DNA from: Xanthobacteraceae bacterium 501b
GTDB lineage: Bacteria; Pseudomonadota; Alphaproteobacteria; Rhizobiales; Xanthobacteraceae
Reading direction: 5' to 3'
DNA length: 64,000 nt
Assembly (NCBI GenBank): GCA_000378025.1
Contig: KB899087.1
Location: 310,001-374,000 of the forward strand
Part shown: piece after piece, positions 1 through 64,000 of the stretch
Layout of the letters: every line of letters begins with the position of its first letter
Position numbering within the stretch: the first letter of the stretch is position 1
The notes under the pieces: generated by a model
Database searches by the model: none
The model's input: the letters and a program-made list of their open reading frames with translations, nothing else
What the model was told of the DNA's origin: nothing
Made by a program: the position numbers and the translations under genes

Positions 1-1507
1 TCGCCGTCACCAGATGGGTGCGGTTGAGCTTGGTGGCGATCTGCACCGAGAGGTCGATCTCCCGCCATTTCTCCTCCATCAGCTCCCGCTCGGGGATCGC
101 CCGCACGAAATTGCCGCCGAGGCCGATGAAGGCGCGGATCTTCCCCGCAATCACCGCCTCGCACACTTCCACCGTATTCAGCCCGTCCTCGCGCGGTGGC
201 TCGAAGCCGAACTGCTCGGCGAGGCGGTCCAGCGGCACCAGCTCCGCCTTTTCGGCGATGCCGACCGTGCGCTGTCCCTGCACGTTGGAATGGCCGCGCA
301 CCGGGCAGATGCCGGCGCCGGGCTTGCCGATATGCCCGCCCATCAGCAGCAGGTTGACCAGCGTCTGGATGGCGTCGACGCCGAGCCGATGCTGGGTCAG
401 GCCCATGCCATAGATGGCGATCACCGTCCGAGCACGCGAGAAGGTGAGGGCGGCCGCTTCCAGCTCGGCCTGGGCGAGCCCCGCATTTTGCTCGATCTCC
501 TCCCAGGAGGTCGCGCGCACCTGGGCCTCGAAGGCGGGGAAGCCCTCCGTGTGCTCGGCAATGAAGGCGTGGTCCAGCACCCGCTCGCCCCCCGTCGCCC
601 GCGCCTCGTCGTCCAGCGCCAGCAGCGCCTTGGCCATGCCCATCATGGCAGCGATGTCGCCACCGGCGCGCGGCTGGTAGTATTGGGTAGCGATCCGGGT
701 CGGCTCATTCGTCAGCATCTGGCCCGGCCGCTGCGGGTTGACGAATGCCTCCCACCCCTTTTCCCGCAGCGGATTGAACACGACGACCGGGACGTCCCGC
801 TCGCGCGCTTCCTGCAATTGATGGAGCATGCGGGGGGAGTTGGTGCCCACATTCTGCCCGAAGGAGAAGATGCAATCGGTGTGCTCGAAATCTTCCAGCA
901 GAACGGTGCCGACGGGCGTGCCAAGGGTTGGAGGCAGGGCGACCGAAGTGGTCTCATGGCACATGTTGGAGCTGTCCGGCAGGTTGTTGGTGCCGTAGAG
1001 CCGGGCGAGCAGCTGGTACATGTAGGAGGTTTCCAGCGACGCCCGCCCCGAGGCGTAGAAGACAGCCTCATCAGGCGCGTAGCCGCGCAGCATGGCACCG
1101 ATCTGCGCGAACGCCTCCTCCCAAGGCACCTCGACATAGCGGTCGGTGCTGGCGTCATAGCGCATCGGGTGGGTGAGGCGGCCTTCCTTCTCCAGCTCGT
1201 AATCCGACCATCCGAGCAGTTCGGAAACCGTGTGGCGGGCGAAGAAGTCGGGCGTCGTTCGCTTGGAGGTCACGTCCCAGAAGGTGGCCTTGGCACCGTT
1301 CTCGCAGAACTCTGCCGCATGCGGTTTTGCCGGCTTGGCCCAGGCGCAGCTGGTGCACATATATCCGCCCGTCTTGTTGTGATCCGTCACCAGAGCGGCG
1401 AGGGCGGAGACGGCGTGCTGTTCGGTGGAGTGTTTGAGCAGAGACTTTGCCGACCCCCAGCCGCCGACCGGTTGATCATAGTTTTCGTGGCGGGCGCGCT
1501 CGGTCAT
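1..1507 (-). CDS. FdhF/YdeP-type molybdopterin oxidoreductase, alpha subunit (C-terminus beyond window)
   Basis: Partial gene: about 502 codons from the ATG at 1507 to the window edge, with no stop. The product resembles the formate-dehydrogenase-alpha-like FdhF/YdeP family, molybdopterin-guanine-dinucleotide enzymes of the DMSO reductase superfamily. Near the start it has GGWGSAKSLL and then a CTSCAW block with Cys51 and Cys54, followed by FCENGAK with Cys68; this is the reduced iron-sulfur pattern of YdeP rather than of classical FdhF. Further on are ATFWDVTSKRTTPDFFA, YASGRASLETSYMYQLLARL, and IFSFGQNVGTNSPRML, which are cofactor-domain blocks. No signal peptide is visible, so a cytoplasmic location is expected. 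The start is preceded by an AGGGAG ribosome binding site. YdeP is linked to acid resistance in E. coli; the substrate here is unknown. The antisense frame over the same bases is long but only reflects high GC. Confidence 0.85.
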   Translation of the reverse strand, partial: MTERARHENYDQPVGGWGSAKSLLKHSTEQHAVSALAALVTDHNKTGGYMCTSCAWAKPAKPHAAEFCENGAKATFWDVTSKRTTPDFFARHTVSELLGWSDYELEKEGRLTHPMRYDASTDRYVEVPWEEAFAQIGAMLRGYAPDEAVFYASGRASLETSYMYQLLARLYGTNNLPDSSNMCHETTSVALPPTLGTPVGTVLLEDFEHTDCIFSFGQNVGTNSPRMLHQLQEARERDVPVVVFNPLREKGWEAFVNPQRPGQMLTNEPTRIATQYYQPRAGGDIAAMMGMAKALLALDDEARATGGERVLDHAFIAEHTEGFPAFEAQVRATSWEEIEQNAGLAQAELEAAALTFSRARTVIAIYGMGLTQHRLGVDAIQTLVNLLLMGGHIGKPGAGICPVRGHSNVQGQRTVGIAEKAELVPLDRLAEQFGFEPPREDGLNTVEVCEAVIAGKIRAFIGLGGNFVRAIPERELMEEKWREIDLSVQIATKLNRTHLVTA

Positions 1508-1757
1508 TTCGGTCTCCCTGGCTGTGAGACGCTAATGACCCGATCGCCGCTTCGGTTCCGGCGCGCGATGAATTGGCCGACACATCGAGGGACGGCGGGG
1601 TAACTAACCTGTTCTATGGCAGGGGCTTAACAGCTCATTCATCGGGCGGCGGCGCGGACTGAGCCCCGATTTCTCGATTAATCTGCGTCTCGACGGTCGC
1701 TTCCGCTGCGGAATTGAGTTAGCCTTTCGTCGGGTGTCAACGTCGCGCTCGGCGACC

Positions 1758-1800
1758 GAGACAGGTTTTTGCGCAGGTCGGGCCGCCGCGCAGGAGCCGC
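1758..1800. repeat. 43-bp imperfect repeat, copy 1
   Basis: This stretch matches 3748-3790 in the same orientation with four to five differences, including one missing base in a T run. The best conserved part is ggtcgggccgcc followed by cgcaggagc. The two copies bracket the NRAMP-like transporter gene. Confidence 0.7.
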
Positions 1801-1954
1801 TCCTATGCCACGACACCCCCTTTCCCATCTGCGGCGCAGCTGCGCCTTTCTGATTGGTTTCGACACGCCGTGTGATCGGGCGCGGCGGGACAATCCGGCA
1901 TAGATCCAGCCCCGCGGGGCTGGCAGAGACGGCGGTCCGACGCCGGGCCCCGAC

Positions 1955-2100
1955 TTCTATTCATGTATTTTTGTGTATAGATATTTAGTTCATAAGCAAT
2001 AGCAAGAACATATCATGAACAAATGAATATAGATATTAAGTAAAACTCACGATTGCGTGAGTTATTCGATTCTGTTGTTCGTGCATCAGGTCTAATGGAT
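1955..2100 (+). promoter_or_regulatory. AT-rich putative promoter/operator region of the NRAMP-like gene
   Basis: Roughly 145 bases of very AT-rich DNA in an otherwise GC-rich window. It contains a direct repeat of TATAGATATT (1976-1985 and 2028-2037), a dyad GTTCAT (1988-1993) with ATGAAC (2015-2020), and a perfect hairpin-like inverted repeat at 2044-2063. I cannot assign a definite -35/-10 pair. The density of symmetrical motifs suggests transcription-factor control of the downstream transporter. Confidence 0.45.
2044..2063. promoter_or_regulatory. Perfect 7-bp inverted repeat, candidate operator
   Basis: The arms aactcac and gtgagtt are perfectly complementary around a six-base spacer. 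It lies about 140 bases before the transporter start and has no T tract, so it looks more like a regulator site than a terminator. The cognate regulator is not in the window. Confidence 0.4.
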
Positions 2101-2202
2101 TAGTTATAAGGTATGCCACGTCTCGATGGGGCGTGCGCCAAGGAGAAAAACACCTGCCACACCTGATGTTCGGCTCGGCAAGCCGAGGAGAGGAAACGCC
2201 AC

Positions 2203-3591
2203 ATGAATATCGTCACTGACGCGGAAAACGCGCAGAGCGGTTCCACGCCGCACACACCAAAGACTATTCGCCTGGAAGCGCCGGGCCTCGGCGCGGCCAG
2301 TACCTGGCGCAATATGGGCCCCGGCATCGCCGCGGCGATGACCGGCATCGGTGCCAGCCACATCATGCACGCCCCAACAGCCGGCGCCCAATATGGCTAT
2401 GCCCTGCTCTGGGTCATTCCCTTTGCCTATATTCTGAAATACTGCGCCTTTGAGTTCTCCCACCGCTACACGCTGGTGAAGGGCGAATCCGTCATGGAGG
2501 CCTATCACCGCATCGGGCAGGGCCGGGGCAACTGGCCGCTCTGGTACCTGATGTTCCAGGGGGTGGCGAACACCTTCGGCATCGCCGGGCGCACGTTGGG
2601 CTGCGCCGCCATGATCTGGGCCGCCTTTCCCTTTCTGTCGCTGGAACTGTGGTCGGTGGTCATTCTTCTCGTCACCGTCGGCATTCTCTGGCTGGGCAAA
2701 TATGCCGCCGTGGAGGCGGTGGTGAAGCTGCTCATCATCGTCTTCGCCGTCTCGTGCTTCATCGCCTTCGTCCTGCAGGCGCCGCCGCCGGGCGAGTACC
2801 TGTCCCGGCTGCTGCCGACCCTGCCGCCCATCGGCGCGGCGCTGCTGTTCGGCGCCATGTGGGGCTATTTCCCGACGACGCTCGAAGTGGCGCCGATGCA
2901 GTCCAACTGGGCGGTCGACAAAAAGTCCGGCATGGTGAAGGTGCACGACCTTCGCCGCCAGGGGTACGAGGTCGAACTCGCGCCGAACTACCTGCGCAAC
3001 TACTTCATCCTGTTCAAGCGCGACATGAACATCAGCTACATCATCTCCGGCCTTACCGGCGCGATCTTCCTGATCGTCGGTGCCGCCGTCCTCCACCCGA
3101 TCGGGCTGGTGCCGGCGAGCCGCGAAATGGGCCTGACCATCGCCCGCATCTACACCGACACCTTCGGCGCGTGGATCTTCCCGGTCATCATTTCCGGCGG
3201 CGTCGCGGCACTGTTCTCTACCGTCTTCACCTATTATGACGGGCAGGCGCGGCTGATCGAGGAATCGGCGGTGCGGCTGCGCGCCTCGCTCGATACGCCG
3301 GAGCGCCGCAAGCTGATCTATCGCGGCTTCCAGGTCTTCCTCACCGCTGCCGGCATCGGCATCGTCTACGGGCTGCCCAACCCGATCTTCGTGGTGCAGA
3401 TCGCCTCTTTCGTGGCGCTGCTGTTCTCGCCGGTGCTGTTCTGGCTCAGCATCCAATCGGTGAAGCGCAACTTCAAGACGCCGGAAGAGCTCGAATTCAT
3501 GCCCTCCAAGCTCATGTTCGCCTGGGCGTGGGTCGGCACAATCGGGCTGGCGCTGATCAGCGCCTATGTCATCTGGATCGAGTGGCTCTGA
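2203..3591 (+). CDS. NRAMP-fold transporter without canonical metal-binding motifs
   Basis: 462 residues, hydrophobic with about 11 membrane segments. It aligns by eye with the NRAMP (SLC11) family: MGPGIAAAMTGIGASHIMHA is the equivalent of the first helix, followed by AGAQYGYALLWVIPFAYILK. Two hallmarks are absent. The DPGN motif of helix 1 is replaced by GASH, and the MPH motif of helix 6 is replaced around LLFGAMWGYFPTTLEVAPM. In canonical family members these residues bind Mn2+ or Fe2+, so the substrate is probably different (Mg2+, another metal, or an organic solute) and is unknown. It is monocistronic, with an AT-rich regulated-looking leader and a strong terminator. The ATG follows GAGGAGAGGAAACGCCAC, a good ribosome binding site. 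Confidence 0.75.
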   Translation: MNIVTDAENAQSGSTPHTPKTIRLEAPGLGAASTWRNMGPGIAAAMTGIGASHIMHAPTAGAQYGYALLWVIPFAYILKYCAFEFSHRYTLVKGESVMEAYHRIGQGRGNWPLWYLMFQGVANTFGIAGRTLGCAAMIWAAFPFLSLELWSVVILLVTVGILWLGKYAAVEAVVKLLIIVFAVSCFIAFVLQAPPPGEYLSRLLPTLPPIGAALLFGAMWGYFPTTLEVAPMQSNWAVDKKSGMVKVHDLRRQGYEVELAPNYLRNYFILFKRDMNISYIISGLTGAIFLIVGAAVLHPIGLVPASREMGLTIARIYTDTFGAWIFPVIISGGVAALFSTVFTYYDGQARLIEESAVRLRASLDTPERRKLIYRGFQVFLTAAGIGIVYGLPNPIFVVQIASFVALLFSPVLFWLSIQSVKRNFKTPEELEFMPSKLMFAWAWVGTIGLALISAYVIWIEWL

Positions 3592-3625
3592 ATTCCTCTC
3601 CCTAGGGCCTGAGGCACTCGTGACT

Positions 3626-3658
3626 GCCCCGCCTTCTCGAAAGGCGGGGCCCTTTTTT
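3626..3658 (+). terminator. Rho-independent terminator of the NRAMP-like gene
   Basis: A perfect 10-bp stem (gccccgcctt / aaggcggggc) with a five-base loop is followed by cc and six T residues. It begins 35 bases after the stop codon. Confidence 0.9.
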
Positions 3659-4111
3659 GGCGATCAGACCCGATGCGCCTCAAACGGCGTGACAACAGCC
3701 GCCCGATCCATTAGAAAAGCCGCAGGGTGTCTCTTCTTATCATAGTAGAGGCAGGTTTTGCGTCGGTCGGGCCGCCACGCAGGAGCTGCCGTGCATGAGA
3801 TTATCTGACGTCCATTTTCCGTCTTCTCGCTCTATTAGATCGCCGCGCGGTGCCCGCGTGGACGCCCGGCCCATTGCGTTTTGCCGGAGCTTTGCCCCGC
3901 TCGCAGCGGCCAACCGCTAGTCTTATCGAAACTGCGGCGGAACAGGATTGTCACGATTGTCTCCGAACGATTGCCATTTCAAGAGCTTGGCCGTGAGGCG
4001 CCCGGACCTTCATCGGCGGGCGCGGCGTCGGCGGCCTCTGGCTGTGCGTGCGCCAGCGAGGCCGCTCGGCAGTCCTGTGGTCCCCGCGCAGCACGGGCGC
4101 CATGTGGATGA
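3659..4111. other. Intergenic region before the Mrp operon, no gene seen
   Basis: About 450 bases. It contains the second copy of the 43-base repeat. A possible 76-codon frame at 3881-4111 is low-complexity Ala/Arg/Ser translation of GC-rich DNA with no recognisable family or ribosome binding site. The Mrp operon promoter should lie here, but I cannot point to it. Confidence 0.5.
3748..3790. repeat. 43-bp imperfect repeat, copy 2
   Basis: Second copy of the element at 1758-1800, same orientation, with the conserved core ggtcgggccgcc and cgcaggagc. It lies about 90 bases after the terminator of the transporter gene. Confidence 0.7.
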
Positions 4112-6994
4112 ATGGACGTGTCGCGGGATGGCTCTGTGATGGTGCTCTGGCTCATTCCCCTGCTGCCGCTGTTCGGCGCCATTCTGCCCGCGCTCCTCAT
4201 CCGCTCGGGGCGCGATGTCTGCGCCAATGCGACCGGCTTCGTGTCGCTGGCGGCGCTCGGCCTGCTGCTGTCGCAGGCGCCGGCGGTGTTCGCCGGCGAG
4301 GTGGTGCGCGTCAGCCTGCCCTGGGTGCCGCAGATCCAGCTGTCCTTCTCCTTCATGCTGGACGGGCTCGGCTTCTTCTTCGCGGCGATGATCCTCATCA
4401 TTGGCCTGCTGGTCATTGTCTATGCCCGCTTCTATCTCGACCGCGCCGACCCGATGGGGCGTTTCTACGCCTATCTGCTGCTGTTCCAGGGGGCGATGCT
4501 GGGCGTGGTTCTGTCCAACAACGTCATTCTCCTGCTGGTGTTCTGGGAACTCACCAGCCTCACCTCCTTCCTGCTGATCGGCTTCTGGCGCCACCGCGCC
4601 GACGCCCGGCAGGGCGCGCGCATGGCCCTCATCGTCACCGGCGGCGGCGGGCTGGCGCTGATCGGCGGGCTTCTGCTGCTCGGCAGTATCGCCGGCAGCT
4701 ACGAGATCTCCGAAATCCTGGCGCGCGGCGACCTGATCAAGGCCTCGCCGCTCTATCTGCCGGCGCTGGTGCTGATCCTGATTGGCGCCTTCACCAAGAG
4801 CGCTCAGTTCCCGTTCCATTTCTGGCTGCCGCATGCGATGGCGGCGCCGACCCCGGTCTCGGCCTATCTCCATTCGGCTACCATGGTGAAGGCGGGAATC
4901 TTCCTGCTGGCGCGGCTGTGGCCGGCGCTGGCCGGCACCGAAGCGTGGTTCCTTATCGTCGCGCCTGTCGGACTCGCCACCATGGTGATCGGCGCGTGGA
5001 TCGCCAATTTCCGCGACGACCTGAAGAGCCTGCTGGCCTTCTCCACCGTCAGCCATCTCGGCCTCATCACCATGCTGCTCGGCCTCGGCACGAAGATGGC
5101 GGCGGTGGCGGCGGTGTTCCACATACTCAACCATGCCACCTTCAAGGCGGCGCTGTTCCTCAGTGCCGGCATTGTCGACCATGAAGCCGGCACGCGCGAT
5201 GTGCGCCGGCTCGGCGGGCTTGTCGGCCTGATGCCGATCACTGCGACGCTGGCCATGCTGGCCACCGCCTCGATGGCAGGCGTGCCGCTGTTCAATGGCT
5301 TCCTGTCGAAGGAAATGATGCTGGAGGAGGCCGCCCATACCTCCTATGCCGGCATCACCTGGCTGTTCCCGGTGCTGGCGACGCTCGGCGCGCTGCTCTC
5401 GGTCGCCTATTGCGCGCGCTTTGCCATCCGCACCTTTCTCGGGCCGGTCCGGCACGACTACCCCCATCACCCGCATGATCCGCCGCTGGGGATGTGGCTG
5501 CCCGTCGCGCTGCTCATCGTGCCGGTGCTCGCCATCGGCCTATTTCCCGGCGCGGTGGCGGGCGGGCTGGTGGCGCTGACCGCCGGCGCGGTGATCGGTG
5601 GCCCGCTGCCGGACTACTATCTGGCGCTCTGGCACGGGCTGACGCCGGCGCTGGTCATGAGTGGGCTCGCCTTTGCCGGCGGCGCCGTGTTCTTCCTGAC
5701 GCAGGCGCGGGTGGATGCGCTGCGGCGGCTCTTCCCGCGCCCGGAGGCGCTCACCCTGTTCGAGGCCGCTTCTAACGCCGTCGTGGTCGCCGCCCGCCGC
5801 GTCACCGCCTGGTTTCACGACGGCTCGCTCGCCTTTTATCTCAGGGTGATCCTCGCCGCGCTGATCGCGGTCGGCGTCTATGCCATGGCAAGCGCGGCGC
5901 ACGAGGCCGGCACCCGGGCGATGATCCCGGTCACGCTGCCTGCCATGGTCGCCTGGCTGGCGCTGGTGGTGGCGTGCCTCGCCACCATGATGTGGCACCG
6001 CGAGCGGCTGACGGCGCTGGTGCTGACCAGCGTGGTCGGGCTGATCGTGGCGCTCGGCTTCGTGCAGTTCTCGGCGCCCGATCTCGCCCTGACCCAGGTC
6101 TCGGTCGATGTCGTCACCACCATATTGATGCTGCTGGCGCTCAATCTGCTGCCGAAGACCAGCCCCCGTGAATTCAGCCTGCCGGCGCGTTGGCGCGACG
6201 GTGTCCTTGCCGGCCTCGGCGGGCTGGGTATCGGCGGGCTCGCCTATGCTGTCATGACGCGCGACGGCACCTCGATCGCCGATTATTTCCTGGCGCAGTC
6301 GAAGCCGGGTGGCGGTGGGACCAATGTCGTCAACGTCATCCTGGTCGACTTCCGCGGCTACGACACCTTCGCCGAGATCATCGTGCTGGGCATTGCGGCG
6401 GTGGCCATTTTCGCCCTGCTTGACCCCCGGCTGCCGGCCGGGGCGCTGCGGCGGGTGCGGGCGCTGCTGCCGACCCAGGAATCGGGCGACGCCCATCCGC
6501 CGATGCTGGTGGTCGCGGCGCGCGCCATGCTGCCTCTGGCGCTGGCGGTGGGGGTCTTCATCTTCCTGCGCGGGCACAACCAGCCGGGCGGCGGCTTCAT
6601 CGCTGGCCTCGTGGTGGCGATCGCGCTGATGCTGCAATATATCGCCTCCGGCTATCGCTGGGTGGCCGATCGCAAGCGGCTGGATTCGCAGGCGATGATC
6701 GGCGCCGGCATTGGCATTGCCGGGCTCACCGGCATCGCGGCCTGGGCGTTCGGCAAGCCCTTCCTCACCAGCACCTTCGGCTATTTCACCTGGCCGGTCG
6801 TCGGCACCTTCGAGCTCGCCTCCGCCCTGCTGTTCGACCTCGGCGTCTTCCTCACCGTGGTTGGGGTGATGGTGCTCTCGCTGTCGCAGCTGTCGCGCGT
6901 CGGCCAGAGCGTGGATCCGCTGCCGACGCCGGAACAGCCGATGGATCTGCCGCTCGCGGCGGCGCCCCCGCACCCCCAGCCGAGGGAGGCCTGA
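4112..6994 (+). CDS. mnhA: Na+/H+ antiporter subunit A fused to subunit B (MnhA/MrpA-MrpB, PhaAB type)
   Basis: 960 residues. The N-terminal two thirds are the MrpA subunit, related to respiratory complex I NuoL, with about 16-20 membrane helices and conserved blocks such as LLLVFWELTSLTSFLLIGFW, FPFHFWLPHAMAAPTPVSAY and SATMVKAGIFLLARLWP. The C-terminal part from about residue 795 is the MrpB domain (FIFLRGHNQPGGGFIAGLVV, TWPVVGTFELASALLFDLGV). A/B fusion marks group-2 Mrp operons, as in Sinorhizobium PhaAB. The complex exports Na+ (or K+) in exchange for protons and supports pH and salt tolerance. An alternative start is the ATG at 4139, which would begin directly in the first helix; neither has a convincing ribosome binding site. 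First gene of a six-gene operon. Confidence 0.93.
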   Translation: MDVSRDGSVMVLWLIPLLPLFGAILPALLIRSGRDVCANATGFVSLAALGLLLSQAPAVFAGEVVRVSLPWVPQIQLSFSFMLDGLGFFFAAMILIIGLLVIVYARFYLDRADPMGRFYAYLLLFQGAMLGVVLSNNVILLLVFWELTSLTSFLLIGFWRHRADARQGARMALIVTGGGGLALIGGLLLLGSIAGSYEISEILARGDLIKASPLYLPALVLILIGAFTKSAQFPFHFWLPHAMAAPTPVSAYLHSATMVKAGIFLLARLWPALAGTEAWFLIVAPVGLATMVIGAWIANFRDDLKSLLAFSTVSHLGLITMLLGLGTKMAAVAAVFHILNHATFKAALFLSAGIVDHEAGTRDVRRLGGLVGLMPITATLAMLATASMAGVPLFNGFLSKEMMLEEAAHTSYAGITWLFPVLATLGALLSVAYCARFAIRTFLGPVRHDYPHHPHDPPLGMWLPVALLIVPVLAIGLFPGAVAGGLVALTAGAVIGGPLPDYYLALWHGLTPALVMSGLAFAGGAVFFLTQARVDALRRLFPRPEALTLFEAASNAVVVAARRVTAWFHDGSLAFYLRVILAALIAVGVYAMASAAHEAGTRAMIPVTLPAMVAWLALVVACLATMMWHRERLTALVLTSVVGLIVALGFVQFSAPDLALTQVSVDVVTTILMLLALNLLPKTSPREFSLPARWRDGVLAGLGGLGIGGLAYAVMTRDGTSIADYFLAQSKPGGGGTNVVNVILVDFRGYDTFAEIIVLGIAAVAIFALLDPRLPAGALRRVRALLPTQESGDAHPPMLVVAARAMLPLALAVGVFIFLRGHNQPGGGFIAGLVVAIALMLQYIASGYRWVADRKRLDSQAMIGAGIGIAGLTGIAAWAFGKPFLTSTFGYFTWPVVGTFELASALLFDLGVFLTVVGVMVLSLSQLSRVGQSVDPLPTPEQPMDLPLAAAPPHPQPREA

Positions 6995-6997
6995 GCC

Positions 6998-7396
6998 ATG
7001 GAAATGCTCGTCGCCAGCGCCATCGGCCTGATGACCGCGACCGGCCTGTTCCTGATCCTGCAGGGGCGTAGCTTTCCGGTCATTGTCGGCCTGACCTTCC
7101 TCTCCTATGCGGTCAACGCCTTCCTGTTCGCCATGGGCCGGCTCACCGTCGACCGGCCGCCGATCATCACGGCGGGAGCGGCCTATACCGACCCGCTGCC
7201 GCAGGCGCTGGTGCTGACCGCCATCGTCATCTCCTTCGGCATGACGGCGCTGATCGTGGTGCTGGGACTGCGCGGCTTTCTGGAGACCGGCTCCGACCGT
7301 ACCGATCTCAGCCTTGCCGATGCGGCCGAGGAGCATGGCCCGGCGCCGGCCGGCGAGGATGCCCGGCGCGAGCGGGACGGGGCCGCACGGGCATGA
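6998..7396 (+). CDS. mnhC: Na+/H+ antiporter subunit C (MnhC/MrpC)
   Basis: 132 residues with three membrane helices, homologous to complex I subunit NuoK. Family signatures seen are GLTFLSYAVNAFLFAMGRL and DPLPQALVLTAIVISFGMTA. It starts three bases after mnhA behind GAGGCCTGAGCC and overlaps the start of mnhD by four bases, so it is translated within the antiporter operon. The last 25 residues are a charged, family-variable tail. Confidence 0.93.
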   Translation: MEMLVASAIGLMTATGLFLILQGRSFPVIVGLTFLSYAVNAFLFAMGRLTVDRPPIITAGAAYTDPLPQALVLTAIVISFGMTALIVVLGLRGFLETGSDRTDLSLADAAEEHGPAPAGEDARRERDGAARA

Positions 7397-8922
7397 ACAA
7401 CTGGATCATTATGCCGGCCGTGCTGCCGGCTTTCACCGCCGCCTTCCTGCTGCTGACGCTGCGCCACCGGCCGCAGGCCCAGCGTATCGTCTCGATCGTC
7501 GCCACCGCGCTCGGCCTCTTGGTGGCCATCGGCCTCGCGGTCGCAGCGTCCGACGGGGTGCCGCAGGCCTATCGGCTGGGCGACTGGCCCGCCCCCTTCG
7601 GCATCGTGCTGGTGCTCGACCGGCTGTCGGCGACCCTGCTGGTGCTGACCGGGCTGCTCGCGCTCTGCGTCGTGCTCTACGCTTCCGCCGGCTGGGACCG
7701 GCGCGGGCAGCATTTCCACACACTGCTGCAGTTCCAGCTGCTGGGCATCAACGGTGCCTTCCTCACCGGCGACGTGTTCAATCTGTTCGTATTTTTCGAG
7801 GTGATGCTGATCGCCTCCTATGGGCTGATGCTGCATGGCGGCGGCCCGGCGCGGCTGAAGGCGGGCTTCCACTATGTCGCCATCAACCTCATCGCCTCGG
7901 CGCTGTTCCTCATCGGCGTCGGGCTGATCTATGCCGTCACCGGCACGCTGAACATGGCCGATCTCGCCCTGAAGGTGCCGGAGGTAGTGCCGGCCGATCA
8001 GGGCCTGTTGAAGGCCGGCGCGCTGCTGCTGTTCCTTGTGTTCGCCACCAAGGCGGCGCTGGTGCCGCTGCACTGGTGGCTGCCGGCCACCTATGCCGCC
8101 ACCTCCGCCCCGGCTGCCGCTATCTTCATGATCATGACCAAGGTTGGCGCTTACGCCATCCTGCGCGTCTATGGGCTGGTGTTCGGCGCGGAAGCGGGCG
8201 CGCTGGCGCTAGTCGCCGCGCCCTTCGTACTGCCGGCGGCGGTGGTGACGCTGCTGCTAGGCACGGTCGGCGTGGTCGGCAGCCGCAGCCTGCGCAGCCT
8301 TTCCGCCTTCGCCATCGTCGCCTCCATGGGCACGCTGCTGATCGCGCTGGGGCTGTTCGACCAAGCCGGGGTTTCCGCCGCGCTCTACTATATCGTCCAT
8401 TCCTCGCTTGCCGGCGCGGCGCTGTTCCTGCTCGCCGGGTTGGTGCTGGAAGGGCGCGGCGCCACGGGCGATCGCCTGCTGCCGGGCCCTGCCATGCGCG
8501 GCGAGGTGCTGGTCGGCGGCCTGTTCCTGCTCTGCGCGGTGGCCATGGTCGGGCTGCCGCCGCTGTCGGGATTCCTCGGCAAGGTGATGATCCTGGAGGC
8601 GGTGCGGTCCTCGGCGAGCTGGCCGTGGCTCTGGGCGCTGATCCTGGGCTCCAGCCTTGCCCTCACTCTCGGCTTTGTGCGGGCGGGTTCGGTGCTGTTC
8701 TGGGCGAGCGGTCCCGCCAGCAGCGAGACGCGCCGCCCGCTCGCCATCCTGCCGCTTACCGCCATCGTGCTTCTGCTTGCGCTGACCGGCGCCTGGACCG
8801 GTGCCGCCGGCCCGGCCATGGTCTGGATGGACGCCACCGCCCGGCAGTCGCTCGACCGTGCTTCCTATGTCGAGGCGGTTCTGGGCCCGACGAACCAACG
8901 TTCCGCCGGGCTGGGGGAGTGA
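7393..8922 (+). CDS. mnhD: Na+/H+ antiporter subunit D (MnhD/MrpD)
   Basis: 509 residues, about 14 membrane helices, related to NuoM/NuoN proton-channel subunits. Conserved blocks include FNLFVFFEVMLIASYGLML, FATKAALVPLHWWLPATYAA and APAAAIFMIMTKVGAYAILR, which carry the Glu and Lys residues of the proton path. With MrpA it forms the ion-translocating core. The ATG overlaps the mnhC stop (ATGA arrangement), supporting translational coupling. Confidence 0.94.
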   Translation: MNNWIIMPAVLPAFTAAFLLLTLRHRPQAQRIVSIVATALGLLVAIGLAVAASDGVPQAYRLGDWPAPFGIVLVLDRLSATLLVLTGLLALCVVLYASAGWDRRGQHFHTLLQFQLLGINGAFLTGDVFNLFVFFEVMLIASYGLMLHGGGPARLKAGFHYVAINLIASALFLIGVGLIYAVTGTLNMADLALKVPEVVPADQGLLKAGALLLFLVFATKAALVPLHWWLPATYAATSAPAAAIFMIMTKVGAYAILRVYGLVFGAEAGALALVAAPFVLPAAVVTLLLGTVGVVGSRSLRSLSAFAIVASMGTLLIALGLFDQAGVSAALYYIVHSSLAGAALFLLAGLVLEGRGATGDRLLPGPAMRGEVLVGGLFLLCAVAMVGLPPLSGFLGKVMILEAVRSSASWPWLWALILGSSLALTLGFVRAGSVLFWASGPASSETRRPLAILPLTAIVLLLALTGAWTGAAGPAMVWMDATARQSLDRASYVEAVLGPTNQRSAGLGE

Positions 8923-8926
8923 GACG

Positions 8927-9418
8927 ATGATGGCGCGGCTCCTCCCTCATCCCGTCCTGTCAGTCATCATCGCGGTGGTCTGGTCGCTGCTGCTGAATGA
9001 GATCAGCGCCGGCGGCGTGGTCCTCGGCGTCGCGCTGGGCCTGCTCATCCCCTGGTACACCGCCCGGTTCTGGCCGGACCGGGTACGGCTGAAGGCACCG
9101 TTCATCATCGCCGAATATGTCCTCATCGTGCTGTGGGACATCGTGGTGTCGAACGTGCAGGTGGCCTGGCTCATCCTGTTCCGGCGGGGGAGTAGCCTGC
9201 GCTCGCGTTATGTCACCGTGCCGCTGGAACTGAAGACGCCGGAGGCCATCGTCGTCTTCGCCGGCACCATCACCATGACCCCCGGCACGGTGAGCGCCGA
9301 CATCAGCGCCGATGGCCGCTCGCTGCTGGTGCATTGCCTGGAGGCCTCGGACCCGGACGAGGTTGTGGCCACCGTCAAGAGCCGGTACGAGCGCCGCCTG
9401 AAGAGGATCTTCGAATGA
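8927..9418 (+). CDS. mnhE: Na+/H+ antiporter subunit E (MnhE/MrpE)
   Basis: 163 residues. Membrane-anchored N-terminus followed by the family pattern VLWDIVVSNVQVAWLILF and TPGTVSADISADGRSLLVHC. MrpE assists assembly and stability of the complex. The ATG at 8927 is four bases after the mnhD stop; a second ATG follows directly. A longer upstream frame exists but would overlap mnhD and lacks similarity to the family. Confidence 0.92.
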   Translation: MMARLLPHPVLSVIIAVVWSLLLNEISAGGVVLGVALGLLIPWYTARFWPDRVRLKAPFIIAEYVLIVLWDIVVSNVQVAWLILFRRGSSLRSRYVTVPLELKTPEAIVVFAGTITMTPGTVSADISADGRSLLVHCLEASDPDEVVATVKSRYERRLKRIFE

Positions 9419-9684
9419 TCGCCACCGCCGCGATGATCGCCGTGGGCGCTGTCGGCCTGTCGCTGGTGCTGACGCTCTATCGGCTGCTCAAGGGGCCGGA
9501 CGCCCCCGACCGCGTCCTGGCGCTGGACACGCTGGCGATCAACGCCATCGGCCTCATCGTCCTGTTCGGCGTGATCTTCGCCACCACCATGTATTTCGAG
9601 GTGGCGCTGCTTTTCGCCATGGTCGGCTTTGTGACCACGGTGGCGTTCTGCAAATTCCTGTTGCGCGGCAATGTGATCGAGTGA
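9415..9684 (+). CDS. mnhF: Na+/H+ antiporter subunit F (MnhF/MrpF)
   Basis: 89 residues, three helices. It contains the family motif GPDAPDRVLALDTLAINAIG and ends with FVTTVAFCKFLLRGNVIE. The start at 9415 overlaps the mnhE stop (ATGA), which is the expected spacing in this operon. Part of the small-subunit module that surrounds the Mrp core. Confidence 0.93.
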   Translation: MIATAAMIAVGAVGLSLVLTLYRLLKGPDAPDRVLALDTLAINAIGLIVLFGVIFATTMYFEVALLFAMVGFVTTVAFCKFLLRGNVIE

Positions 9685-9691
9685 GGGCCCC

Positions 9692-10066
9692 ATGTCGTTC
9701 GTCGTCGAACTGACCATCAGCGCGCTGCTCCTCATCGGCGCGTTCTTCCTTCTGGTCGGCTCGCTCGGTCTGGCGAAGCTGCCGGACACCATGCGCCGTC
9801 TGCACGGGCCGACCAAGGCGACCACGCTGGGCATTGGCAGCCTGCTCATCGCCTCGATGCTGTATTTCGGCACCCAGCACGGCCAGCTCTCCATCCATGA
9901 GCTGCTGATCACGCTGTTCCTGTTTCTCACCGCGCCGATCAGCGCCAACATGATCGCCAAGGCGCATATCCTGCGAAGCGCGCGCGAGCGCCGGGAGATC
10001 ACGCCGGCGGGCGAGGACACCGGCTGGGCGACGCTTCAGCCCCCGCGCCCGGCCAAGGGCCCTTGA
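9692..10066 (+). CDS. mnhG: Na+/H+ antiporter subunit G (MnhG/MrpG)
   Basis: 124 residues with three helices and the family blocks GSLGLAKLPDTMRRLHGPTK and TLGIGSLLI, followed by FLTAPISANMIAKAHILRS. Last gene of the operon, seven bases after mnhF, preceded by GAGGGCCCC. The C-terminal 25 residues are variable and charged. The next gene is convergent. Confidence 0.93.
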   Translation: MSFVVELTISALLLIGAFFLLVGSLGLAKLPDTMRRLHGPTKATTLGIGSLLIASMLYFGTQHGQLSIHELLITLFLFLTAPISANMIAKAHILRSARERREITPAGEDTGWATLQPPRPAKGP

Positions 10067-10092
10067 AGCCGGCACCGCCCGGCGTCGGGGCC

Positions 10093-10725
10093 TCAGTCGG
10101 CTTTTCCCTCCGCGCCGAGGCGGGCGCGCAATTCGGCATTTTCCGTTTCCAGCTGCGCGAGACGGTCACGCAGCGGGCGGACAGCCTCCGCGATCTCGCT
10201 CTCGGTGAAGCGCGGTGTGATGTGCTGCGGGCAGTTCCAGTCGAAGGCGTCGAGGCGCAGCCGGAACAGGCGCTCCGGCCGGGCGCGGTAGCCCTGCGGG
10301 CTCACCTTCTCCGTCAGCTCCGGCTCGGCGTCGAGCGCGAGAACCTCGGCATGGGCGTAGATCTTCAGCCGGGTGCGGCGGGGATAGTCCATCAGGAACA
10401 GGCAGGCCCGGCTGTTGGCGGCGAAGTTCCCGGTGCTGATATACTGGCGGTTGCCACTGTAGTCGGCGAAGGCGAGCGTGCGCTCGTCGATCACTTTCAG
10501 AAAGCCGCGCGGCCCGCCCCGGTGCTGGACATAGGGCCAGCCGGTCTCGGACACGCTGGCAATGTAGAAGCTGTCGCGCTCCGCGATGAACAGCTCTTCG
10601 CTGCGGGTGAAGCGGTCGGAGGCGCGCTCGCCCCGGAAATCCGCCCACAGATGGTCGACGCCCATCTGTTCCTGCGCCGCGCGGACGCTGGGGGTGATCG
10701 CGATGTCGAGGAAGCCATAGGACAT
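10093..10725 (-). CDS. Pyridoxamine 5'-phosphate oxidase-like FMN-binding protein
   Basis: 210 residues. It has the split-barrel flavin-binding fold typical of COG3576-like proteins: AERDSFYIASVSETGWPYVQ, GGPRGFLKVIDERTLAFADY, GNRQYISTGNFAANSRACLF and YPRRTRLKIYAHAEVL. The C-terminus, after NCPQHITPRFTESEIAE, ends in a predicted coiled coil (RDRLAQLETENAELRARLGA). Family members bind FMN and are redox proteins of mostly unknown substrate. The ATG at 10725 is chosen because similarity begins at MSYGFLDIAITPSVRAAQEQ; a longer frame upstream is Arg/Pro-rich shadow. Convergent with mnhG. Confidence 0.8.
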   Translation of the reverse strand: MSYGFLDIAITPSVRAAQEQMGVDHLWADFRGERASDRFTRSEELFIAERDSFYIASVSETGWPYVQHRGGPRGFLKVIDERTLAFADYSGNRQYISTGNFAANSRACLFLMDYPRRTRLKIYAHAEVLALDAEPELTEKVSPQGYRARPERLFRLRLDAFDWNCPQHITPRFTESEIAEAVRPLRDRLAQLETENAELRARLGAEGKAD

Positions 10726-10933
10726 GGGAAATCTCCACCCGAGGAAGGCGGGCTCCCGCAGGGTGGGTGGGCGGGTGCCGCCCCGCAAGGGCGCCCGCGC
10801 ATTTTTTCCCGCCACGTCGCGCGGCTGTGAGCGGCTTCCCTTCAGGGTGTGTGCCCGCACCGGATAACCTTTCCCGCAGGCTGGCGGGCGGGCGGGGTTG
10901 AGTTGTAGTCTCCAGGAGATTCGAGGACCCCCT

Positions 10934-11188
10934 ATGGCAATGACCCCCACACGACGCACCATCGGCTCCGCCCGCGATGTCGCGGAAGCGGCCTTCAAGA
11001 GCGCCACCGCCAAGACCGCGCCTAAACTGCCGGAGGCCGCGCCAGCGGCGAAATCCACGGCTCTGCCAAACGCCAAGGAAATGGTGTCCCTGCGGCTCGA
11101 CCGGGAGGTGCTGGAGCATTTCCAGAAGGATGGCGCCGGCTGGCAGGAGCGCGTCAATGCCGCCCTGCGCAAGGCGGCAGGGCTCTAA
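10934..11188 (+). CDS. BrnA-like antitoxin (no adjacent BrnT toxin)
   Basis: 84 residues. The C-terminal half reads MVSLRLDREVLEHFQKDGAG followed by WQERVNAALRKAAGL, the ribbon-helix-helix pattern of BrnA antitoxins, which bind DNA as dimers and neutralise the BrnT RNase. The N-terminal half is a basic Ala/Lys/Thr-rich extension. GAGATTCGAGGA precedes the ATG. No BrnT-like gene is found on either side: the left neighbour is a PNPOx-like gene on the minus strand and the right is a small secreted protein. It may be an orphan antitoxin or a stand-alone regulator. Confidence 0.65.
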   Translation: MAMTPTRRTIGSARDVAEAAFKSATAKTAPKLPEAAPAAKSTALPNAKEMVSLRLDREVLEHFQKDGAGWQERVNAALRKAAGL

Positions 11189-11220
11189 GGCTCCCGCCCG
11201 GCGCCGCGCCGGACCTCGAC

Positions 11221-11487
11221 TCAGGACGGGTCGCGCAGGATGATCGGCGGGGCGTTGCACGGCAGGGTGACGCAGCTCGGATTGGGATTGAGCTGGCGCG
11301 CCGCCGGCGGCGGCTGAGGCGCGGGCTGCCAGGTCTTCGGCGGCTTGCCGGCCTGCTTGGGAGTGGGCGTCGTGGCGCCCGGATTGCGCAAGCCGGGATT
11401 GCCCGAATACTGCGCCGCGACGACGCTTACGCTGGCAGAGAGCGCCAGCGCGGTGAGGATGGCCGTGACGGGAAGGCGGTTGTTCAT
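11221..11487 (-). CDS. Small proline-rich secreted protein
   Basis: 88 residues. It begins with a clear Sec signal peptide (MNNRLPVTAILTALALSASV, cleavage probably after VVAA) and continues with a Pro/Asn-rich tail with two cysteines (SCVTLPCNAPP) that could form a disulfide in the periplasm. AAGGAAATGCC precedes the ATG at 11487. I do not recognise a family. Confidence 0.6.
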   Translation of the reverse strand: MNNRLPVTAILTALALSASVSVVAAQYSGNPGLRNPGATTPTPKQAGKPPKTWQPAPQPPPAARQLNPNPSCVTLPCNAPPIILRDPS

Positions 11488-11753
11488 GGCATTTCCTTGC
11501 ACCGTGCCCGCTGAGTAATCAAGCGCGCCGGCCGGCCGGTTCAAGGGCCATCGTAAAGGTCCATGGTCAAGGCCTGGCGATGGCCAGCGCCCCGTGCGGC
11601 GCGGTTTTCCCAGCCGCCTTCCGCTTACCCCATCGTCCTACCTGTCCGTACCCTGCACCTTCCATAGCCGCAGCTCCCAGCGTGGCGAAGGCACGGAACT
11701 GTTCTGCCTAAATGGCGTTCACTCTTCACATTTTGTGATCAGAGGGCCATCCA

Positions 11754-12065
11754 ATGAAGCACGTTCTGCCCATTCTCGCTGCGGTCGCGATCGCTGTTCC
11801 CGCTTGGGCCCAGACCCCGCCGGCCGCTCAGGATCCGGCTACCCCCGCCGTGACCACCGAGAGCGCGACCCAGCCTGCGATGCCGGCCAAGGGCGCCAAC
11901 AGCTTCACCGAGGCGCAGGCCAAGGAGCGCATCGAGGCGCGGGGCTTCGCCGATGTGACCGGCCTTGCCAAGGATGCCGACGGTGTCTGGCGCGGCAAGG
12001 CCATGAAGGCCGGCGCCCCGCACGACGTCGCGCTCGACTATCAGGGCAACGTCTTTCCGAAGTGA
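11754..12065 (+). CDS. PepSY-like small secreted protein
   Basis: 103 residues with a signal peptide ending AWA. The C-terminal segment FTEAQAKERIEARGFADVTG, then LAKDADGVWRGKAMKAGAPH and VALDYQGNV, has the pattern of PepSY-type periplasmic proteins of Rhizobiales. Role unknown; related domains are thought to restrain periplasmic proteases. The next gene starts 44 bases later. Confidence 0.65.
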   Translation: MKHVLPILAAVAIAVPAWAQTPPAAQDPATPAVTTESATQPAMPAKGANSFTEAQAKERIEARGFADVTGLAKDADGVWRGKAMKAGAPHDVALDYQGNVFPK

Positions 12066-12109
12066 ATGTAACCAGGATCCCCGACAGGATCCGCTGGGAG
12101 GACCCCATC

Positions 12110-12760
12110 ATGGCGACCGTTTCCGGACTTTTCGACAATTATGACGACGCCCTCACGGCCGTGAACAAGCTTCAGGCCCTCGGCATCGACCGTGCCCAGA
12201 TCAGTCTCGTCGCGAACAATGCCGATGACTGGTATGGCCGCGACACCACGGCCACGCGGACAGACGCTCGTGCCGACACCCGCGCTGAAGCGCATGATGA
12301 GAGCCATGCGGGCGAGGGTGCGGCGACCGGCGCCGGCATTGGTGCCGTTCTCGGCGGCGCCGGCGGCCTGCTCACCGGCCTTGGCCTGATGGCCATTCCC
12401 GGCGTCGGCCCGGTCGTTGCGGCCGGCTGGCTGGTGGCCACCGGTGCTGGCCTCGTCGCCGGTGCGGCGGCGGGTGGCGCGGTCGGCGGCATGGTCGGCG
12501 CGATGACCTCCGAGGGCGTGCCCGAGGAGCGGGCCCATGTCTATGCCGAGGGCGTGCGCCGTGGCGGCACCGTTGTCTCCGCTCGCGTTCCCGACGAGCA
12601 TGAGGCCGAGGCCCAGGCCATTCTCGACGACGAGGCGGCGGTGGACGTGACGGCGCGCGAGCGCGTCTATCGCGACGAGGGCTGGACCCGCTTTGACCCC
12701 GATGCGCCGGCTTATACCGCGCCGGAAGTGCAGAAGGAGCGCGCGCGCTATCGCGCGTGA
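12110..12760 (+). CDS. General stress protein 17M-like protein with glycine-zipper core
   Basis: 216 residues. The N-terminus (VSGLFDNYDDALTAVNKLQA, then LGIDRAQISLVANN) is the ferredoxin-like fold of the YflT/17M heat-stress family. The centre is a long Gly/Ala zipper (GAGIGAVLGGAGGLLTGLGL onward) able to insert in a membrane. The C-terminal part repeats a short alpha-beta fold (GGTVVSARVPDEHEAEAQAI). GGGAGGACCCCATC precedes the ATG at 12110. Likely stress-related; a terminator follows. Confidence 0.75.
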   Translation: MATVSGLFDNYDDALTAVNKLQALGIDRAQISLVANNADDWYGRDTTATRTDARADTRAEAHDESHAGEGAATGAGIGAVLGGAGGLLTGLGLMAIPGVGPVVAAGWLVATGAGLVAGAAAGGAVGGMVGAMTSEGVPEERAHVYAEGVRRGGTVVSARVPDEHEAEAQAILDDEAAVDVTARERVYRDEGWTRFDPDAPAYTAPEVQKERARYRA

Positions 12761-12775
12761 CCCTTCCGCTAGAGG

Positions 12776-12808
12776 AATGCCGGGCTCGAAAGGGCCCGGC
12801 ATTTTTTG
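12776..12808 (+). terminator. Rho-independent terminator
   Basis: Inverted repeat aatgccgggc / gcccggcatt around a short loop, followed by a run of T, 15 bases after the stress-protein stop. Confidence 0.9.
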
Positions 12809-12974
12809 TGGCCTGACAGCAAAGGGCACATTCTGCGCCTTCTTTAGGCAGGCTTAATTCTCAAGCAGACAACCAAGCTTCGCCTCTTGGCGATACTCCC
12901 CCCGGGTGTCGCGCCTTTAACCTGCCGTGCGTGTCGATGGAAGTCGGCGCGCGGATCAGGACAAAGGTGCGTAA

Positions 12975-14294
12975 ATGACGGCGAATCCTTTCCATCTCGC
13001 CTGGTTTCTCCAGGGCTCCAGCATCCAGGCCTGGGGCGAGCCGTGGACTGGCAATATCGGCCAGGACTGGATGGGCGCCGACCTGTTCGTCGACCTCGTG
13101 CGCTCGATGGAGCGGGCCTGCTTCGACTATCTCCTGATCGAGGATTCGATCTATGTCGGCGAGAACTGGCAGAATTCGCGCGACATCTTCCTGAAGGGCG
13201 GTATCTGCATTCCCCGGCAGGAACCGAGCGTGGTCGCCACCCTGCTGGCCGCCTCCACCCGCAAGCTCGGCATCGTGCCGACGCTGTCCACCTTCGCCTA
13301 TCATCCCTACCTCACCGCCCGCATCGTCTCCTCGCTCGACCAGATCTCGGGCGGGCGTGCCGGCTGGAACATGGTGACCGGCTCGTCCGACTTTTCCGCC
13401 CAGAACTTCGGCATGGATAAGCTGCCCGAGCACGACCAGCGCTATGTGATGGCGGAGGAATATATCGACATCGTCAAGGCACTGTGGGGCTCGTGGGAGC
13501 CGGGCGCGATCATCAACGACCTTGAAAACGGCGTGCTGATCGACCCGGCCAAGGTCCACACCATCGACTATAAGGGCGCCCATTACGCCTCGCGCGGGCC
13601 ACTGAATTCCGGGCCGTGCCCGCAGGGGATTCCGGTGATCGCTCAGGCCGGCGGCTCGAAGAGCGGGCGCAAGATCGCCGCCACCCATGCCGACACCATC
13701 GTCGCCGCGCCGAACGGCGTCGCCGCGATGAAGCAGTACCGCGACGATGTCCGCGCCCAGATGGCGGGGATGGGCCGCAACCCCGATGACTGCAAGATCC
13801 TGTTCCTGCTCTCGCCCATCGTCGCCGAGACCGAGGACCAGGCGAAATGGGCGGCCGAGCAGCGCCGCGTCTCCGCCGCGCAGAATCTCGACGCCCGCAT
13901 GGCCCGCTTCGGCTGGAGCACCAATCTCGACCTCTCCAGCCTCGATCTCGACACGCCGGTGAGCCAGCTGAGCCTGACCACCAACGGCCACCAGTCGAGC
14001 CTCTCCCAGTTCCTCACCCGCGCCGGCGACAAGCCGCTGCGCGAGGCGATGATCGACCATGTCAGCTGCGGCTATTGCGTCGATGTCGTCGGCACGCCGG
14101 ACAGCGTGGCCAGCCAGATGGACGAGATCATGCAGGAAATCGGCGGCGACGGCTTCCTCATCGCGCTGTCGGATGTCTCGCGCCGCTCGGTCTCCACCAT
14201 CACCGACGGGCTGGTGCCGGTGCTGCAGCGCCGCGGCCTGACGCGCGCCGCCTATAGCCACCAGCATTTGCGCGACACGCTGACCGAGTTCTGA
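12975..14294 (+). CDS. NtaA/SnaA/DszA-family flavin-dependent monooxygenase (copy 1)
   Basis: 439 residues. Bacterial-luciferase-fold, FMNH2-dependent monooxygenase of the nitrilotriacetate/pristinamycin/dibenzothiophene-sulfone subgroup. Supporting blocks are RSMERACFDYLLIEDSIYVG, RIVSSLDQISGGRAGWNMVT, SAQNFGMDKLPEHDQRYVMA, ASRGPLNSGPCPQGIPVIAQ and VVGTPDSVASQMDEIM. These enzymes need reduced flavin from a separate reductase, which is not encoded nearby. Directly followed by an amino-acid-type ABC transporter, it probably oxidises the imported compound, possibly a modified sulfur or nitrogen amino acid. AAAGGTG precedes the ATG. Confidence 0.88.
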   Translation: MTANPFHLAWFLQGSSIQAWGEPWTGNIGQDWMGADLFVDLVRSMERACFDYLLIEDSIYVGENWQNSRDIFLKGGICIPRQEPSVVATLLAASTRKLGIVPTLSTFAYHPYLTARIVSSLDQISGGRAGWNMVTGSSDFSAQNFGMDKLPEHDQRYVMAEEYIDIVKALWGSWEPGAIINDLENGVLIDPAKVHTIDYKGAHYASRGPLNSGPCPQGIPVIAQAGGSKSGRKIAATHADTIVAAPNGVAAMKQYRDDVRAQMAGMGRNPDDCKILFLLSPIVAETEDQAKWAAEQRRVSAAQNLDARMARFGWSTNLDLSSLDLDTPVSQLSLTTNGHQSSLSQFLTRAGDKPLREAMIDHVSCGYCVDVVGTPDSVASQMDEIMQEIGGDGFLIALSDVSRRSVSTITDGLVPVLQRRGLTRAAYSHQHLRDTLTEF

Positions 14295-14338
14295 CCCCCC
14301 AGCACCGAACCCTCGCCCCCACTGATGGAAAGACGCCG

Positions 14339-15178
14339 ATGATCACATGCCTGCCGCATCATCCTCTCCGCCGGGCCGGTGCCTTCGCCCTCGGGGTGCT
14401 CATCGCCAGCGCCGGCCTGTCGGCCGCCTCGGCCGAAAAGCTCAAGCTTGGCAATGAGGGCGTCTACCCGCCCTTCTCCATGGTCGAGGCCTCAGGCACG
14501 CTTACCGGCATGGAGCCGGAGCTGGCGCGCGAAATGTGCAAGCGCATCGGCGCCGACTGCGAGATCGTGGTCATGGACTTCAAGGCGCTGATCCCGTCCA
14601 TGCTGCAGGGCAAGTTCGACGGCATCGTCACCCAGATCTCGCCGACCCCCGAGCGGGTCGAGAAGGCGCTGTTCGCCACGCCGATCGTCTATAATCCGGC
14701 GACCTTCATCGTGAAGAAGGACAGCAATTACACGCTCACCAAGGAAGGTGTCACCGGCAAGGGCCTGCGCATCGCCCTGCAGCGGGGCGCCTCGATGGTG
14801 CCCTACATCCACAAGCACTTCGGCAAGGACACCTTCGTCGAGGTCTATTACGACAATCCCGACCAGATGAAGCTCGACCTGCTGGCCGGCCGGCTCGACC
14901 TGGTGTTCGATTCCAAGATCAACTGGACGCTGGAGCTGATCGCCAAGCCCGAGGGCAAGGACTACATGCTCGCCGGCGGCGACCACTGGCTGGGCGATCC
15001 CGCCATTCCCGAGGCCGAGCGCGGCTATAGCTGGATCTTTCCGAAGAAGAGCGAAGCGCTGGTCAAGCGCGTCAACACCGCGCTGGCCGAGATGATCAAG
15101 GACTGCACCTACACCACCATCCGCAAGAAATACGTGCCGGTGGCCACGCTGGCGGCGGAAGCCCCCTGCGACAAGTGA
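14339..15178 (+). CDS. Polar amino-acid-type ABC transporter, periplasmic binding protein
   Basis: 279 residues with a signal peptide (…SAASAEK). SBP_bac_3 fold: KLKLGNEGVYPPFSMVEASG, GMEPELAREMCKRIGADCEI, MLQGKFDGIVTQISPTPERV and a C-terminal half with LLAGRLDLVFDSKINWTLEL. The cysteine pair near C67/C75 and the C-terminal AAEAPCDK could form disulfides. The ligand-binding Arg of typical amino-acid binders is not obvious at the ISPTPER position apart from R. First of four transporter genes. Confidence 0.88.
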   Translation: MITCLPHHPLRRAGAFALGVLIASAGLSAASAEKLKLGNEGVYPPFSMVEASGTLTGMEPELAREMCKRIGADCEIVVMDFKALIPSMLQGKFDGIVTQISPTPERVEKALFATPIVYNPATFIVKKDSNYTLTKEGVTGKGLRIALQRGASMVPYIHKHFGKDTFVEVYYDNPDQMKLDLLAGRLDLVFDSKINWTLELIAKPEGKDYMLAGGDHWLGDPAIPEAERGYSWIFPKKSEALVKRVNTALAEMIKDCTYTTIRKKYVPVATLAAEAPCDK

Positions 15179-15207
15179 CCTGACCGCGCCCCACCGGAGA
15201 ACGGCGG

Positions 15208-15936
15208 ATGACCAACCTCTCCCTTGCCGATTTGGCAGGCTATCTGCGCCAGCTCGGCGAGGGAGCGCTCATCACGCTGGAGCTGTTCTTCGCCAGTTTC
15301 GCGCTGGCCTTCGTGCTCGGCGTGCTGATCGGGGTGGCGACGCTCTCGCGCAGCCGCCTCGTCCGCGCGGCATGGCGGGTCTATGCCTCCATCTTCATGG
15401 GCGTGCCCTCGCTGCTGGTGATCTTCCTCATCTTCTATGGCGGTAGCGCCATGCTGGCGGCGGTGCTGGGCGAGTTCGGCGCCCGGATCGACATTTCCCC
15501 CTTCGGCGCCGGCGTCGCGGCGCTTGGCATCGTCTACTCCGCCTATGTCGCCGAGCTGGTGCGCGGGGCGATCGAGAACCTGCCGAAGGGCCAGTTCGAG
15601 GGCGCCCGCGCGCTCGCCATTCCCCCCTTCATCATGTGGGGGCGGGTGATCCTGCCGCAGGTCATGCGCCTGGCCCTGCCGGGCCTGGTCAATGTGTGGA
15701 GCTTCATGCTGAAGGAGACGCCGCTGGTCTCTCTGGCCGGGCTGCAGGACCTCGTCGCAGCCGCCAAGATCGCCGCCGGGGCCACCAAGGAACCCTTCAT
15801 CTTCTTCGTCGCCACGGCTCTGGTCTTCATCGCCTTCAGCGCCGCCAGCCTCTGGCTGGCCAACCGGCTGGAGGAGCGCCTCGATCGCGGCCAGCGCCGC
15901 GCGCCCGTCCGCTCGCCCGCGCAGGCCGAGGCATGA
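15208..15936 (+). CDS. Polar amino-acid-type ABC transporter permease 1
   Basis: 242 residues, five or six helices, HisM/GlnP family. The EAA loop is recognisable in GQFEGARALAIPPFIMWGRV and ILPQVMRLALPGLVNVWSFM, and the end of the domain in LKETPLVSLAGLQDLVAAAK. Forms the membrane channel with the next gene, whose start overlaps its stop. Confidence 0.9.
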   Translation: MTNLSLADLAGYLRQLGEGALITLELFFASFALAFVLGVLIGVATLSRSRLVRAAWRVYASIFMGVPSLLVIFLIFYGGSAMLAAVLGEFGARIDISPFGAGVAALGIVYSAYVAELVRGAIENLPKGQFEGARALAIPPFIMWGRVILPQVMRLALPGLVNVWSFMLKETPLVSLAGLQDLVAAAKIAAGATKEPFIFFVATALVFIAFSAASLWLANRLEERLDRGQRRAPVRSPAQAEA

Positions 15937-16700
15937 ACGCGCTGCCGATCGATCTCGATCTCGCCTGGGAAAGCCTGCCGGCGCTGTTCGATGGGCTGAT
16001 GGTGACGGTGTTCCTCACGGCGTTGCCGCTCATCATCGGGTTGGCGCTGGCCTTTCCGATCTGCTTCGCCCGGATGTCGCCGCGGCGGGCTTTGGCGCTG
16101 CCGGCGGAGATCTTCGTCGTGTTCTTTCGCGGCGCCCCGCTGCTGATCCTGCTCTATCTCGTCTATTACGGCCTCGGCCAGATCGAGGCGCTGCGCAATG
16201 GCCCGTTCTGGATCGTTTTCGGCTCGCCTTTCGGCTGCGCCATTGTCGCGCTCAGCCTCAACCACGCCGCCTATATGGTCGAGGTGCTGCGTGGAAGCCT
16301 GCTGGCGGTGCCGCACGGCATTGTCGAGGCGAGCGAGGCGCTCGGCATCACCCGGCGCAACATTTTCCTCTGGGTGCGGATGCCGCTCGCTTTGCGCTAT
16401 GGGCTGAAGGCCTACCAGAACGAGGTGGTGAGCTTCGTCAAGGGCACCGCCATCGTCTCGGTGGTGACGATCACCGACCTGATGGCCGTGGCCAATTCCA
16501 TCTTCGAGCAGACCTACGACCCGTTCACGCCCATTCTGTGCGCGGCCGCCTTCTACTGGGCCTTCGTCAATCTGATCCGCGTCGGCTTCACCGTCTGGGG
16601 GCGCTGGCTGAGCCGCCACAATGCCGAGGATGCCCCCCTCGCGATCCCGGCGGGGCAGGCGCTGCAGGGTCTGGCCGGCCGGGCGAAGGTGACGCCATGA
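15933..16700 (+). CDS. Polar amino-acid-type ABC transporter permease 2
   Basis: 255 residues. HisQ/GlnP-type: FFRGAPLLILLYLVYYGLGQ, AAYMVEVLRGSLLAVPHGIV, EASEALGITRRNIFLWVRMP (EAA loop) and SFVKGTAIVSVVTITDLMAV. The ATG overlaps the previous stop as ATGA and its own stop overlaps the ATPase start in the same way, so three genes are translationally coupled. Confidence 0.9.
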   Translation: MNALPIDLDLAWESLPALFDGLMVTVFLTALPLIIGLALAFPICFARMSPRRALALPAEIFVVFFRGAPLLILLYLVYYGLGQIEALRNGPFWIVFGSPFGCAIVALSLNHAAYMVEVLRGSLLAVPHGIVEASEALGITRRNIFLWVRMPLALRYGLKAYQNEVVSFVKGTAIVSVVTITDLMAVANSIFEQTYDPFTPILCAAAFYWAFVNLIRVGFTVWGRWLSRHNAEDAPLAIPAGQALQGLAGRAKVTP

Positions 16701-17464
16701 TCCCGCGCCCCCACGCTGCCGAGCCTGCCGCCGAGCCTGCCATCCTGCTCGCGCAGGTGGTGAAGCGCTACGGCGCGCATCGGGCGCTGGCTGGCGTCGA
16801 CCTTCAGGTGCGGCGCGGCGAGAAGGTGGTCATCTGCGGCCCTTCCGGCTCGGGCAAATCGACCCTTATCCGCTGCATCAACGCGCTGGAGCGCCATGAT
16901 GCCGGGCGCATCGTCGTCAATGGCATCGCGCTGACCAATGATGAAGGCACGGTGCAGGACATCCGCCAGGAAGTTGGCATGGTGTTCCAGCACTTCAATC
17001 TGTTTCCGCACCTCACCGCGCTGGAAAACTGCATGCTGGCGCCGCGGCTCAATCGCGGCCTGTCGAAGGCGCAGGCGGAAAAGCTCGCCATGGCGCATCT
17101 CGAGCGGGTGCATCTGGCCGATCAGGCCCGCAAATACCCCGCGCGGCTCTCCGGTGGCCAGCAGCAGCGCGTCGCCATCGCCCGTGCGCTGTGCATGGAG
17201 CCGCGCATCCTGCTGTTCGACGAGCCGACCTCGGCGCTTGACCCGGAAATGGTGAAGGAGGTGCTGGGGGTGATCGAGGAACTCGCTGCCAGCGGCGTCA
17301 CCATGATCTGCGTCACCCATGAAATGGGCTTCGCCCGCCGCGTGGCGGATCGTTGCGTGTTCATGGACCGGGGCGAGATCGTCGAGGAGGGCGACGCGGC
17401 GCGCTTTTTCGAGGCGCCTGAAAGCGAGCGCCTGCGCCATTTCCTCGCGCAGATCCTGCGCTGA
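16697..17464 (+). CDS. Polar amino-acid-type ABC transporter ATP-binding protein
   Basis: 255 residues. All ATPase motifs are present: Walker A GPSGSGKST, Q-loop in VGMVFQHFNLFPHLTALEN, signature LSGGQQQR, Walker B ILLFDEPTSALDPEMV, and the H-loop in ICVTHEMGFARRVADRC. Belongs to the GlnQ/HisP group. Its start at 16697 overlaps the permease stop. A repeat element follows the stop. Confidence 0.93.
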   Translation: MIPRPHAAEPAAEPAILLAQVVKRYGAHRALAGVDLQVRRGEKVVICGPSGSGKSTLIRCINALERHDAGRIVVNGIALTNDEGTVQDIRQEVGMVFQHFNLFPHLTALENCMLAPRLNRGLSKAQAEKLAMAHLERVHLADQARKYPARLSGGQQQRVAIARALCMEPRILLFDEPTSALDPEMVKEVLGVIEELAASGVTMICVTHEMGFARRVADRCVFMDRGEIVEEGDAARFFEAPESERLRHFLAQILR

Positions 17465-17489
17465 GAAGCGCGGCCTCCGCTGGGTAAAC

Positions 17490-17582
17490 GTCATCCCGGC
17501 CGCCGCCGAAGGCGGAGAGCCGGGATCGTCCTCAGGCGGACGCACGCGATCCCGGTCAGGACTGCGGTCCTTCCGGGATGAC
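17490..17582. repeat. Palindromic intergenic repeat ('gtcatcccgg' type)
   Basis: Starts with gtcatcccgg and ends with the exact complement ccgggatgac. The left half (gtcatcccggccgc … cggagagccgggatcg) recurs in inverted orientation at 63078-63113. It lies between the convergent ABC ATPase and monooxygenase genes and may also act as a bidirectional hairpin. Confidence 0.75.
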
Positions 17583-17612
17583 ACTTCTTGGGGTCATTCG
17601 CCAGCGAGCCCC

Positions 17613-18926
17613 TCAGAACTCCCGCAGCATCTGCCGCAGCGTGGCGCCTTCGGTGTAGCGTGTGCGGGCGAGGCCGCGCCGCTGCAGCGCCGGCACCAGC
17701 CCCTCGCAGATATCGGTGATGTATTGCCGGCTGATATTGGCGGTGAACGGGCGGGTGATGAGGAAGCCGTCGCCGCCCACTTCCGCCATCACCTCACCCA
17801 TGCGCTCGGCCACCTGGTCGGGCGTGCCGATCAGGCCGTCGAGCCCGCGGGAGAGCTGGTCGGCGCAGAGCTGGCGTAGCGTCTTGCCCGAGCCGGTCTG
17901 CTGGAAGGCATCGAGCGAGCCCTGCTCGCCATTGGTGGTGAGGTGGGGCAGGGGGGCATCAAGGTCGAATGTCGAGAAGTCGATATCGGTAATGGCGGCG
18001 ATCAGCGCCAGCGCCTTCTCGCAATAATCCGGCGCCTCGATGATGCGCGCGGCCTTGGCCTTCGCTTCCTCTTCGGTCTCGCCCAGGATCGGGGCGACGA
18101 CGAACAGCACCTTGATCTCGTCCGGGTCGCGCCCGCCGGCTTCCGCCCGCGCCCGCACGTCGTCGCGATAAGCCTTGAGCCCCGCGACGCCCATGGAGGG
18201 GGCGATGATGCTGTCGGCGGTCATCGCCGCGAATTGCCGCCCGCGCGGCGAGCCGCCGGCCTGCACGAAGGCGGGGCGCTGCTGTGGCGAGGGCACGCAG
18301 TTCAGCGGTCCCCGGCTCTTGAAATACTTGCCCTCGAAATGGATCGGCCGAACCTTGGAGGCGTCGGCATAGGTGCCGGTCTTGTGGTCGCGCACCACCG
18401 CGTCGGCGTCCCAGCTGCCCCAGAGCTGCTTGCACAGTTCCACATACTCGTCCGCCATGTCGTAGCGCTCCTGGCGCGGCGGCAGCTTGTCCATGCCGAA
18501 ATTCTCGGCAGCGAGGTCCTCGCCCGTGGTGACGATGTTCCAGCCGAAACGCCCCTTGCAGAGGCTGTCCAGCGTCGAGCACAGCCGCGCCAGCATGAAG
18601 GGCGGGTAGGCCATGGTGGAGAAGGTCGCCACCACGCCGAGATTTTTGGTGTTCGCGCCGATCAGCGCCGCCATCGGCGAGGGGTCCGCCTTCGGCCCCA
18701 TGATGTTGTGCTTGAGATAGACCTCGTTAGTGCCGCCATAGGCCTCGGAGATCATCAGCGTGTCTTCGAGCATGATGTAGTCGAAGCAGGCCCGCTCCAT
18801 GGCCTGCGCCATGTCGATGTAGAATTTTCCGTCCCATGGGTCGCCGCCGCCGCCGGTGAAGGGCCGCGTCCACTCATCAACCGCGAAATTGGTGAACCAC
18901 CCGAGGTGTAACGGTCGTGGACTCAT
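17613..18926 (-). CDS. NtaA/SnaA/DszA-family flavin-dependent monooxygenase (copy 2)
   Basis: 437 residues, same subgroup as the gene at 12975-14294 and clearly paralogous: QAMERACFDYIMLEDTLMIS, CSTLDSLCKGRFGWNIVTTG, AENFGMDKLPPRQERYDMAD, FKSRGPLNCVPSPQQRPAFV and GLIGTPDQVAERMGEVMAE. It uses reduced FMN and oxygen. It is transcribed toward the ABC genes and divergently from the LysR gene, which makes control by that regulator likely. Two paralogues in one cluster suggest successive oxidation steps or related substrates. Confidence 0.88.
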   Translation of the reverse strand: MSPRPLHLGWFTNFAVDEWTRPFTGGGGDPWDGKFYIDMAQAMERACFDYIMLEDTLMISEAYGGTNEVYLKHNIMGPKADPSPMAALIGANTKNLGVVATFSTMAYPPFMLARLCSTLDSLCKGRFGWNIVTTGEDLAAENFGMDKLPPRQERYDMADEYVELCKQLWGSWDADAVVRDHKTGTYADASKVRPIHFEGKYFKSRGPLNCVPSPQQRPAFVQAGGSPRGRQFAAMTADSIIAPSMGVAGLKAYRDDVRARAEAGGRDPDEIKVLFVVAPILGETEEEAKAKAARIIEAPDYCEKALALIAAITDIDFSTFDLDAPLPHLTTNGEQGSLDAFQQTGSGKTLRQLCADQLSRGLDGLIGTPDQVAERMGEVMAEVGGDGFLITRPFTANISRQYITDICEGLVPALQRRGLARTRYTEGATLRQMLREF

Positions 18927-19001
18927 GACGCTGCCCCATCTGCCTGCTCAAGACGAAGCGGCAGCCTAGGCCGGGGCTCCGCGCCGCCACCATTGCGAAA
19001 A

Positions 19002-19042
19002 GCCCAAGCGATGTTCCGCTCAAGGGCGGCTCAACATTGGGC
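19002..19042. promoter_or_regulatory. Dyad between monooxygenase and LysR gene, candidate regulator site
   Basis: gcccaa (19002) and ATGTT (19011) are mirrored by AACAT (19033) and tgggc (19038), giving an interrupted symmetrical site about 85 bases from the monooxygenase start. LysR proteins bind such long interrupted dyads in divergent promoters. The match is imperfect. Confidence 0.35.
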
Positions 19043-19218
19043 AGAGCACAGGGGCGTGGGCAAACACTGTGCAATCGGGCCCGATGGGAAGGGCGCGCCG
19101 CGCCCGGAGCGGGCTCAAAGACGCGCAAGACCGCGCCGGAGCAGGTGCGGCGCACAAATTGCTATGTGCGCTGCACCGGGGGGAAAGGGGCATTATCGAC
19201 ACGGAGCGAGGCCTAGCC

Positions 19219-20250
19219 ATGTCGCACATCAGCCAGATCTACGATATCGACCTGAAGCTGCTGCGCTGCTTCTGCACCATCGTCGAGGAGAGAAGCTTCA
19301 CCGCCGCGCAGGCGGCGCTCAACCTGTCGCAATCCACCCTCAGCGAGAACCTGAAATCGCTGGAGATCCGCCTCGGCACGCGGCTGTGCCGGCGCGGGCC
19401 GAAGGGCTTCAAGCTCTTCCGCGAGGGCGAGGTGGTCTACAAGGCGGCCAAGGAGCTGTTCGCCTCGGTGGAGGCCTTCAAGCAGAAGGCCTCGAACATC
19501 AACCAGAACACCGTCTACGAGCTCTCCATCGGCATTCAGGACGGCATTGTCGAGAACCCCTCCGCGCGCCTGCACGACGCCATTCGCCGCTTTTCCGACT
19601 ATTACCCCAATGTCCGCTTCCGCATGGAGGTCATGCTCGGCTTCCAGCTTGCCGGGCGGGTGGCGGACGGCATGCTGCATGTCGGCATCGGCCTGGTGAA
19701 CGAGCACTACGCCCAATTGACCTATGAGCACCTGTTCGACGAGCAGGGCTTCATGTGCTGCGGCCACCGGCATCCGCTCTTCGCCATTCCGGAGGAGGAA
19801 CTGACGATGGCGGACATCGAAACCGCCGCCTATTGCAGCCGGGGGCATCTCGAATATTACCATCCCGAGCGTGCACGCCGCGCCGACACCTGCGGCGACA
19901 TCGGCCTCGGCATCCAGTCGCAGCTGGCGCTGATCCTGTCGGGGCGCAATATCGGCTATGTGCTCGACCACACGGCGCAGCCGCTGATCGCAAGCGGCGC
20001 GCTCCGCGCGCTGCGGCCGGACCGGGTGCGGATCGTCAACCCGATCACCGCGATGATGGGCCCCGCCGCCGCCGACTTCAAGCTGGCGCGCCAGTTCGTC
20101 GACTGCCTGATCGACGTGCATATGGAACTCGGCCAGAGTCGGCTGCTGCCCCGGCCGGACTTTGCCACCGGCTGCGGCACGGTGGTGGACCGGGATGGCG
20201 TGTTTCGCGTGCTCTCCACCGCCAAAGCGCCCGCCTATGCCGGTGCGTAA
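19219..20250 (+). CDS. LysR-family transcriptional regulator
   Basis: 343 residues. The helix-turn-helix is LLRCFCTIVEERSFTAAQAA, then LNLSQSTLSENLKSLEIRLG and TRLCRRGPKGFKLFREGEVV, in the standard N-terminal position; the rest is the periplasmic-binding-like effector domain. The ATG at 19219 follows GGAGCGAGG and gives the usual spacing to the helix-turn-helix; an upstream extension is not conserved. Divergent from the second monooxygenase, so it probably controls the monooxygenase/ABC cluster in response to the substrate. Confidence 0.9.
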   Translation: MSHISQIYDIDLKLLRCFCTIVEERSFTAAQAALNLSQSTLSENLKSLEIRLGTRLCRRGPKGFKLFREGEVVYKAAKELFASVEAFKQKASNINQNTVYELSIGIQDGIVENPSARLHDAIRRFSDYYPNVRFRMEVMLGFQLAGRVADGMLHVGIGLVNEHYAQLTYEHLFDEQGFMCCGHRHPLFAIPEEELTMADIETAAYCSRGHLEYYHPERARRADTCGDIGLGIQSQLALILSGRNIGYVLDHTAQPLIASGALRALRPDRVRIVNPITAMMGPAAADFKLARQFVDCLIDVHMELGQSRLLPRPDFATGCGTVVDRDGVFRVLSTAKAPAYAGA

Positions 20251-20524
20251 GGGCGCTGGCCGCGCCGGGCGGGCCCTGAGGCTGAGCTCTTCGATGTGGC
20301 TCCCCTGCTCGCAATGGTTGCATTTCTTTTGGTGGCGCTTCGGTCCGTTCGCGGCGCGACGGCCTGAGTCAGATGGAATAGTTGCTTTTATTTCAATGGC
20401 CTGCGGTGACGCGCGTGCCGTCTACGGGGCGGGGCGGGCGGCTTAGAATCTCTGATTGCACTTATTGACGATACAACCTTAAGGTGCCAACCTACCTGTC
20501 GTGGCCGGAGCGCGGGGGCGGTGG

Positions 20525-22225
20525 ATGGTGCGGCAGAATGTGAGCCTTGCGAACAGGAACGGTCGGCTGGCCTTCCCCGCGCAACCCGCTCCGGCGCAAC
20601 CCGTCAAGGCCCCTCTCGTTCACTGGGATTTTCATACATTCAACGACGCGCACCTTCCGCCACCGAGCGACAAATACAGATACCTACCGGTATCTCTTCC
20701 GATTTTTAAGTACACGCCCGATTTCATGGATGTAAAGCAGGAGCGTATCGGCGATTGTTATCTTCTGTCGGCCATAAACTCGATGATCCGCGTAAAGAAT
20801 CCGAATTTCTTCTACAACATGATAGGAAGCACCGCGGATCATGTGCATGTACGCTTCTATGGGGAGAATGCCGGCGCGATAGTACCGGTCATCGTCCAAG
20901 TTCAGCGCACGATACTGAAGAGGGTCGACGGCAAAAAGGTCGTCGATATGCAAGGCCACAGCGCGCTCTGGCCCTATTTCATCGAAAAGGCCTACGCTTT
21001 CTTTCGGGCCTATTATTTGCAACCTCTGCTGAGGCAGAACCAGATCAAGATTCCCGATCCGACCAAGCCGCAGCCGGCGGCGCCGCACTGGCCGTTCGCC
21101 GACGCAACCTCTCCCGCGCCGGAGCCGGACAGGCGGTATGCCGTTGACTATGTCGAGGCGCTGGAAGGCGGCAATTGCGGGCGCGCCTACCAACATCTCA
21201 CGGGCGAAAAGACAGACGATGCGACGGCCGACATAGACGTTCCCGGCCCGAAGGGCAGGGTATGGATGGATATGAGGGACTATCGCAGCGCGCTGCTCCG
21301 CTTCGTCCTCGACGAGACGCGGGCAAATCCGTTCGCCGAGTCCTGGGACGCAACGTTCGATCGGTTCATTGGCGTGTTGGGCCTCACGGTGCCGGGCCTG
21401 ACGACCTCCCTCGCGGTTCCCGCCGTGCCGGTGAACGACATCGACGTGCGAGCCGCGATCAAGCAGCACATCGCGGACTCGCGGTTGGCCAATCGCTCCG
21501 TCGTCGACAACCTGATCGACATGCTCGACAAGAAAAAGAAGCTGATGCGGGAGGTGCGGAGCACCGACATCCGGCCCTATCTCACGCGGATTGCCCGGAT
21601 GCCCGTATCTCTTGCCGCGAGCGGAATGAAGGATATCGATTTCGGCAAGTTGCTTCTGGATTTTGTCAGGAAATCCTTTCCGGGCAAGCGGGGCACGGGC
21701 GAATACACGGATTACCATGAGGCACTCTTCACGCGCGTGCACGCGGCCTGCGCCGCGAAACCACCTAAGGCGGCGTTCACGTCTACCCGCGACATCGTGC
21801 ATGTCTATGATTTCATCTCCAAGGCCCAAGTACACGAAGGCAAACGCAAAGGGCTAGTTCCAGGTCATGCCTACGAAATATCCGGTACATCGACAATAAA
21901 GGTCAAGCGTCCAACAGGTAATGTCGAGATTCGCTTTCTTCTCTTGCGAAACCCGTGGAATGAATATGTTCGCGGGTACAAGTTCAAGCTCGAAAATGTG
22001 GGCGGCGTCGACATCGTGAAGTCCCTGTCGGCGAGTCCGGTGCAGGATCTGAAAAACCTGCCCGAAAGCACGCTCAAAATCCTGGAACTGCAGGGGCAGG
22101 GACTGAAGAGCCAGGCCGCCCAATTGCAGGCCCGCGCGTCGCAGCAGACGCGCCAGAGCGCCGCCTTCCCCGTCGAACTCTCCGACATCACCAAATTCTT
22201 CGATCAGGTCCAGCTCGGCATCTGA
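20525..22225 (+). CDS. Calpain-like (family C2) cysteine protease
   Basis: 566 residues. The full calpain core is visible: QERIGDCYLLSAINSM with the catalytic Cys78, ALWPYFIEKAYAFF (the ELWP…EKAYA block of calpains), GGNCGRAYQHLTGE near residue 213, GLVPGHAYEI with His448, and LLLRNPWNEYVRG with Asn476. So Cys, His and Asn are all present. The distance from Cys to His, about 370 residues, is much longer than in classical calpains; an extra segment of roughly 200 residues lies before the His. No calcium-binding EF hands and no signal peptide are seen. I take the ATG at 20525; a GTG at 20501 would add eight residues. The first 500 bases have clearly lower GC than the neighbours. First gene of the unusual operon; it may process its co-encoded large proteins. 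Confidence 0.85.
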   Translation: MVRQNVSLANRNGRLAFPAQPAPAQPVKAPLVHWDFHTFNDAHLPPPSDKYRYLPVSLPIFKYTPDFMDVKQERIGDCYLLSAINSMIRVKNPNFFYNMIGSTADHVHVRFYGENAGAIVPVIVQVQRTILKRVDGKKVVDMQGHSALWPYFIEKAYAFFRAYYLQPLLRQNQIKIPDPTKPQPAAPHWPFADATSPAPEPDRRYAVDYVEALEGGNCGRAYQHLTGEKTDDATADIDVPGPKGRVWMDMRDYRSALLRFVLDETRANPFAESWDATFDRFIGVLGLTVPGLTTSLAVPAVPVNDIDVRAAIKQHIADSRLANRSVVDNLIDMLDKKKKLMREVRSTDIRPYLTRIARMPVSLAASGMKDIDFGKLLLDFVRKSFPGKRGTGEYTDYHEALFTRVHAACAAKPPKAAFTSTRDIVHVYDFISKAQVHEGKRKGLVPGHAYEISGTSTIKVKRPTGNVEIRFLLLRNPWNEYVRGYKFKLENVGGVDIVKSLSASPVQDLKNLPESTLKILELQGQGLKSQAAQLQARASQQTRQSAAFPVELSDITKFFDQVQLGI

Positions 22226-22267
22226 GCGGCTTTTCGCAATGTGACGTGTTCAGCAAAGGGCGACGCC

Positions 22268-25200
22268 ATGGCCGGCGGCAATGAGGGGGTGAAGGCGGAC
22301 AGCGTCATTCCACTGTCGAAGATCGACCCGGAACGGTTCGACGCGCTGGGGTTGACGGAGCATGGCTGCGCGCAGCTCGATCTCTGGCTGGCCGCGCTTG
22401 GCGAGAGCGGTGGCGCCGTCTCCGCGCTGCAATTCGAGCTGCCGGTCTATGCCGAGGGCGGTGCGCGCACCACCGCCACGCGCGTGGTCGTCGCTTCCCG
22501 CGAAACGCGCGAGGTGTGGCGTCCGGGCGACGCGTATGCCGCGCTCAAACCCGCGCAGGCCGCCATCGACAAGGCGCTGGGCCTGCGTGCCGCACAGCTT
22601 TGCTATTCCTCCTATGACTTCGCCGCCATCCAATCCGTTGCCGGCACGGTCAGCACCAAGGACCGCACCCTCGTCGCGGACACGGCGCGGGCGCTGCAGG
22701 CGGACTGGCCGCACGATCTGGCGCCGCTGCGCGGAGGCATTAATTTCACCGGCGAGGCGAGCCTGCTGCCGGAGTTCGACGCCGCGCTGCGCAAGCGCTT
22801 CGGCCTCGACGGCAGCGTGCGCGTGGCCGGCAATGTCGGCAAGCTTCCGCAGGGCTACCGGATCGAGGTTAGCACCGCCCTGTCGGTTCCGCCGCTGGAA
22901 CTGCTGGACGGGCGTTTGAACATCGCGCTTCTCCGCGCCAGCATCGGGGCGGAAGGGGTGGGGGCGGGCAACGGCACGCCGCCCTTCTCGCTGGCGCTGC
23001 ACGGCGCCATTACGCTCGACCAGCAGAAGCTGGCGACCTCGATCGAGGTGAATGCCGGCTCCCGGCAGCTCGCTCTCACGGCGGAGGCGCCGGACCTGAT
23101 CAAGGCGGGGGCACTGATCAAGAGCCTCGCCCCCGAGCTGGGCAAGACGCTCAGCGGCACGTTCAGCACCATGGACAAGGTGGTTCCCGGCCTGCAACGC
23201 CTGGAAGTGTCCACCCCGATGGACGGGTTGGACGGCGCGCGGTTCGCCCTCTGGCTGAAATACAGCGAAGCCTTCCCCCTCCTCGATCTGATCCGCATCA
23301 CCCCCAGCCTGTACGTCGCCGGCACCTCCAGCGGCGGGGAATTCACCTTCGATATCGAGCTGACCGGCCGGGGCGAGATCGGCAGTGGGAAGGAGGCGCT
23401 TGCCTTCGAGACGACGCTTTCCCTGCCCGAGGGCAGCTTCCGTGCCACGCTGGTCGAGGGCAGCAAGGTCGTCCTGCCGGAGGACATCGCCGGCAAGGTC
23501 GCCAAGGTGGAGGGGCGCGAAAGCCTGCGGTTGATCGACCTGGTGATCAGCGCGAACACGCGGACGAAGGACTATACCTTCTCGGTCATCACCATCGGCT
23601 TTCTCGAGTACCGGATCGGCAAAGGCTCGCTGCTGATCGGCGATGTCCGCTTCGAGATCGGCAAGTCTGGGGGCGGGAGCGTCAACGCGGCGCTGGAGGG
23701 CTCGCTGGTCGTCGGCGATGTCGAGGCCGACGTCTCGATCAACATCGACAACGGGTTGAGGGGAAAGGTGACGATCCCCCGCCTGCCGATCGGTGCCATT
23801 GCCGCCGATCTGCTGCAGATCGAGGCTCCGGAGGAACTGGCGGCGGCGGAGATCAAGGACTTCGAGGTCGCGCTCACGCTCGGCAAGGAGACCGAGTTCT
23901 CCTTCAAGGCTGAATCGGATTCGGAATTCACCATTGCCGGGCTGAAGGCGAAGCTGGCCAAGCTTGACGTCACCTATGCCGGGAAATTGGATCTTACGGC
24001 CGAAGGCCAGCTGCGCTTCGACACCACCGAGGTGGACCTGAAGCTTATCTACGCCGAGGGGACGTGGAACTTCTCCGTCAGCGCCAGGACCAGCTTCGAT
24101 CTCGGCCGGGCGCTTCGGCCGCTGGCGGCGGAAATCGGCTTCGAGCCACCCTTTCAGGACGGCAGCCTCACCGTCACCCGGATTGACGGCGCCCTGCGGC
24201 TCGGGGCCGAGGGCACCCGCATCGCGCTCAGTTTCGCGTTCAAGACCAAGGACGGCGATTTCCGCCTCACTCTGGTGGCGGCGCGCCAGCTGTCGGGGGC
24301 AAAGGCCGGCTGGGACTACAGCCTCAGAATGGGTCCGGCGACGATCGACTTCCGCAGCCTGCCGGTTGTCGGCGGGGTGATCGGCTCGGCCGCCGATGCC
24401 TTCGCCAAGAGCGGGGGCAAGAAGGAGATCGGCATCGATGCGCTGCGGGTCGGCGTGCTCTCCACGCTTGAGGAAACCGCCATCGCCGAGTTGTTCAAGA
24501 ACCTGCCGACGGAGACGTTTGCCCCGCCGACAGAGGTGACGGGCAAGCTGTCGCTGACCGGCACGCTGCGGCTGCTCGATTACGAGAAGCCGATCGTCTA
24601 TCCGCAGCCGAAGGAGAAGGCCCCGACCAAAGGGGCCGGCGAGGCGCCGCACGCACTGCCGGCGCCCGGCGCCGGCAATCGGGACGCCAAGGCCGGAAAG
24701 GGCGAAGCGCCCGCCAAGGTCGCAGCCGCCGCCAAGGCCCAAACGCCTGCAAAGGGCGAGGCCGGCGAGAAGGCGCCGGCTCCCGCCGCGCCGGAAGACA
24801 AGCCGGCGGACAATCTCAACTGGCTGACGATCCAGCGCGATTGCGGCCCGCTGCACCTGGCCAAGCTCGGCTACGGGGTGCGGCAGGCGGGCGGGAGCTG
24901 GGAGGTTTCCGCGGCGCTGGCGGGCCGGATCAGCCTGTCGGGCGTGCAGCTGGAACTGATCGACGCCGGCGTCACCGTCAACCTCGGCGCGCTCACCGCG
25001 CCACGCGGTCGGCTGAGGGGCATGAGCCTCAGCTTCAAGCGCGGCTCGGTGTCGGTCGAGGGCGGCTTCCTGCAGATGTCGGAAACCGTCTATGGCGGCC
25101 AGCTCAGCGTCCAGCTGCCGAAAATGTCGATCGGCGTCGTCGGCCTGTATGGCACCTATCCGCGTCCCAGAGGTGGCTCTTCCACCTCCCTGTTCATCTA

Positions 25201-27085
25201 TGGAACGCTGAGCCTCACCGGCGGCGCCGGCATTAAGCTGGGCGCGATCACGTTGACCGGCCTGGCGCTCGGCTTCGGCTATAACCGCCGGGTGGTCGTG
25301 CCTGACATCGGCGCGGTGGCGGACTTCCCGCTGGTGGCGCTGGCGATGAAGGAGAGCGCACCCGACGCGGACAAGCCCTCGGCGGGCGATATGCTGGCCA
25401 CGCTGGAAAAGCATCTGCCCTTCGACGAAGGCCAGATGTTCGCCGCGCTGGGGCTGCGCTTCACCATTGCCGAGACGATCGACGCCTTCGCGCTGGCCAT
25501 CGCCCAGTTCGGCAAGGATGTCGAGTTCTCGCTGCTGGGCCTCGCTCGCTTCGAGAAGTCGGTCGGCGACCAGAAACTCTGCCGGGTCGAACTCGCGATC
25601 AAGATGACCTTGCGGCCGGACGAGGGCGTGTTCCTGCTGCAGGCCGAGCTGACCGCCAATTCCTGGGTGCTGGACCCGTCCTGCCGGCTCACCGGCGGCT
25701 TCGCGCTGGGCGTGTGGTTCGCCGGTGCCCGCAAGGGCGATTTCGTGCTCACCATTGGCGGCTATCACCGCGCCTTCAAGCCACCGGCGCATTATCCCGC
25801 CGTGCCGCGCCTCGGCCTCAACTGGGCGGTGACCAACGAACTTACCCTGAAGGGCGAGCTCTATTGCGCGCTCACGCCGTCGCATCTCATGGCCGGAGGG
25901 CGTTTCGAAGCGTCCTTCGTCCATAGCCGCATCAAGGCATGGTTCGTCGCCGCCATCGATTTTCTGATCTGCTGGGCGCCGCTGGAATACAGCCTGGATG
26001 CCGGCATCTCGATCCGCATCGAAGCCGATCTGTGGCTGTTCTCGATCAATCTCAGCCTCGACGTTCAGCTCAGCCTGTGGGGGCCGCCCTTTGCCGGGCG
26101 GGTGAGGGTCAAAATCTCGGTGCTGTCCTTTGAGATCGCTTTTGGCGGCACCAAGGCCACCAGCGAAATCCGCAGCTGGGCGCAGTTCGGCGCGCTGTTC
26201 CTCGACAAGGCCAGCACACATTGGCAGGCGATACCCGCCGCCGGTGCGCCGGTGGAAGCGCCGGCCATTTGCGGGGCGGCGCTGGTCGGCGGGCGGCTGT
26301 CGCAGCCGGGCGACAAGCCGCCGATCGGCCCGTGGCTGGTGCGCGGCGACGAGCTGGTGCTCTCGGTGGCGTCGATCCTTCCAGCCACCACGCTCGCCTT
26401 CGGCACCGTGAAGGGTGCGGTGCCGGCGAAGGGACGCAGCGGCCGCCCTCTCGCGCTGGCCGAGCCGCTGGTTCTGACGGGGACGGCTGGCCGCCATGCC
26501 GCCGAGAGCGCCAATTTCGGCATCGTCCCGCTGGGGATCACCGCGGCGGAGAGCACGCTAACCATCGCCATCGTCAAGGATCTTGCCGGCGGCGGCACCG
26601 AGCCGGTCGATCTCGCCGGCTGGGAGAGCGAGCCCGAGCGCCAGGGCATGCCGGCCGCCCTTTGGGACCGGCAGCCCCCCGACAAGGCGCCCGCCGCCAA
26701 GATGACCGGCGCCTATCTCACCGGCCTCGCCCGCCTGCGCCCCCCCGCCGGCCAGCGTCGTGGCAAGGGCACGGTGGTGGACATCGCCCGCCACCGAGAG
26801 AGCGACCTGATTTTCCGCGAGGGGTCCGTCCGCGACCCGGCCGTGCAGGCCCCCGCCGCGACAGGCGCCGTGCGAGACGTGGCCGCGCGAGACGTGGCCG
26901 CGCGAGACGTGGCCGCGCGAGACGTGGCCGCGCGAGACGTGGCAACGGCGCAGGACGCCCGCCAGGCCGAGCTGGTCACGGCGCTGGGCGGGCTCGGATT
27001 TCCCATCGCGCTGGGCGCCGGGGAGGGCGCGGCGCGTCCCTTCCGCGCTCCGCCGATGAGCCGCAGCTGGAGCCAAGGAGCATAA
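22268..27085 (+). CDS. Giant DUF6603-like protein
   Basis: 1605 residues, largely alternating beta-strand sequence with many internally similar stretches. Around residues 997-1025 it reads TGLALGFGYNRRVVVPDIGA and then VADFPLVALA, the pattern I associate with DUF6603 proteins; the remainder fits the amphipathic, beta-rich character of that family. Residues about 780-850 are a Lys/Ala/Pro linker separating two beta-rich halves. Near the C-terminus the sequence AARDV is repeated four times from a 15-base DNA repeat. No Sec signal peptide or clear membrane helix is visible. Starts at 22268 behind AAAGGGCGACGCC; a GTG at 22241 is less likely. Function unknown. Confidence 0.7.
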   Translation: MAGGNEGVKADSVIPLSKIDPERFDALGLTEHGCAQLDLWLAALGESGGAVSALQFELPVYAEGGARTTATRVVVASRETREVWRPGDAYAALKPAQAAIDKALGLRAAQLCYSSYDFAAIQSVAGTVSTKDRTLVADTARALQADWPHDLAPLRGGINFTGEASLLPEFDAALRKRFGLDGSVRVAGNVGKLPQGYRIEVSTALSVPPLELLDGRLNIALLRASIGAEGVGAGNGTPPFSLALHGAITLDQQKLATSIEVNAGSRQLALTAEAPDLIKAGALIKSLAPELGKTLSGTFSTMDKVVPGLQRLEVSTPMDGLDGARFALWLKYSEAFPLLDLIRITPSLYVAGTSSGGEFTFDIELTGRGEIGSGKEALAFETTLSLPEGSFRATLVEGSKVVLPEDIAGKVAKVEGRESLRLIDLVISANTRTKDYTFSVITIGFLEYRIGKGSLLIGDVRFEIGKSGGGSVNAALEGSLVVGDVEADVSINIDNGLRGKVTIPRLPIGAIAADLLQIEAPEELAAAEIKDFEVALTLGKETEFSFKAESDSEFTIAGLKAKLAKLDVTYAGKLDLTAEGQLRFDTTEVDLKLIYAEGTWNFSVSARTSFDLGRALRPLAAEIGFEPPFQDGSLTVTRIDGALRLGAEGTRIALSFAFKTKDGDFRLTLVAARQLSGAKAGWDYSLRMGPATIDFRSLPVVGGVIGSAADAFAKSGGKKEIGIDALRVGVLSTLEETAIAELFKNLPTETFAPPTEVTGKLSLTGTLRLLDYEKPIVYPQPKEKAPTKGAGEAPHALPAPGAGNRDAKAGKGEAPAKVAAAAKAQTPAKGEAGEKAPAPAAPEDKPADNLNWLTIQRDCGPLHLAKLGYGVRQAGGSWEVSAALAGRISLSGVQLELIDAGVTVNLGALTAPRGRLRGMSLSFKRGSVSVEGGFLQMSETVYGGQLSVQLPKMSIGVVGLYGTYPRPRGGSSTSLFIYGTLSLTGGAGIKLGAITLTGLALGFGYNRRVVVPDIGAVADFPLVALAMKESAPDADKPSAGDMLATLEKHLPFDEGQMFAALGLRFTIAETIDAFALAIAQFGKDVEFSLLGLARFEKSVGDQKLCRVELAIKMTLRPDEGVFLLQAELTANSWVLDPSCRLTGGFALGVWFAGARKGDFVLTIGGYHRAFKPPAHYPAVPRLGLNWAVTNELTLKGELYCALTPSHLMAGGRFEASFVHSRIKAWFVAAIDFLICWAPLEYSLDAGISIRIEADLWLFSINLSLDVQLSLWGPPFAGRVRVKISVLSFEIAFGGTKATSEIRSWAQFGALFLDKASTHWQAIPAAGAPVEAPAICGAALVGGRLSQPGDKPPIGPWLVRGDELVLSVASILPATTLAFGTVKGAVPAKGRSGRPLALAEPLVLTGTAGRHAAESANFGIVPLGITAAESTLTIAIVKDLAGGGTEPVDLAGWESEPERQGMPAALWDRQPPDKAPAAKMTGAYLTGLARLRPPAGQRRGKGTVVDIARHRESDLIFREGSVRDPAVQAPAATGAVRDVAARDVAARDVAARDVAARDVATAQDARQAELVTALGGLGFPIALGAGEGAARPFRAPPMSRSWSQGA
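26881..26940 (+). repeat. In-frame 15-bp tandem repeat (four perfect units)
   Basis: ggccgcgcgagacgt occurs four times without error, preceded by a partial unit (26871-26880). It encodes repeated AARDV near the C-terminus of the giant protein. Being a multiple of three, copy number can change without breaking the frame. Confidence 0.95.
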
Positions 27086-27087
27086 TC

Positions 27088-29094
27088 ATGCCCAATGCCG
27101 GCGCCCCGCCCGACGCCCTCAAGGTCGAACTCTACGACGCCTATCACCCGGCCCTCACGGCCGGCAGCCACCGCGTGCTGGTGCAGCAGTCGCTGGCCTA
27201 TCCCGACCCGGGCGGGACGGCGAAGGCACATCATTATTACCGCGACGACGCCTTCCTTGTGCGCGGCCCCCGCTTCTTCCTCGACGAGAACGACATCCAG
27301 GCCCGCTACCCCTCCGTCGGGGGGATGGGCGATTTCGGTCGGCACGTTCCCAATATCGTGCTGCGCAAGCGGGCCCTGCCCTGGGAGCGCCAGCTGGCGT
27401 TGGGCGGCGCGGCGCGGGCGCCGTGGATGGCGCTTCTCCTGCTCACCGAGGCCGAATTCCAGGCGCAGGGCGGCGAGGCGGCGGTGCAACTCGTCGCGCC
27501 CGAGGCGCTGATCGCCGCCGGCCGCCGCAGCGCCGACGGCAAGGTGCTGCTGCCCAAGCTCGACGCCGAGCCCGATAATGACGCCGGCACTCAGCGCGCC
27601 AGCGTGATCGACCTGGAGCGCGATCTCGCCCGTGCCCTGTGCCCGTCGGCGGCGGATCTGCCGCTGCTGGCGCATGTGCGCCAGGTCGGCATGAGCGACA
27701 AGCCGCGCGAGGCGATGCACGGGGCGGGTGAGTTTCCCGTCGTGTGCGCCCGCCGGATTCCCGCGCCCGGAGCCAATCTCGCCTTCCTGGTGTCGCTGGA
27801 AGGCTGGGAGGAACTGGTCGAGGGAACGCTGCCGGAAGGACCGGCCCGCCTGCGGCTGGTGGTTCTGGCGCGCTGGCGCTTCACCCATGATCCCGGCTTC
27901 TCCCACAGCTTTTCCGGCCTCGCCCGACGCCTCGGCACCGACACGCTGCGCACCCAGAGCCCACCCGGCACGCCGGAGGCGCTGGCCCGCCCGCTCGCCG
28001 CCGGGCACACGCCGCTGCCCTGCCGGCGGGGCGAGGGCGGCGCGCGGCTGGCCTGGTATCGCGGCCCCTTCGCCCCGGCGCCGGTGGCGCCGCTGCCGGT
28101 CGACGAATTCGCCCATGCCGACGCCGCGCTGATCGTCTCGCCCGAGGATGGCGCTCTCACCCTGTCCTACGCCGCCGCCTGGCAGCTGGGGCGGCTGATG
28201 GCGCTGGCCTCGCCGGGCTTCCTGGCCGCCACAAGGGCCTTCATCACCGAGGACGCCGGCCCGCGCGAGGTGGCGTTCCGGCTCGACATCTTCATGCGCA
28301 ACCACCTGCTGGCGATCCGGCGGGAATGGGGCGCGCCCGCTCCCTCACCCGCCGCCGACACCGGGGCCGAGCCGCCCGACAGCTTCCACGCCGCCCTGAA
28401 GATGATCGGCTGGCTCAAGGGCCTGATGCTGCTGGAAGGCGTTCCCTTCCCCTATCTGGTGGCGGGCGAGGCGCTGCTTCCCGTCTCCAGCCTGCGGTTC
28501 TTCCATCTCGACGCCAACTGGCTGCTGGCGCTGGCCAATGGCGCGCTCAGCCTCAGCGGCAGCGCGGCCCGCGAAGCGACCCGCGCCGGGCCGTCCATGC
28601 GCCGCCTCCTGTCGCAGCTGATGGAGCGTTGCGCAGCGGGCGCGGCGGCCGAGCTTGATCCCAAAGGCGAGCTTCTTGACCGGCCGCGCACCGGCTTCCT
28701 GCTGCGCTCGACCCTGGTGTCGGACTGGCCGGGGCTGGAGACGGTCGTCACTTCGACGCCGGAGAGCGCCCGTCCGCTGCGGCTGGAGCGGCTGGCGCCG
28801 GATGTGCTGTTGGGCATCACCGAGGGACAGATCGCCCGGCTGACGCTCAAGGAGCCGCCCGAAGGGCTGGCCTTCCGCCTGCCGGAGCCGCGCGCCAACG
28901 TGCCGGAACCGGATGCGCGCGGCCTGTTCGGCCCGCTGGAGCGGTTGCGGGCGGAGAGCGCGCTGGGCCTTACCCGCCTGCAGCCCGCCGCGGCGTCCGG
29001 GTCCCCGCCGGACCCGCTTTCCGCCGCCGCTTTCGCCGCTGGCGCGCTGAGCAGCGGCAGCATCCAGAACTTTGTTTGGGAGATCACGCGGTGA
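27088..29094 (+). CDS. Hypothetical protein of the calpain/DUF6603 operon
   Basis: 668 residues, soluble by appearance, no signal peptide, no domain that I recognise. The N-terminal third has long beta-type segments (DALKVELYDAYHPALTAGSH, FLVRGPRFFLDENDIQARYP, WMALLLLTEAEFQAQGGEAA); a central part reads FSGLARRLGTDTLRTQSP and CRRGEGGARLAWYRGPF; the C-terminal third is helical with QNFVWEITR at the end. It starts two bases after the giant gene behind AAGGAG, and its stop overlaps the next start (GTGA). It is evidently co-translated with its neighbours. Confidence 0.7.
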   Translation: MPNAGAPPDALKVELYDAYHPALTAGSHRVLVQQSLAYPDPGGTAKAHHYYRDDAFLVRGPRFFLDENDIQARYPSVGGMGDFGRHVPNIVLRKRALPWERQLALGGAARAPWMALLLLTEAEFQAQGGEAAVQLVAPEALIAAGRRSADGKVLLPKLDAEPDNDAGTQRASVIDLERDLARALCPSAADLPLLAHVRQVGMSDKPREAMHGAGEFPVVCARRIPAPGANLAFLVSLEGWEELVEGTLPEGPARLRLVVLARWRFTHDPGFSHSFSGLARRLGTDTLRTQSPPGTPEALARPLAAGHTPLPCRRGEGGARLAWYRGPFAPAPVAPLPVDEFAHADAALIVSPEDGALTLSYAAAWQLGRLMALASPGFLAATRAFITEDAGPREVAFRLDIFMRNHLLAIRREWGAPAPSPAADTGAEPPDSFHAALKMIGWLKGLMLLEGVPFPYLVAGEALLPVSSLRFFHLDANWLLALANGALSLSGSAAREATRAGPSMRRLLSQLMERCAAGAAAELDPKGELLDRPRTGFLLRSTLVSDWPGLETVVTSTPESARPLRLERLAPDVLLGITEGQIARLTLKEPPEGLAFRLPEPRANVPEPDARGLFGPLERLRAESALGLTRLQPAAASGSPPDPLSAAAFAAGALSSGSIQNFVWEITR

Positions 29095-32000
29095 GCGCTG
29101 CCGAGACCGCCGCGAAGGCGGCCACCCCGCTGCTGGTGCCGATCCAGCTCGAAGCGCTGGTGATCGAGGGGGACGCCAGCCCGAGCGGCGAGCTGCTGCT
29201 GGCGCGGCACACCGCCGAACGCGGCGCCTCGCTGCGCTGGAAGGCCACGCGCGCCAATTATGTTCCCGGCCTGCGCACCCTCGTCGATCCCAAGCTCACG
29301 CCCTTTCTGGGCGCGGTGCCGGAGGCGGGCGAGCGGCTGGCTCTGCGCGAAAGCGAGCGCCCGAAAAAGGCCGATCGCGGCGTCTATCTGCGCTGGCTCG
29401 TTCCCGCCGGCCTGCGCAAATCGTTGGCCGAGAACAGCCTGAGCTTTCCCGCCTTGCCGGAACAGTGGCTGATTGTGCGCCTGTTGCGCCGCGCGGCCTC
29501 CCGCCGCGAGGTTGAGCTCAAGGCGTGGGTGATCGACGGGTCGGCCTATCCCGGCGACGCCACCTCGGCCAGCCTGCCGGTGGCGATGCCAGGCAAGACC
29601 GCTTCCGCACCGCCGGAACTGACGGCGACGCCGGTCGGGATCGCCCGCCCGCTGGAGACGTATGACGCCGCGCAACAGGCGCAGATGGCGCACACCACGC
29701 TGACCGCGCTCGGCACCCCCTGGACCGGCTCGCCAACCTTCTCCACCTCGCTGGCGGAGAACCGCAATATTCTGTCCTGGCACGATGGGCTCGCCGATCT
29801 GCGCGACGGGCAGGACAAGCTGCCGCTGGCCTGCGTCAGCTATGCGGTGGTCGGCTGGTATCGCACGCCCGGCGCCGATCCGCTGGTGGCCCTGCCACTG
29901 ACGCTGAAGGACGCGGCCGGCCGGCCGGCCGACCTTGCGGCTGTGCTGGCGCATCTGGGCTGGGCGATGCCGCCCGGCTTGCCTGAGACGCCGGGCCCCT
30001 GCCTGTTCCACGGTGTGACCGCCCATATCAATTTCTGGGACGCGGAGCGCTATCGCGGGCCGCTGCTCGGCTACCCTCAGTCGCCGCCCGCCCATGGCGG
30101 CCTGGCACCGCCGGAGGCGCGGCTGGAGGTGGGGCTCGGCACCTCGGCGCCGGCGGCGCTGGCGGCGCTGGTGTCGGACCAGTGGTGGAAGGACGAGTTC
30201 TCGCCGGACGACCGGCCGAAATGGGCGGTGCTGGAGGGGCACCTGCTGGGGGCGGCCGACCCCGCCGGGCTCGATACCTCCACGCGCCGGCGGCTCGACC
30301 ATCCGCTCGGCTTCACCTCGCTCGATGCCGGGGTGCTGCACCATCTGGTGCAGAGCACCGACGCGGCGGACAAGGGCCCGGCGCCGACGGCGGCGCAGAG
30401 ACAGGAACTGGCCCGGCTCAACGGGCGGCAATCGGCGCTGAATGACGAGGTGCGCGCGCTGGTCACGCGGGGGAATACGCTGCGCATGGCCTGGCGCGAG
30501 CGCATCGTCGCGGTGCGGACCGGCACGCTGCGCCTCAACGCGCAGCCGGACCCGCTGGCCGGGCTGCAGGCCGATCTCGACGCCTTCGCCCAGGCGGTGG
30601 AGACGGCCTCGGCCGCCGCCACCACTCTTGCCGCCTCCGTTGCCGCTCTCAAGGCCGACCTGCCCAAGGGGTGGGAGCTCAATGCCGCGCCCGAGCCGCC
30701 CTTCTGGGTGGTGGCGGACCCGGTGGTGATGCTGGCCGGAATGCCCGGCGCCAGCCGGCGGGCGCTGCCGGAAAAGCTGCCCTGCCGTACGTCGGCAGGC
30801 CTCGTCGCCACCGCGCCTGTTGCGGCCGAGCGCGCCGCCTTTCCCTCGGAGGCACTGACCGCGCTGGCGACAACCCTCACCGCCAAGGCGATGCCGCAGG
30901 CCGGCGCCCTTGCCGACCTGCTGCGCGAGGCGGCGCTGATGGAGCAGGCGGTCGCCGCGCGCGCCTTTGCCGACGCCGCGCCCTTTGCCGGTCAGATCGA
31001 ATGGGAGCAGTGGAAGAACGCGCTGCAGGAGCGCTTCCGCTCCGGGGCGGCGGGCGTTTCGCTCACTCTGGCCGGCGCCGATGGCCGCGCGGTTCTTCCC
31101 GAGACGCTGGTCGCGGTCTGGGGCCAGCAGCCCTGGTCGCCGCTCTATATCGACTGGAACGTGAACTGGCACGCCAGCCCCGCCGGGCTGAAGGACTGGT
31201 CCTTCCCCCTTGGCCAGCAGGCGCTGCATTACGACTATCGACAGCCGGACGGCGTGCCGGCGGCCGGACGCGAGGCGCCTTCGGGGGTCAAGGGCCGCAG
31301 CCTGATGGCGCCGATGGATGGCGGCTTCATCACGACCGCGCTCAACGCCTCGATCGCTGAGGCAAACCTGAACAATGGCGACTTCACCACCCTGACCCGC
31401 ACGCCGCTGGTCGGCCAGGAACTCGCCGGGCTGGGAGCGAGCGTGCGCCGCCTCAACGCCCAGGCGCTGACGCCCCGGCCCGATGCCACGCTGCCCTGGC
31501 TCACCCCGGCGACCGACCAGCGGCTGCAGGCCGGAACCAGCGCGCTGGCGCGGCTCGCCGCCGGCCTGCGCGTCGCCATGCCGGCGCCGCTGCCGCCGCT
31601 GCCCGCCGCGCCGGGCGAGGCGCCTGCGCTCGAAGCCGGCTGGTTCCGCCTCGACCATCTGTGGGTGGTGGACGATTTCGGCCAATGGGCCGAGCCGATC
31701 GCCCGGCCCGGGACACGGGCGCAGCCGCATCCGCGCTCGCGCCTGCGCCTCGGCGCCAGCGTGGACGACACCCAGTGCGGGCCCTTCGCCCGGCCGCCCC
31801 GCCTGACCGAGGGCGCGCGGCTCGATGTTTCCTTTGTCGGGCCGCAGACGTCGATCCGCGGCTGGGTCTATCTCAACCGGCTGGACCATGCGCTTGTTGT
31901 CTGCGCCGGCGATGGGCGGCTGCTGGGCGAGCTGGCGCTTTTGCCCGCCGGGCCGGGCGGGCCCGGGCGCGTTGTCTGGCGCAGCCTTGCCGAGGCCGCA

Positions 32001-32726
32001 CCCGTCGCCCCGGCCGGCATTGGCGATCCGGTGCTCGCCCATCTGGTGGCGTGGCTGGCGGACCCGGCCGAGGGTGCCGACCGGCTGGCGCGGATGCTGG
32101 CGACGGTGGAGGAGGCGCTCCCCACCATTCGGGCGCGCGAGGCCGCCCCCGAGCAGATGCTGATCGGCCGGCCGCTGGCGGTGGTGGTGGCGCAGGCGCG
32201 GCTGCAGTCCGTTCGCGGCACGCCGGGGAAGGCCGCCGGCGCGCTCAGCCTGCCGCTGCGCCTCGGCAACCGGCGGGACCCGCAGGACGGGCTTGTCGGC
32301 CATGCGCAGGGGCTGGCCTTTGCCGCCTTCGCCGGGCTCGAAGGGGCGCCGGCGCCGCAGGCGGGTTTCGCCACTGCCAGCGAGCTGGTGCTGCTCATGG
32401 ACCCGTCGGCCTCGGTGGAAGTCGCCTGCGGCGTGCTGCCGGCGCACGCGGTGAGCCTGCCCGTCGACGAGGTGCGGGACGGGCTGGCCCGGCTGGAGAT
32501 CGGCTTCAGCGTCGGGCCGGTGCTGTTTCACGGCGCGCTGCCGGTCCTGCCGCCGCCGGCCAGCACGGGCGGGACGTGGGAACTGCGCGAGCCCGTGGGC
32601 ACGCTCTCGGCGGTGGCCGCGCTCGGAATCGAACCGCGCTTTGACGGCGCGGCGCCCTCGGCGGGCGAGGGCTGGTTGATCCTGCGCCGCTCGCAAGCGC
32701 CGGTGAAGACCGTGCCAGAGGCCTGA
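29091..32726 (+). CDS. Large hypothetical protein of the calpain/DUF6603 operon
   Basis: 1211 residues from a GTG start that overlaps the previous stop (GTGA) and follows GGGAGATCACGC. No signal peptide or transmembrane helix. Characteristic blocks near the N-terminus are LVDPKLTPFLGAVPEAGERL, GVYLRWLVPAGLR and FPALPEQWLIVRLLRR, a pattern I have seen in large uncharacterised bacterial proteins but cannot name. A central helical stretch around residues 430-530 could form a coiled coil. Possible scaffold or structural component; function not assignable. Confidence 0.7.
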   Translation: MSAAETAAKAATPLLVPIQLEALVIEGDASPSGELLLARHTAERGASLRWKATRANYVPGLRTLVDPKLTPFLGAVPEAGERLALRESERPKKADRGVYLRWLVPAGLRKSLAENSLSFPALPEQWLIVRLLRRAASRREVELKAWVIDGSAYPGDATSASLPVAMPGKTASAPPELTATPVGIARPLETYDAAQQAQMAHTTLTALGTPWTGSPTFSTSLAENRNILSWHDGLADLRDGQDKLPLACVSYAVVGWYRTPGADPLVALPLTLKDAAGRPADLAAVLAHLGWAMPPGLPETPGPCLFHGVTAHINFWDAERYRGPLLGYPQSPPAHGGLAPPEARLEVGLGTSAPAALAALVSDQWWKDEFSPDDRPKWAVLEGHLLGAADPAGLDTSTRRRLDHPLGFTSLDAGVLHHLVQSTDAADKGPAPTAAQRQELARLNGRQSALNDEVRALVTRGNTLRMAWRERIVAVRTGTLRLNAQPDPLAGLQADLDAFAQAVETASAAATTLAASVAALKADLPKGWELNAAPEPPFWVVADPVVMLAGMPGASRRALPEKLPCRTSAGLVATAPVAAERAAFPSEALTALATTLTAKAMPQAGALADLLREAALMEQAVAARAFADAAPFAGQIEWEQWKNALQERFRSGAAGVSLTLAGADGRAVLPETLVAVWGQQPWSPLYIDWNVNWHASPAGLKDWSFPLGQQALHYDYRQPDGVPAAGREAPSGVKGRSLMAPMDGGFITTALNASIAEANLNNGDFTTLTRTPLVGQELAGLGASVRRLNAQALTPRPDATLPWLTPATDQRLQAGTSALARLAAGLRVAMPAPLPPLPAAPGEAPALEAGWFRLDHLWVVDDFGQWAEPIARPGTRAQPHPRSRLRLGASVDDTQCGPFARPPRLTEGARLDVSFVGPQTSIRGWVYLNRLDHALVVCAGDGRLLGELALLPAGPGGPGRVVWRSLAEAAPVAPAGIGDPVLAHLVAWLADPAEGADRLARMLATVEEALPTIRAREAAPEQMLIGRPLAVVVAQARLQSVRGTPGKAAGALSLPLRLGNRRDPQDGLVGHAQGLAFAAFAGLEGAPAPQAGFATASELVLLMDPSASVEVACGVLPAHAVSLPVDEVRDGLARLEIGFSVGPVLFHGALPVLPPPASTGGTWELREPVGTLSAVAALGIEPRFDGAAPSAGEGWLILRRSQAPVKTVPEA

Positions 32727-32740
32727 AAACGGGGATCGGG

Positions 32741-35353
32741 ATGACATATCGCACAAGGTTCTCCACCCTGCTGGCCGCCGCCCTGCTGGCGGCCCTTCCC
32801 AGCCTTGGAGGCGCGCCCGCCACCGCGCAGAGTCCGGCCCCCCTCCCGCCGCCGCTGATCGAGGCGCGGGTGGTGCCCGGCACGCCGCCCACGCTGCAAA
32901 TGGTCGTTGCGCCCAGGCTCGGTGGCGAGGGGGCAAGTGGCCCGCGGGTGGTGCAGATCCTGCTCGATCGCGACAGCCTCGCCGACGACCTCATCCGCGA
33001 ACAGTCCGATGACCTCTGGCAGGATATCGGTTCGGTGAAGGGGGTGCTGCGCGACCCCGTGGGCGACCCGCCCTGGTTCCTGATGCGCAGCGACGGTGCC
33101 GATCCGAAAAAGCTCCGCATCGGCATCGCCAACTACAATCTCAACCAGAGCGACGCCTCGACCGTGAGCCCGGTCAACACGGCGCTGCGCATCTTCCTGC
33201 CGCTGCGCGTGGGCGACAAATCCCTCGCCCTGCAGGTCAGCGCCGGCGACAGCATCGACACGTTGTCGGCCCCCCTGCCGGTCGAGGCGCCGGTGCAGCA
33301 GCCTGCCGTGGTCGATGCCGAGGCCAAGGTCGAGTTCGGCGTCGATGTCGCCGCGCCGAACGCGCTGGCGATGGGCGCCACCGTCACCCTGACCTGGAAA
33401 GTGGCGGACTGCGTCCAGGCGACGTTGAGCGGTCCGATCGATTTTCGCCAGCCGGTTCTGGCGATCAAGCCCATTGACGGCGTGTGTGCGGGCTCGAAGA
33501 AGGTGCTGGCGCTGGGGAACGCCACCTACCAGCTGACGGCGGAACTCACCGGCAAGGCGGATAGCCGCGTCAGCGCCGTCGTCACCAAGACGGTCAGCCT
33601 CGCTGTCCTGCGCTTCGACCAGTTCGCCAATCTGACGCTGACCCCGCCCTCGGTTCTGCCCGGCGGCAAGGTTCGGGCGCGCTGGCACATCCGCGAATTG
33701 CCGGTCGACGACCGGCGCGAGCCGGTGCTGTCCTGGACCGATGCCAATGGCAAACGGCGCCTACAGCGGCTGCCCGCCTCCTCGAGCCAGACGACGTCTG
33801 GCGAGATGAGCTTTACCGTGGCGCAGAACCTGGACGGCGTGGATACGGCGGTACGGCTGCACTATGGCGAGGAAACCCTCGAGCACTCCTTCGATATCGA
33901 GCGCTGGCAGGTCGCCGGGCGTTCGGCGCTCGATACCGGGCCATTGCGCGGCATGGCCTATGCCGGCGGCCGGCTGGTGCTGTGCAGCGAGAAGGGCCTG
34001 TTCCTCTCTGATGTCGGCGCCGGCGGCGGCATCGGCGCGGACAGTGTCGGCAAGGTCAACGACCCGTTCCCGGATTTTTCGCGCGTGCCCATCACCCTTG
34101 GCGATCGCCCGGAGGCGCGCGGTCCCGGCGCCGCCGCCGGCCGGCAGACGATCGAGCAGGCCCCGTGCCTGGCGGTGCGCGCCTTCGACGCCGAGCGCGT
34201 GGCGGCGCTGGTCCAGATCGAGAAGCCGGCCGCCGGCAGTCCCGGCTATGCCGAGCTGACGCTGCTGTCGCCGGCGACCGGGCTGGCGAGCTACCCGGTG
34301 ACCCTGGCCGATGGCCCGGTCGATGCCGGCGCTACCCAGCTGCGGGACTATCAGCTGGGCATGCTGCGCGGGCGGATCATCGTGCAGGTGCAGATCGGCC
34401 CGCGCGACCGCAGCACCGATCTCAATCCCCGCTCCTCGATCCGGGCCTATTCGATCGCCGAGGGCGACATCCGCGCCAGCACGGCCGGCTGGCGGCCCGA
34501 GCCGGCGCTTGCCACCGACGAGCTGCGCCCGCGCTATGGCTGGCACCTGGTGGACGGCTTCGGCGTCGACAATGCGGCGCTGTTCCTGGTGAACGCGATC
34601 AGCGGCGAGACGGCACGCTACGAGGCGAGCACCGCCAGCGTCCAACGGCTGGAAGAGGCCCGGGCCAGCGGCTCCCCGGTCCGGCTGGCGGCGGCGCGCG
34701 AGCGGGTGGAGATCGATTTTCCCACGTCGGCGAGCAGCCTGGGCAAGGAGCAGGCCGCTACGCTGGGGAACGGGCCGATGACCAATGTCGGCGGGGTGCT
34801 GGTCGCGTTCGGGGCAGGGGTGGCCTACAACCCGCAGACCAATCAGTGGCAGCCCGGCGCCTTCGGCGAAGCTGGCGGCAAGGGCAGCGTCGCCGCCTAT
34901 CGCGGCGACGGCGAGCCTCGCCTGTGGCTGATGAAGGCCACTGGCGAAAGGCTCAGCCTGCCGGTGGAAAGCCCGCGCCTGTTCGTCGCCGATTACTTCG
35001 AGAACGGGCGCGCCGCCAGCCTTCCCTATCTGGTGCTCGGCGCCAAGGTGACGGTCCGCAGCCGCGAGGCGCTGAATTGGCGCACCGATCGGCGCACCGT
35101 GCTGGCGAAGGTCAGCGACGCCAAAGAGACGGTCGACTGCACGGTGAAGGGCGTCACCACCCCGGTGCCGATGGTGCTGAGCACCTACGAGCTGCGCTAC
35201 CCCGATCGCGGCCTCGATCTCATCGGCGTGTCCGCCGACGGCAAGACCCGCGTTTCGAAGGCACACAAGAGCAAGGGCAGCTGGGACGTCACCGTCAGCT
35301 CCGATCCCTGCGTGACGGTTCGCGTCGAGCCCGTCGCGGTGGCGGGCCCGTGA
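32741..35353 (+). CDS. Secreted Ig-like/propeller-like protein of the operon
   Basis: 870 residues. It has the only clear Sec signal peptide of the operon (LLAAALLAALPSLGGAPATA, cleavage about residue 29). After it come two or three Ig-like segments (GATVTLTWKVADCVQATLSG; PGGKVRARWHIRELPVD), then from about residue 400 a beta-rich region with repeated short strands (GMAYAGGRLVLCSEKGLFLS) that could be a propeller. It would act in the periplasm or outside the cell. Fourteen bases after the preceding gene. Confidence 0.65.
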   Translation: MTYRTRFSTLLAAALLAALPSLGGAPATAQSPAPLPPPLIEARVVPGTPPTLQMVVAPRLGGEGASGPRVVQILLDRDSLADDLIREQSDDLWQDIGSVKGVLRDPVGDPPWFLMRSDGADPKKLRIGIANYNLNQSDASTVSPVNTALRIFLPLRVGDKSLALQVSAGDSIDTLSAPLPVEAPVQQPAVVDAEAKVEFGVDVAAPNALAMGATVTLTWKVADCVQATLSGPIDFRQPVLAIKPIDGVCAGSKKVLALGNATYQLTAELTGKADSRVSAVVTKTVSLAVLRFDQFANLTLTPPSVLPGGKVRARWHIRELPVDDRREPVLSWTDANGKRRLQRLPASSSQTTSGEMSFTVAQNLDGVDTAVRLHYGEETLEHSFDIERWQVAGRSALDTGPLRGMAYAGGRLVLCSEKGLFLSDVGAGGGIGADSVGKVNDPFPDFSRVPITLGDRPEARGPGAAAGRQTIEQAPCLAVRAFDAERVAALVQIEKPAAGSPGYAELTLLSPATGLASYPVTLADGPVDAGATQLRDYQLGMLRGRIIVQVQIGPRDRSTDLNPRSSIRAYSIAEGDIRASTAGWRPEPALATDELRPRYGWHLVDGFGVDNAALFLVNAISGETARYEASTASVQRLEEARASGSPVRLAAARERVEIDFPTSASSLGKEQAATLGNGPMTNVGGVLVAFGAGVAYNPQTNQWQPGAFGEAGGKGSVAAYRGDGEPRLWLMKATGERLSLPVESPRLFVADYFENGRAASLPYLVLGAKVTVRSREALNWRTDRRTVLAKVSDAKETVDCTVKGVTTPVPMVLSTYELRYPDRGLDLIGVSADGKTRVSKAHKSKGSWDVTVSSDPCVTVRVEPVAVAGP

Positions 35354-35423
35354 GGCGATCGCCCGACCATCGCCGCCCCCGGCATTCCCAAGGGCCGGCA
35401 TTCCCAAGGCAAGGAGCAGGAAG

Positions 35424-36356
35424 ATGAGCGAAGACACCGTGACCCCGCTATGGACTCTCACCCGGGTCAACCAGATCGACGGCGAGAATCTGAGCCTGAC
35501 CCTCGATGGAGAAGTCACGCCCAAGGTGGAGATCACCCCCGAAGGCAAGGCCACCTTCAACACGTCGATGACGGTCGCCGGCGCCATGGTCATGCAGGGG
35601 CCGGCCACGGCCGAGGCCGGCCTCACCGTCAGCGGCTCGGCCTCGGCGACCGGCACCATCGCGGCGGAGCAGGGATTCGTCGGCATGGGGGCGGTGCCGG
35701 TCGGCGCCATCCTCATGTGGTCGGGTGATCCGAAGAAGCTGCCCGCCGGCTGGTACCTGTGCAATGGCGGCGGCTGGCTGGCCAATGGCGACCCCATTCC
35801 GGACCTGCGCAGCCAATTCATCGTCGGCCAGGACTCCCGATCCAATGAGTACAAGCTGGCGGGGAGACGGGGTGGGTCTCCCCAGGGCTCCAAGGTCAAG
35901 GTCCTTCCGAACGCTCAGGCAGGCGCCGCTGATTTCCCGCTGCGCTGGTATGCGCTGGCCTACATCATCTTTGGCGGGCGCGGCGCCAACATTCTCGCCG
36001 ACCCCAACATGCGGGCGGATCTGCGCAATGACCAGTTCATCAACGAGGGCGAGGGCATTTCCTCACCGTCCGGCCGCTATGTCCTGAAAATCGCGACGGG
36101 GCGCAAGCTCCAGCTCTTGGACATGCGGGGCAACGCGGGCGCCACGCCGCTCTGGCGCATCATGCTGGGCGGGTTTGAACGTGAGGGGTCCAAGGCCGTC
36201 ATGCAGGCCGACGGCAACTTCGTCTTTTACAACAAAGACACGGAACCCGTCTTCGCCTCGGATACCAACAATCAGGGTGTGCTGCTGCGTGTAACGGACG
36301 ACGGCAAGGTCCGTGTCGACGATGCCGACGGCAAGCCGGTCTGGTCGAAGCCCTGA
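35424..36356 (+). CDS. Tail-collar-like protein fused to a bulb-type lectin domain
   Basis: 310 residues. The first 90 are repetitive beta sequence (VTPLWTLTRVNQIDGENLSL … TVAGAMVMQG) like phage tail-fibre stalks. Then comes a tail-collar-like block, VPVGAILMWSGDPKKLPAGW and YLCNGG…PDLRSQFIVG. The last 100 residues resemble B-lectin: Q261-A-D-G-N-F-V-F-Y269 fits the Q-x-D-x-N-x-V-x-Y mannose-binding motif. A collar tip joined to a sugar-binding domain suggests binding of a surface glycan. AAGGAGCAGGAAG precedes the ATG. Confidence 0.75.
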   Translation: MSEDTVTPLWTLTRVNQIDGENLSLTLDGEVTPKVEITPEGKATFNTSMTVAGAMVMQGPATAEAGLTVSGSASATGTIAAEQGFVGMGAVPVGAILMWSGDPKKLPAGWYLCNGGGWLANGDPIPDLRSQFIVGQDSRSNEYKLAGRRGGSPQGSKVKVLPNAQAGAADFPLRWYALAYIIFGGRGANILADPNMRADLRNDQFINEGEGISSPSGRYVLKIATGRKLQLLDMRGNAGATPLWRIMLGGFEREGSKAVMQADGNFVFYNKDTEPVFASDTNNQGVLLRVTDDGKVRVDDADGKPVWSKP

Positions 36357-36396
36357 AGCGATTAGGTCACACCAGTCTCACCCGAGGAGCCGCACG

Positions 36397-36996
36397 ATGA
36401 ACGACCAGACCGTGACGCCGAACTGGACCCTGACCCGGGTCAGCCAGGTCGATGGCCGCAATCTCAGCCTCACCTGCGAGGGCAAGAGCGAGCCGGCGCT
36501 GGAAATCACCATCGAAGGCAAGACCACGCTCAACACCCCGCTCACCGTGAACGGGCCGCTCACCGTCACCCAGGCCGTGACGGCGAGCGGCGGCATGCAG
36601 GTCAGCGGCGGCCTTGCTGTCACCGGGCCTATCGAGGCGGCGGGCGGCATTACCGGTCCGGGGATGATGCCGAAAGGCGCGATCATCATGTGGGCGGGCG
36701 ACCCGAAGGATGTGCCCGCCGGCTGGGCCCTGTGCGACGGCAGCCATGGCACCCCGGACATGCGGGCGAAGTTCCCTGTCGGGGCGGATGGCGGCTCTTT
36801 CGGCCTCGGCAAGCCGGGCGGTAAAATCAGTCACCAGCATGCGTTTGAGGCAAAGGTCAAGTTGGATCCGATCCGCTCGGCCGGCGGCACGCACTTCCAG
36901 GTCATCACTCCGGGGGAATATCCGGTCAACGGCGAAACCAAGCCGTCCGATCACCTGCCGCCCTATCTGCCGCTGCATTTCATCACGAAGCTGTAG
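36397..36996 (+). CDS. Tail-collar-domain protein
   Basis: 199 residues. Its first 45 residues are paralogous to the preceding gene (VTPNWTLTRVSQVDGRNLSL), followed by a repetitive stalk (NGPLTVTQAVTASGGMQVSG) and a collar domain (PKGAIIMWAGDPKDVPAGWA, LCDGSHGTPDMRAKFPVGAD), ending with HLPPYLPLHFITKL, the usual collar C-terminus. There is no lectin extension. GAGGAGCCGCACG precedes the ATG at 36397. Probably forms trimeric fibre tips or stalk pieces with its neighbour. Confidence 0.78.
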   Translation: MNDQTVTPNWTLTRVSQVDGRNLSLTCEGKSEPALEITIEGKTTLNTPLTVNGPLTVTQAVTASGGMQVSGGLAVTGPIEAAGGITGPGMMPKGAIIMWAGDPKDVPAGWALCDGSHGTPDMRAKFPVGADGGSFGLGKPGGKISHQHAFEAKVKLDPIRSAGGTHFQVITPGEYPVNGETKPSDHLPPYLPLHFITKL

Positions 36997-37080
36997 ACGC
37001 CCGCATCGGGTGCAGGACACGCTGAAGGCGAACTGGCGCGGCTTTACAGCCCCCGGAGCGAGACGGTAGAAAATAATCGC

Positions 37081-38337
37081 ATGCGGCGCGGGGCGGATGC
37101 CTCGCATCAACGCAGCGATTGGGCGGGCATGAGCGGAACGTATAGGCACGCCGTGCGCAAGGCTGATCCAGCCTTTGCGCTGCTGCTCCAGCTGTGCGCG
37201 CGGGCGGCGCGGCACGGGGCAGGGGCGTCCGTCGCTCCGGCCGGCCGGGTCGAGGATTGGCCCGCCTTCCTACACCTCGTCGACCGGCACCGCGTGGCCG
37301 GCCTCGTTCATCTGGCGCTGGGTCGCGAGGCGGCTTCTGTGCCAGACGACGTGCGCCAGTCCATCGCGCAGAAGGCCGGGGGGCTGGCGCGCACCAACCT
37401 CGCCATGGTGGCCGCCATCATCGGCCTGCAGAAGGCGTTCGACGCCGCCGGCATTGGGGCGGTCTTCTTCAAGGGCGCGCTGGTCGGCCAGCGGGCCTAT
37501 GGGTCGGTGGCGGTTAAGCACGGCAAGGACATCGACTTCCTGGTGCGGCCCGACGATCTGGCGGCGACCTTCGCGCTGCTCGCGGGCGAGGGCTACCAGC
37601 CGGTCTTTCCGCAGGCGCCGCTGACCCCGGCCAAGATCGACGCGCTGCGCGCCTTCCAGATTGAAGCGGTCATGGTCGATCCGGCGTGCGGCGTGCAACT
37701 GGAGCCGCATTGGCGGCTCACCGAGAACCGCCGGCTGCTGCCGCTCGCACCGCTTCTGGCGGGTGCGGGAAAGCGCGAGAGCCTGGGCGGGGTCGCCATT
37801 CGCGGCTTCCATCCCGACGACGAGTTCGCCTATCTCTGCGTGCACGGTGTCCGCAGCGGCTGGTTCCGCCTCAAATGGCTGGCCGATCTGCACGCCCTGT
37901 TGGCCGGGCTGCCGGAAGAGGAACGGCTGCGCCTCTATCGCCATGCCGAGCGCCGGGGCGCCGGGCCTGCCGCCCTGCTCGCCTTCGGCCTGTGCCGCGA
38001 GATGTTCGGGTTGCCGGTGCCGGCGGCGCTGGCGCGTCCCGTCGAGGCGCCGTTGCAGAAGGCGATGCACCGCATCAGCGTCGCCAACCTCCAGGATGAA
38101 TACCCGCAATTCTCCCTCCGCCAGGTGGTGGTGCTGCCGATGTTGCACGCCCTGGCCTGCGGTCCCGGCCATGTGATGGCCGAGGTGCTGCGCTGGACGG
38201 TGAACTGCCAGGACGCGCTCGACGTGCCGCTGCCGCGCCGGCTGTATTTCCTCTACCCGCTGCTGCGCGCCCCGCTCTGGTTCGGGCGGCTGCTGCGCGG
38301 CACGACCCGGCTGGGCCGCAGGACGGTCCGCGTTTGA
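37081..38337 (+). CDS. Nucleotidyltransferase-fold protein (NTP_transf_5 family)
   Basis: 418 residues. The core has the minimal nucleotidyltransferase pattern FFKGALVGQRAYG followed by KHGKDIDFLVRPDDL, with Lys131, Asp150 and Asp152. This is the family (PF14907) found beside exopolysaccharide and peptide-modification clusters; its reaction is not established. The C-terminal part (FGLCREMFGLPVPAALARPV) is helical. A second ATG at 37129 is possible. It follows the collar protein by 84 bases on the same strand and is taken as the last gene of the operon. Confidence 0.75.
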   Translation: MRRGADASHQRSDWAGMSGTYRHAVRKADPAFALLLQLCARAARHGAGASVAPAGRVEDWPAFLHLVDRHRVAGLVHLALGREAASVPDDVRQSIAQKAGGLARTNLAMVAAIIGLQKAFDAAGIGAVFFKGALVGQRAYGSVAVKHGKDIDFLVRPDDLAATFALLAGEGYQPVFPQAPLTPAKIDALRAFQIEAVMVDPACGVQLEPHWRLTENRRLLPLAPLLAGAGKRESLGGVAIRGFHPDDEFAYLCVHGVRSGWFRLKWLADLHALLAGLPEEERLRLYRHAERRGAGPAALLAFGLCREMFGLPVPAALARPVEAPLQKAMHRISVANLQDEYPQFSLRQVVVLPMLHALACGPGHVMAEVLRWTVNCQDALDVPLPRRLYFLYPLLRAPLWFGRLLRGTTRLGRRTVRV

Positions 38338-38412
38338 ACGCCCCCGCGACGATGTTGCGATGCAGCATCGGCATCGCTACGGTAAGGCCGTCCGGTTCCG
38401 AAAGGTGCGCCA

Positions 38413-39561
38413 ATGCCCTCCAAGGTCCTGCCTCCCGCCAAACCTCCCGCCGCCGCTGCCGCAAAGACGGCGCGGCGCGGTCCGCGCAAAGCCGCCGGGG
38501 ACGCGCCGGCGGCCCCTGCACCCGATGAAACGCAAGCGCCCGCGGGGTCCGGCCCGACCCGGGTCGATCTCGCCTTGCAGGGTGGTGGCTCGCATGGCGC
38601 CTTCACCTGGGGCGTGCTCGACCGGCTGCTGGAAGAGGATTGGCTCAGCATCGAGGGCATTTCCGGCACCTCCGCCGGGGCGATGAATGCCGCCGTGCTG
38701 GCCGATGGCTTTGCCGCCGGCGGGCGCGAGGGCGCGCGCGCGGCGCTCGACGCCTATTGGCGCCACGTCGCCGAGGCCGCGCGTTTCAGCCCGTTCCAGC
38801 GCGGCCCGCTCGATGTGCTGCTCGGGCGCTGGACGCTCGACCATTCGCCGCTCTTCGTCACCATGGACCTGATGTCGCGGCTCTATTCGCCCTATGACCT
38901 CAATCCAGGCGGCGCCAACCCGCTGCGCGCCATTCTGGAAAAGGCGATCGATTTCGAGCGGCTGCGCGCCTCGCCGGTCAAGCTGTTCATCACCGCTACC
39001 AATGTGCGCACCGGGCGCGGCCGGGTGTTCCGCAATGCCGAGATCACGCCCGAGGTGCTGCTCGCCTCGGCCTGCCTGCCCACGCTGTTCCAGGCGGTGG
39101 AGGTCGACGGCGAGAGCTATTGGGATGGCGGCTATTCCGGCAACCCGACGATGACGCCGCTGGTGCGCGAACTCGAATCCGACGACACGATCCTCATTCC
39201 GATCAATCCGGTGGAGCGGCCCGGCACGCCGCGCACCGCGTCGGAAATCCTCAACCGGCTCAACGAAGTCTCGTTCAACGCCGTGCTGCTGAAGGAGCTG
39301 CGGATGATCGCCCTGCTGCGGCAGGTGGCCGATCCCGGCAATTGCGAGGGCGCGCAATGGGCGCGGATGCGGATCCATCTGGTGCGCAATTCGATCATGG
39401 ACACGCTCGGCTATTCCTCGAAGCTCAACGCCGAATGGGAATTCCTCAGCCTGCTGCGGGACGAGGGCCGCAAGGCGGCCGATGCCTTCCTCGAAGCCGA
39501 TGGCGGCAATATCGGCAAGCGTTCCTCGGTCGATCTCGACGTGCTGCTCGAAGGGGTGTGA
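38413..39561 (+). CDS. Patatin-like phospholipase
   Basis: 382 residues. After a basic, Ala/Pro-rich N-terminal tail of about 48 residues, the patatin domain shows the oxyanion loop LALQGGGSHGAFTWGVLDRL, the nucleophile motif GTSAGAM, and the catalytic Asp in SYWDGGYSGNP. It hydrolyses acyl esters of lipids. It starts behind AAGGTGCGCCA and is followed three bases later by a permease gene. No Sec signal is seen, so it probably acts in the cytoplasm or at the inner membrane. Confidence 0.9.
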   Translation: MPSKVLPPAKPPAAAAAKTARRGPRKAAGDAPAAPAPDETQAPAGSGPTRVDLALQGGGSHGAFTWGVLDRLLEEDWLSIEGISGTSAGAMNAAVLADGFAAGGREGARAALDAYWRHVAEAARFSPFQRGPLDVLLGRWTLDHSPLFVTMDLMSRLYSPYDLNPGGANPLRAILEKAIDFERLRASPVKLFITATNVRTGRGRVFRNAEITPEVLLASACLPTLFQAVEVDGESYWDGGYSGNPTMTPLVRELESDDTILIPINPVERPGTPRTASEILNRLNEVSFNAVLLKELRMIALLRQVADPGNCEGAQWARMRIHLVRNSIMDTLGYSSKLNAEWEFLSLLRDEGRKAADAFLEADGGNIGKRSSVDLDVLLEGV

Positions 39562-39564
39562 GCC

Positions 39565-41016
39565 ATGGGCCTCATCGGCATCCTGCTCGGTCTCGGCCTT
39601 CTCGTCTGGTTCGCCTATCGCGGCTGGAGTGTGCTGCTGCTGGCGCCGCTGGCGGCGTTGCTCGCCGCCCTGTTGTCCGGCGAGCCGCTGCTTGCTAGCT
39701 GGACCCAGACCTTCATGGGCAGCGCGGCCAGTTTTGTCGGGCAGTTCTTTCCGCTGTTCCTGCTCGGCGCGCTGTTCGGCAAGCTGATGGAGGATAGTGG
39801 CTCGGTTTCCGCCATCGCCGATTTCATGACCGAGAAGCTGGGGGCGCAGCGCGCCATCCTCGCCGTGGTGCTGGCGGGCGCCATCGTCACCTATGGCGGT
39901 GTGAGCCTGTTCGTCGCTCTGTTCGTGCTGGCGCCGATGGCGCAGGCGCTGTTTCGCGCCGCCGACATTCCACGCCGGCTGATGGCGCCGGCCATTGCGC
40001 TCGGCACCTTCACCTTCACCATGATGGCGCTGCCCGGCACGCCGGCGATCCAGAACGCCATTCCCATGCCGTTCTTCGGCACCACACCCTTCGCCGCGCC
40101 GGGGCTCGGCATCATCGCCTCCGCCCTCATGCTCGGCTTCGGCCTGTGGTGGCTCAGCCGGGCCGAGGTGGCGGCCCGCCGGGCAGGGGAGGGGTTCGGC
40201 GATGGCGCCGCTGCGGTCAATGCCGCGCTCGACGACCCGGTGCTGCGCGAGCGGGCGACCACGGCGCGCGAATTTGACCCGGCCGAGATCGCACATGGCC
40301 ACCAGAGCGTGGAGCGCCCGTCGATCGCGCTGGCGGCGCTGCCGCTCGGGCTGGTGATTATCGTCAATCTCTTGATGTCCTTCCTCGTCCTGCCACGCCT
40401 CGATTTCGGCTTTCTCGCCGAAGAGCGCTGGGGCGGGGTGCCCCTGTCGGCGGTCAGCGGGGTCTGGTCGGTGGCGGTGGCGCTCCTCGTGGCAATCGTG
40501 GCAACGTTGGTCATTAACCGGCGCCGCCTGCCAAAGCTGCGCGAGACCATGGATGCCGGCGCCAATGCCTCGGTACTGCCGATCTTCTCGGTGGCGAGCC
40601 TGGTCGGCTTCGGCGCGGTGGTGGCGGCGCTGCCGGCCTTCGCGCTGGTGCGCGACTGGGTGCTCGCCATCGAGGGCGGGCCGCTGGTGTCGCTGGCGGT
40701 GGCGGTCAACATCCTCGCCGCGCTCACCGGCTCGGCCTCGGGCGGGCTCACCATCGCGCTCGACGCGCTGGGGCCGGTATTTCTGGAGCGGGCCGGGGCG
40801 CTGGGCATCGAGCCGGCGCTGCTGCACCGCGTTGCTGTCATGAGCGCGGGCACGCTGGACAGCCTGCCGCACAGCGGCGCGGTGGTGACGCTGCTCGCCG
40901 TCTGCGGCGTGACCCCGAGGGAAAGCTATCTCGATATCGTCATGGTTGCTATCGTCGGTGCCCTGGTGGCGCTGGTGGCGGTCATCGGGCTCGGCTCGGT
41001 GCTGGGCAATTTCTGA
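39565..41016 (+). CDS. GntP-family permease
   Basis: 483 residues with about 12 helices. Family blocks are FFPLFLLGALFGKLMEDSGS, AGAIVTYGGVSLFVALFVLA, and the C-terminal ALTGSASGGLTIALDALGPV with VMSAGTLDSLPHSGAVVTLL. GntP carriers take up gluconate, other sugar acids or hydroxy acids with protons; the substrate here is unknown. It starts behind AAGGGGTGTGAGCC and probably shares an mRNA with the patatin gene. Confidence 0.88.
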   Translation: MGLIGILLGLGLLVWFAYRGWSVLLLAPLAALLAALLSGEPLLASWTQTFMGSAASFVGQFFPLFLLGALFGKLMEDSGSVSAIADFMTEKLGAQRAILAVVLAGAIVTYGGVSLFVALFVLAPMAQALFRAADIPRRLMAPAIALGTFTFTMMALPGTPAIQNAIPMPFFGTTPFAAPGLGIIASALMLGFGLWWLSRAEVAARRAGEGFGDGAAAVNAALDDPVLRERATTAREFDPAEIAHGHQSVERPSIALAALPLGLVIIVNLLMSFLVLPRLDFGFLAEERWGGVPLSAVSGVWSVAVALLVAIVATLVINRRRLPKLRETMDAGANASVLPIFSVASLVGFGAVVAALPAFALVRDWVLAIEGGPLVSLAVAVNILAALTGSASGGLTIALDALGPVFLERAGALGIEPALLHRVAVMSAGTLDSLPHSGAVVTLLAVCGVTPRESYLDIVMVAIVGALVALVAVIGLGSVLGNF

Positions 41017-41067
41017 AGGGTGCGGGTCCCAGGACGGGTCCCCGGACGTGGCGATGACGGAGTGACG

Positions 41068-42273
41068 ATGTCGGCGATTGAAATTTCGGGCCTTCTGACC
41101 TTTACCATCGCCATTGTCGTCTTCTTCGTCGGTTCCGGCATCAACAGGGCGATTCCCCCGTTGGGCCAGTTCAATATCCCGGAGGCCGTGACCGGCGGCC
41201 TGCTCGCGGCGCTGGCGACGCTCATCGCCTACCAGTTCCTTGATACCGCCATCGTGTTCGATCTCGGCGCGCGCGACCTGCTGCTGCTCTATTTCTTCAC
41301 CGGCATCGGCCTCAATGCCCGGCTCGACGATCTGCTGGCGGGCGGGCGGCCGCTGGTGATCCTGCTCGTGCTCACCATCGTCTATCTCGTGATCCAGAAC
41401 GTGATCGCCCTCGGTGCCGTCAGCCTGCTCAACCTGCCGGAAGGGCTGGCCGTTTTCCTCGGCTCGGCCTCGTTGATCGGCGGGCACGGCACCACCATCG
41501 CCTGGGCGCCGCTGATCGCGGAGCGCTTCGGCGTCGCCAATGCGCTGGAGGTCGGCATCGCCGTGGCGACGCTCGGCCTCGTGCTGGCGAGCCTCGCCGG
41601 CGGACCGATCGCCCGCTACCTCATCACCCGCCACCAGCTGACCAGCGGACCGGGGCAGGAGGCCGTGGTCGGCCTGCCGAAGGCGGTGAATGAGCGCATG
41701 GATGACGACATCAGCCATGTCAGCCTGTTGCGCACCGTGCTGGTGCTCAATGTCGCCATCCTCATCGCCTTCGGCCTGGAGGAGGCGGTGGAGTGGACCG
41801 GGCTGAAGCTGCCGATGTTCGTCGTATGCCTGCTGGTCGGCATCGTACTCACCAACACCGTGCCGCGCCTGCTGCCGCGCGTGCGTTGGCCGACGCGCAC
41901 ACGGGCGCTGGCGCTGGTGTCCGATCTCGCGCTCAACATCTTCCTCGCCATGTCGCTGATGAGCATGCAGCTGTGGAGCATTGGCGGGCTCGGGCTGGCT
42001 CTGGTGGTGGTATTGGCGGTGCAGACGGTGGCGGCGCTGGCCTATATCGTCTTCGTCGTATTCCCGGCGATGGGGCGCGACTATCAGGCGGCGGTGATCT
42101 CGGCCGGCTTCACCGGCATCAGCCTGGGGGCGACGCCAACCGCCATCGCCAACATGACCGCCGTCACCAAGACGCACGGTCCCTCACCGCGCGCCTTCAT
42201 CATCCTGCCGCTGGTGTCGGCCTTTTTCATTGACATCATCAACGCCGCCGCCATCGGATTTTTGGCCCGCTAA
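41068..42273 (+). CDS. gltS: Sodium/glutamate symporter
   Basis: 401 residues, GltS family, about ten or eleven helices in two inverted halves. Recognised blocks are PEAVTGGLLAALATLIAYQF, YFFTGIGLNARLDDLLAGGR, SASLIGGHGTTIAWAPL and ISAGFTGISLGATPTAIANM. It imports glutamate with Na+. ATG at 41068 after CGGAGTGACG; a longer frame upstream is not conserved. Its stop overlaps the convergent hydrolase gene by four bases. Confidence 0.9.
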   Translation: MSAIEISGLLTFTIAIVVFFVGSGINRAIPPLGQFNIPEAVTGGLLAALATLIAYQFLDTAIVFDLGARDLLLLYFFTGIGLNARLDDLLAGGRPLVILLVLTIVYLVIQNVIALGAVSLLNLPEGLAVFLGSASLIGGHGTTIAWAPLIAERFGVANALEVGIAVATLGLVLASLAGGPIARYLITRHQLTSGPGQEAVVGLPKAVNERMDDDISHVSLLRTVLVLNVAILIAFGLEEAVEWTGLKLPMFVVCLLVGIVLTNTVPRLLPRVRWPTRTRALALVSDLALNIFLAMSLMSMQLWSIGGLGLALVVVLAVQTVAALAYIVFVVFPAMGRDYQAAVISAGFTGISLGATPTAIANMTAVTKTHGPSPRAFIILPLVSAFFIDIINAAAIGFLAR

Positions 42274-43487
42274 TCGGCGCCGGGGTCCTCGACCGTCTCG
42301 GTCACGGTCTGGCCGAAGCGCTCGACCTGGCCCTGATAGGTGCGCCGGGTCGCCGGGTCGACGACGGCGAGTGGCGCGCTCAGCGCGAGTCCGGCGGCGC
42401 TGCCGACCGTCTGCCCGACGCCCATCGCCCCCGCCGCGATGCGGTCGCCGAGGCTGACCTCGGAATCGGTCACGGTCTGCCCGTTCACCAGCCGCTGGCC
42501 GATCAGCTGCACCACCTCGGGCGAAGAGGCGAAGCGGCCATGATTGAGCGAATCGCCGCTGCGCATGGCGGTGAGGTCGATCACCACGATGCCGGACTTC
42601 TCCAGCTGCCCGTAGAATTGCTGGGCGTCGATCAGCCCGAGCCGGTCCACCCCGCCGGCGATGCGGCGCGAGACCTGCAGCGCCCGGTCGTCCTGGGAGA
42701 CGAACAGCGTGAACCGCGCCTGCGTGCCCTGCAGCGCCCGCCATTGCGAGGCGAACACATCGACATCGACATCGGGCGAGGCGAGGATGACGTTGCGGAT
42801 CTTGGCCGGCAGCTTGCCGCGCCGTATCGCCATCTGCCGCAGGCTTTCCATGGCGAGCCACGCTCCCATGGAGTGCGCCATGATGGTCACATCCTCCACC
42901 CGCGGGTCGCTGGTGACCTGCCAGACCGTGTCCTCGAAGGCGTCGCGCGAGACGATGGTGCTCTCGCGGTCGAACAGATAGTCGAACACCCGGGCGCGCG
43001 ATGGCCAGGTGAACAGCACCGGCGCCACGTCCGACCCCGAATCATGCACGATCTGGGCGAAACGGTAGACGGCGTCCTCGAAGCGGTTGTTGAAGCCGTG
43101 CACGAAGATCAGCACCCGCCGGCTCTTCGGCAGATGGCTGTCGAGCCAGCCCCTGGCGGCCTTCACATTCGGCAGCGGCTCGACGGCGAGGGTGGCGAAG
43201 TCGGTTTCCGGGTTGGGCGGCAGGCTGCGCGGCCATTGCACCTCGCCGATCTGCCGGCGACTGTCGGGCGGGATCGAGACGGTGAAGGCGTCGAGCGAGA
43301 CGCCGGCGCCGCGTTCGCCGCTATAGAGCGTGGCGACGTCGTTGGAAGCCTCGCGGGTGGTGGCGACGAGAAGATCGACCTTGGTGGTGCCGGGCACCGC
43401 CGCCTCGACCGGGGTGAGCACGCCCACCGGCCGATTCGAGCATCCCGCGCACAGGGCAAAGGCCAACGCAACAACGACCAGACGCAT
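42270..43487 (-). CDS. DUF900-type alpha/beta hydrolase lipoprotein
   Basis: 405 residues. Signal sequence with lipobox ALCAGC, so a lipid anchor is expected. The hydrolase domain shows RVLIFVHGFNNRFEDAVYRF, PSRARVFDYLFDRESTIVSR and the nucleophile elbow IMAHSMGAWLAMESLRQM, followed by NVILASPDVDVDVFASQWRA; these are typical DUF900 blocks. The substrate of this family is not established. ATG at 43487. The adjacent efflux genes diverge. Confidence 0.87.
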   Translation of the reverse strand: MRLVVVALAFALCAGCSNRPVGVLTPVEAAVPGTTKVDLLVATTREASNDVATLYSGERGAGVSLDAFTVSIPPDSRRQIGEVQWPRSLPPNPETDFATLAVEPLPNVKAARGWLDSHLPKSRRVLIFVHGFNNRFEDAVYRFAQIVHDSGSDVAPVLFTWPSRARVFDYLFDRESTIVSRDAFEDTVWQVTSDPRVEDVTIMAHSMGAWLAMESLRQMAIRRGKLPAKIRNVILASPDVDVDVFASQWRALQGTQARFTLFVSQDDRALQVSRRIAGGVDRLGLIDAQQFYGQLEKSGIVVIDLTAMRSGDSLNHGRFASSPEVVQLIGQRLVNGQTVTDSEVSLGDRIAAGAMGVGQTVGSAAGLALSAPLAVVDPATRRTYQGQVERFGQTVTETVEDPGAD

Positions 43488-43728
43488 TCCGCCTCCGTAG
43501 GACCCCCGCCCCGGTGAGAGCGCCAGCATTAGCGCGCCGCTGCGGCAAAGGCGAGTCGCGCGCCGGTCTCCGCGCGGCACGCACAGGAGGTTTGCGCCGG
43601 GCGATTTACGGAACGTCGCTTCCCTCTGTAGTGTCGGCGGTAGGATCAGGCCGATAACGCGCACGGGTGGATGGACGCCACCGGCCGTACAGGGCGCGGC
43701 GCAGTGGCAGGCAGGGGAGCGACCGGCG

Positions 43729-44814
43729 ATGAGAAACACCAAGCCATGGAGCGCGGCTCTCGCGCTGGGCGCCAGCCTTCTTCTCGCCGGTTGCGGCGAA
43801 GAGCCAGAGGCGCAGGCCCCGGCGCCCCGGCCGGTGCGCGTCGTCACGGTGGAAAAGGGCGTCGGCGGGCAGGTTGCCTCCTTCACCGGCGATGTGCAGG
43901 CGCAGGACGAGGCCGCGCTCGCCTTCCGCGTCTCCGGCCGGATGATCGAGCGCAGCGCCAATGTCGGCGATCAGGTGAAGGCCGGGCAGGTCGTTGCCCG
44001 GCTCGATCCGCAGAACGCGCTCAACGCCCTGCGTTCGGCCCAGGCGGCGCTGGCGGCGGCGGAGAGCCAGCTCGTCACCGCCGCCAACACCTTCGAGCGG
44101 CAGGAGCGGCTGCTCGGCAACGGCTTCACCACCCAGGCCAGTCACGACGCCGCCCGCACCGCCCTGCAGGCGGCGCAGTCGGGGGTGGACGATGCCGAGG
44201 CGCAGCTGAAGACCGCGCAGGACAATGTCGGCTACACCGACCTCGTCGCCGATGCCCCCGGCACGGTGACGGCGCGCGGCGCCGAGCCGGGCGAGGTGGT
44301 GCAGGCTGGCCAGATGATTCTTCAGCTCGCCCGGCAGGGCGGGCGCGACGCGGTGTTCGACGTGCCGGCGAACATCCTGCGCGCGGCGCCGGCTGATCCG
44401 GTCATCACCGTCACGCTGAGCGACGATCCCAGCGTGACCGCGCGGGGCCGGGTGCGCGAGGTGGCGCCGCAGGCGGACCCGGTGACGCGCACCTTCCGGG
44501 TGCGGGTCGGGCTCGACACGCCGCCGGCGGCGATGCGCCTCGGCTCGACGGTCATCGGCCGGGTGGAACTTGGTAGCGATGCGGCGATCGAGATTCCCGC
44601 CTCGGCGCTCACCGCCGTCAATGAGCGCCCGGCGGTGTGGGTCTATGACCCCACCAGCCAGACCGTGGCCTTGCGCAACATCGAGCTGCGTCGCTTCTCG
44701 CCGGCTTCCGTCGCGGTCGAGACCGGGCTCAGCCCGGGCGAGATCGTGGTGACGGCCGGCGTGCAGGCGCTGCATCCCGGCCAGAAGGTGCGCCTGCTGG
44801 GGGCGGGCTCGTGA
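43729..44814 (+). CDS. RND efflux periplasmic adaptor (AcrA/MexA type)
   Basis: 361 residues. Lipoprotein signal with lipobox LLAGC. The barrel-sandwich and hairpin domains are seen in LAFRVSGRMIERSANVGDQV, KAGQVVARLDPQNALNAL and a long coiled coil of Ala/Gln-rich sequence, followed by DLVADAPGTVTARGAEPGEV. It links the inner-membrane pump to an outer-membrane channel, which is not encoded here. Its stop overlaps the pump start. Confidence 0.92.
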   Translation: MRNTKPWSAALALGASLLLAGCGEEPEAQAPAPRPVRVVTVEKGVGGQVASFTGDVQAQDEAALAFRVSGRMIERSANVGDQVKAGQVVARLDPQNALNALRSAQAALAAAESQLVTAANTFERQERLLGNGFTTQASHDAARTALQAAQSGVDDAEAQLKTAQDNVGYTDLVADAPGTVTARGAEPGEVVQAGQMILQLARQGGRDAVFDVPANILRAAPADPVITVTLSDDPSVTARGRVREVAPQADPVTRTFRVRVGLDTPPAAMRLGSTVIGRVELGSDAAIEIPASALTAVNERPAVWVYDPTSQTVALRNIELRRFSPASVAVETGLSPGEIVVTAGVQALHPGQKVRLLGAGS

Positions 44815-47800
44815 TGCGGTTCAACCTGTCGGAATGGGCGGTCCGCGAGCGTTCGCTGGTCATCTTCTTCATGCTGGCCGTGGTGGTTGCCGGCTTGTTC
44901 GCCTATACGCGCCTGGGCCGGGCGGAAGACCCGTCTTTCATCATCAAGACCATGGTGGTGCAGGCGGCGTGGCCCGGCGCCAGCATCGAGGACACGCTGC
45001 AGCAGGTGACGGACCGGCTGGAGCGGACGCTGCAGGAAACGCCGCATCTCGATTTCATTCGCAGCTATACCCGCCCCGGCGTCACCACCATCTTCGTCGC
45101 CCTGAAGGGCAGCACCACCGCGCAGGAGGTTCCCGATGTCTGGTACCATGTGCGCAAGAGCATTGGCGACATGGCCCACACCCTGCCGCGCGGAGTGGTG
45201 GGGCCGGGCTTCAATGACGAGTTCGGCGACACGTTCGGCCTGATCTACGGCTTCACCGCCGACGGATTCACCCATCGTGAGCTGCGCGATTATGTCGAGC
45301 AGGCCCGCTCGACGCTGCTGCGCGTTCCCGATGTCGCCAAGATCGAGCTGCTGGGCGAGCAGGACGAGCAGATCTTCGTCGAGTTCTCGGTGCGCGAACT
45401 CGCCAATCTCGGCATCAACCGCTCCGCCCTGGTGGCGGCGCTGCGGGCGCAGAATGTGGTGCAGCCCTCCGGTACCATCCAGACCGGCGACGAAGCGCTG
45501 GTGATCGACGTGTCCGGTGCCTTCAGCTCCGAGCAGGATGTGGCCAACATCAATTTCGCCGTGGATGGGCGCATGCTGCGCCTCGCCGACATCGCCACCG
45601 TGCGGCGCGGCTATGTCGATCCGCCGCGCCCGCTGTTCCGCACCAATGGCGAGCCGGCGATCGGCCTCGCCATTTCGATGCGCGAGGGCGGCGATATTCT
45701 CCAGCTCGGCCGCAACATCGACACGGCGATGGCGAAGATCACGGCGGAACTGCCGATCGGCATCGAGCCGCATTTGGTCGCCGACCAGGCGGTGACGGTG
45801 GCCGGCGCGATTTCCGAATTCATGGAATCGCTCTGGCAGGCCATTCTCATCATCCTCGTGGTGAGCTTCATCGCGCTCGGCGTGCGCGCCGGCCTGATGG
45901 TGGCGCTGACCATTCCGCTCACGCTGGCCGGCGTGTTCGCGGTGATGTGGCTGCTGGGCATCGACATGCAGCGCATCTCGCTCGGTGCCCTCATCATCGC
46001 GCTGGCGCTGATGGTGGACGATGCGATGACCACCACCGACGCCACGCTCGGCCGGCTTGCCGCCGGCGAGCCGAAGGAAGTGGCGGCGGTCTACGCCTTC
46101 AAGACCTATGCCTTTGCGATGCTGGCCGGCACGCTGGTGACGATCGCCGGCTTCGTGCCGGTGGGCTTCGCCGCCTCTTCGGCGGGCGAATACACTTTCT
46201 CGCTGTTCGCGGTGGTGACGGTCGCGCTGCTGGTGTCGTGGCTGGTGGCGGTGCTGTTCGCCCCGCTGATCGGCATAGTGATCCTGAAGGCGCCGAAGAA
46301 CGCCGGCGGCCAGCCGGGCCGGGTGATGCGGCTTTATCGCGCGCTCCTCTCCGCCGCGCTGGGTGCGCCCTGGGTGACGGTCGCGGTCACTCTCGGCCTG
46401 TTCGCCGCCGCCGTGCTGGCGCTGCCGCTGATCCCCCGCCAGTTCTTTCCCGCGTCCGACCGGCCGGAACTGCTGGTGGACCTGCAATTGCCACAGAACG
46501 CCTCGATCTTCGCCACCGAGCGCGCCATGGCGCGGCTCGACGACGTCCTGAGGGACGATCCCGATGTGGAGCGCTGGAGCGGCTATGTCGGGCGTGGGGC
46601 GATCCGCTTCTACCTGCCGCTCAATGCCCAGCTGCCCAATGCCTTCTTCGGCCAGGCGGTGGTGGTGGCGAAAGACGTACCGGCGCGCGAGCGGCTGGAG
46701 GCCAAGCTCGACACGCTGCTCGCGAACGATTTTCCCAATGTGGTCAGCCGCGTCTCGCCGCTGGAACTGGGGCCACCGGTGGGCTGGCCGATCCAGTACC
46801 GCGTGGTGGGGCCGGAACTCGGCCCGGTGCGCGACATCGCCTTCAAGCTGGCCGAAGTGATCGCCGCCGACCCGCTGACGCGCACGGTGAGTTATGACTG
46901 GATCGAGCCGGCGCGCGAGATCCGCATCCGCGTCGACCAGGACCAGGCGCGTCTGCTCGGCCTCTCCACCGAGGCGATCGGCTCTGTGCTGAACACGGTC
47001 GTGACGGGCGCACCGGTGACGCAGCTGCGCGACGACATCTATCTGATCGATGTGGTGCTGCGCGCCACCGACGAGCAGCGCGTCTCGCTCGACACGCTGC
47101 GCACGCTGGAAGTGCCGCTGCCGGGCGGGCGTACCGTGCCGCTGAGCCAGTTCGCCACCTTCGACTATGAACAGACCTATCCGCTGGTCTGGCGCCGCGA
47201 CCGCCAGCCCGCGCTCACCGTGCAGTCCGACATCGCGCCGGGCGAGCTCCCCGAGACGGTGGTGGATCAGCTGGCGCCGAAGATCGAACAGCTGGCGCAG
47301 ACGCTGCCGGCCGGCTACCGCATCGAGACCGGCGGCACGGTGGAGGAGAGCGCGTCCTCGCTCGCCTCGGTCATGGCAGTAGTGCCTGTCATGATCCTCA
47401 TCATGCTCACTGTCCTTATGTTCCAGCTGAGGCGCTTCTCACTGGCCTCACTGGTCATAAGTGTTGCTCCGCTTGGACTCATTGGCGTTGTCATTGCACT
47501 GCTGGTTTCCGGCCGGCCGCTCGGTTTCGTCGCCATTCTCGGCGTGCTGGCGCTGATCGGGATGATCATAAAAAACGCTGTGATTCTAATAGGTCAGATC
47601 GAGTCCGAGCGGGCCGGCGGCAAGGATGCGCGGCAGGCGGTGACCGACGCCTCCTGCGCCCGCTTCACCCCGATCGTGCTCACCGCATTGTCCACAGTAC
47701 TCGGAATGATCCCCATAGCCCCCACCGTCTTCTGGGGTCCCATGGCCTTCGCCATTATGGGAGGGCTACTGGTGGCCACCCTGCTCACACTGGTCTTCCT

Positions 47801-47852
47801 CCCGGCGCTCTATCTGGCGACGGTGGGACGGGAGAGACGGTCTCTTTCCTGA
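44814..47852 (+). CDS. RND efflux pump permease (AcrB type)
   Basis: 1012 residues. Two sets of six helices with large periplasmic loops; blocks are SEWAVRERSLVIFFMLAVVV, NFAVDGRMLRLADIATVRRG, LGALIIALALMVDDAMTTTD (proton-relay Asp pair), and SCARFTPIVLTALSTVLGMI near the end. It belongs to the group of exporters with short N-terminus typical of proteobacterial drug/heavy-hydrophobe pumps. ATG at 44814 overlaps the adaptor stop. In the last 450 bases the codon use shifts, with a run of ATA and TTA-type choices rare elsewhere in the gene. Confidence 0.93.
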   Translation: MRFNLSEWAVRERSLVIFFMLAVVVAGLFAYTRLGRAEDPSFIIKTMVVQAAWPGASIEDTLQQVTDRLERTLQETPHLDFIRSYTRPGVTTIFVALKGSTTAQEVPDVWYHVRKSIGDMAHTLPRGVVGPGFNDEFGDTFGLIYGFTADGFTHRELRDYVEQARSTLLRVPDVAKIELLGEQDEQIFVEFSVRELANLGINRSALVAALRAQNVVQPSGTIQTGDEALVIDVSGAFSSEQDVANINFAVDGRMLRLADIATVRRGYVDPPRPLFRTNGEPAIGLAISMREGGDILQLGRNIDTAMAKITAELPIGIEPHLVADQAVTVAGAISEFMESLWQAILIILVVSFIALGVRAGLMVALTIPLTLAGVFAVMWLLGIDMQRISLGALIIALALMVDDAMTTTDATLGRLAAGEPKEVAAVYAFKTYAFAMLAGTLVTIAGFVPVGFAASSAGEYTFSLFAVVTVALLVSWLVAVLFAPLIGIVILKAPKNAGGQPGRVMRLYRALLSAALGAPWVTVAVTLGLFAAAVLALPLIPRQFFPASDRPELLVDLQLPQNASIFATERAMARLDDVLRDDPDVERWSGYVGRGAIRFYLPLNAQLPNAFFGQAVVVAKDVPARERLEAKLDTLLANDFPNVVSRVSPLELGPPVGWPIQYRVVGPELGPVRDIAFKLAEVIAADPLTRTVSYDWIEPAREIRIRVDQDQARLLGLSTEAIGSVLNTVVTGAPVTQLRDDIYLIDVVLRATDEQRVSLDTLRTLEVPLPGGRTVPLSQFATFDYEQTYPLVWRRDRQPALTVQSDIAPGELPETVVDQLAPKIEQLAQTLPAGYRIETGGTVEESASSLASVMAVVPVMILIMLTVLMFQLRRFSLASLVISVAPLGLIGVVIALLVSGRPLGFVAILGVLALIGMIIKNAVILIGQIESERAGGKDARQAVTDASCARFTPIVLTALSTVLGMIPIAPTVFWGPMAFAIMGGLLVATLLTLVFLPALYLATVGRERRSLS

Positions 47853-47866
47853 AGAAAGTCAAACAG

Positions 47867-49342
47867 TTACGGGGAGGTTTTCCTTTCGGCGGAGGCCGGC
47901 TTGATGCGGTCGTTCATGTAGGAAAAGAACGGATTCGACGACATCCGCACCAGCGCGTCGAGGCTGACGATCAGCGCGCCGCGCTCGCCGCGCACCGCCA
48001 TGGCGCCAAGCTGAAGTCCAAAATTCTCCTGCGGGTCGGGATGCGAGCCATAAAGCCCGTCCTCCGGTGGGAAGGGCAGGGCGACATGGGAGAGCGAATA
48101 AACGTCGATCGGATAAGACAGCCCGAGGGGATGGATGGTCTCCTCCGTCCCCCCGGCAGCAATGGAGCGCTCGACGACGAGATCGCTGCCTGCATCCTCA
48201 TTCGTGATGATGACGGTTCGGAAATCGCGTGGCAGCGGCGGCAGCAGCCGCAGCAGCGCCGAATAGGAGGTCGCGTGCAACAGCGGGCCGAGCTTGGTGT
48301 TCCGGTTGATGTCGAAGAGCACCAGCTCGCTGCCGTTTGCTGGCAATTGGCGATACAGGGCGTCGACTATCGCGCGGGTCGAGACGGTAAAGTCCATCAC
48401 CGACTGGAAGGTGAGCACCGGCGTTAGGTCCTTCAGTCGCCCGGCCCGCGCCTGCGCTGTGATCGAGGCCTGAAGCGCCCGTGTCAGCCGGTGCGATTGC
48501 ACGGCACCGTTCACGGGAAAGCTGTTGTACTTGAACGGGTTGAACTCCGGCACGAGGCCCAGCCACGCTGCTTTGTCGAAGGCTGGGAGCCAGGCCGGCA
48601 ACGCGGCCAGCCCGGCAAAGCGGGCGAAACGGGTGATGCCGATCATCGGCGAGATGAGCACCAGCCGGTCGGGGCGGACGAGCGCCTCGTCACTGAGCGC
48701 GTCGAGCGCGTATTTCAGCGCCAGCGCTCCGCCATTGGAAAAGCCGACGATCTCCAGCGTCTTGCCCGGCGCGCGGGCGGCCGCCTCGCGCACGGCAAGG
48801 CGGGTGGCGGCCAGCCAGTCCTCCCATTCGACATCGGTCAGACCGGCCGGCACCGTGCCATGGCCGGGCAGGCGCGGGGCGACGACGAGAAACCCGTTCG
48901 CGAGGTAGCGGCCGGCGACATGGCGCAGGCTGTAGGGCGAATCCGTGAGCCCGTGCAGCAGGACGACAACCCCCGCCGGCTCGCCCTCCGGCACCAGCTC
49001 ATAGGAGCGGTTCCAGTCGTGGGAGAGGTTGGGCGGGTAGACCACGCTGCCGACGAAATAGCGATTGGAGGGAACGCGGTCCTCCTCCGGTAGCTTCTGC
49101 ACTACCTCGCGGGTGACTTCCGCGAACAGCTTGTCCTCGCGGGCGAGATAGGCGCGCCAGTCCGCCTTGTCGAGTTCGGCGACGCTCATCTCCTCAGGCA
49201 CGAAGGTGTGCCAGGGCTCCAGCGGCGGCCCGCTGTGCGTGAACCAGACGCGCGAGCCGAGAAAGGCGACGAAGAGCAGCAGCGTCAGCACTGCCAGCCA
49301 TTTGAGAACCCTGCGCAGGGGAGCGAGTATGGAGGCGAGCAT
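47867..49342 (-). CDS. Membrane-anchored alpha/beta hydrolase
   Basis: 491 residues. One N-terminal transmembrane helix (VLKWLAVLTLLLFVAFLGS) then a periplasmic hydrolase domain: AGVVVLLHGLTDSPYSLRHV, FLVVAPRLPGHGTVPAGLTD, and the elbow IVGFSNGGALALKYALDAL with Ser in GFSNGG. Carboxylesterase or lysophospholipase-like; substrate unknown. It starts two bases after the stop of the AI-2E-family gene, so the two are coupled. Confidence 0.85.
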   Translation of the reverse strand: MLASILAPLRRVLKWLAVLTLLLFVAFLGSRVWFTHSGPPLEPWHTFVPEEMSVAELDKADWRAYLAREDKLFAEVTREVVQKLPEEDRVPSNRYFVGSVVYPPNLSHDWNRSYELVPEGEPAGVVVLLHGLTDSPYSLRHVAGRYLANGFLVVAPRLPGHGTVPAGLTDVEWEDWLAATRLAVREAAARAPGKTLEIVGFSNGGALALKYALDALSDEALVRPDRLVLISPMIGITRFARFAGLAALPAWLPAFDKAAWLGLVPEFNPFKYNSFPVNGAVQSHRLTRALQASITAQARAGRLKDLTPVLTFQSVMDFTVSTRAIVDALYRQLPANGSELVLFDINRNTKLGPLLHATSYSALLRLLPPLPRDFRTVIITNEDAGSDLVVERSIAAGGTEETIHPLGLSYPIDVYSLSHVALPFPPEDGLYGSHPDPQENFGLQLGAMAVRGERGALIVSLDALVRMSSNPFFSYMNDRIKPASAERKTSP

Positions 49343-49344
49343 GG

Positions 49345-50370
49345 TCAGGTTGCGGGTTCCTCGCGGCCGGACAACAGGCGGGCGATCCAGCGTGTGCTCT
49401 CGCCCTCTTCGCAAAAGGTGAGGGCGGCGATTACCAGCGGTACGCCGATGAAGGCGCCCGACAGGCCCCACATGAACGCCCAGAAGAACACGGCGAACAG
49501 CACGAGGAAAGGCGAGATGGCCAGCGCCTTGCCGGCCACGCGCGGCTCGATATAGCTGCCGCTAAAGAATTGAATGACGTTCATGGCAAGGAATACCACC
49601 ACCGCCGTCTCCCACGAGCCGAACTGCGCCAGCGCGAAGAAGGTGGGCAGCAGCGTCGCCACCAGTGGACCGATGAAGGGAATGTAGTTCAGCGCGAAGG
49701 CGATCACGCCGAAAGCCAGTGCGAGTTCGAGCCCGATAGCGGCGGAAACCGCCCAGACGAACACGCCCGTCAGGACGCTCATCACAGTGCGTACCATCAT
49801 GTAGGTGCGGAATTTGGCCGCTGTCGTCGCGCTGGCCCGCACCAGGCGCTGGCCGGTCTCGCCAGCCCCGGTGAGCAGCTTACCGCGGACGATGTCGACC
49901 TCCAGCAGGCCGAGCATGACAAAGATCAGCGTCACAACGCCGAAACCGAGCATGCCATTGAGCCGTCCGGCCAGTCCCTGGAAGGCGCCGATCAGCCAGC
50001 CGGCGTTGAAGGTGTCGGCGAGCATGCCGGCCGAATAGAGGCCCATCTCCTCCAGCTGGGCGGCGGTTTCACTGTAGATCGCCTGGAAGCGGCCGGCATT
50101 GGCGATCAACCAGCGCCCTGCCTGGCTGAAGCCCCAGATTGTGACATAGCCGAGCAGCGCCAAAGCGAGGACGGTCAGCGTCAGGGTAAGCAGCATCGCC
50201 ACCAGGGCCGGCAGCCGCTGCTGCAGTCGAACCTGCAGCGGCCAGACGAGGGCGATGATGAACACGGCGAAGGCAACGGGCGCCACGACCGATCGAGCGA
50301 GATAGATCGCCCCCGCCGCGAGAACTAACGCGCAGATGCCGAGGGGAAAACGCAACGCGCTGGAGGTCAT
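49345..50370 (-). CDS. AI-2E family transporter
   Basis: 341 residues, about eight helices. Family blocks: SVVAPVAFAVFIIALVWPLQ at the N-terminus, then AFALNYIPFIGPLVATLLPT, FSGSYIEPRVAGKALAISPF and WAFMWGLSGAFIGVPLVIA. The family includes the proposed AI-2 exporter TqsA and Na+/H+ antiporters; the substrate is not predictable. ATG at 50370; an upstream extension is not conserved. Confidence 0.88.
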   Translation of the reverse strand: MTSSALRFPLGICALVLAAGAIYLARSVVAPVAFAVFIIALVWPLQVRLQQRLPALVAMLLTLTLTVLALALLGYVTIWGFSQAGRWLIANAGRFQAIYSETAAQLEEMGLYSAGMLADTFNAGWLIGAFQGLAGRLNGMLGFGVVTLIFVMLGLLEVDIVRGKLLTGAGETGQRLVRASATTAAKFRTYMMVRTVMSVLTGVFVWAVSAAIGLELALAFGVIAFALNYIPFIGPLVATLLPTFFALAQFGSWETAVVVFLAMNVIQFFSGSYIEPRVAGKALAISPFLVLFAVFFWAFMWGLSGAFIGVPLVIAALTFCEEGESTRWIARLLSGREEPAT

Positions 50371-50624
50371 GAGAGCTTTCGCGGAGTCGAGCCGGAGGGT
50401 CAGAATGGGATAACACGGCGCAACGAGCCGGCAAATTGCCCCGGTGCCGGCGGCGACCGGCGGAACAGCCACACCCCCGCAGGTTATGAGGCCGGCGGGT
50501 TGGCGCCAGCGTCGGCGGGTTAAATTGCGTGAGACGATAGTCTATCTTGCCGCAATTGGCCGGGGCAGCGATTGGGGCGCGCCGGCCGCAACGATAGAAG
50601 CCGGCCAGAACGAGGGGGAATGCG

Positions 50625-51164
50625 ATGGGAGGGCTGCTCGCCTTCAGCCGTGTGATCGACGGATTGAACGAGAGATTCGGCCGCATCGCGGATTACTGCG
50701 TGCTGTTTGCCTGTCTCGTCAGCGCCGGAAACGCGACGGTGCGCTATCTGTTCAGCTACAGCACCAATGGCCTTCTGGAAGTCCAGTGGTACCTGTTCGG
50801 GGCCGTCGTGCTGCTTGGAGCGCCCTATACGCTAAAGCGCAACGAGCATGTTCGGGTCGATCTCGTCTATATGTCGGTGTCGCCGCGCGCCCGGCTGTGG
50901 ATCGACTCGCTGGGCTTCACGCTTATCCTCATTCCCGCCGGCCTCTATCTCACCTGGCTCAGTTTTCCGTTCTTCTGGCAGTCCTTCCTCTCGGACGAGG
51001 TGTCGCAAAACGCCGGCGGGCTGATCCTATGGCCGGCCAAGTTGCTGCTCCCTCTCGGTTTTGCGCTCCTCACCGTGCAGGGAGTATCGGAACTCATCAA
51101 GCGCGTCGCGGCGCTTTCCGGCGCCATTGAGGTCGCGACCGACTACGAGAAGCCGCTCCAGTAG
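50625..51164 (+). CDS. TRAP transporter small permease (DctQ type)
   Basis: 179 residues with four helices. DctQ blocks are NATVRYLFSYSTNGLLEVQW, LGAPYTLKRNEHVRVDLVYM and LLPLGFALLTVQGVSELIKR. It pairs with the large permease 61 bases downstream. GAGGGGGAATGCG precedes the ATG. No periplasmic binding protein gene is adjacent on either side. Confidence 0.9.
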   Translation: MGGLLAFSRVIDGLNERFGRIADYCVLFACLVSAGNATVRYLFSYSTNGLLEVQWYLFGAVVLLGAPYTLKRNEHVRVDLVYMSVSPRARLWIDSLGFTLILIPAGLYLTWLSFPFFWQSFLSDEVSQNAGGLILWPAKLLLPLGFALLTVQGVSELIKRVAALSGAIEVATDYEKPLQ

Positions 51165-51225
51165 CGGCCTTGATGGAACGATCTCTCCCTATCCCGGCCT
51201 CCTTCTCCCGACGCGCGAGCCTTGC

Positions 51226-52638
51226 ATGTTTTCCTATGGCGTGATGCCCCCGCTCATGTTCGCCGGCATGATCTGCTTCATGCTGGCCGGCTTTCCCGTC
51301 GCGTTCTCGCTCATCGCGGTCGGCCTGTTCTTTGGCACGCTTGGCATACTGACCGATCACTTCACTTTCAGCTTCCTGCAGGCGCTTCCGTTCCGCTTCT
51401 ACGGCATCATCTCGAACGACCTTCTGCTCGCAATCCCCTTCTTCACCTTCATGGGCGCGATACTGGAGCGGTGCGGTCTCGCCGAGGATCTGTTGGAAGG
51501 CGCCGGCAAGCTCTTTGGCAAGGTGCCTGGCGGCCTTGCCTATGCGGTGATCGTGGTCGGCGCCATCCTCGGTGCGATCACCGGGACGGTAGCGGCTTCG
51601 GTCATCGCAATGGGTGTGATCTCACTGCCGGTGATGATGCGCTATGGCTATGATCAGAAACTTGCCACCGGGGTGATCGCGGCATCGGGTACCATCACCC
51701 AGCTCATTCCGCCCTCGCTGGTATTGATCGTGCTGGCCGAGCAGCTCGGCAGGCCGGTGGGCGAGATGTACCTCGGCGCGATCGGCCCCTCGCTGCTGCA
51801 GGTGCTGATCTTCCTCGCCTATGTGTTCGTGCTGTCGCTCATCAAGCCTCAGCACATGCCGCCCCTGCCGCCCGAGGCGCGCGGGGAGGGCGGGTGGCCG
51901 CTGATCCGGCAGGTTCTTTGGGGCATGGTCCCCTCTATCGTGCTGATTATGCTCGTGCTTGGCACGTTGGCCATGGGCCTTGCCACGCCAACCGAAGCTG
52001 GCGCCATGGGGGCGGTTGGCGCGATCATTCTGGCGGCCTTGCACGGGCGCCTTACCTGGCCTTTGATACGCCAGGCTATGGGTTCGACGGCCCGACTGAC
52101 CGCGATGGTGGTGTTCATCCTCATTGGTGCCACCGTGTTCAGCCTAGTCTTTCAGGGAATGGACGGCGCGCTGTGGATCGAGCATCTGCTCGCCCAACTG
52201 CCCGGCGGACGCGCCGGATTCCTGATCTTCGTCAACGTGTTCATCTTCTTCATCGCCTTCTTCCTCGATTTCTTCGAGATCGCCTTCATCATCGTGCCGC
52301 TGCTGGTGCCGGTGGCGATGAAGCTCGACATCAATCTCGTCTGGTTCGGCGTTCTGCTGTGCGTGAACATGCAGACCGCCTTCATGCATCCGCCCTTCGG
52401 CTTTGCGCTATTCTACCTGCGCGGAATCGCGCCGAAGTCTGTCCGCACCTCGCAGATCTATTGGGGCGCGATCCCGTGGCTGCTGATGCAGCTGGTGCTG
52501 GTAGCGGTCGTCATCCTCTGGCCGGAGGCTGTGACCTATTGGATCAGCGACGGACCGAGCGTCGATCCCTCGACGATCGAACTCACCATCCCCCAATACG
52601 ACGTACCGCCGCTCGACCTGGCGCCGCCGCAGTTCTGA
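51226..52638 (+). CDS. TRAP transporter large permease (DctM type)
   Basis: 470 residues, 12 helices or so. DctM blocks include LAIPFFTFMGAILERCGLAE, AGKLFGKVPGGLAYAVIVVG, AASGTITQLIPPSLVLIVLA, TPTEAGAMGAVGAIILAALH and LLCVNMQTAFMHPPFGFALF. It drives Na+-coupled uptake of organic acids. ATG at 51226 matches the family start; the longer frame before it overlaps the small permease. The ribosome binding site is weak, so coupling to the small subunit is likely. Confidence 0.92.
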   Translation: MFSYGVMPPLMFAGMICFMLAGFPVAFSLIAVGLFFGTLGILTDHFTFSFLQALPFRFYGIISNDLLLAIPFFTFMGAILERCGLAEDLLEGAGKLFGKVPGGLAYAVIVVGAILGAITGTVAASVIAMGVISLPVMMRYGYDQKLATGVIAASGTITQLIPPSLVLIVLAEQLGRPVGEMYLGAIGPSLLQVLIFLAYVFVLSLIKPQHMPPLPPEARGEGGWPLIRQVLWGMVPSIVLIMLVLGTLAMGLATPTEAGAMGAVGAIILAALHGRLTWPLIRQAMGSTARLTAMVVFILIGATVFSLVFQGMDGALWIEHLLAQLPGGRAGFLIFVNVFIFFIAFFLDFFEIAFIIVPLLVPVAMKLDINLVWFGVLLCVNMQTAFMHPPFGFALFYLRGIAPKSVRTSQIYWGAIPWLLMQLVLVAVVILWPEAVTYWISDGPSVDPSTIELTIPQYDVPPLDLAPPQF

Positions 52639-52640
52639 GG

Positions 52641-53129
52641 TCAGGCGGGGAGGGCGCTGGGCTGACTTCCCCGAAGCGCCGCGACGCCGGCGAGCACGAA
52701 GAGCAGCAGCACCACGCCTTGCGCAATGGCGAAGGGTGGTTCGGACTGGGTGGGTGCCAGGCTCTGTAGCGCCGGCACCTTGGCAAAGGCCTGGGCGATG
52801 GCGACGAAGACAAGAAGCCACTGGCTCGCGACGATTCCCACCGCGTAAACCGTGTTCCAGCGGCCGGTGCGGCGGAAGAGGTAGCGTGCCGGCACGGTGG
52901 CGGCGAGCACGACGAGCGCGACCGTGCCGACGATATGCGATGGCAACAGGGCGCTGAACGGAAAGCCGAAGCCGGTGGCGCTCGTAGCGAATGCTGTTGT
53001 GAGGAAGGCGGCTATCCATCTGGGCCGATCACGCCCCGCTATAAGGTCGGCCAGCACGATGAAGCCAGTGGCGATGGCAATAAGGCTTAGCCAGGTGTGA
53101 AACCCGGTCCACGTGGTTGGATCGAACAT
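52641..53129 (-). CDS. Four-helix membrane protein, unknown
   Basis: 162 residues with four hydrophobic segments (WLSLIAIATGFIVLADLI; AFLTTAFATSATGFGFPF; IVGTVALVVLAATVPARYLF; GIVASQWLLVFVAIAQAFAK). The pattern and FHTWLSLIAIATG resemble small uncharacterised membrane proteins of Rhizobiales. ATG at 53129 chosen, as upstream sequence is hydrophilic. A perfect palindrome lies 69 bases upstream. Convergent with the TRAP genes, two bases apart. Confidence 0.7.
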   Translation of the reverse strand: MFDPTTWTGFHTWLSLIAIATGFIVLADLIAGRDRPRWIAAFLTTAFATSATGFGFPFSALLPSHIVGTVALVVLAATVPARYLFRRTGRWNTVYAVGIVASQWLLVFVAIAQAFAKVPALQSLAPTQSEPPFAIAQGVVLLLFVLAGVAALRGSQPSALPA

Positions 53130-53197
53130 AGATGCGCTCCCCCGCTGCGCCCCGCCCGACGCGGCGCGCGTCGCCGGCACGTCTGCCACCGGCAATT

Positions 53198-53212
53198 TGA
53201 TGATAGTCATCA
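53198..53212. promoter_or_regulatory. Palindrome, candidate operator
   Basis: TGATGA-TAG-TCATCA is a perfect 6-bp inverted repeat with a 3-base spacer, in an AT-rich patch between divergent genes (the four-helix protein and the MFS exporter). It has the size of a TetR/MarR-type site; no such regulator is adjacent. Confidence 0.45.
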
Positions 53213-53396
53213 TTTTTGTTGACGCCACCGCAAAGCGTTGGAGCCGTTTGGTTTGACGCGTGGGCGCTGAGAAATTCACCCGGCTGTGTCTTTCGGCCTA
53301 TAGGCCCGGCCGTCTCGGGGCGTTAAGGCGAGCATCGACGACTGTCGCCGCCCCCTTTGCCGAGCCCCTCGGCGCTCTTGCCGCATTGGATAGCCT

Positions 53397-54665
53397 ATGT
53401 CCGCCTCCCTCTCCGCGCCGGGAAATCCTCCTCCAGGGTCTCCGCATCCCGGCATGGGATTTCGCGAGTTCGTGCTGTTCATCGCCGGCCTCATGGCGAC
53501 CAATGCCATGGCCATCGACTCCATGCTGCCGGCGCTGCCAGAGATCGGCGAGTCACTCGGCATCGACACGGCAAACCACACGCAGCTTGTCATCACCGCC
53601 TATCTGCTCGGCTTCGGCGGCGCCCAACTCATCTACGGCACGCTGGCTGACCGCTTCGGCCGCCGCACGATTCTGCTGTTCGGCCTTGCCGTCTATACGG
53701 CGGCCTCGATCGGCGCCATCTTTGCCGGGACGGTGGAGGTGATGCTGGCGGCGCGTGTGGTGCAGGGCATCGGCGCGGCGGCGACACGGATTCTCGCCAT
53801 CACCATTGTGCGCGATTGCTATTCCGGCTCGCACATGGCCCGCGTGATGTCGCTCGCCTTCCTTGTGTTTTTGTCGGTCCCTATCGTTGCACCGTCCATC
53901 GGACAGGCCATCATGATGGTGGCGCCGTGGAGGGGAATCTTCCTGATGCTGTGTGCTCTTGGGGCGGGGCTGTTCGTATGGACGCTGGCCCGCCTGCCGG
54001 AAACACTGCACCCGGAGGACCGCTCGCCGATTTCCTTTGCCGGCATCTCCCATGCCTTCGGCCTCATCGTCCGCAGCCGTGCGACAGTTGGCTACATGCT
54101 GGCCATTACCATGGTAATGGGCGGACTGTTCGGGTTCATCAACTCCGCCCAACAAGTGTTCGCTGACGCTTTTGACTCGGAGGAGCTGTTCACGCTGATC
54201 TTCGCGCTGATTGCCGTATTCATGGCGGCTTCGTCGCTGCTCAATGCGCGTATCGTTGAAAAGCTGGGCATGCGGCGTGTCTCACACGTCGCGCTCTGCG
54301 GCTACCTCCTCGTCACGCTGGCACATGCTGGCATCGTTCTCGGCGGAATCGAGACCATCTGGACGTTCTCGATCCTGCAGGGCGCCATGATGTTCTTCTT
54401 CGGCCTCATGGTGTCGAACTTCAATTCCATGGCGATGGAGCCGGTCGGCCATGTCGCGGGCACGGCTTCCTCGGTGCTCGGATTCGTCAGCACGGTGGGG
54501 GGCGCGCTGGCCGGCTTTGTTTTGGGGCAGAATTTCGACGGAACGACCTTGCCGCTGACCCTCGGCTTTGCTGCCCTCGCCGCTGCGGCTCTTTGCTGCG
54601 TTACGTTTGCGGAAAGGGGGCGTCTTTTCCGCGCTGACGTCCGGGTGGCCGACACTGCGGCCTGA
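53397..54665 (+). CDS. Bcr/CflA-type MFS multidrug exporter
   Basis: 422 residues, 12 helices. DHA1/Bcr-CflA blocks: DSMLPALPEIGESLGIDTAN, AYLLGFGGAQLIYGTLADRF with GRRTILLFGL (motif A), and AARVVQGIGAAATRILAITI with VRD (motif C-like region). Exports drugs or small solutes with protons. Hydrophilic N-terminus of 20 residues. It is convergent with the NUDIX gene. Confidence 0.88.
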   Translation: MSASLSAPGNPPPGSPHPGMGFREFVLFIAGLMATNAMAIDSMLPALPEIGESLGIDTANHTQLVITAYLLGFGGAQLIYGTLADRFGRRTILLFGLAVYTAASIGAIFAGTVEVMLAARVVQGIGAAATRILAITIVRDCYSGSHMARVMSLAFLVFLSVPIVAPSIGQAIMMVAPWRGIFLMLCALGAGLFVWTLARLPETLHPEDRSPISFAGISHAFGLIVRSRATVGYMLAITMVMGGLFGFINSAQQVFADAFDSEELFTLIFALIAVFMAASSLLNARIVEKLGMRRVSHVALCGYLLVTLAHAGIVLGGIETIWTFSILQGAMMFFFGLMVSNFNSMAMEPVGHVAGTASSVLGFVSTVGGALAGFVLGQNFDGTTLPLTLGFAALAAAALCCVTFAERGRLFRADVRVADTAA

Positions 54666-54707
54666 CAGTTCGGACTTTTGCTTGTGCGTACTAAAGCCGC
54701 TGCAACT

Positions 54708-55250
54708 TCAGGCTGCAGATCCACCCAGACCCTGCGGGGCGGGCGCCGTCATCGCCTGACGTCCGCCAGTTTTCGCGCCAGCGGCCAGCAACCGGGCCGC
54801 CCGCGATTGGGAAAAATCGAGGATGATCGCGCCGAGTTCCGGCTCGTCAACCAGCAAAGCGGCGTCCTCTGCGGAAATCCAGGTTTGCGCCCGTTCGTGA
54901 CGTTCGGGCCAATCGGCCAGCTGGCGACGGACGGCGAGCGGATAGACCGCGACCTTGACGAGCGCGAAATGGCTTTCCAGCCGCTTCCAGTACAGATACT
55001 GGCCGAGCCTCTTGCGCCCTATATCACCAATCACACCGGCCTCCTGCCGGGCCTCAATTTGCGCCGACTTCCAGTCCTTGCGGTTCTTCATCGGCCAGCC
55101 CTTCGGGATGATCACCCGCTGTGTTTCCCGTGAGGTCATGACGAGAACCTCAACGCTGCCGTCCTCAACCACGCGGTAAGGCAGCGCCGCCACCTGACTG
55201 AGGGGGCGGCCGTCGGTTGCCGGACGCTTGGTCTGCTTCTGCTTGGCCAT
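54708..55250 (-). CDS. NUDIX-fold hydrolase with altered Nudix box
   Basis: 180 residues. The fold and position of the Nudix motif are seen in VIIPKGWPMKNRKDWKSAQI, followed by EARQEAGVIGDIG. Compared with G-x5-E-x7-REUxEE-x-GU, the first Glu is Arg and the Arg of RE is Ile, while E-x-x-x-E-A-G-V is retained. This variant is common in Rhizobiales, where function is not established. ATG at 55250 is preferred over a TTG at 55259. The C-terminal 25 residues are Ala/Gly-rich. Confidence 0.8.
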   Translation of the reverse strand: MAKQKQTKRPATDGRPLSQVAALPYRVVEDGSVEVLVMTSRETQRVIIPKGWPMKNRKDWKSAQIEARQEAGVIGDIGRKRLGQYLYWKRLESHFALVKVAVYPLAVRRQLADWPERHERAQTWISAEDAALLVDEPELGAIILDFSQSRAARLLAAGAKTGGRQAMTAPAPQGLGGSAA

Positions 55251-55323
55251 GATTGCCAAATGTAGTGCATCGCGTAGGAATAGCGACGCCTCTTATGGTG
55301 TTTTTCGCCTTTTGGGACCTCCT

Positions 55324-55722
55324 ATGACAACTGAACTGACGCTTCTCGCCTGGACGCTGGTCCTGGCCCTTGCGCAGGTGCTGCTCCCTGCGATGTGGCG
55401 CAACCGGGAAACCGGGATCGACTACAATATGGGGCCGCGCGACGAGCCGGGCCCGCCGGTGGGGATCATCACGGGACGACTCCAGCGCGCGCAGGCCAAC
55501 CTTTTCGAGACGCTTCCCGTATTCGCCGCAGTGGTGCTGATCGCCCATGTCGCCGGCCGGGAAGGAGCGCTCACATTTTGGGGGGCGTGGTTCTATCTTG
55601 GCGCGCGGATCGTCTATGTGCCGCTATACGCCATGGGCCTGCCCTATCTGCGCTCGCTGGCCTGGACCGTGTCGCTGTTGGGCATCGTGGTGATCCTGTT
55701 TGCCGTCTTGGCGCCGGTCTGA
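55324..55722 (+). CDS. MAPEG family membrane protein
   Basis: 132 residues with four helices and the family pattern NRETGIDYNMGPRDEPGPP, GRLQRAQANLFETLPVFAAV, followed by ARIVYVPLYAMGLPYLRSLA. MAPEG proteins include microsomal glutathione transferases; bacterial members of this type are uncharacterised. ATG at 55324. A hydrolase gene starts 14 bases after its stop. Confidence 0.87.
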   Translation: MTTELTLLAWTLVLALAQVLLPAMWRNRETGIDYNMGPRDEPGPPVGIITGRLQRAQANLFETLPVFAAVVLIAHVAGREGALTFWGAWFYLGARIVYVPLYAMGLPYLRSLAWTVSLLGIVVILFAVLAPV

Positions 55723-55736
55723 ACGAGGGCGGGAAT

Positions 55737-56303
55737 ATGGCGGTCGATTTTTCCTCGTTTGATTTCCTCGTCATTCCCGGTCGCGAGAACGCGCCGGCCG
55801 AGCACTGGCAGTCGCATTGGCTCGGTGCCTTCCCCAATTCGAGCCGGTTGATTCAGTCCGATTGGAGCCGGCCCGAGGTGGGAGCCTGGACCGCCCGGCT
55901 TGACGCTGCGGTGGTGTCGGCCCCGCGCCGGGTGGTGCTGGTCGCTCATTCGGTCGGCGTAGCGACGGCGCTGCGCTGGACGGTGGCGCAGCCGGAACGG
56001 GCGCGTGCCAAGGTGGCTGCCGCCTTTCTGGTGGCGCCGACCAATGTCGACGATCCCGACCCCTCGTTCGACCTTGTCCGCAATTTCGGCCCGATGCCGC
56101 GCTCGCCCCTGCCGTACCCGGCGCTCGTTCTGTCCTCCCGGGACGATCCGAGGGTGGCGCCGGCGCAGGCGGTCGCTTTCGCGCAGGCGTGGGGAGCCGA
56201 TCTGGCCGATGTAGGGGAACTCGGCCATATCGGTTCCGCCGCGCGGCTCGGCCTCTGGCCGGCGGGCCTTGTGCTGCTCGGCGGCCTGCTGGCGCGGCTT
56301 TAG
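55737..56303 (+). CDS. RBBP9/YdeN-type alpha/beta hydrolase
   Basis: 188 residues. Blocks: LVIPGRENAPAEHWQSHWLG, WTARLDAAVVSAPRRVVLVA, nucleophile elbow AHSVGVATALRW, and near the end SSRDDPRVAPAQAVAFAQAW with LGHIGSAARLGLWPAG (catalytic Asp and His). Serine hydrolase of the RBBP9 family; natural substrate unknown. GAGGGCGGGAAT precedes the ATG. Confidence 0.87.
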   Translation: MAVDFSSFDFLVIPGRENAPAEHWQSHWLGAFPNSSRLIQSDWSRPEVGAWTARLDAAVVSAPRRVVLVAHSVGVATALRWTVAQPERARAKVAAAFLVAPTNVDDPDPSFDLVRNFGPMPRSPLPYPALVLSSRDDPRVAPAQAVAFAQAWGADLADVGELGHIGSAARLGLWPAGLVLLGGLLARL

Positions 56304-56320
56304 GCAGCCCGCCCGCTCGG

Positions 56321-56530
56321 TCAGTGCTGGGCGAGGATGGCGGCGATGGCCTGCGCGACTGATTTGGTCACGCGCTTGCGGTAGCGCCGGTGGACCAGCT
56401 GGCCATTGTGGAAGACGTCCTGCTCGACATAGAGATTGGTGCCGTCCCAGCGCAGGACATTGTCGGACTCGACGGTCTCGATGACGCCGATCCCCGGAAT
56501 GAGATGTCCTTCCGGCGCGGTGGTGGTCAT
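56321..56530 (-). CDS. Small hypothetical protein
   Basis: 69 residues, soluble: MTTTAPEGHLIPGIGVIETV, then NVLRWDGTNLYVEQDVFHNG and QLVHRRYRKRVTKSVAQAIA. The ATG at 56530 follows CAGGAGAAGCCC, a strong ribosome binding site. No recognised family; the regular alternation of residues suggests a small beta domain with a C-terminal helix. Confidence 0.6.
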   Translation of the reverse strand: MTTTAPEGHLIPGIGVIETVESDNVLRWDGTNLYVEQDVFHNGQLVHRRYRKRVTKSVAQAIAAILAQH

Positions 56531-56613
56531 GGGCTTCTCCTGCGTTGGCGGCACGCTCTGCGGCGGCCTGAGGCCATGATAGCCGAGAGCGAGGCGAAAG
56601 CCATCGGGGGGCA

Positions 56614-57411
56614 TTACGAGGATTGCGAGGACGGGGGCGCAGGCCTTTCCGGGCCGCCAGAACCGTTGGCGCTGGCGCCCTCGACCTTGCCACGGCGCTG
56701 CAGCAGCAGCACGGCGATCCAGCATAGGAGCGCCCACGCGCTGCCGGCGCACCAGCCAGCCAGAACGTCGGTGGGCCAGTGTACGCCGAGATAAACGCGG
56801 CTGAACCCCACCAGCAAGGTGAGCCCCACCGCGACGGCGAGCGCATAGGCCTTGATCCTCCGTTTGCTCTCCGTGCGGACGATGAGGACGCCAAGGGTGA
56901 GGAAGGTCACGGCCGAGCCCATGGCGTGGCCGCTTGGAAAGCTCAACGTGCTGACATCAACGAGATGGGCGACGAGGTCCGGCCGGGGGCGCTCGAAGCC
57001 GAGTTTCAGCGCATAGCTCAGCAGGCCTCCGCCAGAGGCTGCCACCAGCACGAACAAGGCAGCGGCGCGCTTGCCGTCCATGGCGAGGAAGCCGGCGACA
57101 ATGAGGGTAATGAGAGTAAGAACCGTCGTGCCACCCAGCGCCGTCACATCGCGCATGATGATCTCAAGCCAGGGTGGGCCGAGAGGGTCGGCGGGATCGC
57201 CGGGCGCGCGGAAAGCCAGCAGAACCGCCTCGTCAAAGGCGTGCGTCTCACCTTCCGCCACTTCGTCGGCGATCAGAGCGAACGCCAACAGCCCCAGTGC
57301 GGCCCCGAGCAGGGCCAGAAGCACCGCAAGCTCGGGTAGGAGGAGGCCGGCAATCTGGCGCAGGCGAAGTGGGAGGCATTGCACGAGGCGGCGTGGAGAG
57401 AAGGACGACAT
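56614..57411 (-). CDS. PAP2-family membrane phosphatase
   Basis: 265 residues, six helices. All three phosphatase motifs are present: KLGFERPRPD (KX6RP), FPSGHAMGS (PSGH), and SRVYLGVHWPTDVLAGW (SRX5HX3D). Likely removes phosphate from a membrane lipid such as undecaprenyl diphosphate or phosphatidate. The C-terminal 30 residues are a disordered Gly/Ser/Pro tail. Confidence 0.9.
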   Translation of the reverse strand: MSSFSPRRLVQCLPLRLRQIAGLLLPELAVLLALLGAALGLLAFALIADEVAEGETHAFDEAVLLAFRAPGDPADPLGPPWLEIIMRDVTALGGTTVLTLITLIVAGFLAMDGKRAAALFVLVAASGGGLLSYALKLGFERPRPDLVAHLVDVSTLSFPSGHAMGSAVTFLTLGVLIVRTESKRRIKAYALAVAVGLTLLVGFSRVYLGVHWPTDVLAGWCAGSAWALLCWIAVLLLQRRGKVEGASANGSGGPERPAPPSSQSS

Positions 57412-57514
57412 CGTTCACCGGCAACGAGAGAAATTCGACCGGGCGAAGCCCGTCGGAGCTGGAACCTATCAGGGTCCTGACGTGTTCCCTTGCTACAATC
57501 ACAAGGAGTTATTC

Positions 57515-57595
57515 ATGCTTAAGGGTGGCGCTCTCTGGATGCTTGGTATTCCGTTGCCGATCATTCTTATTCTGTGGTTCTTGGGTTATCTCTGA
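57515..57595 (+). CDS. 26-residue hydrophobic peptide (one membrane helix)
   Basis: MLKGGALWMLGIPLPIILIL plus WFLGYL. It follows an excellent ribosome binding site (AAGGAG, seven bases before the ATG), is less GC-rich than the neighbours and lies alone between the phosphatase (minus strand) and the sensor kinase. Similar one-helix peptides occur in Rhizobiales genomes. Function unknown. Confidence 0.6.
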   Translation: MLKGGALWMLGIPLPIILILWFLGYL

Positions 57596-57699
57596 ACGGC
57601 GTGCAAATCGCGGCCGTGTTACCCTACGGGAGACAACGTGGCGGTCTCGCGGGCGCGAACGGTGCGCGTTGCGCGTAAGGTGAGACATAATCGGCGATC

Positions 57700-60021
57700 A
57701 TGAACATCATCGGGAGCCACAATGGCGCGCTCGTGGCGCTGTCGATCCTGATCGCCGTCGCGGCGTCCTATACCGCGCTTGATCTTGCGGGACGCGCGAC
57801 ACGCGCGGGTGCTGCGCGGCTGGTGTGGCTGTCCGCGGCGGCGGTAGTGCTCGGTGGCGGGATCTGGGCGATGCATTTCATCGCCATGCTGGCACTTCAT
57901 GTCGGCATGGAGGTGTCTTACAGCGTCGCGCTGACGCTCGTCTCTCTGTTGCTGGCTGTGTTCGCCACTGCCGTGGCACTGTTCGCGGCAAGCCGTCCAG
58001 CGGTCGGGTTCGAGGGGATTCTGCTCAGCGGAATCTTCATGGGCCTCGGCATTGTCGGCATGCACTATACCGGCATCGCAGCGATGCGGATGCCTGGCGC
58101 GATGGCCTTCGACATGATTCATGTCGGCGCCGCCATTGTCCTCGCCATCTCTGCCTCAACCGTCGCGATCTGGCTAGCATTCCGAAATCATTCGGTTTTT
58201 CAGCGCGCCATCGCCGCGCTGGCGCTCGGCTTTGGTATCGCCGGAATGCACTACGTGGCGATGCTAGGCGTGACATTCACCGGCCATGGCGATGTCCATG
58301 ACTCCGCCCAGGCGGCCAGCGCCGCAATGGCGGGTGGGATCGGCAATGCCGCGCTTGTCGCCGTGGTCACGGCCGCGACCTTCGCCATCTTCATCGCCCT
58401 CTTGCTCGCCGCCGCCTATGACCGCCGGGTCGCGGTGCTGGCCGACCGAGAGGCCGGGGTGTGGCGCGAGAGCGAGGAACGTTACCGCAACCTCTATCGC
58501 CGCACGCCGCTGCCGCTGCACTCGCTTGGGCCGGATGGCTGCATCGCTCAGGTGAGTGACCGCTGGCTTAGCCTGCTTGGTTACGCGCGCGAGGAGGTAA
58601 TAGGGCGGCCATTGACTGATTTCATGACCGCCGATTCGGCGCGTCGCCGCACCGAGGAGCATTGGCCGCGCCTGCTCGACACCGGCGAATTGCGGGAAGC
58701 GGAGTACAGGCTCATCGCCAAGGACGGGCGCGTGCTCGACTGCGTGCTTTCCGCCGTTGCGGAACGTGACGCCGACGGCACTCTCAAGAACACTCTGTGC
58801 GGCCTTGTCGACGTAACTGAGCGCCGCGCGACCGAGGACGCCCTGCGCCAGGCGCAGAAACTGGAGGCCGTCGGCCAGCTCACCGGCGGCATCGCGCATG
58901 ATTTCAACAATCTCCTCGCCGTTGTTCTCGGCAATCTCGAGCTCGCCGCCAAGCGCGCGCCGGAGGATGCGCGGCTGCGTTCATTGCTCGGCAATGCGAT
59001 GCAGGCCGCCCAGCGCGGTGCCGCGCTCACCCAGCGCATGCTGGCCTTCGCGCGACGTCAGGACCTGAAGCCTGCGGCGGTCGATGTGCCCGAGCTGGTG
59101 CTCGGCATGGCCGAGATGATGCGCCGCTCGATCGGTCCAAGTGTCCGGATTGAAACCCGTTTTCCGCTCGGATTGCCTTTGGCGCGGGTGGATGCCAACC
59201 AGCTTGAACTTGCCTTGTTGAATCTTGCGGTGAACGCGCGGGACGCGATGCCGGAGGGTGGAGTGATCACCATCGCCGCGCGCGACGAAGTCGTCCCCGC
59301 GCCCGGGTCCAACGCGGTGGCGGAACCCGGCGGGCTGAGGCCCGGCCATTATTTCTGCCTTTCGATTGGCGATAGTGGCAGCGGCATGGACGCGGAGACG
59401 CTGGCGCGCGCCGCCGAACCGTTCTTCACCACCAAGGGAGTAGGCAAGGGCACCGGGCTCGGCCTCGCCATGGTGCACGGCCTTGCCGCGCAGTCGGATG
59501 GAAGGCTGGTGCTGGAGAGCAAGCCCGGATTGGGCACCACGGCGACAATCTATCTGCCGGTTGCGGAGGTGGCGCGGGCGGCTGCCACGGCCTCGGTCGA
59601 GGATGAAGGCGGCGTACCGGATGGCGAGGAAGGGGCGCGGCGCGTTCTGGTTGTTGACGACGATCCGCTCGTACTGTCGGCCACCGGCGCCATGCTGGAG
59701 GATCTCGGCTGCGCGGTGACCGAGGCCTCGTCCGCCCGCGAAGCGCTGGACCTGCTCGAATCCGGCGTCGCCTTTGATGTCGTGCTGACCGACCAGGCCA
59801 TGCCTGACATGACCGGCGTGCAGATGGCGGCGGTGATCGACCAGCGCTGGCCGGGCCTGCCGCTGATCCTCGGCACCGGCTATGCCGAGCTTCCCGCCGA
59901 TGCCAAGGCCGGGATGCCGCGCCTGGGAAAACCCTTTAGCCGCGAGGCTTTGCGGCGTGCTATCGTACTGGCGACGCGCCCGGTGCCCGACAATGTGGTG
60001 CCGCTGCCCCGTCGCGGCTGA
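57700..60021 (+). CDS. MHYT-PAS-histidine kinase-receiver hybrid protein
   Basis: 773 residues. Residues 1-250: MHYT membrane sensor, with the repeated [22 protein letters not shown] and [10 protein letters not shown] signatures. Residues about 260-380: PAS domain ([20 protein letters not shown]…). Kinase: phospho-acceptor His400 in [21 protein letters not shown] box [16 protein letters not shown] boxes GDSGSGMD and [12 protein letters not shown]-terminal receiver with Asp698 in [15 protein letters not shown] domains are thought to sense gases or copper-bound ligands. The internal receiver suggests a phosphorelay with an unlinked partner. Confidence 0.9.
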
Positions 60022-60103
60022 GGCCCCGCGACCCCCTCGGCATGGTGGGAATGTTGGGCCAGCGACGGTGACATTCGCCGGCTGAGTGATTATATCCAGA
60101 CTG

Positions 60104-60203
60104 TCCGGGGGAGCCTCGTCAGGAGGCTGAGAGGCCATCGGCGCGTTCTGCGCGGCATGGCGACCCTTTGAACCTGATCCAGTTGACACTGGCGGAGGGA
60201 GGG
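60104..60203 (+). promoter_or_regulatory. TPP riboswitch (THI element)
   Basis: Conserved THI-box segments are present in order: gggggagcc, ggctgagagg, cgaccctttgaacctgatcc, agttgacactggcggaggga. The last segment contains the GGAGGGAGG that serves as ribosome binding site of thiO only five bases before its ATG, so TPP binding should hide the start of translation. Confidence 0.95.
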
Positions 60204-60208
60204 AGTGC

Positions 60209-61303
60209 ATGACTTCCACGCAGACTGAATCCACTGAGAAAACAACACCTTGGCAGGGCGCGAACGCCATGCGGGTGCGGATCGTCGGCGCCGGCGTCGC
60301 CGGGCTCACCTGCGCCCACGCCTTTGCCGCGCGCGGCGCGGAAGTCACTGTGATCGAACGCAAATCCGGCTCGGGACAGGGCTGCTCCTGGTATGCCGGC
60401 GGCATGCTGGCGCCTTGGTGCGAGCGCGAGAGCGCCGAGCCGATCATCGCCGAACTGGGCCATGAATCGCTCGCCTATTGGCGCGCGAGCGTGCCTGATG
60501 TGCCCAATGAGGGCTCGCTGGTGCTGGCGCCGCCGCGCGATCTACCTGATCTTAAACGGTTTTCCCGCCGCACCGAGGCGTTTGAGTGGGTCGACGGCGC
60601 CCGTATTGGCGCGCTGGAGCCGGACCTCGAAGGGCGCTTCGACCAGGGGCTGTTCTTCCCCACCGAGGCGCATCTGGAGCCGCGCAAGGCACTCGCCGCG
60701 CTCACCCGCCTTCTGGTCGAGGAGTATCAGGTTGCCTTCCGCTTCGCAGCTGAAGGGGTGGGTAATCAGTGCAGTGAGGTGGACGATCAGTGCAGTGAGG
60801 CCAATGAGGCCGACCTCGTGGTCGACTGCCGCGGGCTGGCGGCGCGCGACACGCTGGCCGACCTGCGCGGCGTGAAGGGCGAGATGCTGGTGCTCTATTC
60901 CACCGAGATTTCGCTCAAGCGCCCGGTCCGGCTGCTGCACCCGCGCATACCGGTCTACATCGTGCCGCGCGGCGACGGGCATTTCATGATCGGGGCGACC
61001 TCGATCGAGAATGACGAGCGCGGCCGCGTCACCGGGCGGTCGATGCTGGAGCTGCTCGGCGCGGCCTATGCGCTGCACCCCGCCTTTGGCGAGGCGGAAA
61101 TCGTCGAGATCGGCGCGGATGTGCGCCCGGCCTTTCCCGACAATCTGCCGCGCCTGCGCAAGCGCGGCAACACGCTCTATATCAACGGTCTCTACCGGCA
61201 CGGCTTCCTCGCGGCGCCGGCGCTGGCGCGCCGCGCGGCGGAGGTCGCGTTTGACGGGGCGTATTTCCCGGAGGTGATGGATGAAGATCATCGTCAATGG
61301 TGA
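60209..61303 (+). CDS. thiO: Glycine oxidase ThiO
   Basis: 364 residues. FAD-dependent amine oxidase: the dinucleotide motif is VRIVGAGVAGLTCAHAFAAR, followed by VTVIERKSGSGQGCSWYAGG, and the C-terminal block LPRLRKRGNTLYINGLYRHG. ThiO oxidises glycine to dehydroglycine, the donor for the thiazole ring. The ATG at 60209 has GGAGGGAGTGC; an alternative ATG at 60269 is nearer the core fold. A short in-frame duplication (QCSE) lies near residues 187-198. First gene of the thiamine operon, thiS start overlaps it. Confidence 0.9.
   Translation: MTSTQTESTEKTTPWQGANAMRVRIVGAGVAGLTCAHAFAARGAEVTVIERKSGSGQGCSWYAGGMLAPWCERESAEPIIAELGHESLAYWRASVPDVPNEGSLVLAPPRDLPDLKRFSRRTEAFEWVDGARIGALEPDLEGRFDQGLFFPTEAHLEPRKALAALTRLLVEEYQVAFRFAAEGVGNQCSEVDDQCSEANEADLVVDCRGLAARDTLADLRGVKGEMLVLYSTEISLKRPVRLLHPRIPVYIVPRGDGHFMIGATSIENDERGRVTGRSMLELLGAAYALHPAFGEAEIVEIGADVRPAFPDNLPRLRKRGNTLYINGLYRHGFLAAPALARRAAEVAFDGAYFPEVMDEDHRQW
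60765..60800 (+). repeat. Short in-frame tandem duplication in thiO
   Basis: The 15-mer atcagtgcagtgagg occurs at 60765-60779 and again at 60786-60800 (period 21 bases), giving two QCSE copies, at a surface-like acidic loop of ThiO. Confidence 0.75.
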
Positions 61304-61478
61304 GCCGGCCGACACCGCTGCCGGCACGCTGGCAGGCCTGCTGGCCGAGCTTGAAATGGCCGACGCCATTGTGGCGACGGCGCTGAATGGCGACATGGTC
61401 CGTGCCGCCCGGCGCGGGGCAACCCCGCTCGCCGAGGGCGACCGGGTGGAAATTCTCGCCCCGATGCAGGGCGGATGA
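61281..61478 (+). CDS. thiS: Sulfur carrier protein ThiS
   Basis: 65 residues, ubiquitin-like fold, ending in the essential Gly-Gly (APMQGG). [13 protein letters not shown] and [20 protein letters not shown] are typical. It carries the sulfur as a thiocarboxylate to ThiG. Perfect GGAGGTGA ribosome binding site inside the thiO end, which it overlaps by 23 bases. Confidence 0.93.
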
Positions 61479-61491
61479 GAGGGAGGTCCTC

Positions 61492-62310
61492 ATGGATGCG
61501 ATGACCCACAAGGCGACGGCTTCGGTGGCCGACCCGGTGACGTTCTACGGCACGGATGTGACCTCGCGCCTGCTGCTGGGCACGGCGCAATATCCCTCGC
61601 CGGCGATCCTCGCTGAGGCGATCCGCGCCAGCGGCACCGAGATCGTCACCGTCTCGCTGCGCCGCGAATCGGGGGCGGCGAAGGCCGGCCAGAGCTTCTG
61701 GCAGCTGATCCGCGATCTCGGGGTCAAGGTGCTGCCCAACACCGCCGGCTGCCGGACGGTGAAGGAAGCGGTGACCACGGCGGAAATGGCGCGCGAGCTG
61801 TTCGGCACCCCCTGGGTGAAGCTGGAGGTGATCGGCGAGGATGACACGCTGCAGCCTGATGTGTTCGGCCTGGTCGAGGCGGCGCGCATCCTTTCGCGCG
61901 ACGGCTTCCAGGTGTTCCCCTACACCACCGAGGACCTGGTGGTGGCGGAAAAGCTGGTTTCCGCCGGTTGCGAGGTGCTGATGCCCTGGGGGGCGCCGAT
62001 CGGCTCCGGGCGCGGGCTCAACAATCCCTATGGGCTGCGCTCGATGCGGGCGCATTTCCCCGGCATTCCGCTTGTCGTGGATGCCGGCGTCGGCCTGCCC
62101 TCGCATGCGGCGGCGGCGATGGAGCTGGGCTATGACGCGGTGCTGCTGAACACGGCGGTGGCCAAGGCGGGCGATCCTGTCCGCATGGCCCGCGCCTTCG
62201 CCGCCGCCATCGCTGCCGGGCGCGAGGCAGTGATCGCCGATCCGATGGAGGTGCGCGACATGGCGGCGCCTTCGACCCCGGTCATGGGCCGGGCCCTTCT
62301 CGGTTCCTAG
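61492..62310 (+). CDS. thiG: Thiazole synthase ThiG
   Basis: 272 residues. Family blocks: [40 protein letters not shown] with Lys110 as the Schiff-base residue, [20 protein letters not shown] and [20 protein letters not shown]. It condenses deoxyxylulose phosphate, dehydroglycine and ThiS-bound sulfur to thiazole phosphate. The first 17 residues form an extra tail. ATG at 61492 follows GGGAGGTCCTC; a longer upstream frame overlaps thiS and is not conserved. Confidence 0.95.
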
Positions 62311-62328
62311 TCTCACAGTGAGTGCGTG

Positions 62329-62925
62329 ATGAAGCTCGATCCGTTCTATCTCATCGTCGACCGCGCCTCCTGGCTGCCGCGCCTGCTGCCGCAGGGGGTG
62401 AAGCTGGTGCAACTGCGCGCCAAGGACATGGACGAGGCCGAGCTGCGCCGCGAGATCGCGACCGCGCGCGAGGTGTGCGCCCGCTTCGGCGCCCAGCTGA
62501 TCGTCAATGATTACTGGAAGCTCGCCATCGAGCTGGGTTGCGACTTCGTTCATCTCGGCCAGGAGGACCTTGCCGAGGCCGATGTGCCGGCGATGCGGCG
62601 GGCCGGGCTCAAGCTCGGCATCAGCACCCATGACGAGGCCGAGCTGGAGGCCGCGCTGCTGGCCGGGCCGGACTATATCGCGCTCGGCCCGGTCTACCCG
62701 ACCATTCTCAAAAAGATGCGCTGGGCGCCGCAGGGGCTGGAGCGGGTGCGCCAGTGGAAGACGCGGATCGGCGACCTGCCGCTGGTCGGCATTGGTGGCC
62801 TCACCATCGAGCGCGCGCCGGGCGTGCGGCAGGCGGGGGCGGACAGCCTCGCCGTCGTCACCGACATTCTGCTGAACGACAACCCGGAAGCCCGCGCCCG
62901 CGAATGGGTGCTGGCGACGCGGTAG
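62329..62925 (+). CDS. thiE: Thiamine-phosphate synthase ThiE
   Basis: 198 residues. Conserved pieces: KLVQLRAKDMDEAELRREI, QLIVNDYWKLAIELGCDFVH, HLGQEDL, GISTHDEAELEAALLAGPDY, and ALGPVYPT with LVGIGG further on. TIM-barrel enzyme joining hydroxymethylpyrimidine diphosphate and thiazole phosphate. A GTG at 62326 directly precedes the chosen ATG. Last thi gene here; thiC is not in the cluster. Confidence 0.93.
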   Translation: MKLDPFYLIVDRASWLPRLLPQGVKLVQLRAKDMDEAELRREIATAREVCARFGAQLIVNDYWKLAIELGCDFVHLGQEDLAEADVPAMRRAGLKLGISTHDEAELEAALLAGPDYIALGPVYPTILKKMRWAPQGLERVRQWKTRIGDLPLVGIGGLTIERAPGVRQAGADSLAVVTDILLNDNPEARAREWVLATR

Positions 62926-62946
62926 GGGGCTCATCCCACCCTCGCA

Positions 62947-63063
62947 CCCCTCATCCCCGGGCTTGACCCGGGGACCCAGACTTTTCCGCGCGCGCCTGCG
63001 ACACAGGCCTTGCGCAGCCCATCCCCGTCTTCTGGGTGCCCGGGTCAAGCCCGGGCATGAGGG
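62947..63063. repeat. Large inverted repeat of the 'cccgggcttgacccggg' element
   Basis: Left arm 62947-62980 (cctcatccccgggcttgacc…) and right arm 63031-63063 are complementary over about 33 bases with a few mismatches, with a 50-base spacer. This 33-base unit also occurs at 63149-63180 and at 63965-63998, a dispersed palindromic repeat. Confidence 0.85.
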
Positions 63064-63077
63064 AGGGAATGGCGCGC

Positions 63078-63113
63078 GATCCCGGCTCTCCGCTTCGCTG
63101 CGGCCGGGATGAC
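63078..63113. repeat. Inverted copy of the 'gtcatcccgg' repeat
   Basis: gatcccggctctcc … ggccgggatgac is the reverse complement of the left half of the element at 17490-17582, with a shortened centre. Confidence 0.75.
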
Positions 63114-63148
63114 GCCTCGGCCCGACGATCACGCCGGGTCGACGCCCG

Positions 63149-63180
63149 GGGTGCCCGGGTCAAGCCCGGGCATGAGGGAG
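63149..63180. repeat. Third copy of the 33-bp repeat, overlapping a gene end
   Basis: gtgcccgggtcaagcccggg plus catgagggag matches the right arm at 63031-63063. It covers the last codons and the stop of the DUF2087 gene. Confidence 0.85.
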
Positions 63181-63747
63181 GCGAGGGGCCTCAGCCCCGG
63201 CGGCGAGGCGGCGCTGGCGCAGCAGGGCGGCGAGCTTGGCCATGTCCGGCGGCGGCTCGCGCTCGATGCGGGCATATTCGCTGCCGTCCGGCGTGCGGCG
63301 GAACAGGCCGAATTCCACCATTTCCCGACGCAGCAGGGCGTAGTCGCCGAACAGGTGTTCGGCGTTCAGCAGTTCGTTCATCCGCCGCTCGTTGAACACC
63401 TCGCCGCTCGGCATCCGCGCCCACAGCACCCACAGGCAGAGAATCTGCTGGTTGCGCTTCTTCGGCCAGCGCACCAGCCGGCCCTGCGGATCGAACAGCC
63501 GCAGCGCCTTCTCGCAGCGCGCGTGGTCCGCCACCGGCGGCGGTTCGGGCGGGGCGGCTGCAAGGCGGCCGCGCGCCTGCGCATCCGCGCGCAAATGCTG
63601 GAAGTTGCGGTAGCCGGCGCCGCGCGCCAGCAGGTTCAGCAGCTCGACATGGCCCGGCGGGCGGTCGAGCGCGGCGATGCCCTGATGGAGCGTGCGGGCG
63701 AGCGCCGAAATGTCAGGCGCCTCGAAAGCCAGATGGAGTCTGGACAT
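63160..63747 (-). CDS. DUF2087 domain protein
   Basis: 195 residues. The C-terminal half has the DUF2087 pattern RWPKKRNQQILCLWVLWARM, FNERRMNELLNAEHLFGDYA, LLRREMVEFGLFRRTPDGSE and YARIE, a small winged-helix-like domain, with a poorly conserved N-terminal half. The last residues (RLPHARA) are encoded by the repeat element. Role unknown; homologues often accompany regulators. ATG at 63747. Confidence 0.8.
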   Translation of the reverse strand: MSRLHLAFEAPDISALARTLHQGIAALDRPPGHVELLNLLARGAGYRNFQHLRADAQARGRLAAAPPEPPPVADHARCEKALRLFDPQGRLVRWPKKRNQQILCLWVLWARMPSGEVFNERRMNELLNAEHLFGDYALLRREMVEFGLFRRTPDGSEYARIEREPPPDMAKLAALLRQRRLAAGAEAPRLPHARA

Positions 63748-63964
63748 GACCTATCCTCGTTGGTGCCCTTTCGCGAGGAAATGTCGGGGTTACCGTCTTG
63801 CGACCGGGCACAAGGACATGTGCGGGGCAGGATTCTGAGCAGGTTTAGCTCCCCTTGCGGGGCGGCAACGCCTCGGTGAACTGCAGACCGTGGCGCAGAG
63901 ATAAGCGAGGCGGGGCGCGATGTCCAGTGGGGCCGCCCTCGTCCCTGGCCTTGACGCATGCGCC
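63748..63964. other. Intergenic region, nothing recognised
   Basis: About 215 bases upstream of the DUF2087 gene, probably containing its promoter. The minus-strand frame extending across it (63636-63959) is in a different frame from the gene and has no family similarity. Confidence 0.5.
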
Positions 63965-63998
63965 ACCCCTCATCCCCGGGCTTGACCCGGGGACCCAG
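63965..63998. repeat. Fourth copy of the 33-bp repeat at the window edge
   Basis: acccctcatccccgggcttg followed by acccggggaccca repeats the left arm at 62947-62980 in the same orientation, with the same few variable positions. Confidence 0.85.
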
Positions 63999-64000
63999 GC

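What the first reader, a model, noticed from the sequence alone, without database searches (positions are those of the whole stretch)
20525..38337. Calpain-DUF6603-tail-collar-lectin operon: candidate undescribed system
Seen: eight same-strand genes with gaps of -4 to 84 bases encode a complete calpain-type protease, a giant beta-rich protein, two large proteins without recognised domains, a secreted Ig-like protein, two collar-type fibre proteins (one with a lectin), and a nucleotidyltransferase-fold protein. Known: collar and lectin domains bind surfaces, calpains cut specific targets. Inference: a proteolytically processed surface or secreted assembly that recognises a glycan, without any phage or contractile-injection machinery.
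Basis: partly seen in the sequence, partly recalled or inferred. Interest (0 to 1): 0.85.

Follow-up and report, generated by a model that had tools for sequence, protein, structure and literature searches.

The report
Widespread unnamed modular effector system
This bacterial gene cluster is one example of a widespread and apparently undescribed kit that couples three conserved large proteins with exchangeable enzymes and exchangeable binding tips, possibly a way to aim an enzyme at a target.

Summary
In detail: eight same-strand, closely spaced genes at 20525-38337 of an Ancylobacter chromosome. They are not all one unit. The core is three adjacent proteins: DUF6603, Orf3 (668 aa) and Orf4 (about 1,211 aa), the last two without a named family. 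In 80 relatives from at least nine phyla, Orf3 is found in 77 (directly after DUF6603 in 76) and Orf4 in 74. In two phylum samples (543 genomes) all 16 genomes with Orf3 are among the 22 with DUF6603. The position before DUF6603 is exchangeable: calpain here; elsewhere metallo-beta-lactamase-fold, EEP, lipase, glutamine-deamidase, trypsin-like, subtilase or M64 proteins. Near the other end lies a variable protein with LamG, Kelch, collar or other binding domains. Among Ancylobacter operons the calpain looks replaced, not slowly diverged, so it is probably cargo, not a processing protease. No contractile sheath in this genome, no phage relative, and no sequence relative among solved structures was found; Orf3's confident model has no fold match. 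Best reading (inferred): a soluble core carrying an enzymatic effector and a target-binding tip. Intracellular conflict or defence is the main rival. Assembly, delivery and target are untested.

The parts
20525..22225 (+). calpain-family (C2) cysteine protease in the exchangeable enzyme position
   Evidence: Pfam 47.6 bits; catalytic Cys78/His448/Asn476 kept in 6 of 7 aligned relatives; full calpains of Ancylobacter operons are 39-64% identical in ten pairs whose core genes are 65-96% identical; synonymous sites saturated against G026 and dS 1.26-1.53 against three others
22241..27085 (+). DUF6603 protein, core component 1, 1614 aa
   Evidence: Pfam 420.8 bits; 133 relatives found, 80 loci kept; model of residues 430-1500 nearly all long antiparallel strands, pLDDT 80, pTM 0.61
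27088..29094 (+). Orf3, core component 2, 668 aa, no named family
   Evidence: found in 77 of 80 DUF6603 loci, directly after DUF6603 in 76; AlphaFold2 pLDDT 89.7, pTM 0.86, no fold match at E<=0.001 in PDB or BFVD
29091..32726 (+). Orf4, core component 3, about 1211 aa, no named family (alternative start TTG 29076)
   Evidence: found in 74 of 80 DUF6603 loci; no PDB sequence match below E 0.19
32741..35353 (+). Orf5, probably exported (signal-peptide-like N-terminus, by eye), weak Ig-like match; lineage-specific accessory
   Evidence: among the loci examined, homologues only in Ancylobacter, an Azospirillum bin (L040), Eilatimonas (L041) and a Bacteroidota bin (L042)
35424..36356 (+). tip/fibre protein 1: collar-type domain plus lectin-like C-terminus
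   Evidence: PHROGs 5.7e-13; NF033557 4.8e-10 over residues 253-308, partial; QADGNFVFY at 261; dN/dS 0.51-0.60, the highest measurable of the operon in three of four comparisons
36394..36996 (+). tip/fibre protein 2: collar-type domain, no lectin match
   Evidence: Pfam Collar 23.3 bits, below cut-off 24; PHROGs 1.2e-11 'tail protein' and 1.4e-10 'tail collar fiber protein'
37081..38337 (+). PF14907 nucleotidyltransferase-fold protein; flanking or accessory gene
   Evidence: Pfam 155.6 bits; lies next to the LysR gene without the operon in G028, but beside the operon away from that LysR gene in G013

Best explanation
A modular effector system. Shown by sequence comparison: DUF6603, Orf3 and Orf4 form a conserved core; the gene before DUF6603 is often an exchangeable enzyme (here a calpain); a gene near Orf4 encodes an exchangeable protein with binding-type domains (here two collar-type proteins, one with a lectin). 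Inferred: the three core proteins assemble into a soluble complex, the enzyme is its cargo or effector, and the tip proteins bind a target surface (here probably a glycan) so that the enzyme acts on or inside the target. Inferred and weakest: release from the producer and passage across a membrane. The strand-rich DUF6603 protein is the only candidate for a membrane-active part, and nothing tested shows that it is one.
For: Linkage across at least nine phyla: both Orf3 and Orf4 in 73 of 80 DUF6603 loci; Orf3 directly after DUF6603 in 76 of 77, median gap 13.5 bases. In samples not chosen for linkage, all 16 Orf3 genomes lie among the 22 DUF6603 genomes of 543, with adjacent matches (hypergeometric 3.4e-26). 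Exchangeable enzyme: of 73 loci whose upstream position could be read, 33 hold an assigned enzyme of six classes (some Pfam matches are below cut-off); a second branch has two S8 subtilases, an M64 peptidase and a weak PhoD match there. EEP proteins sit on four separate branches of the core tree, 8 changes for 6 states over 39 labelled of 81 rows (FastTree, two of the four EEP rows on long branches). Cassette replacement: window against G026 calpain pS 0.84, the other operon genes dS 0.13-0.42; calpain is the least conserved operon gene in 9 of 10 pairs with a full calpain. Tip: LamG in 9, Kelch in 8, collar in 2 and S74 chaperone in 2 of 36 proteins scanned, out of 70 in the cluster. The MBL-fold slot protein of L087 resembles LmuA and Avs1a.
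Against: No experiment. I recognised no secretion, lysis or immunity gene in the operon. Of 73 readable loci, 25 had no ORF of 250 aa or more in the enzyme position and 15 an ORF without assigned fold. By a crude hydropathy test Orf3 and the slot proteins mostly lack membrane or export stretches (1 of 102 and 2 of 42 TM-like; 0 of 102 and 1 of 42 at the N-terminus), Orf4 less clearly (8 and 14 of 82), so the parts may simply be cytoplasmic. The DUF6603 fold hits to LptD, ushers and ApoB100 have TM-scores of 0.27 or less in the rows shown. The third gene of the second branch is not detectably related to Orf4 over its N-terminus (hhalign probability 0.2%), and G297 has another gene order. At least 15 of the 36 tip proteins scanned match none of LamG, Kelch, collar and S74 (from the counts). 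The 80 loci were chosen by DUF6603 similarity to trio-linked sequences, so 77 of 80 is not an unbiased rate; six of 22 DUF6603 genomes in the samples gave no Orf3 match.
Confidence: 0.5

Rival explanations
1. An intracellular conflict or defence complex: the core senses an invader through the Kelch, LamG or collar protein and triggers the enzyme, which damages the cell's own molecules (abortive infection).
For: The MBL-fold slot protein of L087 matches LmuA (1.4e-21) and Avs1a (7.8e-10) in PADLOC. Few components show export-like stretches. Distribution is patchy: 8 of 30 Ancylobacter genomes over the cut-off.
Against: None of the six window proteins tested matches a PADLOC model (the two collar proteins were not tested). 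No NTPase family was found among the eight window proteins; the one nucleotide-related protein, PF14907, is found without the operon in G028. Collar, bulb-lectin, LamG and endosialidase-chaperone domains are typically extracellular (recalled). Defence genes near the relatives were not searched for.
Confidence: 0.22
2. A surface-bound or secreted enzyme complex for nutrient or matrix processing: tips hold it on glycans and the enzyme degrades nearby substrate.
For: Hydrolase-type folds predominate among the assigned slot proteins and glycan-binding-type folds are common in the tip position; orf5 looks exported.
Against: Glutamine deamidase, MBL-fold and EEP enzymes are not usual nutrient hydrolases (recalled). 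Export-like N-termini are rare in slot enzymes (1 of 42) and Orf3 (0 of 102), though 14 of 82 in Orf4. The cassette replacement pattern suits an antagonistic role better (inference).
Confidence: 0.13
3. One reading: the calpain proteolytically processes the other proteins into a mature surface assembly.
For: Catalytic residues present and operon-like spacing.
Against: Position held by other enzyme classes elsewhere. G009 keeps the core with a calpain reduced to 63+63 aa. By my profile, calpain is found in none of the 80 loci outside Ancylobacter and L040.
Confidence: 0.05
4. A decayed or one-off mobile element or remnant prophage without a function of its own.
For: Patchy in the genus; a decayed copy in G002; the operon missing between LysR and the nucleotidyltransferase gene in G028; plasmid-borne relatives.
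Against: Open frames in five other Ancylobacter genomes (calpain excepted in G009), dN/dS 0.17-0.46 for the core genes in four comparisons, linkage across phyla, no tblastn match of DUF6603 or Orf3 in 50,697 phage records and none confirmed in one pattern scan of IMG/VR.
Confidence: 0.03

Closest known systems
Extracellular contractile injection systems and tailocins
   Same: Modular logic: conserved core, exchangeable effector, exchangeable fibre with collar or lectin domains (recalled for the known systems)
   Different: No sheath match in the own genome, no PHROGs match for DUF6603, Orf3, Orf4 or Orf5, no fold match of Orf3 to viral proteins at E<=0.001
Tc (toxin complex) toxins
   Same: Large soluble subunits, variable enzymatic part, glycan-binding receptor domains (recalled)
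   Different: No Tc or RHS-type Pfam family in the eight window proteins at E<=1
Polymorphic toxin systems; bacterial calpains with WXG100 domains
   Same: Calpain-type enzymes as possible secreted toxins (passages of PMC4631099 found by term search: main text and a reviewer's comment); a Hint domain in a clostridial neighbour
   Different: Here the enzyme is a separate gene, with no trafficking domain recognised, next to a three-protein core
Lamassu (LmuA) and Avs1 defence systems
   Same: Related MBL-fold enzyme in L087
   Different: No other of the ten proteins tested matched any model; the neighbours of L087 were not all tested
Pfam PF20248 (DUF6603)
   Same: Membership of the 1614-aa protein over profile positions 1-497 of 502
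   Different: The family is described as of unknown function; its linkage to Orf3, Orf4, enzymes and tips is the new information

Membership tests
DUF6603 (PF20248) | match over the curated cut-off across the profile | tested here: met
   420.8 bits, cut-off 27
Calpain (C2) peptidase | Pfam C2 match with catalytic Cys, His, Asn | tested here: met
   47.6 bits, cut-off 23.8; Cys78, His448, Asn476 by alignment; activity not tested
Extracellular contractile injection system | contractile sheath | tested here: not met
   PF04984 0 of 1 own genome, control rings in 3 of 14; PF05943 0 of 1, control rings in 1 of 14
Prophage or tailocin | phage structural proteins beside the collar genes | tested here: not met
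   PHROGs matches only for the two collar proteins of six proteins scanned; no tblastn match of DUF6603 or Orf3 in 50,697 phage records; the rest of the window was not scanned for phage genes
Tc toxin | TcA and RHS-repeat TcB/TcC proteins | tested here: not met
   no such Pfam family among 8 window proteins at E<=1; the fold of Orf4 was not tested
Known anti-phage defence system | match to PADLOC models | tested here: not met
   0 of 6 window proteins tested; 1 of 4 slot proteins from elsewhere matched (L087); antiviral function not tested
Effector-delivery particle (works like, not membership) | assembled particle that binds target cells and transfers the enzyme | not testable with these tools
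   needs biochemistry and microscopy
Second DUF6603 branch (L028, L034/L035, L139-L145) | homologous Orf3 and third core protein | tested here: inconclusive
   Orf3 homologous over about 270 N-terminal residues (probability 96.7%, E 4.7e-10); Orf4 homology not detected over the N-terminus; full-length comparisons failed in the tools

The most novel reading that the evidence does not exclude
DUF6603-Orf3-Orf4 is the core of a new class of contraction-free protein-delivery particle, unrelated to phage tails or Tc toxins, in at least nine bacterial phyla and with a second, distantly related branch. It carries interchangeable enzymes in one gene position and interchangeable target-binding tips in another, with the giant strand-rich protein DUF6603 as housing or membrane-crossing part.
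Probability: 0.35. Interest if true: 0.92.

Novelty: categorically new. Interest (0 to 1): 0.78.

Why it matters
The finding ties a domain of unknown function (DUF6603) and two unnamed large protein families to interchangeable enzymes and interchangeable binding tips, across very distant bacteria. If it delivers enzymes to chosen targets, it is a delivery or warfare device unrelated to the known ones and a source of enzyme-targeting pairs. If it acts inside the cell, it is an undescribed conflict system. Either way it turns a scatter of hypothetical genes into a testable system.

Tried and rejected
Rejected: calpain as processing enzyme; remnant prophage; one-off mobile element; single eight-gene system (reasons in the rivals).

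Led nowhere: a count of a short beta-motif as a sign of fibre shafts was not convincing (mean 1.1 per 1000 aa in 61 genes after Orf4 against 0.35 in 1119 other ORFs, none at 10 or more). PDB sequence profiles gave no match for Orf3, six for Orf4 at E 0.19-0.63 (mostly helical or coiled-coil chains, by their names) and one for DUF6603 at E 0.8; those of the second branch none. A hydropathy threshold of 2.2 missed the evident signal peptide of Orf5 and was repeated at 1.8. A search for a docking region shared by different slot classes found only a match between the L043 MBL protein and the unassigned L063 protein. Paper searches: DUF6603 alone 0 papers; combined terms 0 papers; one search listed nine papers on T6SS, contractile systems, tailocins and phages; one search listed 8 of 27, of which one was seen in passages. 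That no paper describes the system rests on these searches of an open-licence library alone.

Full report
What is there. The window is G000:C1:310001-374000 of a 5.1-Mb genome. The closest named relatives of its DUF6603 protein are in Ancylobacter vacuolatus and A. rudongensis. Eight same-strand genes run from 20525 to 38337 with gaps of -4 to 84 bases. Pfam names the calpain, DUF6603 and the nucleotidyltransferase above cut-off; the two collar proteins fall below it, and Orf3, Orf4 and Orf5 have no family above cut-off. PHROGs supports the two collar proteins and none of the four large proteins.

The core. A pattern scan of 84,980 species genomes with DUF6603 found 133 encoding relatives, of which the best 80 were kept, five of them Ancylobacter. 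Profile searches of their ORFs found Orf3 in 77, Orf4 in 74 and both in 73. The seven without both: in L047 and L055 the contig ends within or at Orf3; L072 ends 0.6 kb after DUF6603; L057 and L092 show no Orf3 with about 3 kb of sequence left (L057 has an Orf4 match upstream), and L077 and L099 no Orf4 with about 7-8 kb left: real or undetected exceptions. Orf3 follows DUF6603 directly in 76 of 77, at a median gap of 13.5 bases and at most 100 bases in 73 of 76; in L050 it lies upstream. Orf3 is often split into two genes. Orf4 comes after Orf3 in 54 loci and upstream in 19, 13 of these Actinomycetota (organisms). The rows of the core tree fall in nine phyla by record title; four rows, the window among them, have none, and many are metagenome bins.

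A check not chosen for linkage. Because those loci were picked by similarity to trio-linked DUF6603 proteins, the same genome draws were searched with PF20248 and with Orf3. Actinomycetota: DUF6603 in 9 of 296, Orf3 in 5 of 296, all five among the nine. Bacteroidota: 13 of 247 (one of them below the family cut-off) and 11 of 247, all eleven among the thirteen. Orf3 matches lie beside the DUF6603 matches. Each draw includes the one genome on which it was centred, known to have both. The chance of all 16 falling within the 22 of 543 is 3.4e-26. Five of the 16 Orf3 matches are weak (E 2e-8 to 3e-4); four of these were looked at and belong to a second branch. Six DUF6603 genomes gave no Orf3 match; three of them (L143-L145) have a distant Orf3-like gene in that place.

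The second branch. Seven genomes were fetched for this (L139-L145). All have DUF6603 (974-1186 aa), then a protein of 926-1161 aa, then one of 1563-2101 aa; six have a further protein of 594-698 aa, and six a gene directly upstream of DUF6603. The protein after DUF6603 is a distant Orf3 homologue over about 270 residues. The next could not be shown to be an Orf4 homologue. G018, an Ancylobacter, has this branch; G297 has the same families in another order, with DUF6603 last.

The enzyme position. Before DUF6603 stand, by Pfam and by similarity: MBL-fold proteins, EEP-family proteins, class 3 lipases, a glutamine deamidase and its tandem relative, a trypsin-like protein (partial match) and, in Ancylobacter and one Azospirillum bin, calpains. 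Several single matches are below Pfam's cut-off (for example L075, L114, L110) and L113 is EEP only by similarity to L093. In the second branch there are two S8 subtilases, an M64 peptidase, a weak PhoD match, a WD40 protein and one protein without match. The HxDxDH-type motif is present in 18 of 22 proteins of the main MBL set (one of them, L014, from a plasmid outside the 80 loci) and in 3 of 3 of a second set; GD(F/L)N and SDH are present in 4 of 4 EEP proteins. Of 80 loci, 7 could not be read; of the other 73, 33 have an assigned enzyme (22 MBL, 4 calpain, 4 EEP, 1 each of trypsin, deamidase, lipase), 15 an ORF without assigned fold and 25 no ORF of at least 250 aa by my mechanical rule. 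Two of the MBL labels (L045, L052) rest on similarity to other members only. The rule also misses some: MBL proteins in L054 and L074 and a lipase in L097, whose DUF6603 ORFs are called too long, and a lipase in L059 two genes upstream. In L070 and L082 an alpha/beta-hydrolase match below cut-off lies inside the giant DUF6603 protein itself.

The tip position. Of 70 ORFs in 61 loci that clustered with the collar proteins (single linkage), I scanned 36: LamG 9, Kelch 8, collar 2, S74 chaperone 2, with other families in one or two each. A gene follows Orf4 closely in 61 loci; in the window-type operons that gene is Orf5, and the collar proteins come next.

Evolution inside the genus. Over the Pfam cut-off DUF6603 occurs in 8 of 30 Ancylobacter genomes, the own one included. 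Six have the window-type operon. G006 (A. lacus, L076, judging by equal contig length) has a very different version related to those of Pannonibacter (L071) and Kangiella (L106), and G018 the second branch. G002 has the calpain with an eroded core. G028 has the LysR gene beside the nucleotidyltransferase with the operon missing. In G013 the operon and the nucleotidyltransferase lie away from the LysR gene, which is on another contig. Among the ten pairs of operons with a full calpain, calpain is the least conserved operon gene in nine; of all 15 pairs, including five with the G009 remnant, in 12, with collar 1 in 2 and collar 2 in 1. Window against G026: calpain pS 0.84 (saturated), core genes dS 0.13-0.22, Orf5 0.23, collar 1 0.42; against G023, G016 and G013 calpain dS is 1.26-1.53 and the others 0.22-0.74. 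That suggests replacement of the calpain by another version, not only fast protein change. Collar 1 has dN/dS 0.51-0.60, the highest measurable in three of four comparisons; against G016 collar 2 is higher (0.55 against 0.51), and for calpain against G026 no ratio can be given.

Structure. Orf3 is predicted confidently (pLDDT 89.7, pTM 0.86) and has no match at E<=0.001 in PDB or BFVD. DUF6603 residues 430-1500 are predicted at moderate confidence as long antiparallel strands. Its Foldseek matches, 22 at E<=0.001 from 6e-7, are mainly LptD, ushers, porins, SlpA-type outer membrane proteins and ApoB100, but with TM-scores too low (0.27 or less in the 50 rows shown) to claim the same fold. No coordinates were available to me, so whether it is a barrel, a groove or a sheet is open.

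Context. No contractile sheath match (PF04984, PF05943) occurs in the own genome. DUF6603 and Orf3 have no tblastn match in 50,697 phage records, and one IMG/VR pattern scan confirmed no relative. Orf3 relatives occur on 8 of 72,556 plasmid records: Streptomyces, Embleya, Paenibacillus.

Interpretation. Constant core, exchangeable enzyme and exchangeable binding tip is the logic of an aimed effector. One slot family is shared with LmuA and Avs1a, and calpains with WXG100 domains have been suggested to be toxins (PMC4631099, passages seen). I therefore favour an effector-carrying complex with target-binding tips. Whether it acts outside the cell is inferred from the tip domains alone. Release, translocation, target and immunity are unknown, and the defence rival is real.

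Noticed in passing
L028, L034/L035, L139-L145: A second DUF6603 branch with a distant Orf3 and a 1.6-2.1-kilo-residue protein; of nine further proteins of this branch scanned besides upstream ones, none matched Pfam above cut-off, one (L034:4110-7163) weakly 'Pre-toxin TG'.
   Followed up: partly
L061:17372-19063 and five related loci (cluster 9): A recurrent neighbour of about 590 aa in mostly clostridial loci; the L061 copy has a Hint domain (PF05203, 1e-8).
   Followed up: partly
L066:5466-6611 and 6627-7724: Two tandem related proteins in the enzyme position; the second has a Gln_deamidase_2 domain.
   Followed up: partly
L101:6080-7801: Slot protein that by eye resembles a nucleotidyltransferase (KGG...DFD); no Pfam match.
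   Followed up: no
window, about 26860-26945 (C-terminal tail of DUF6603): In-frame repeat of the five residues RDVAA, about five copies, the last one changed.
   Followed up: no
L065 genome (Herpetosiphon aurantiacus, G352:C1:2431262 and 2459063): Two Orf3 genes about 28 kb apart in one genome.
   Followed up: no
L023/L024 (G009; A. polymorphus L038 by equal contig length): Calpain reduced to 63 + 63 terminal residues in frame while the core stays open.
   Followed up: yes
window 38413-39561: Patatin-like gene (named by eye) downstream, also found downstream of the operon in three other Ancylobacter genomes and of the decayed copy in G002.
   Followed up: no
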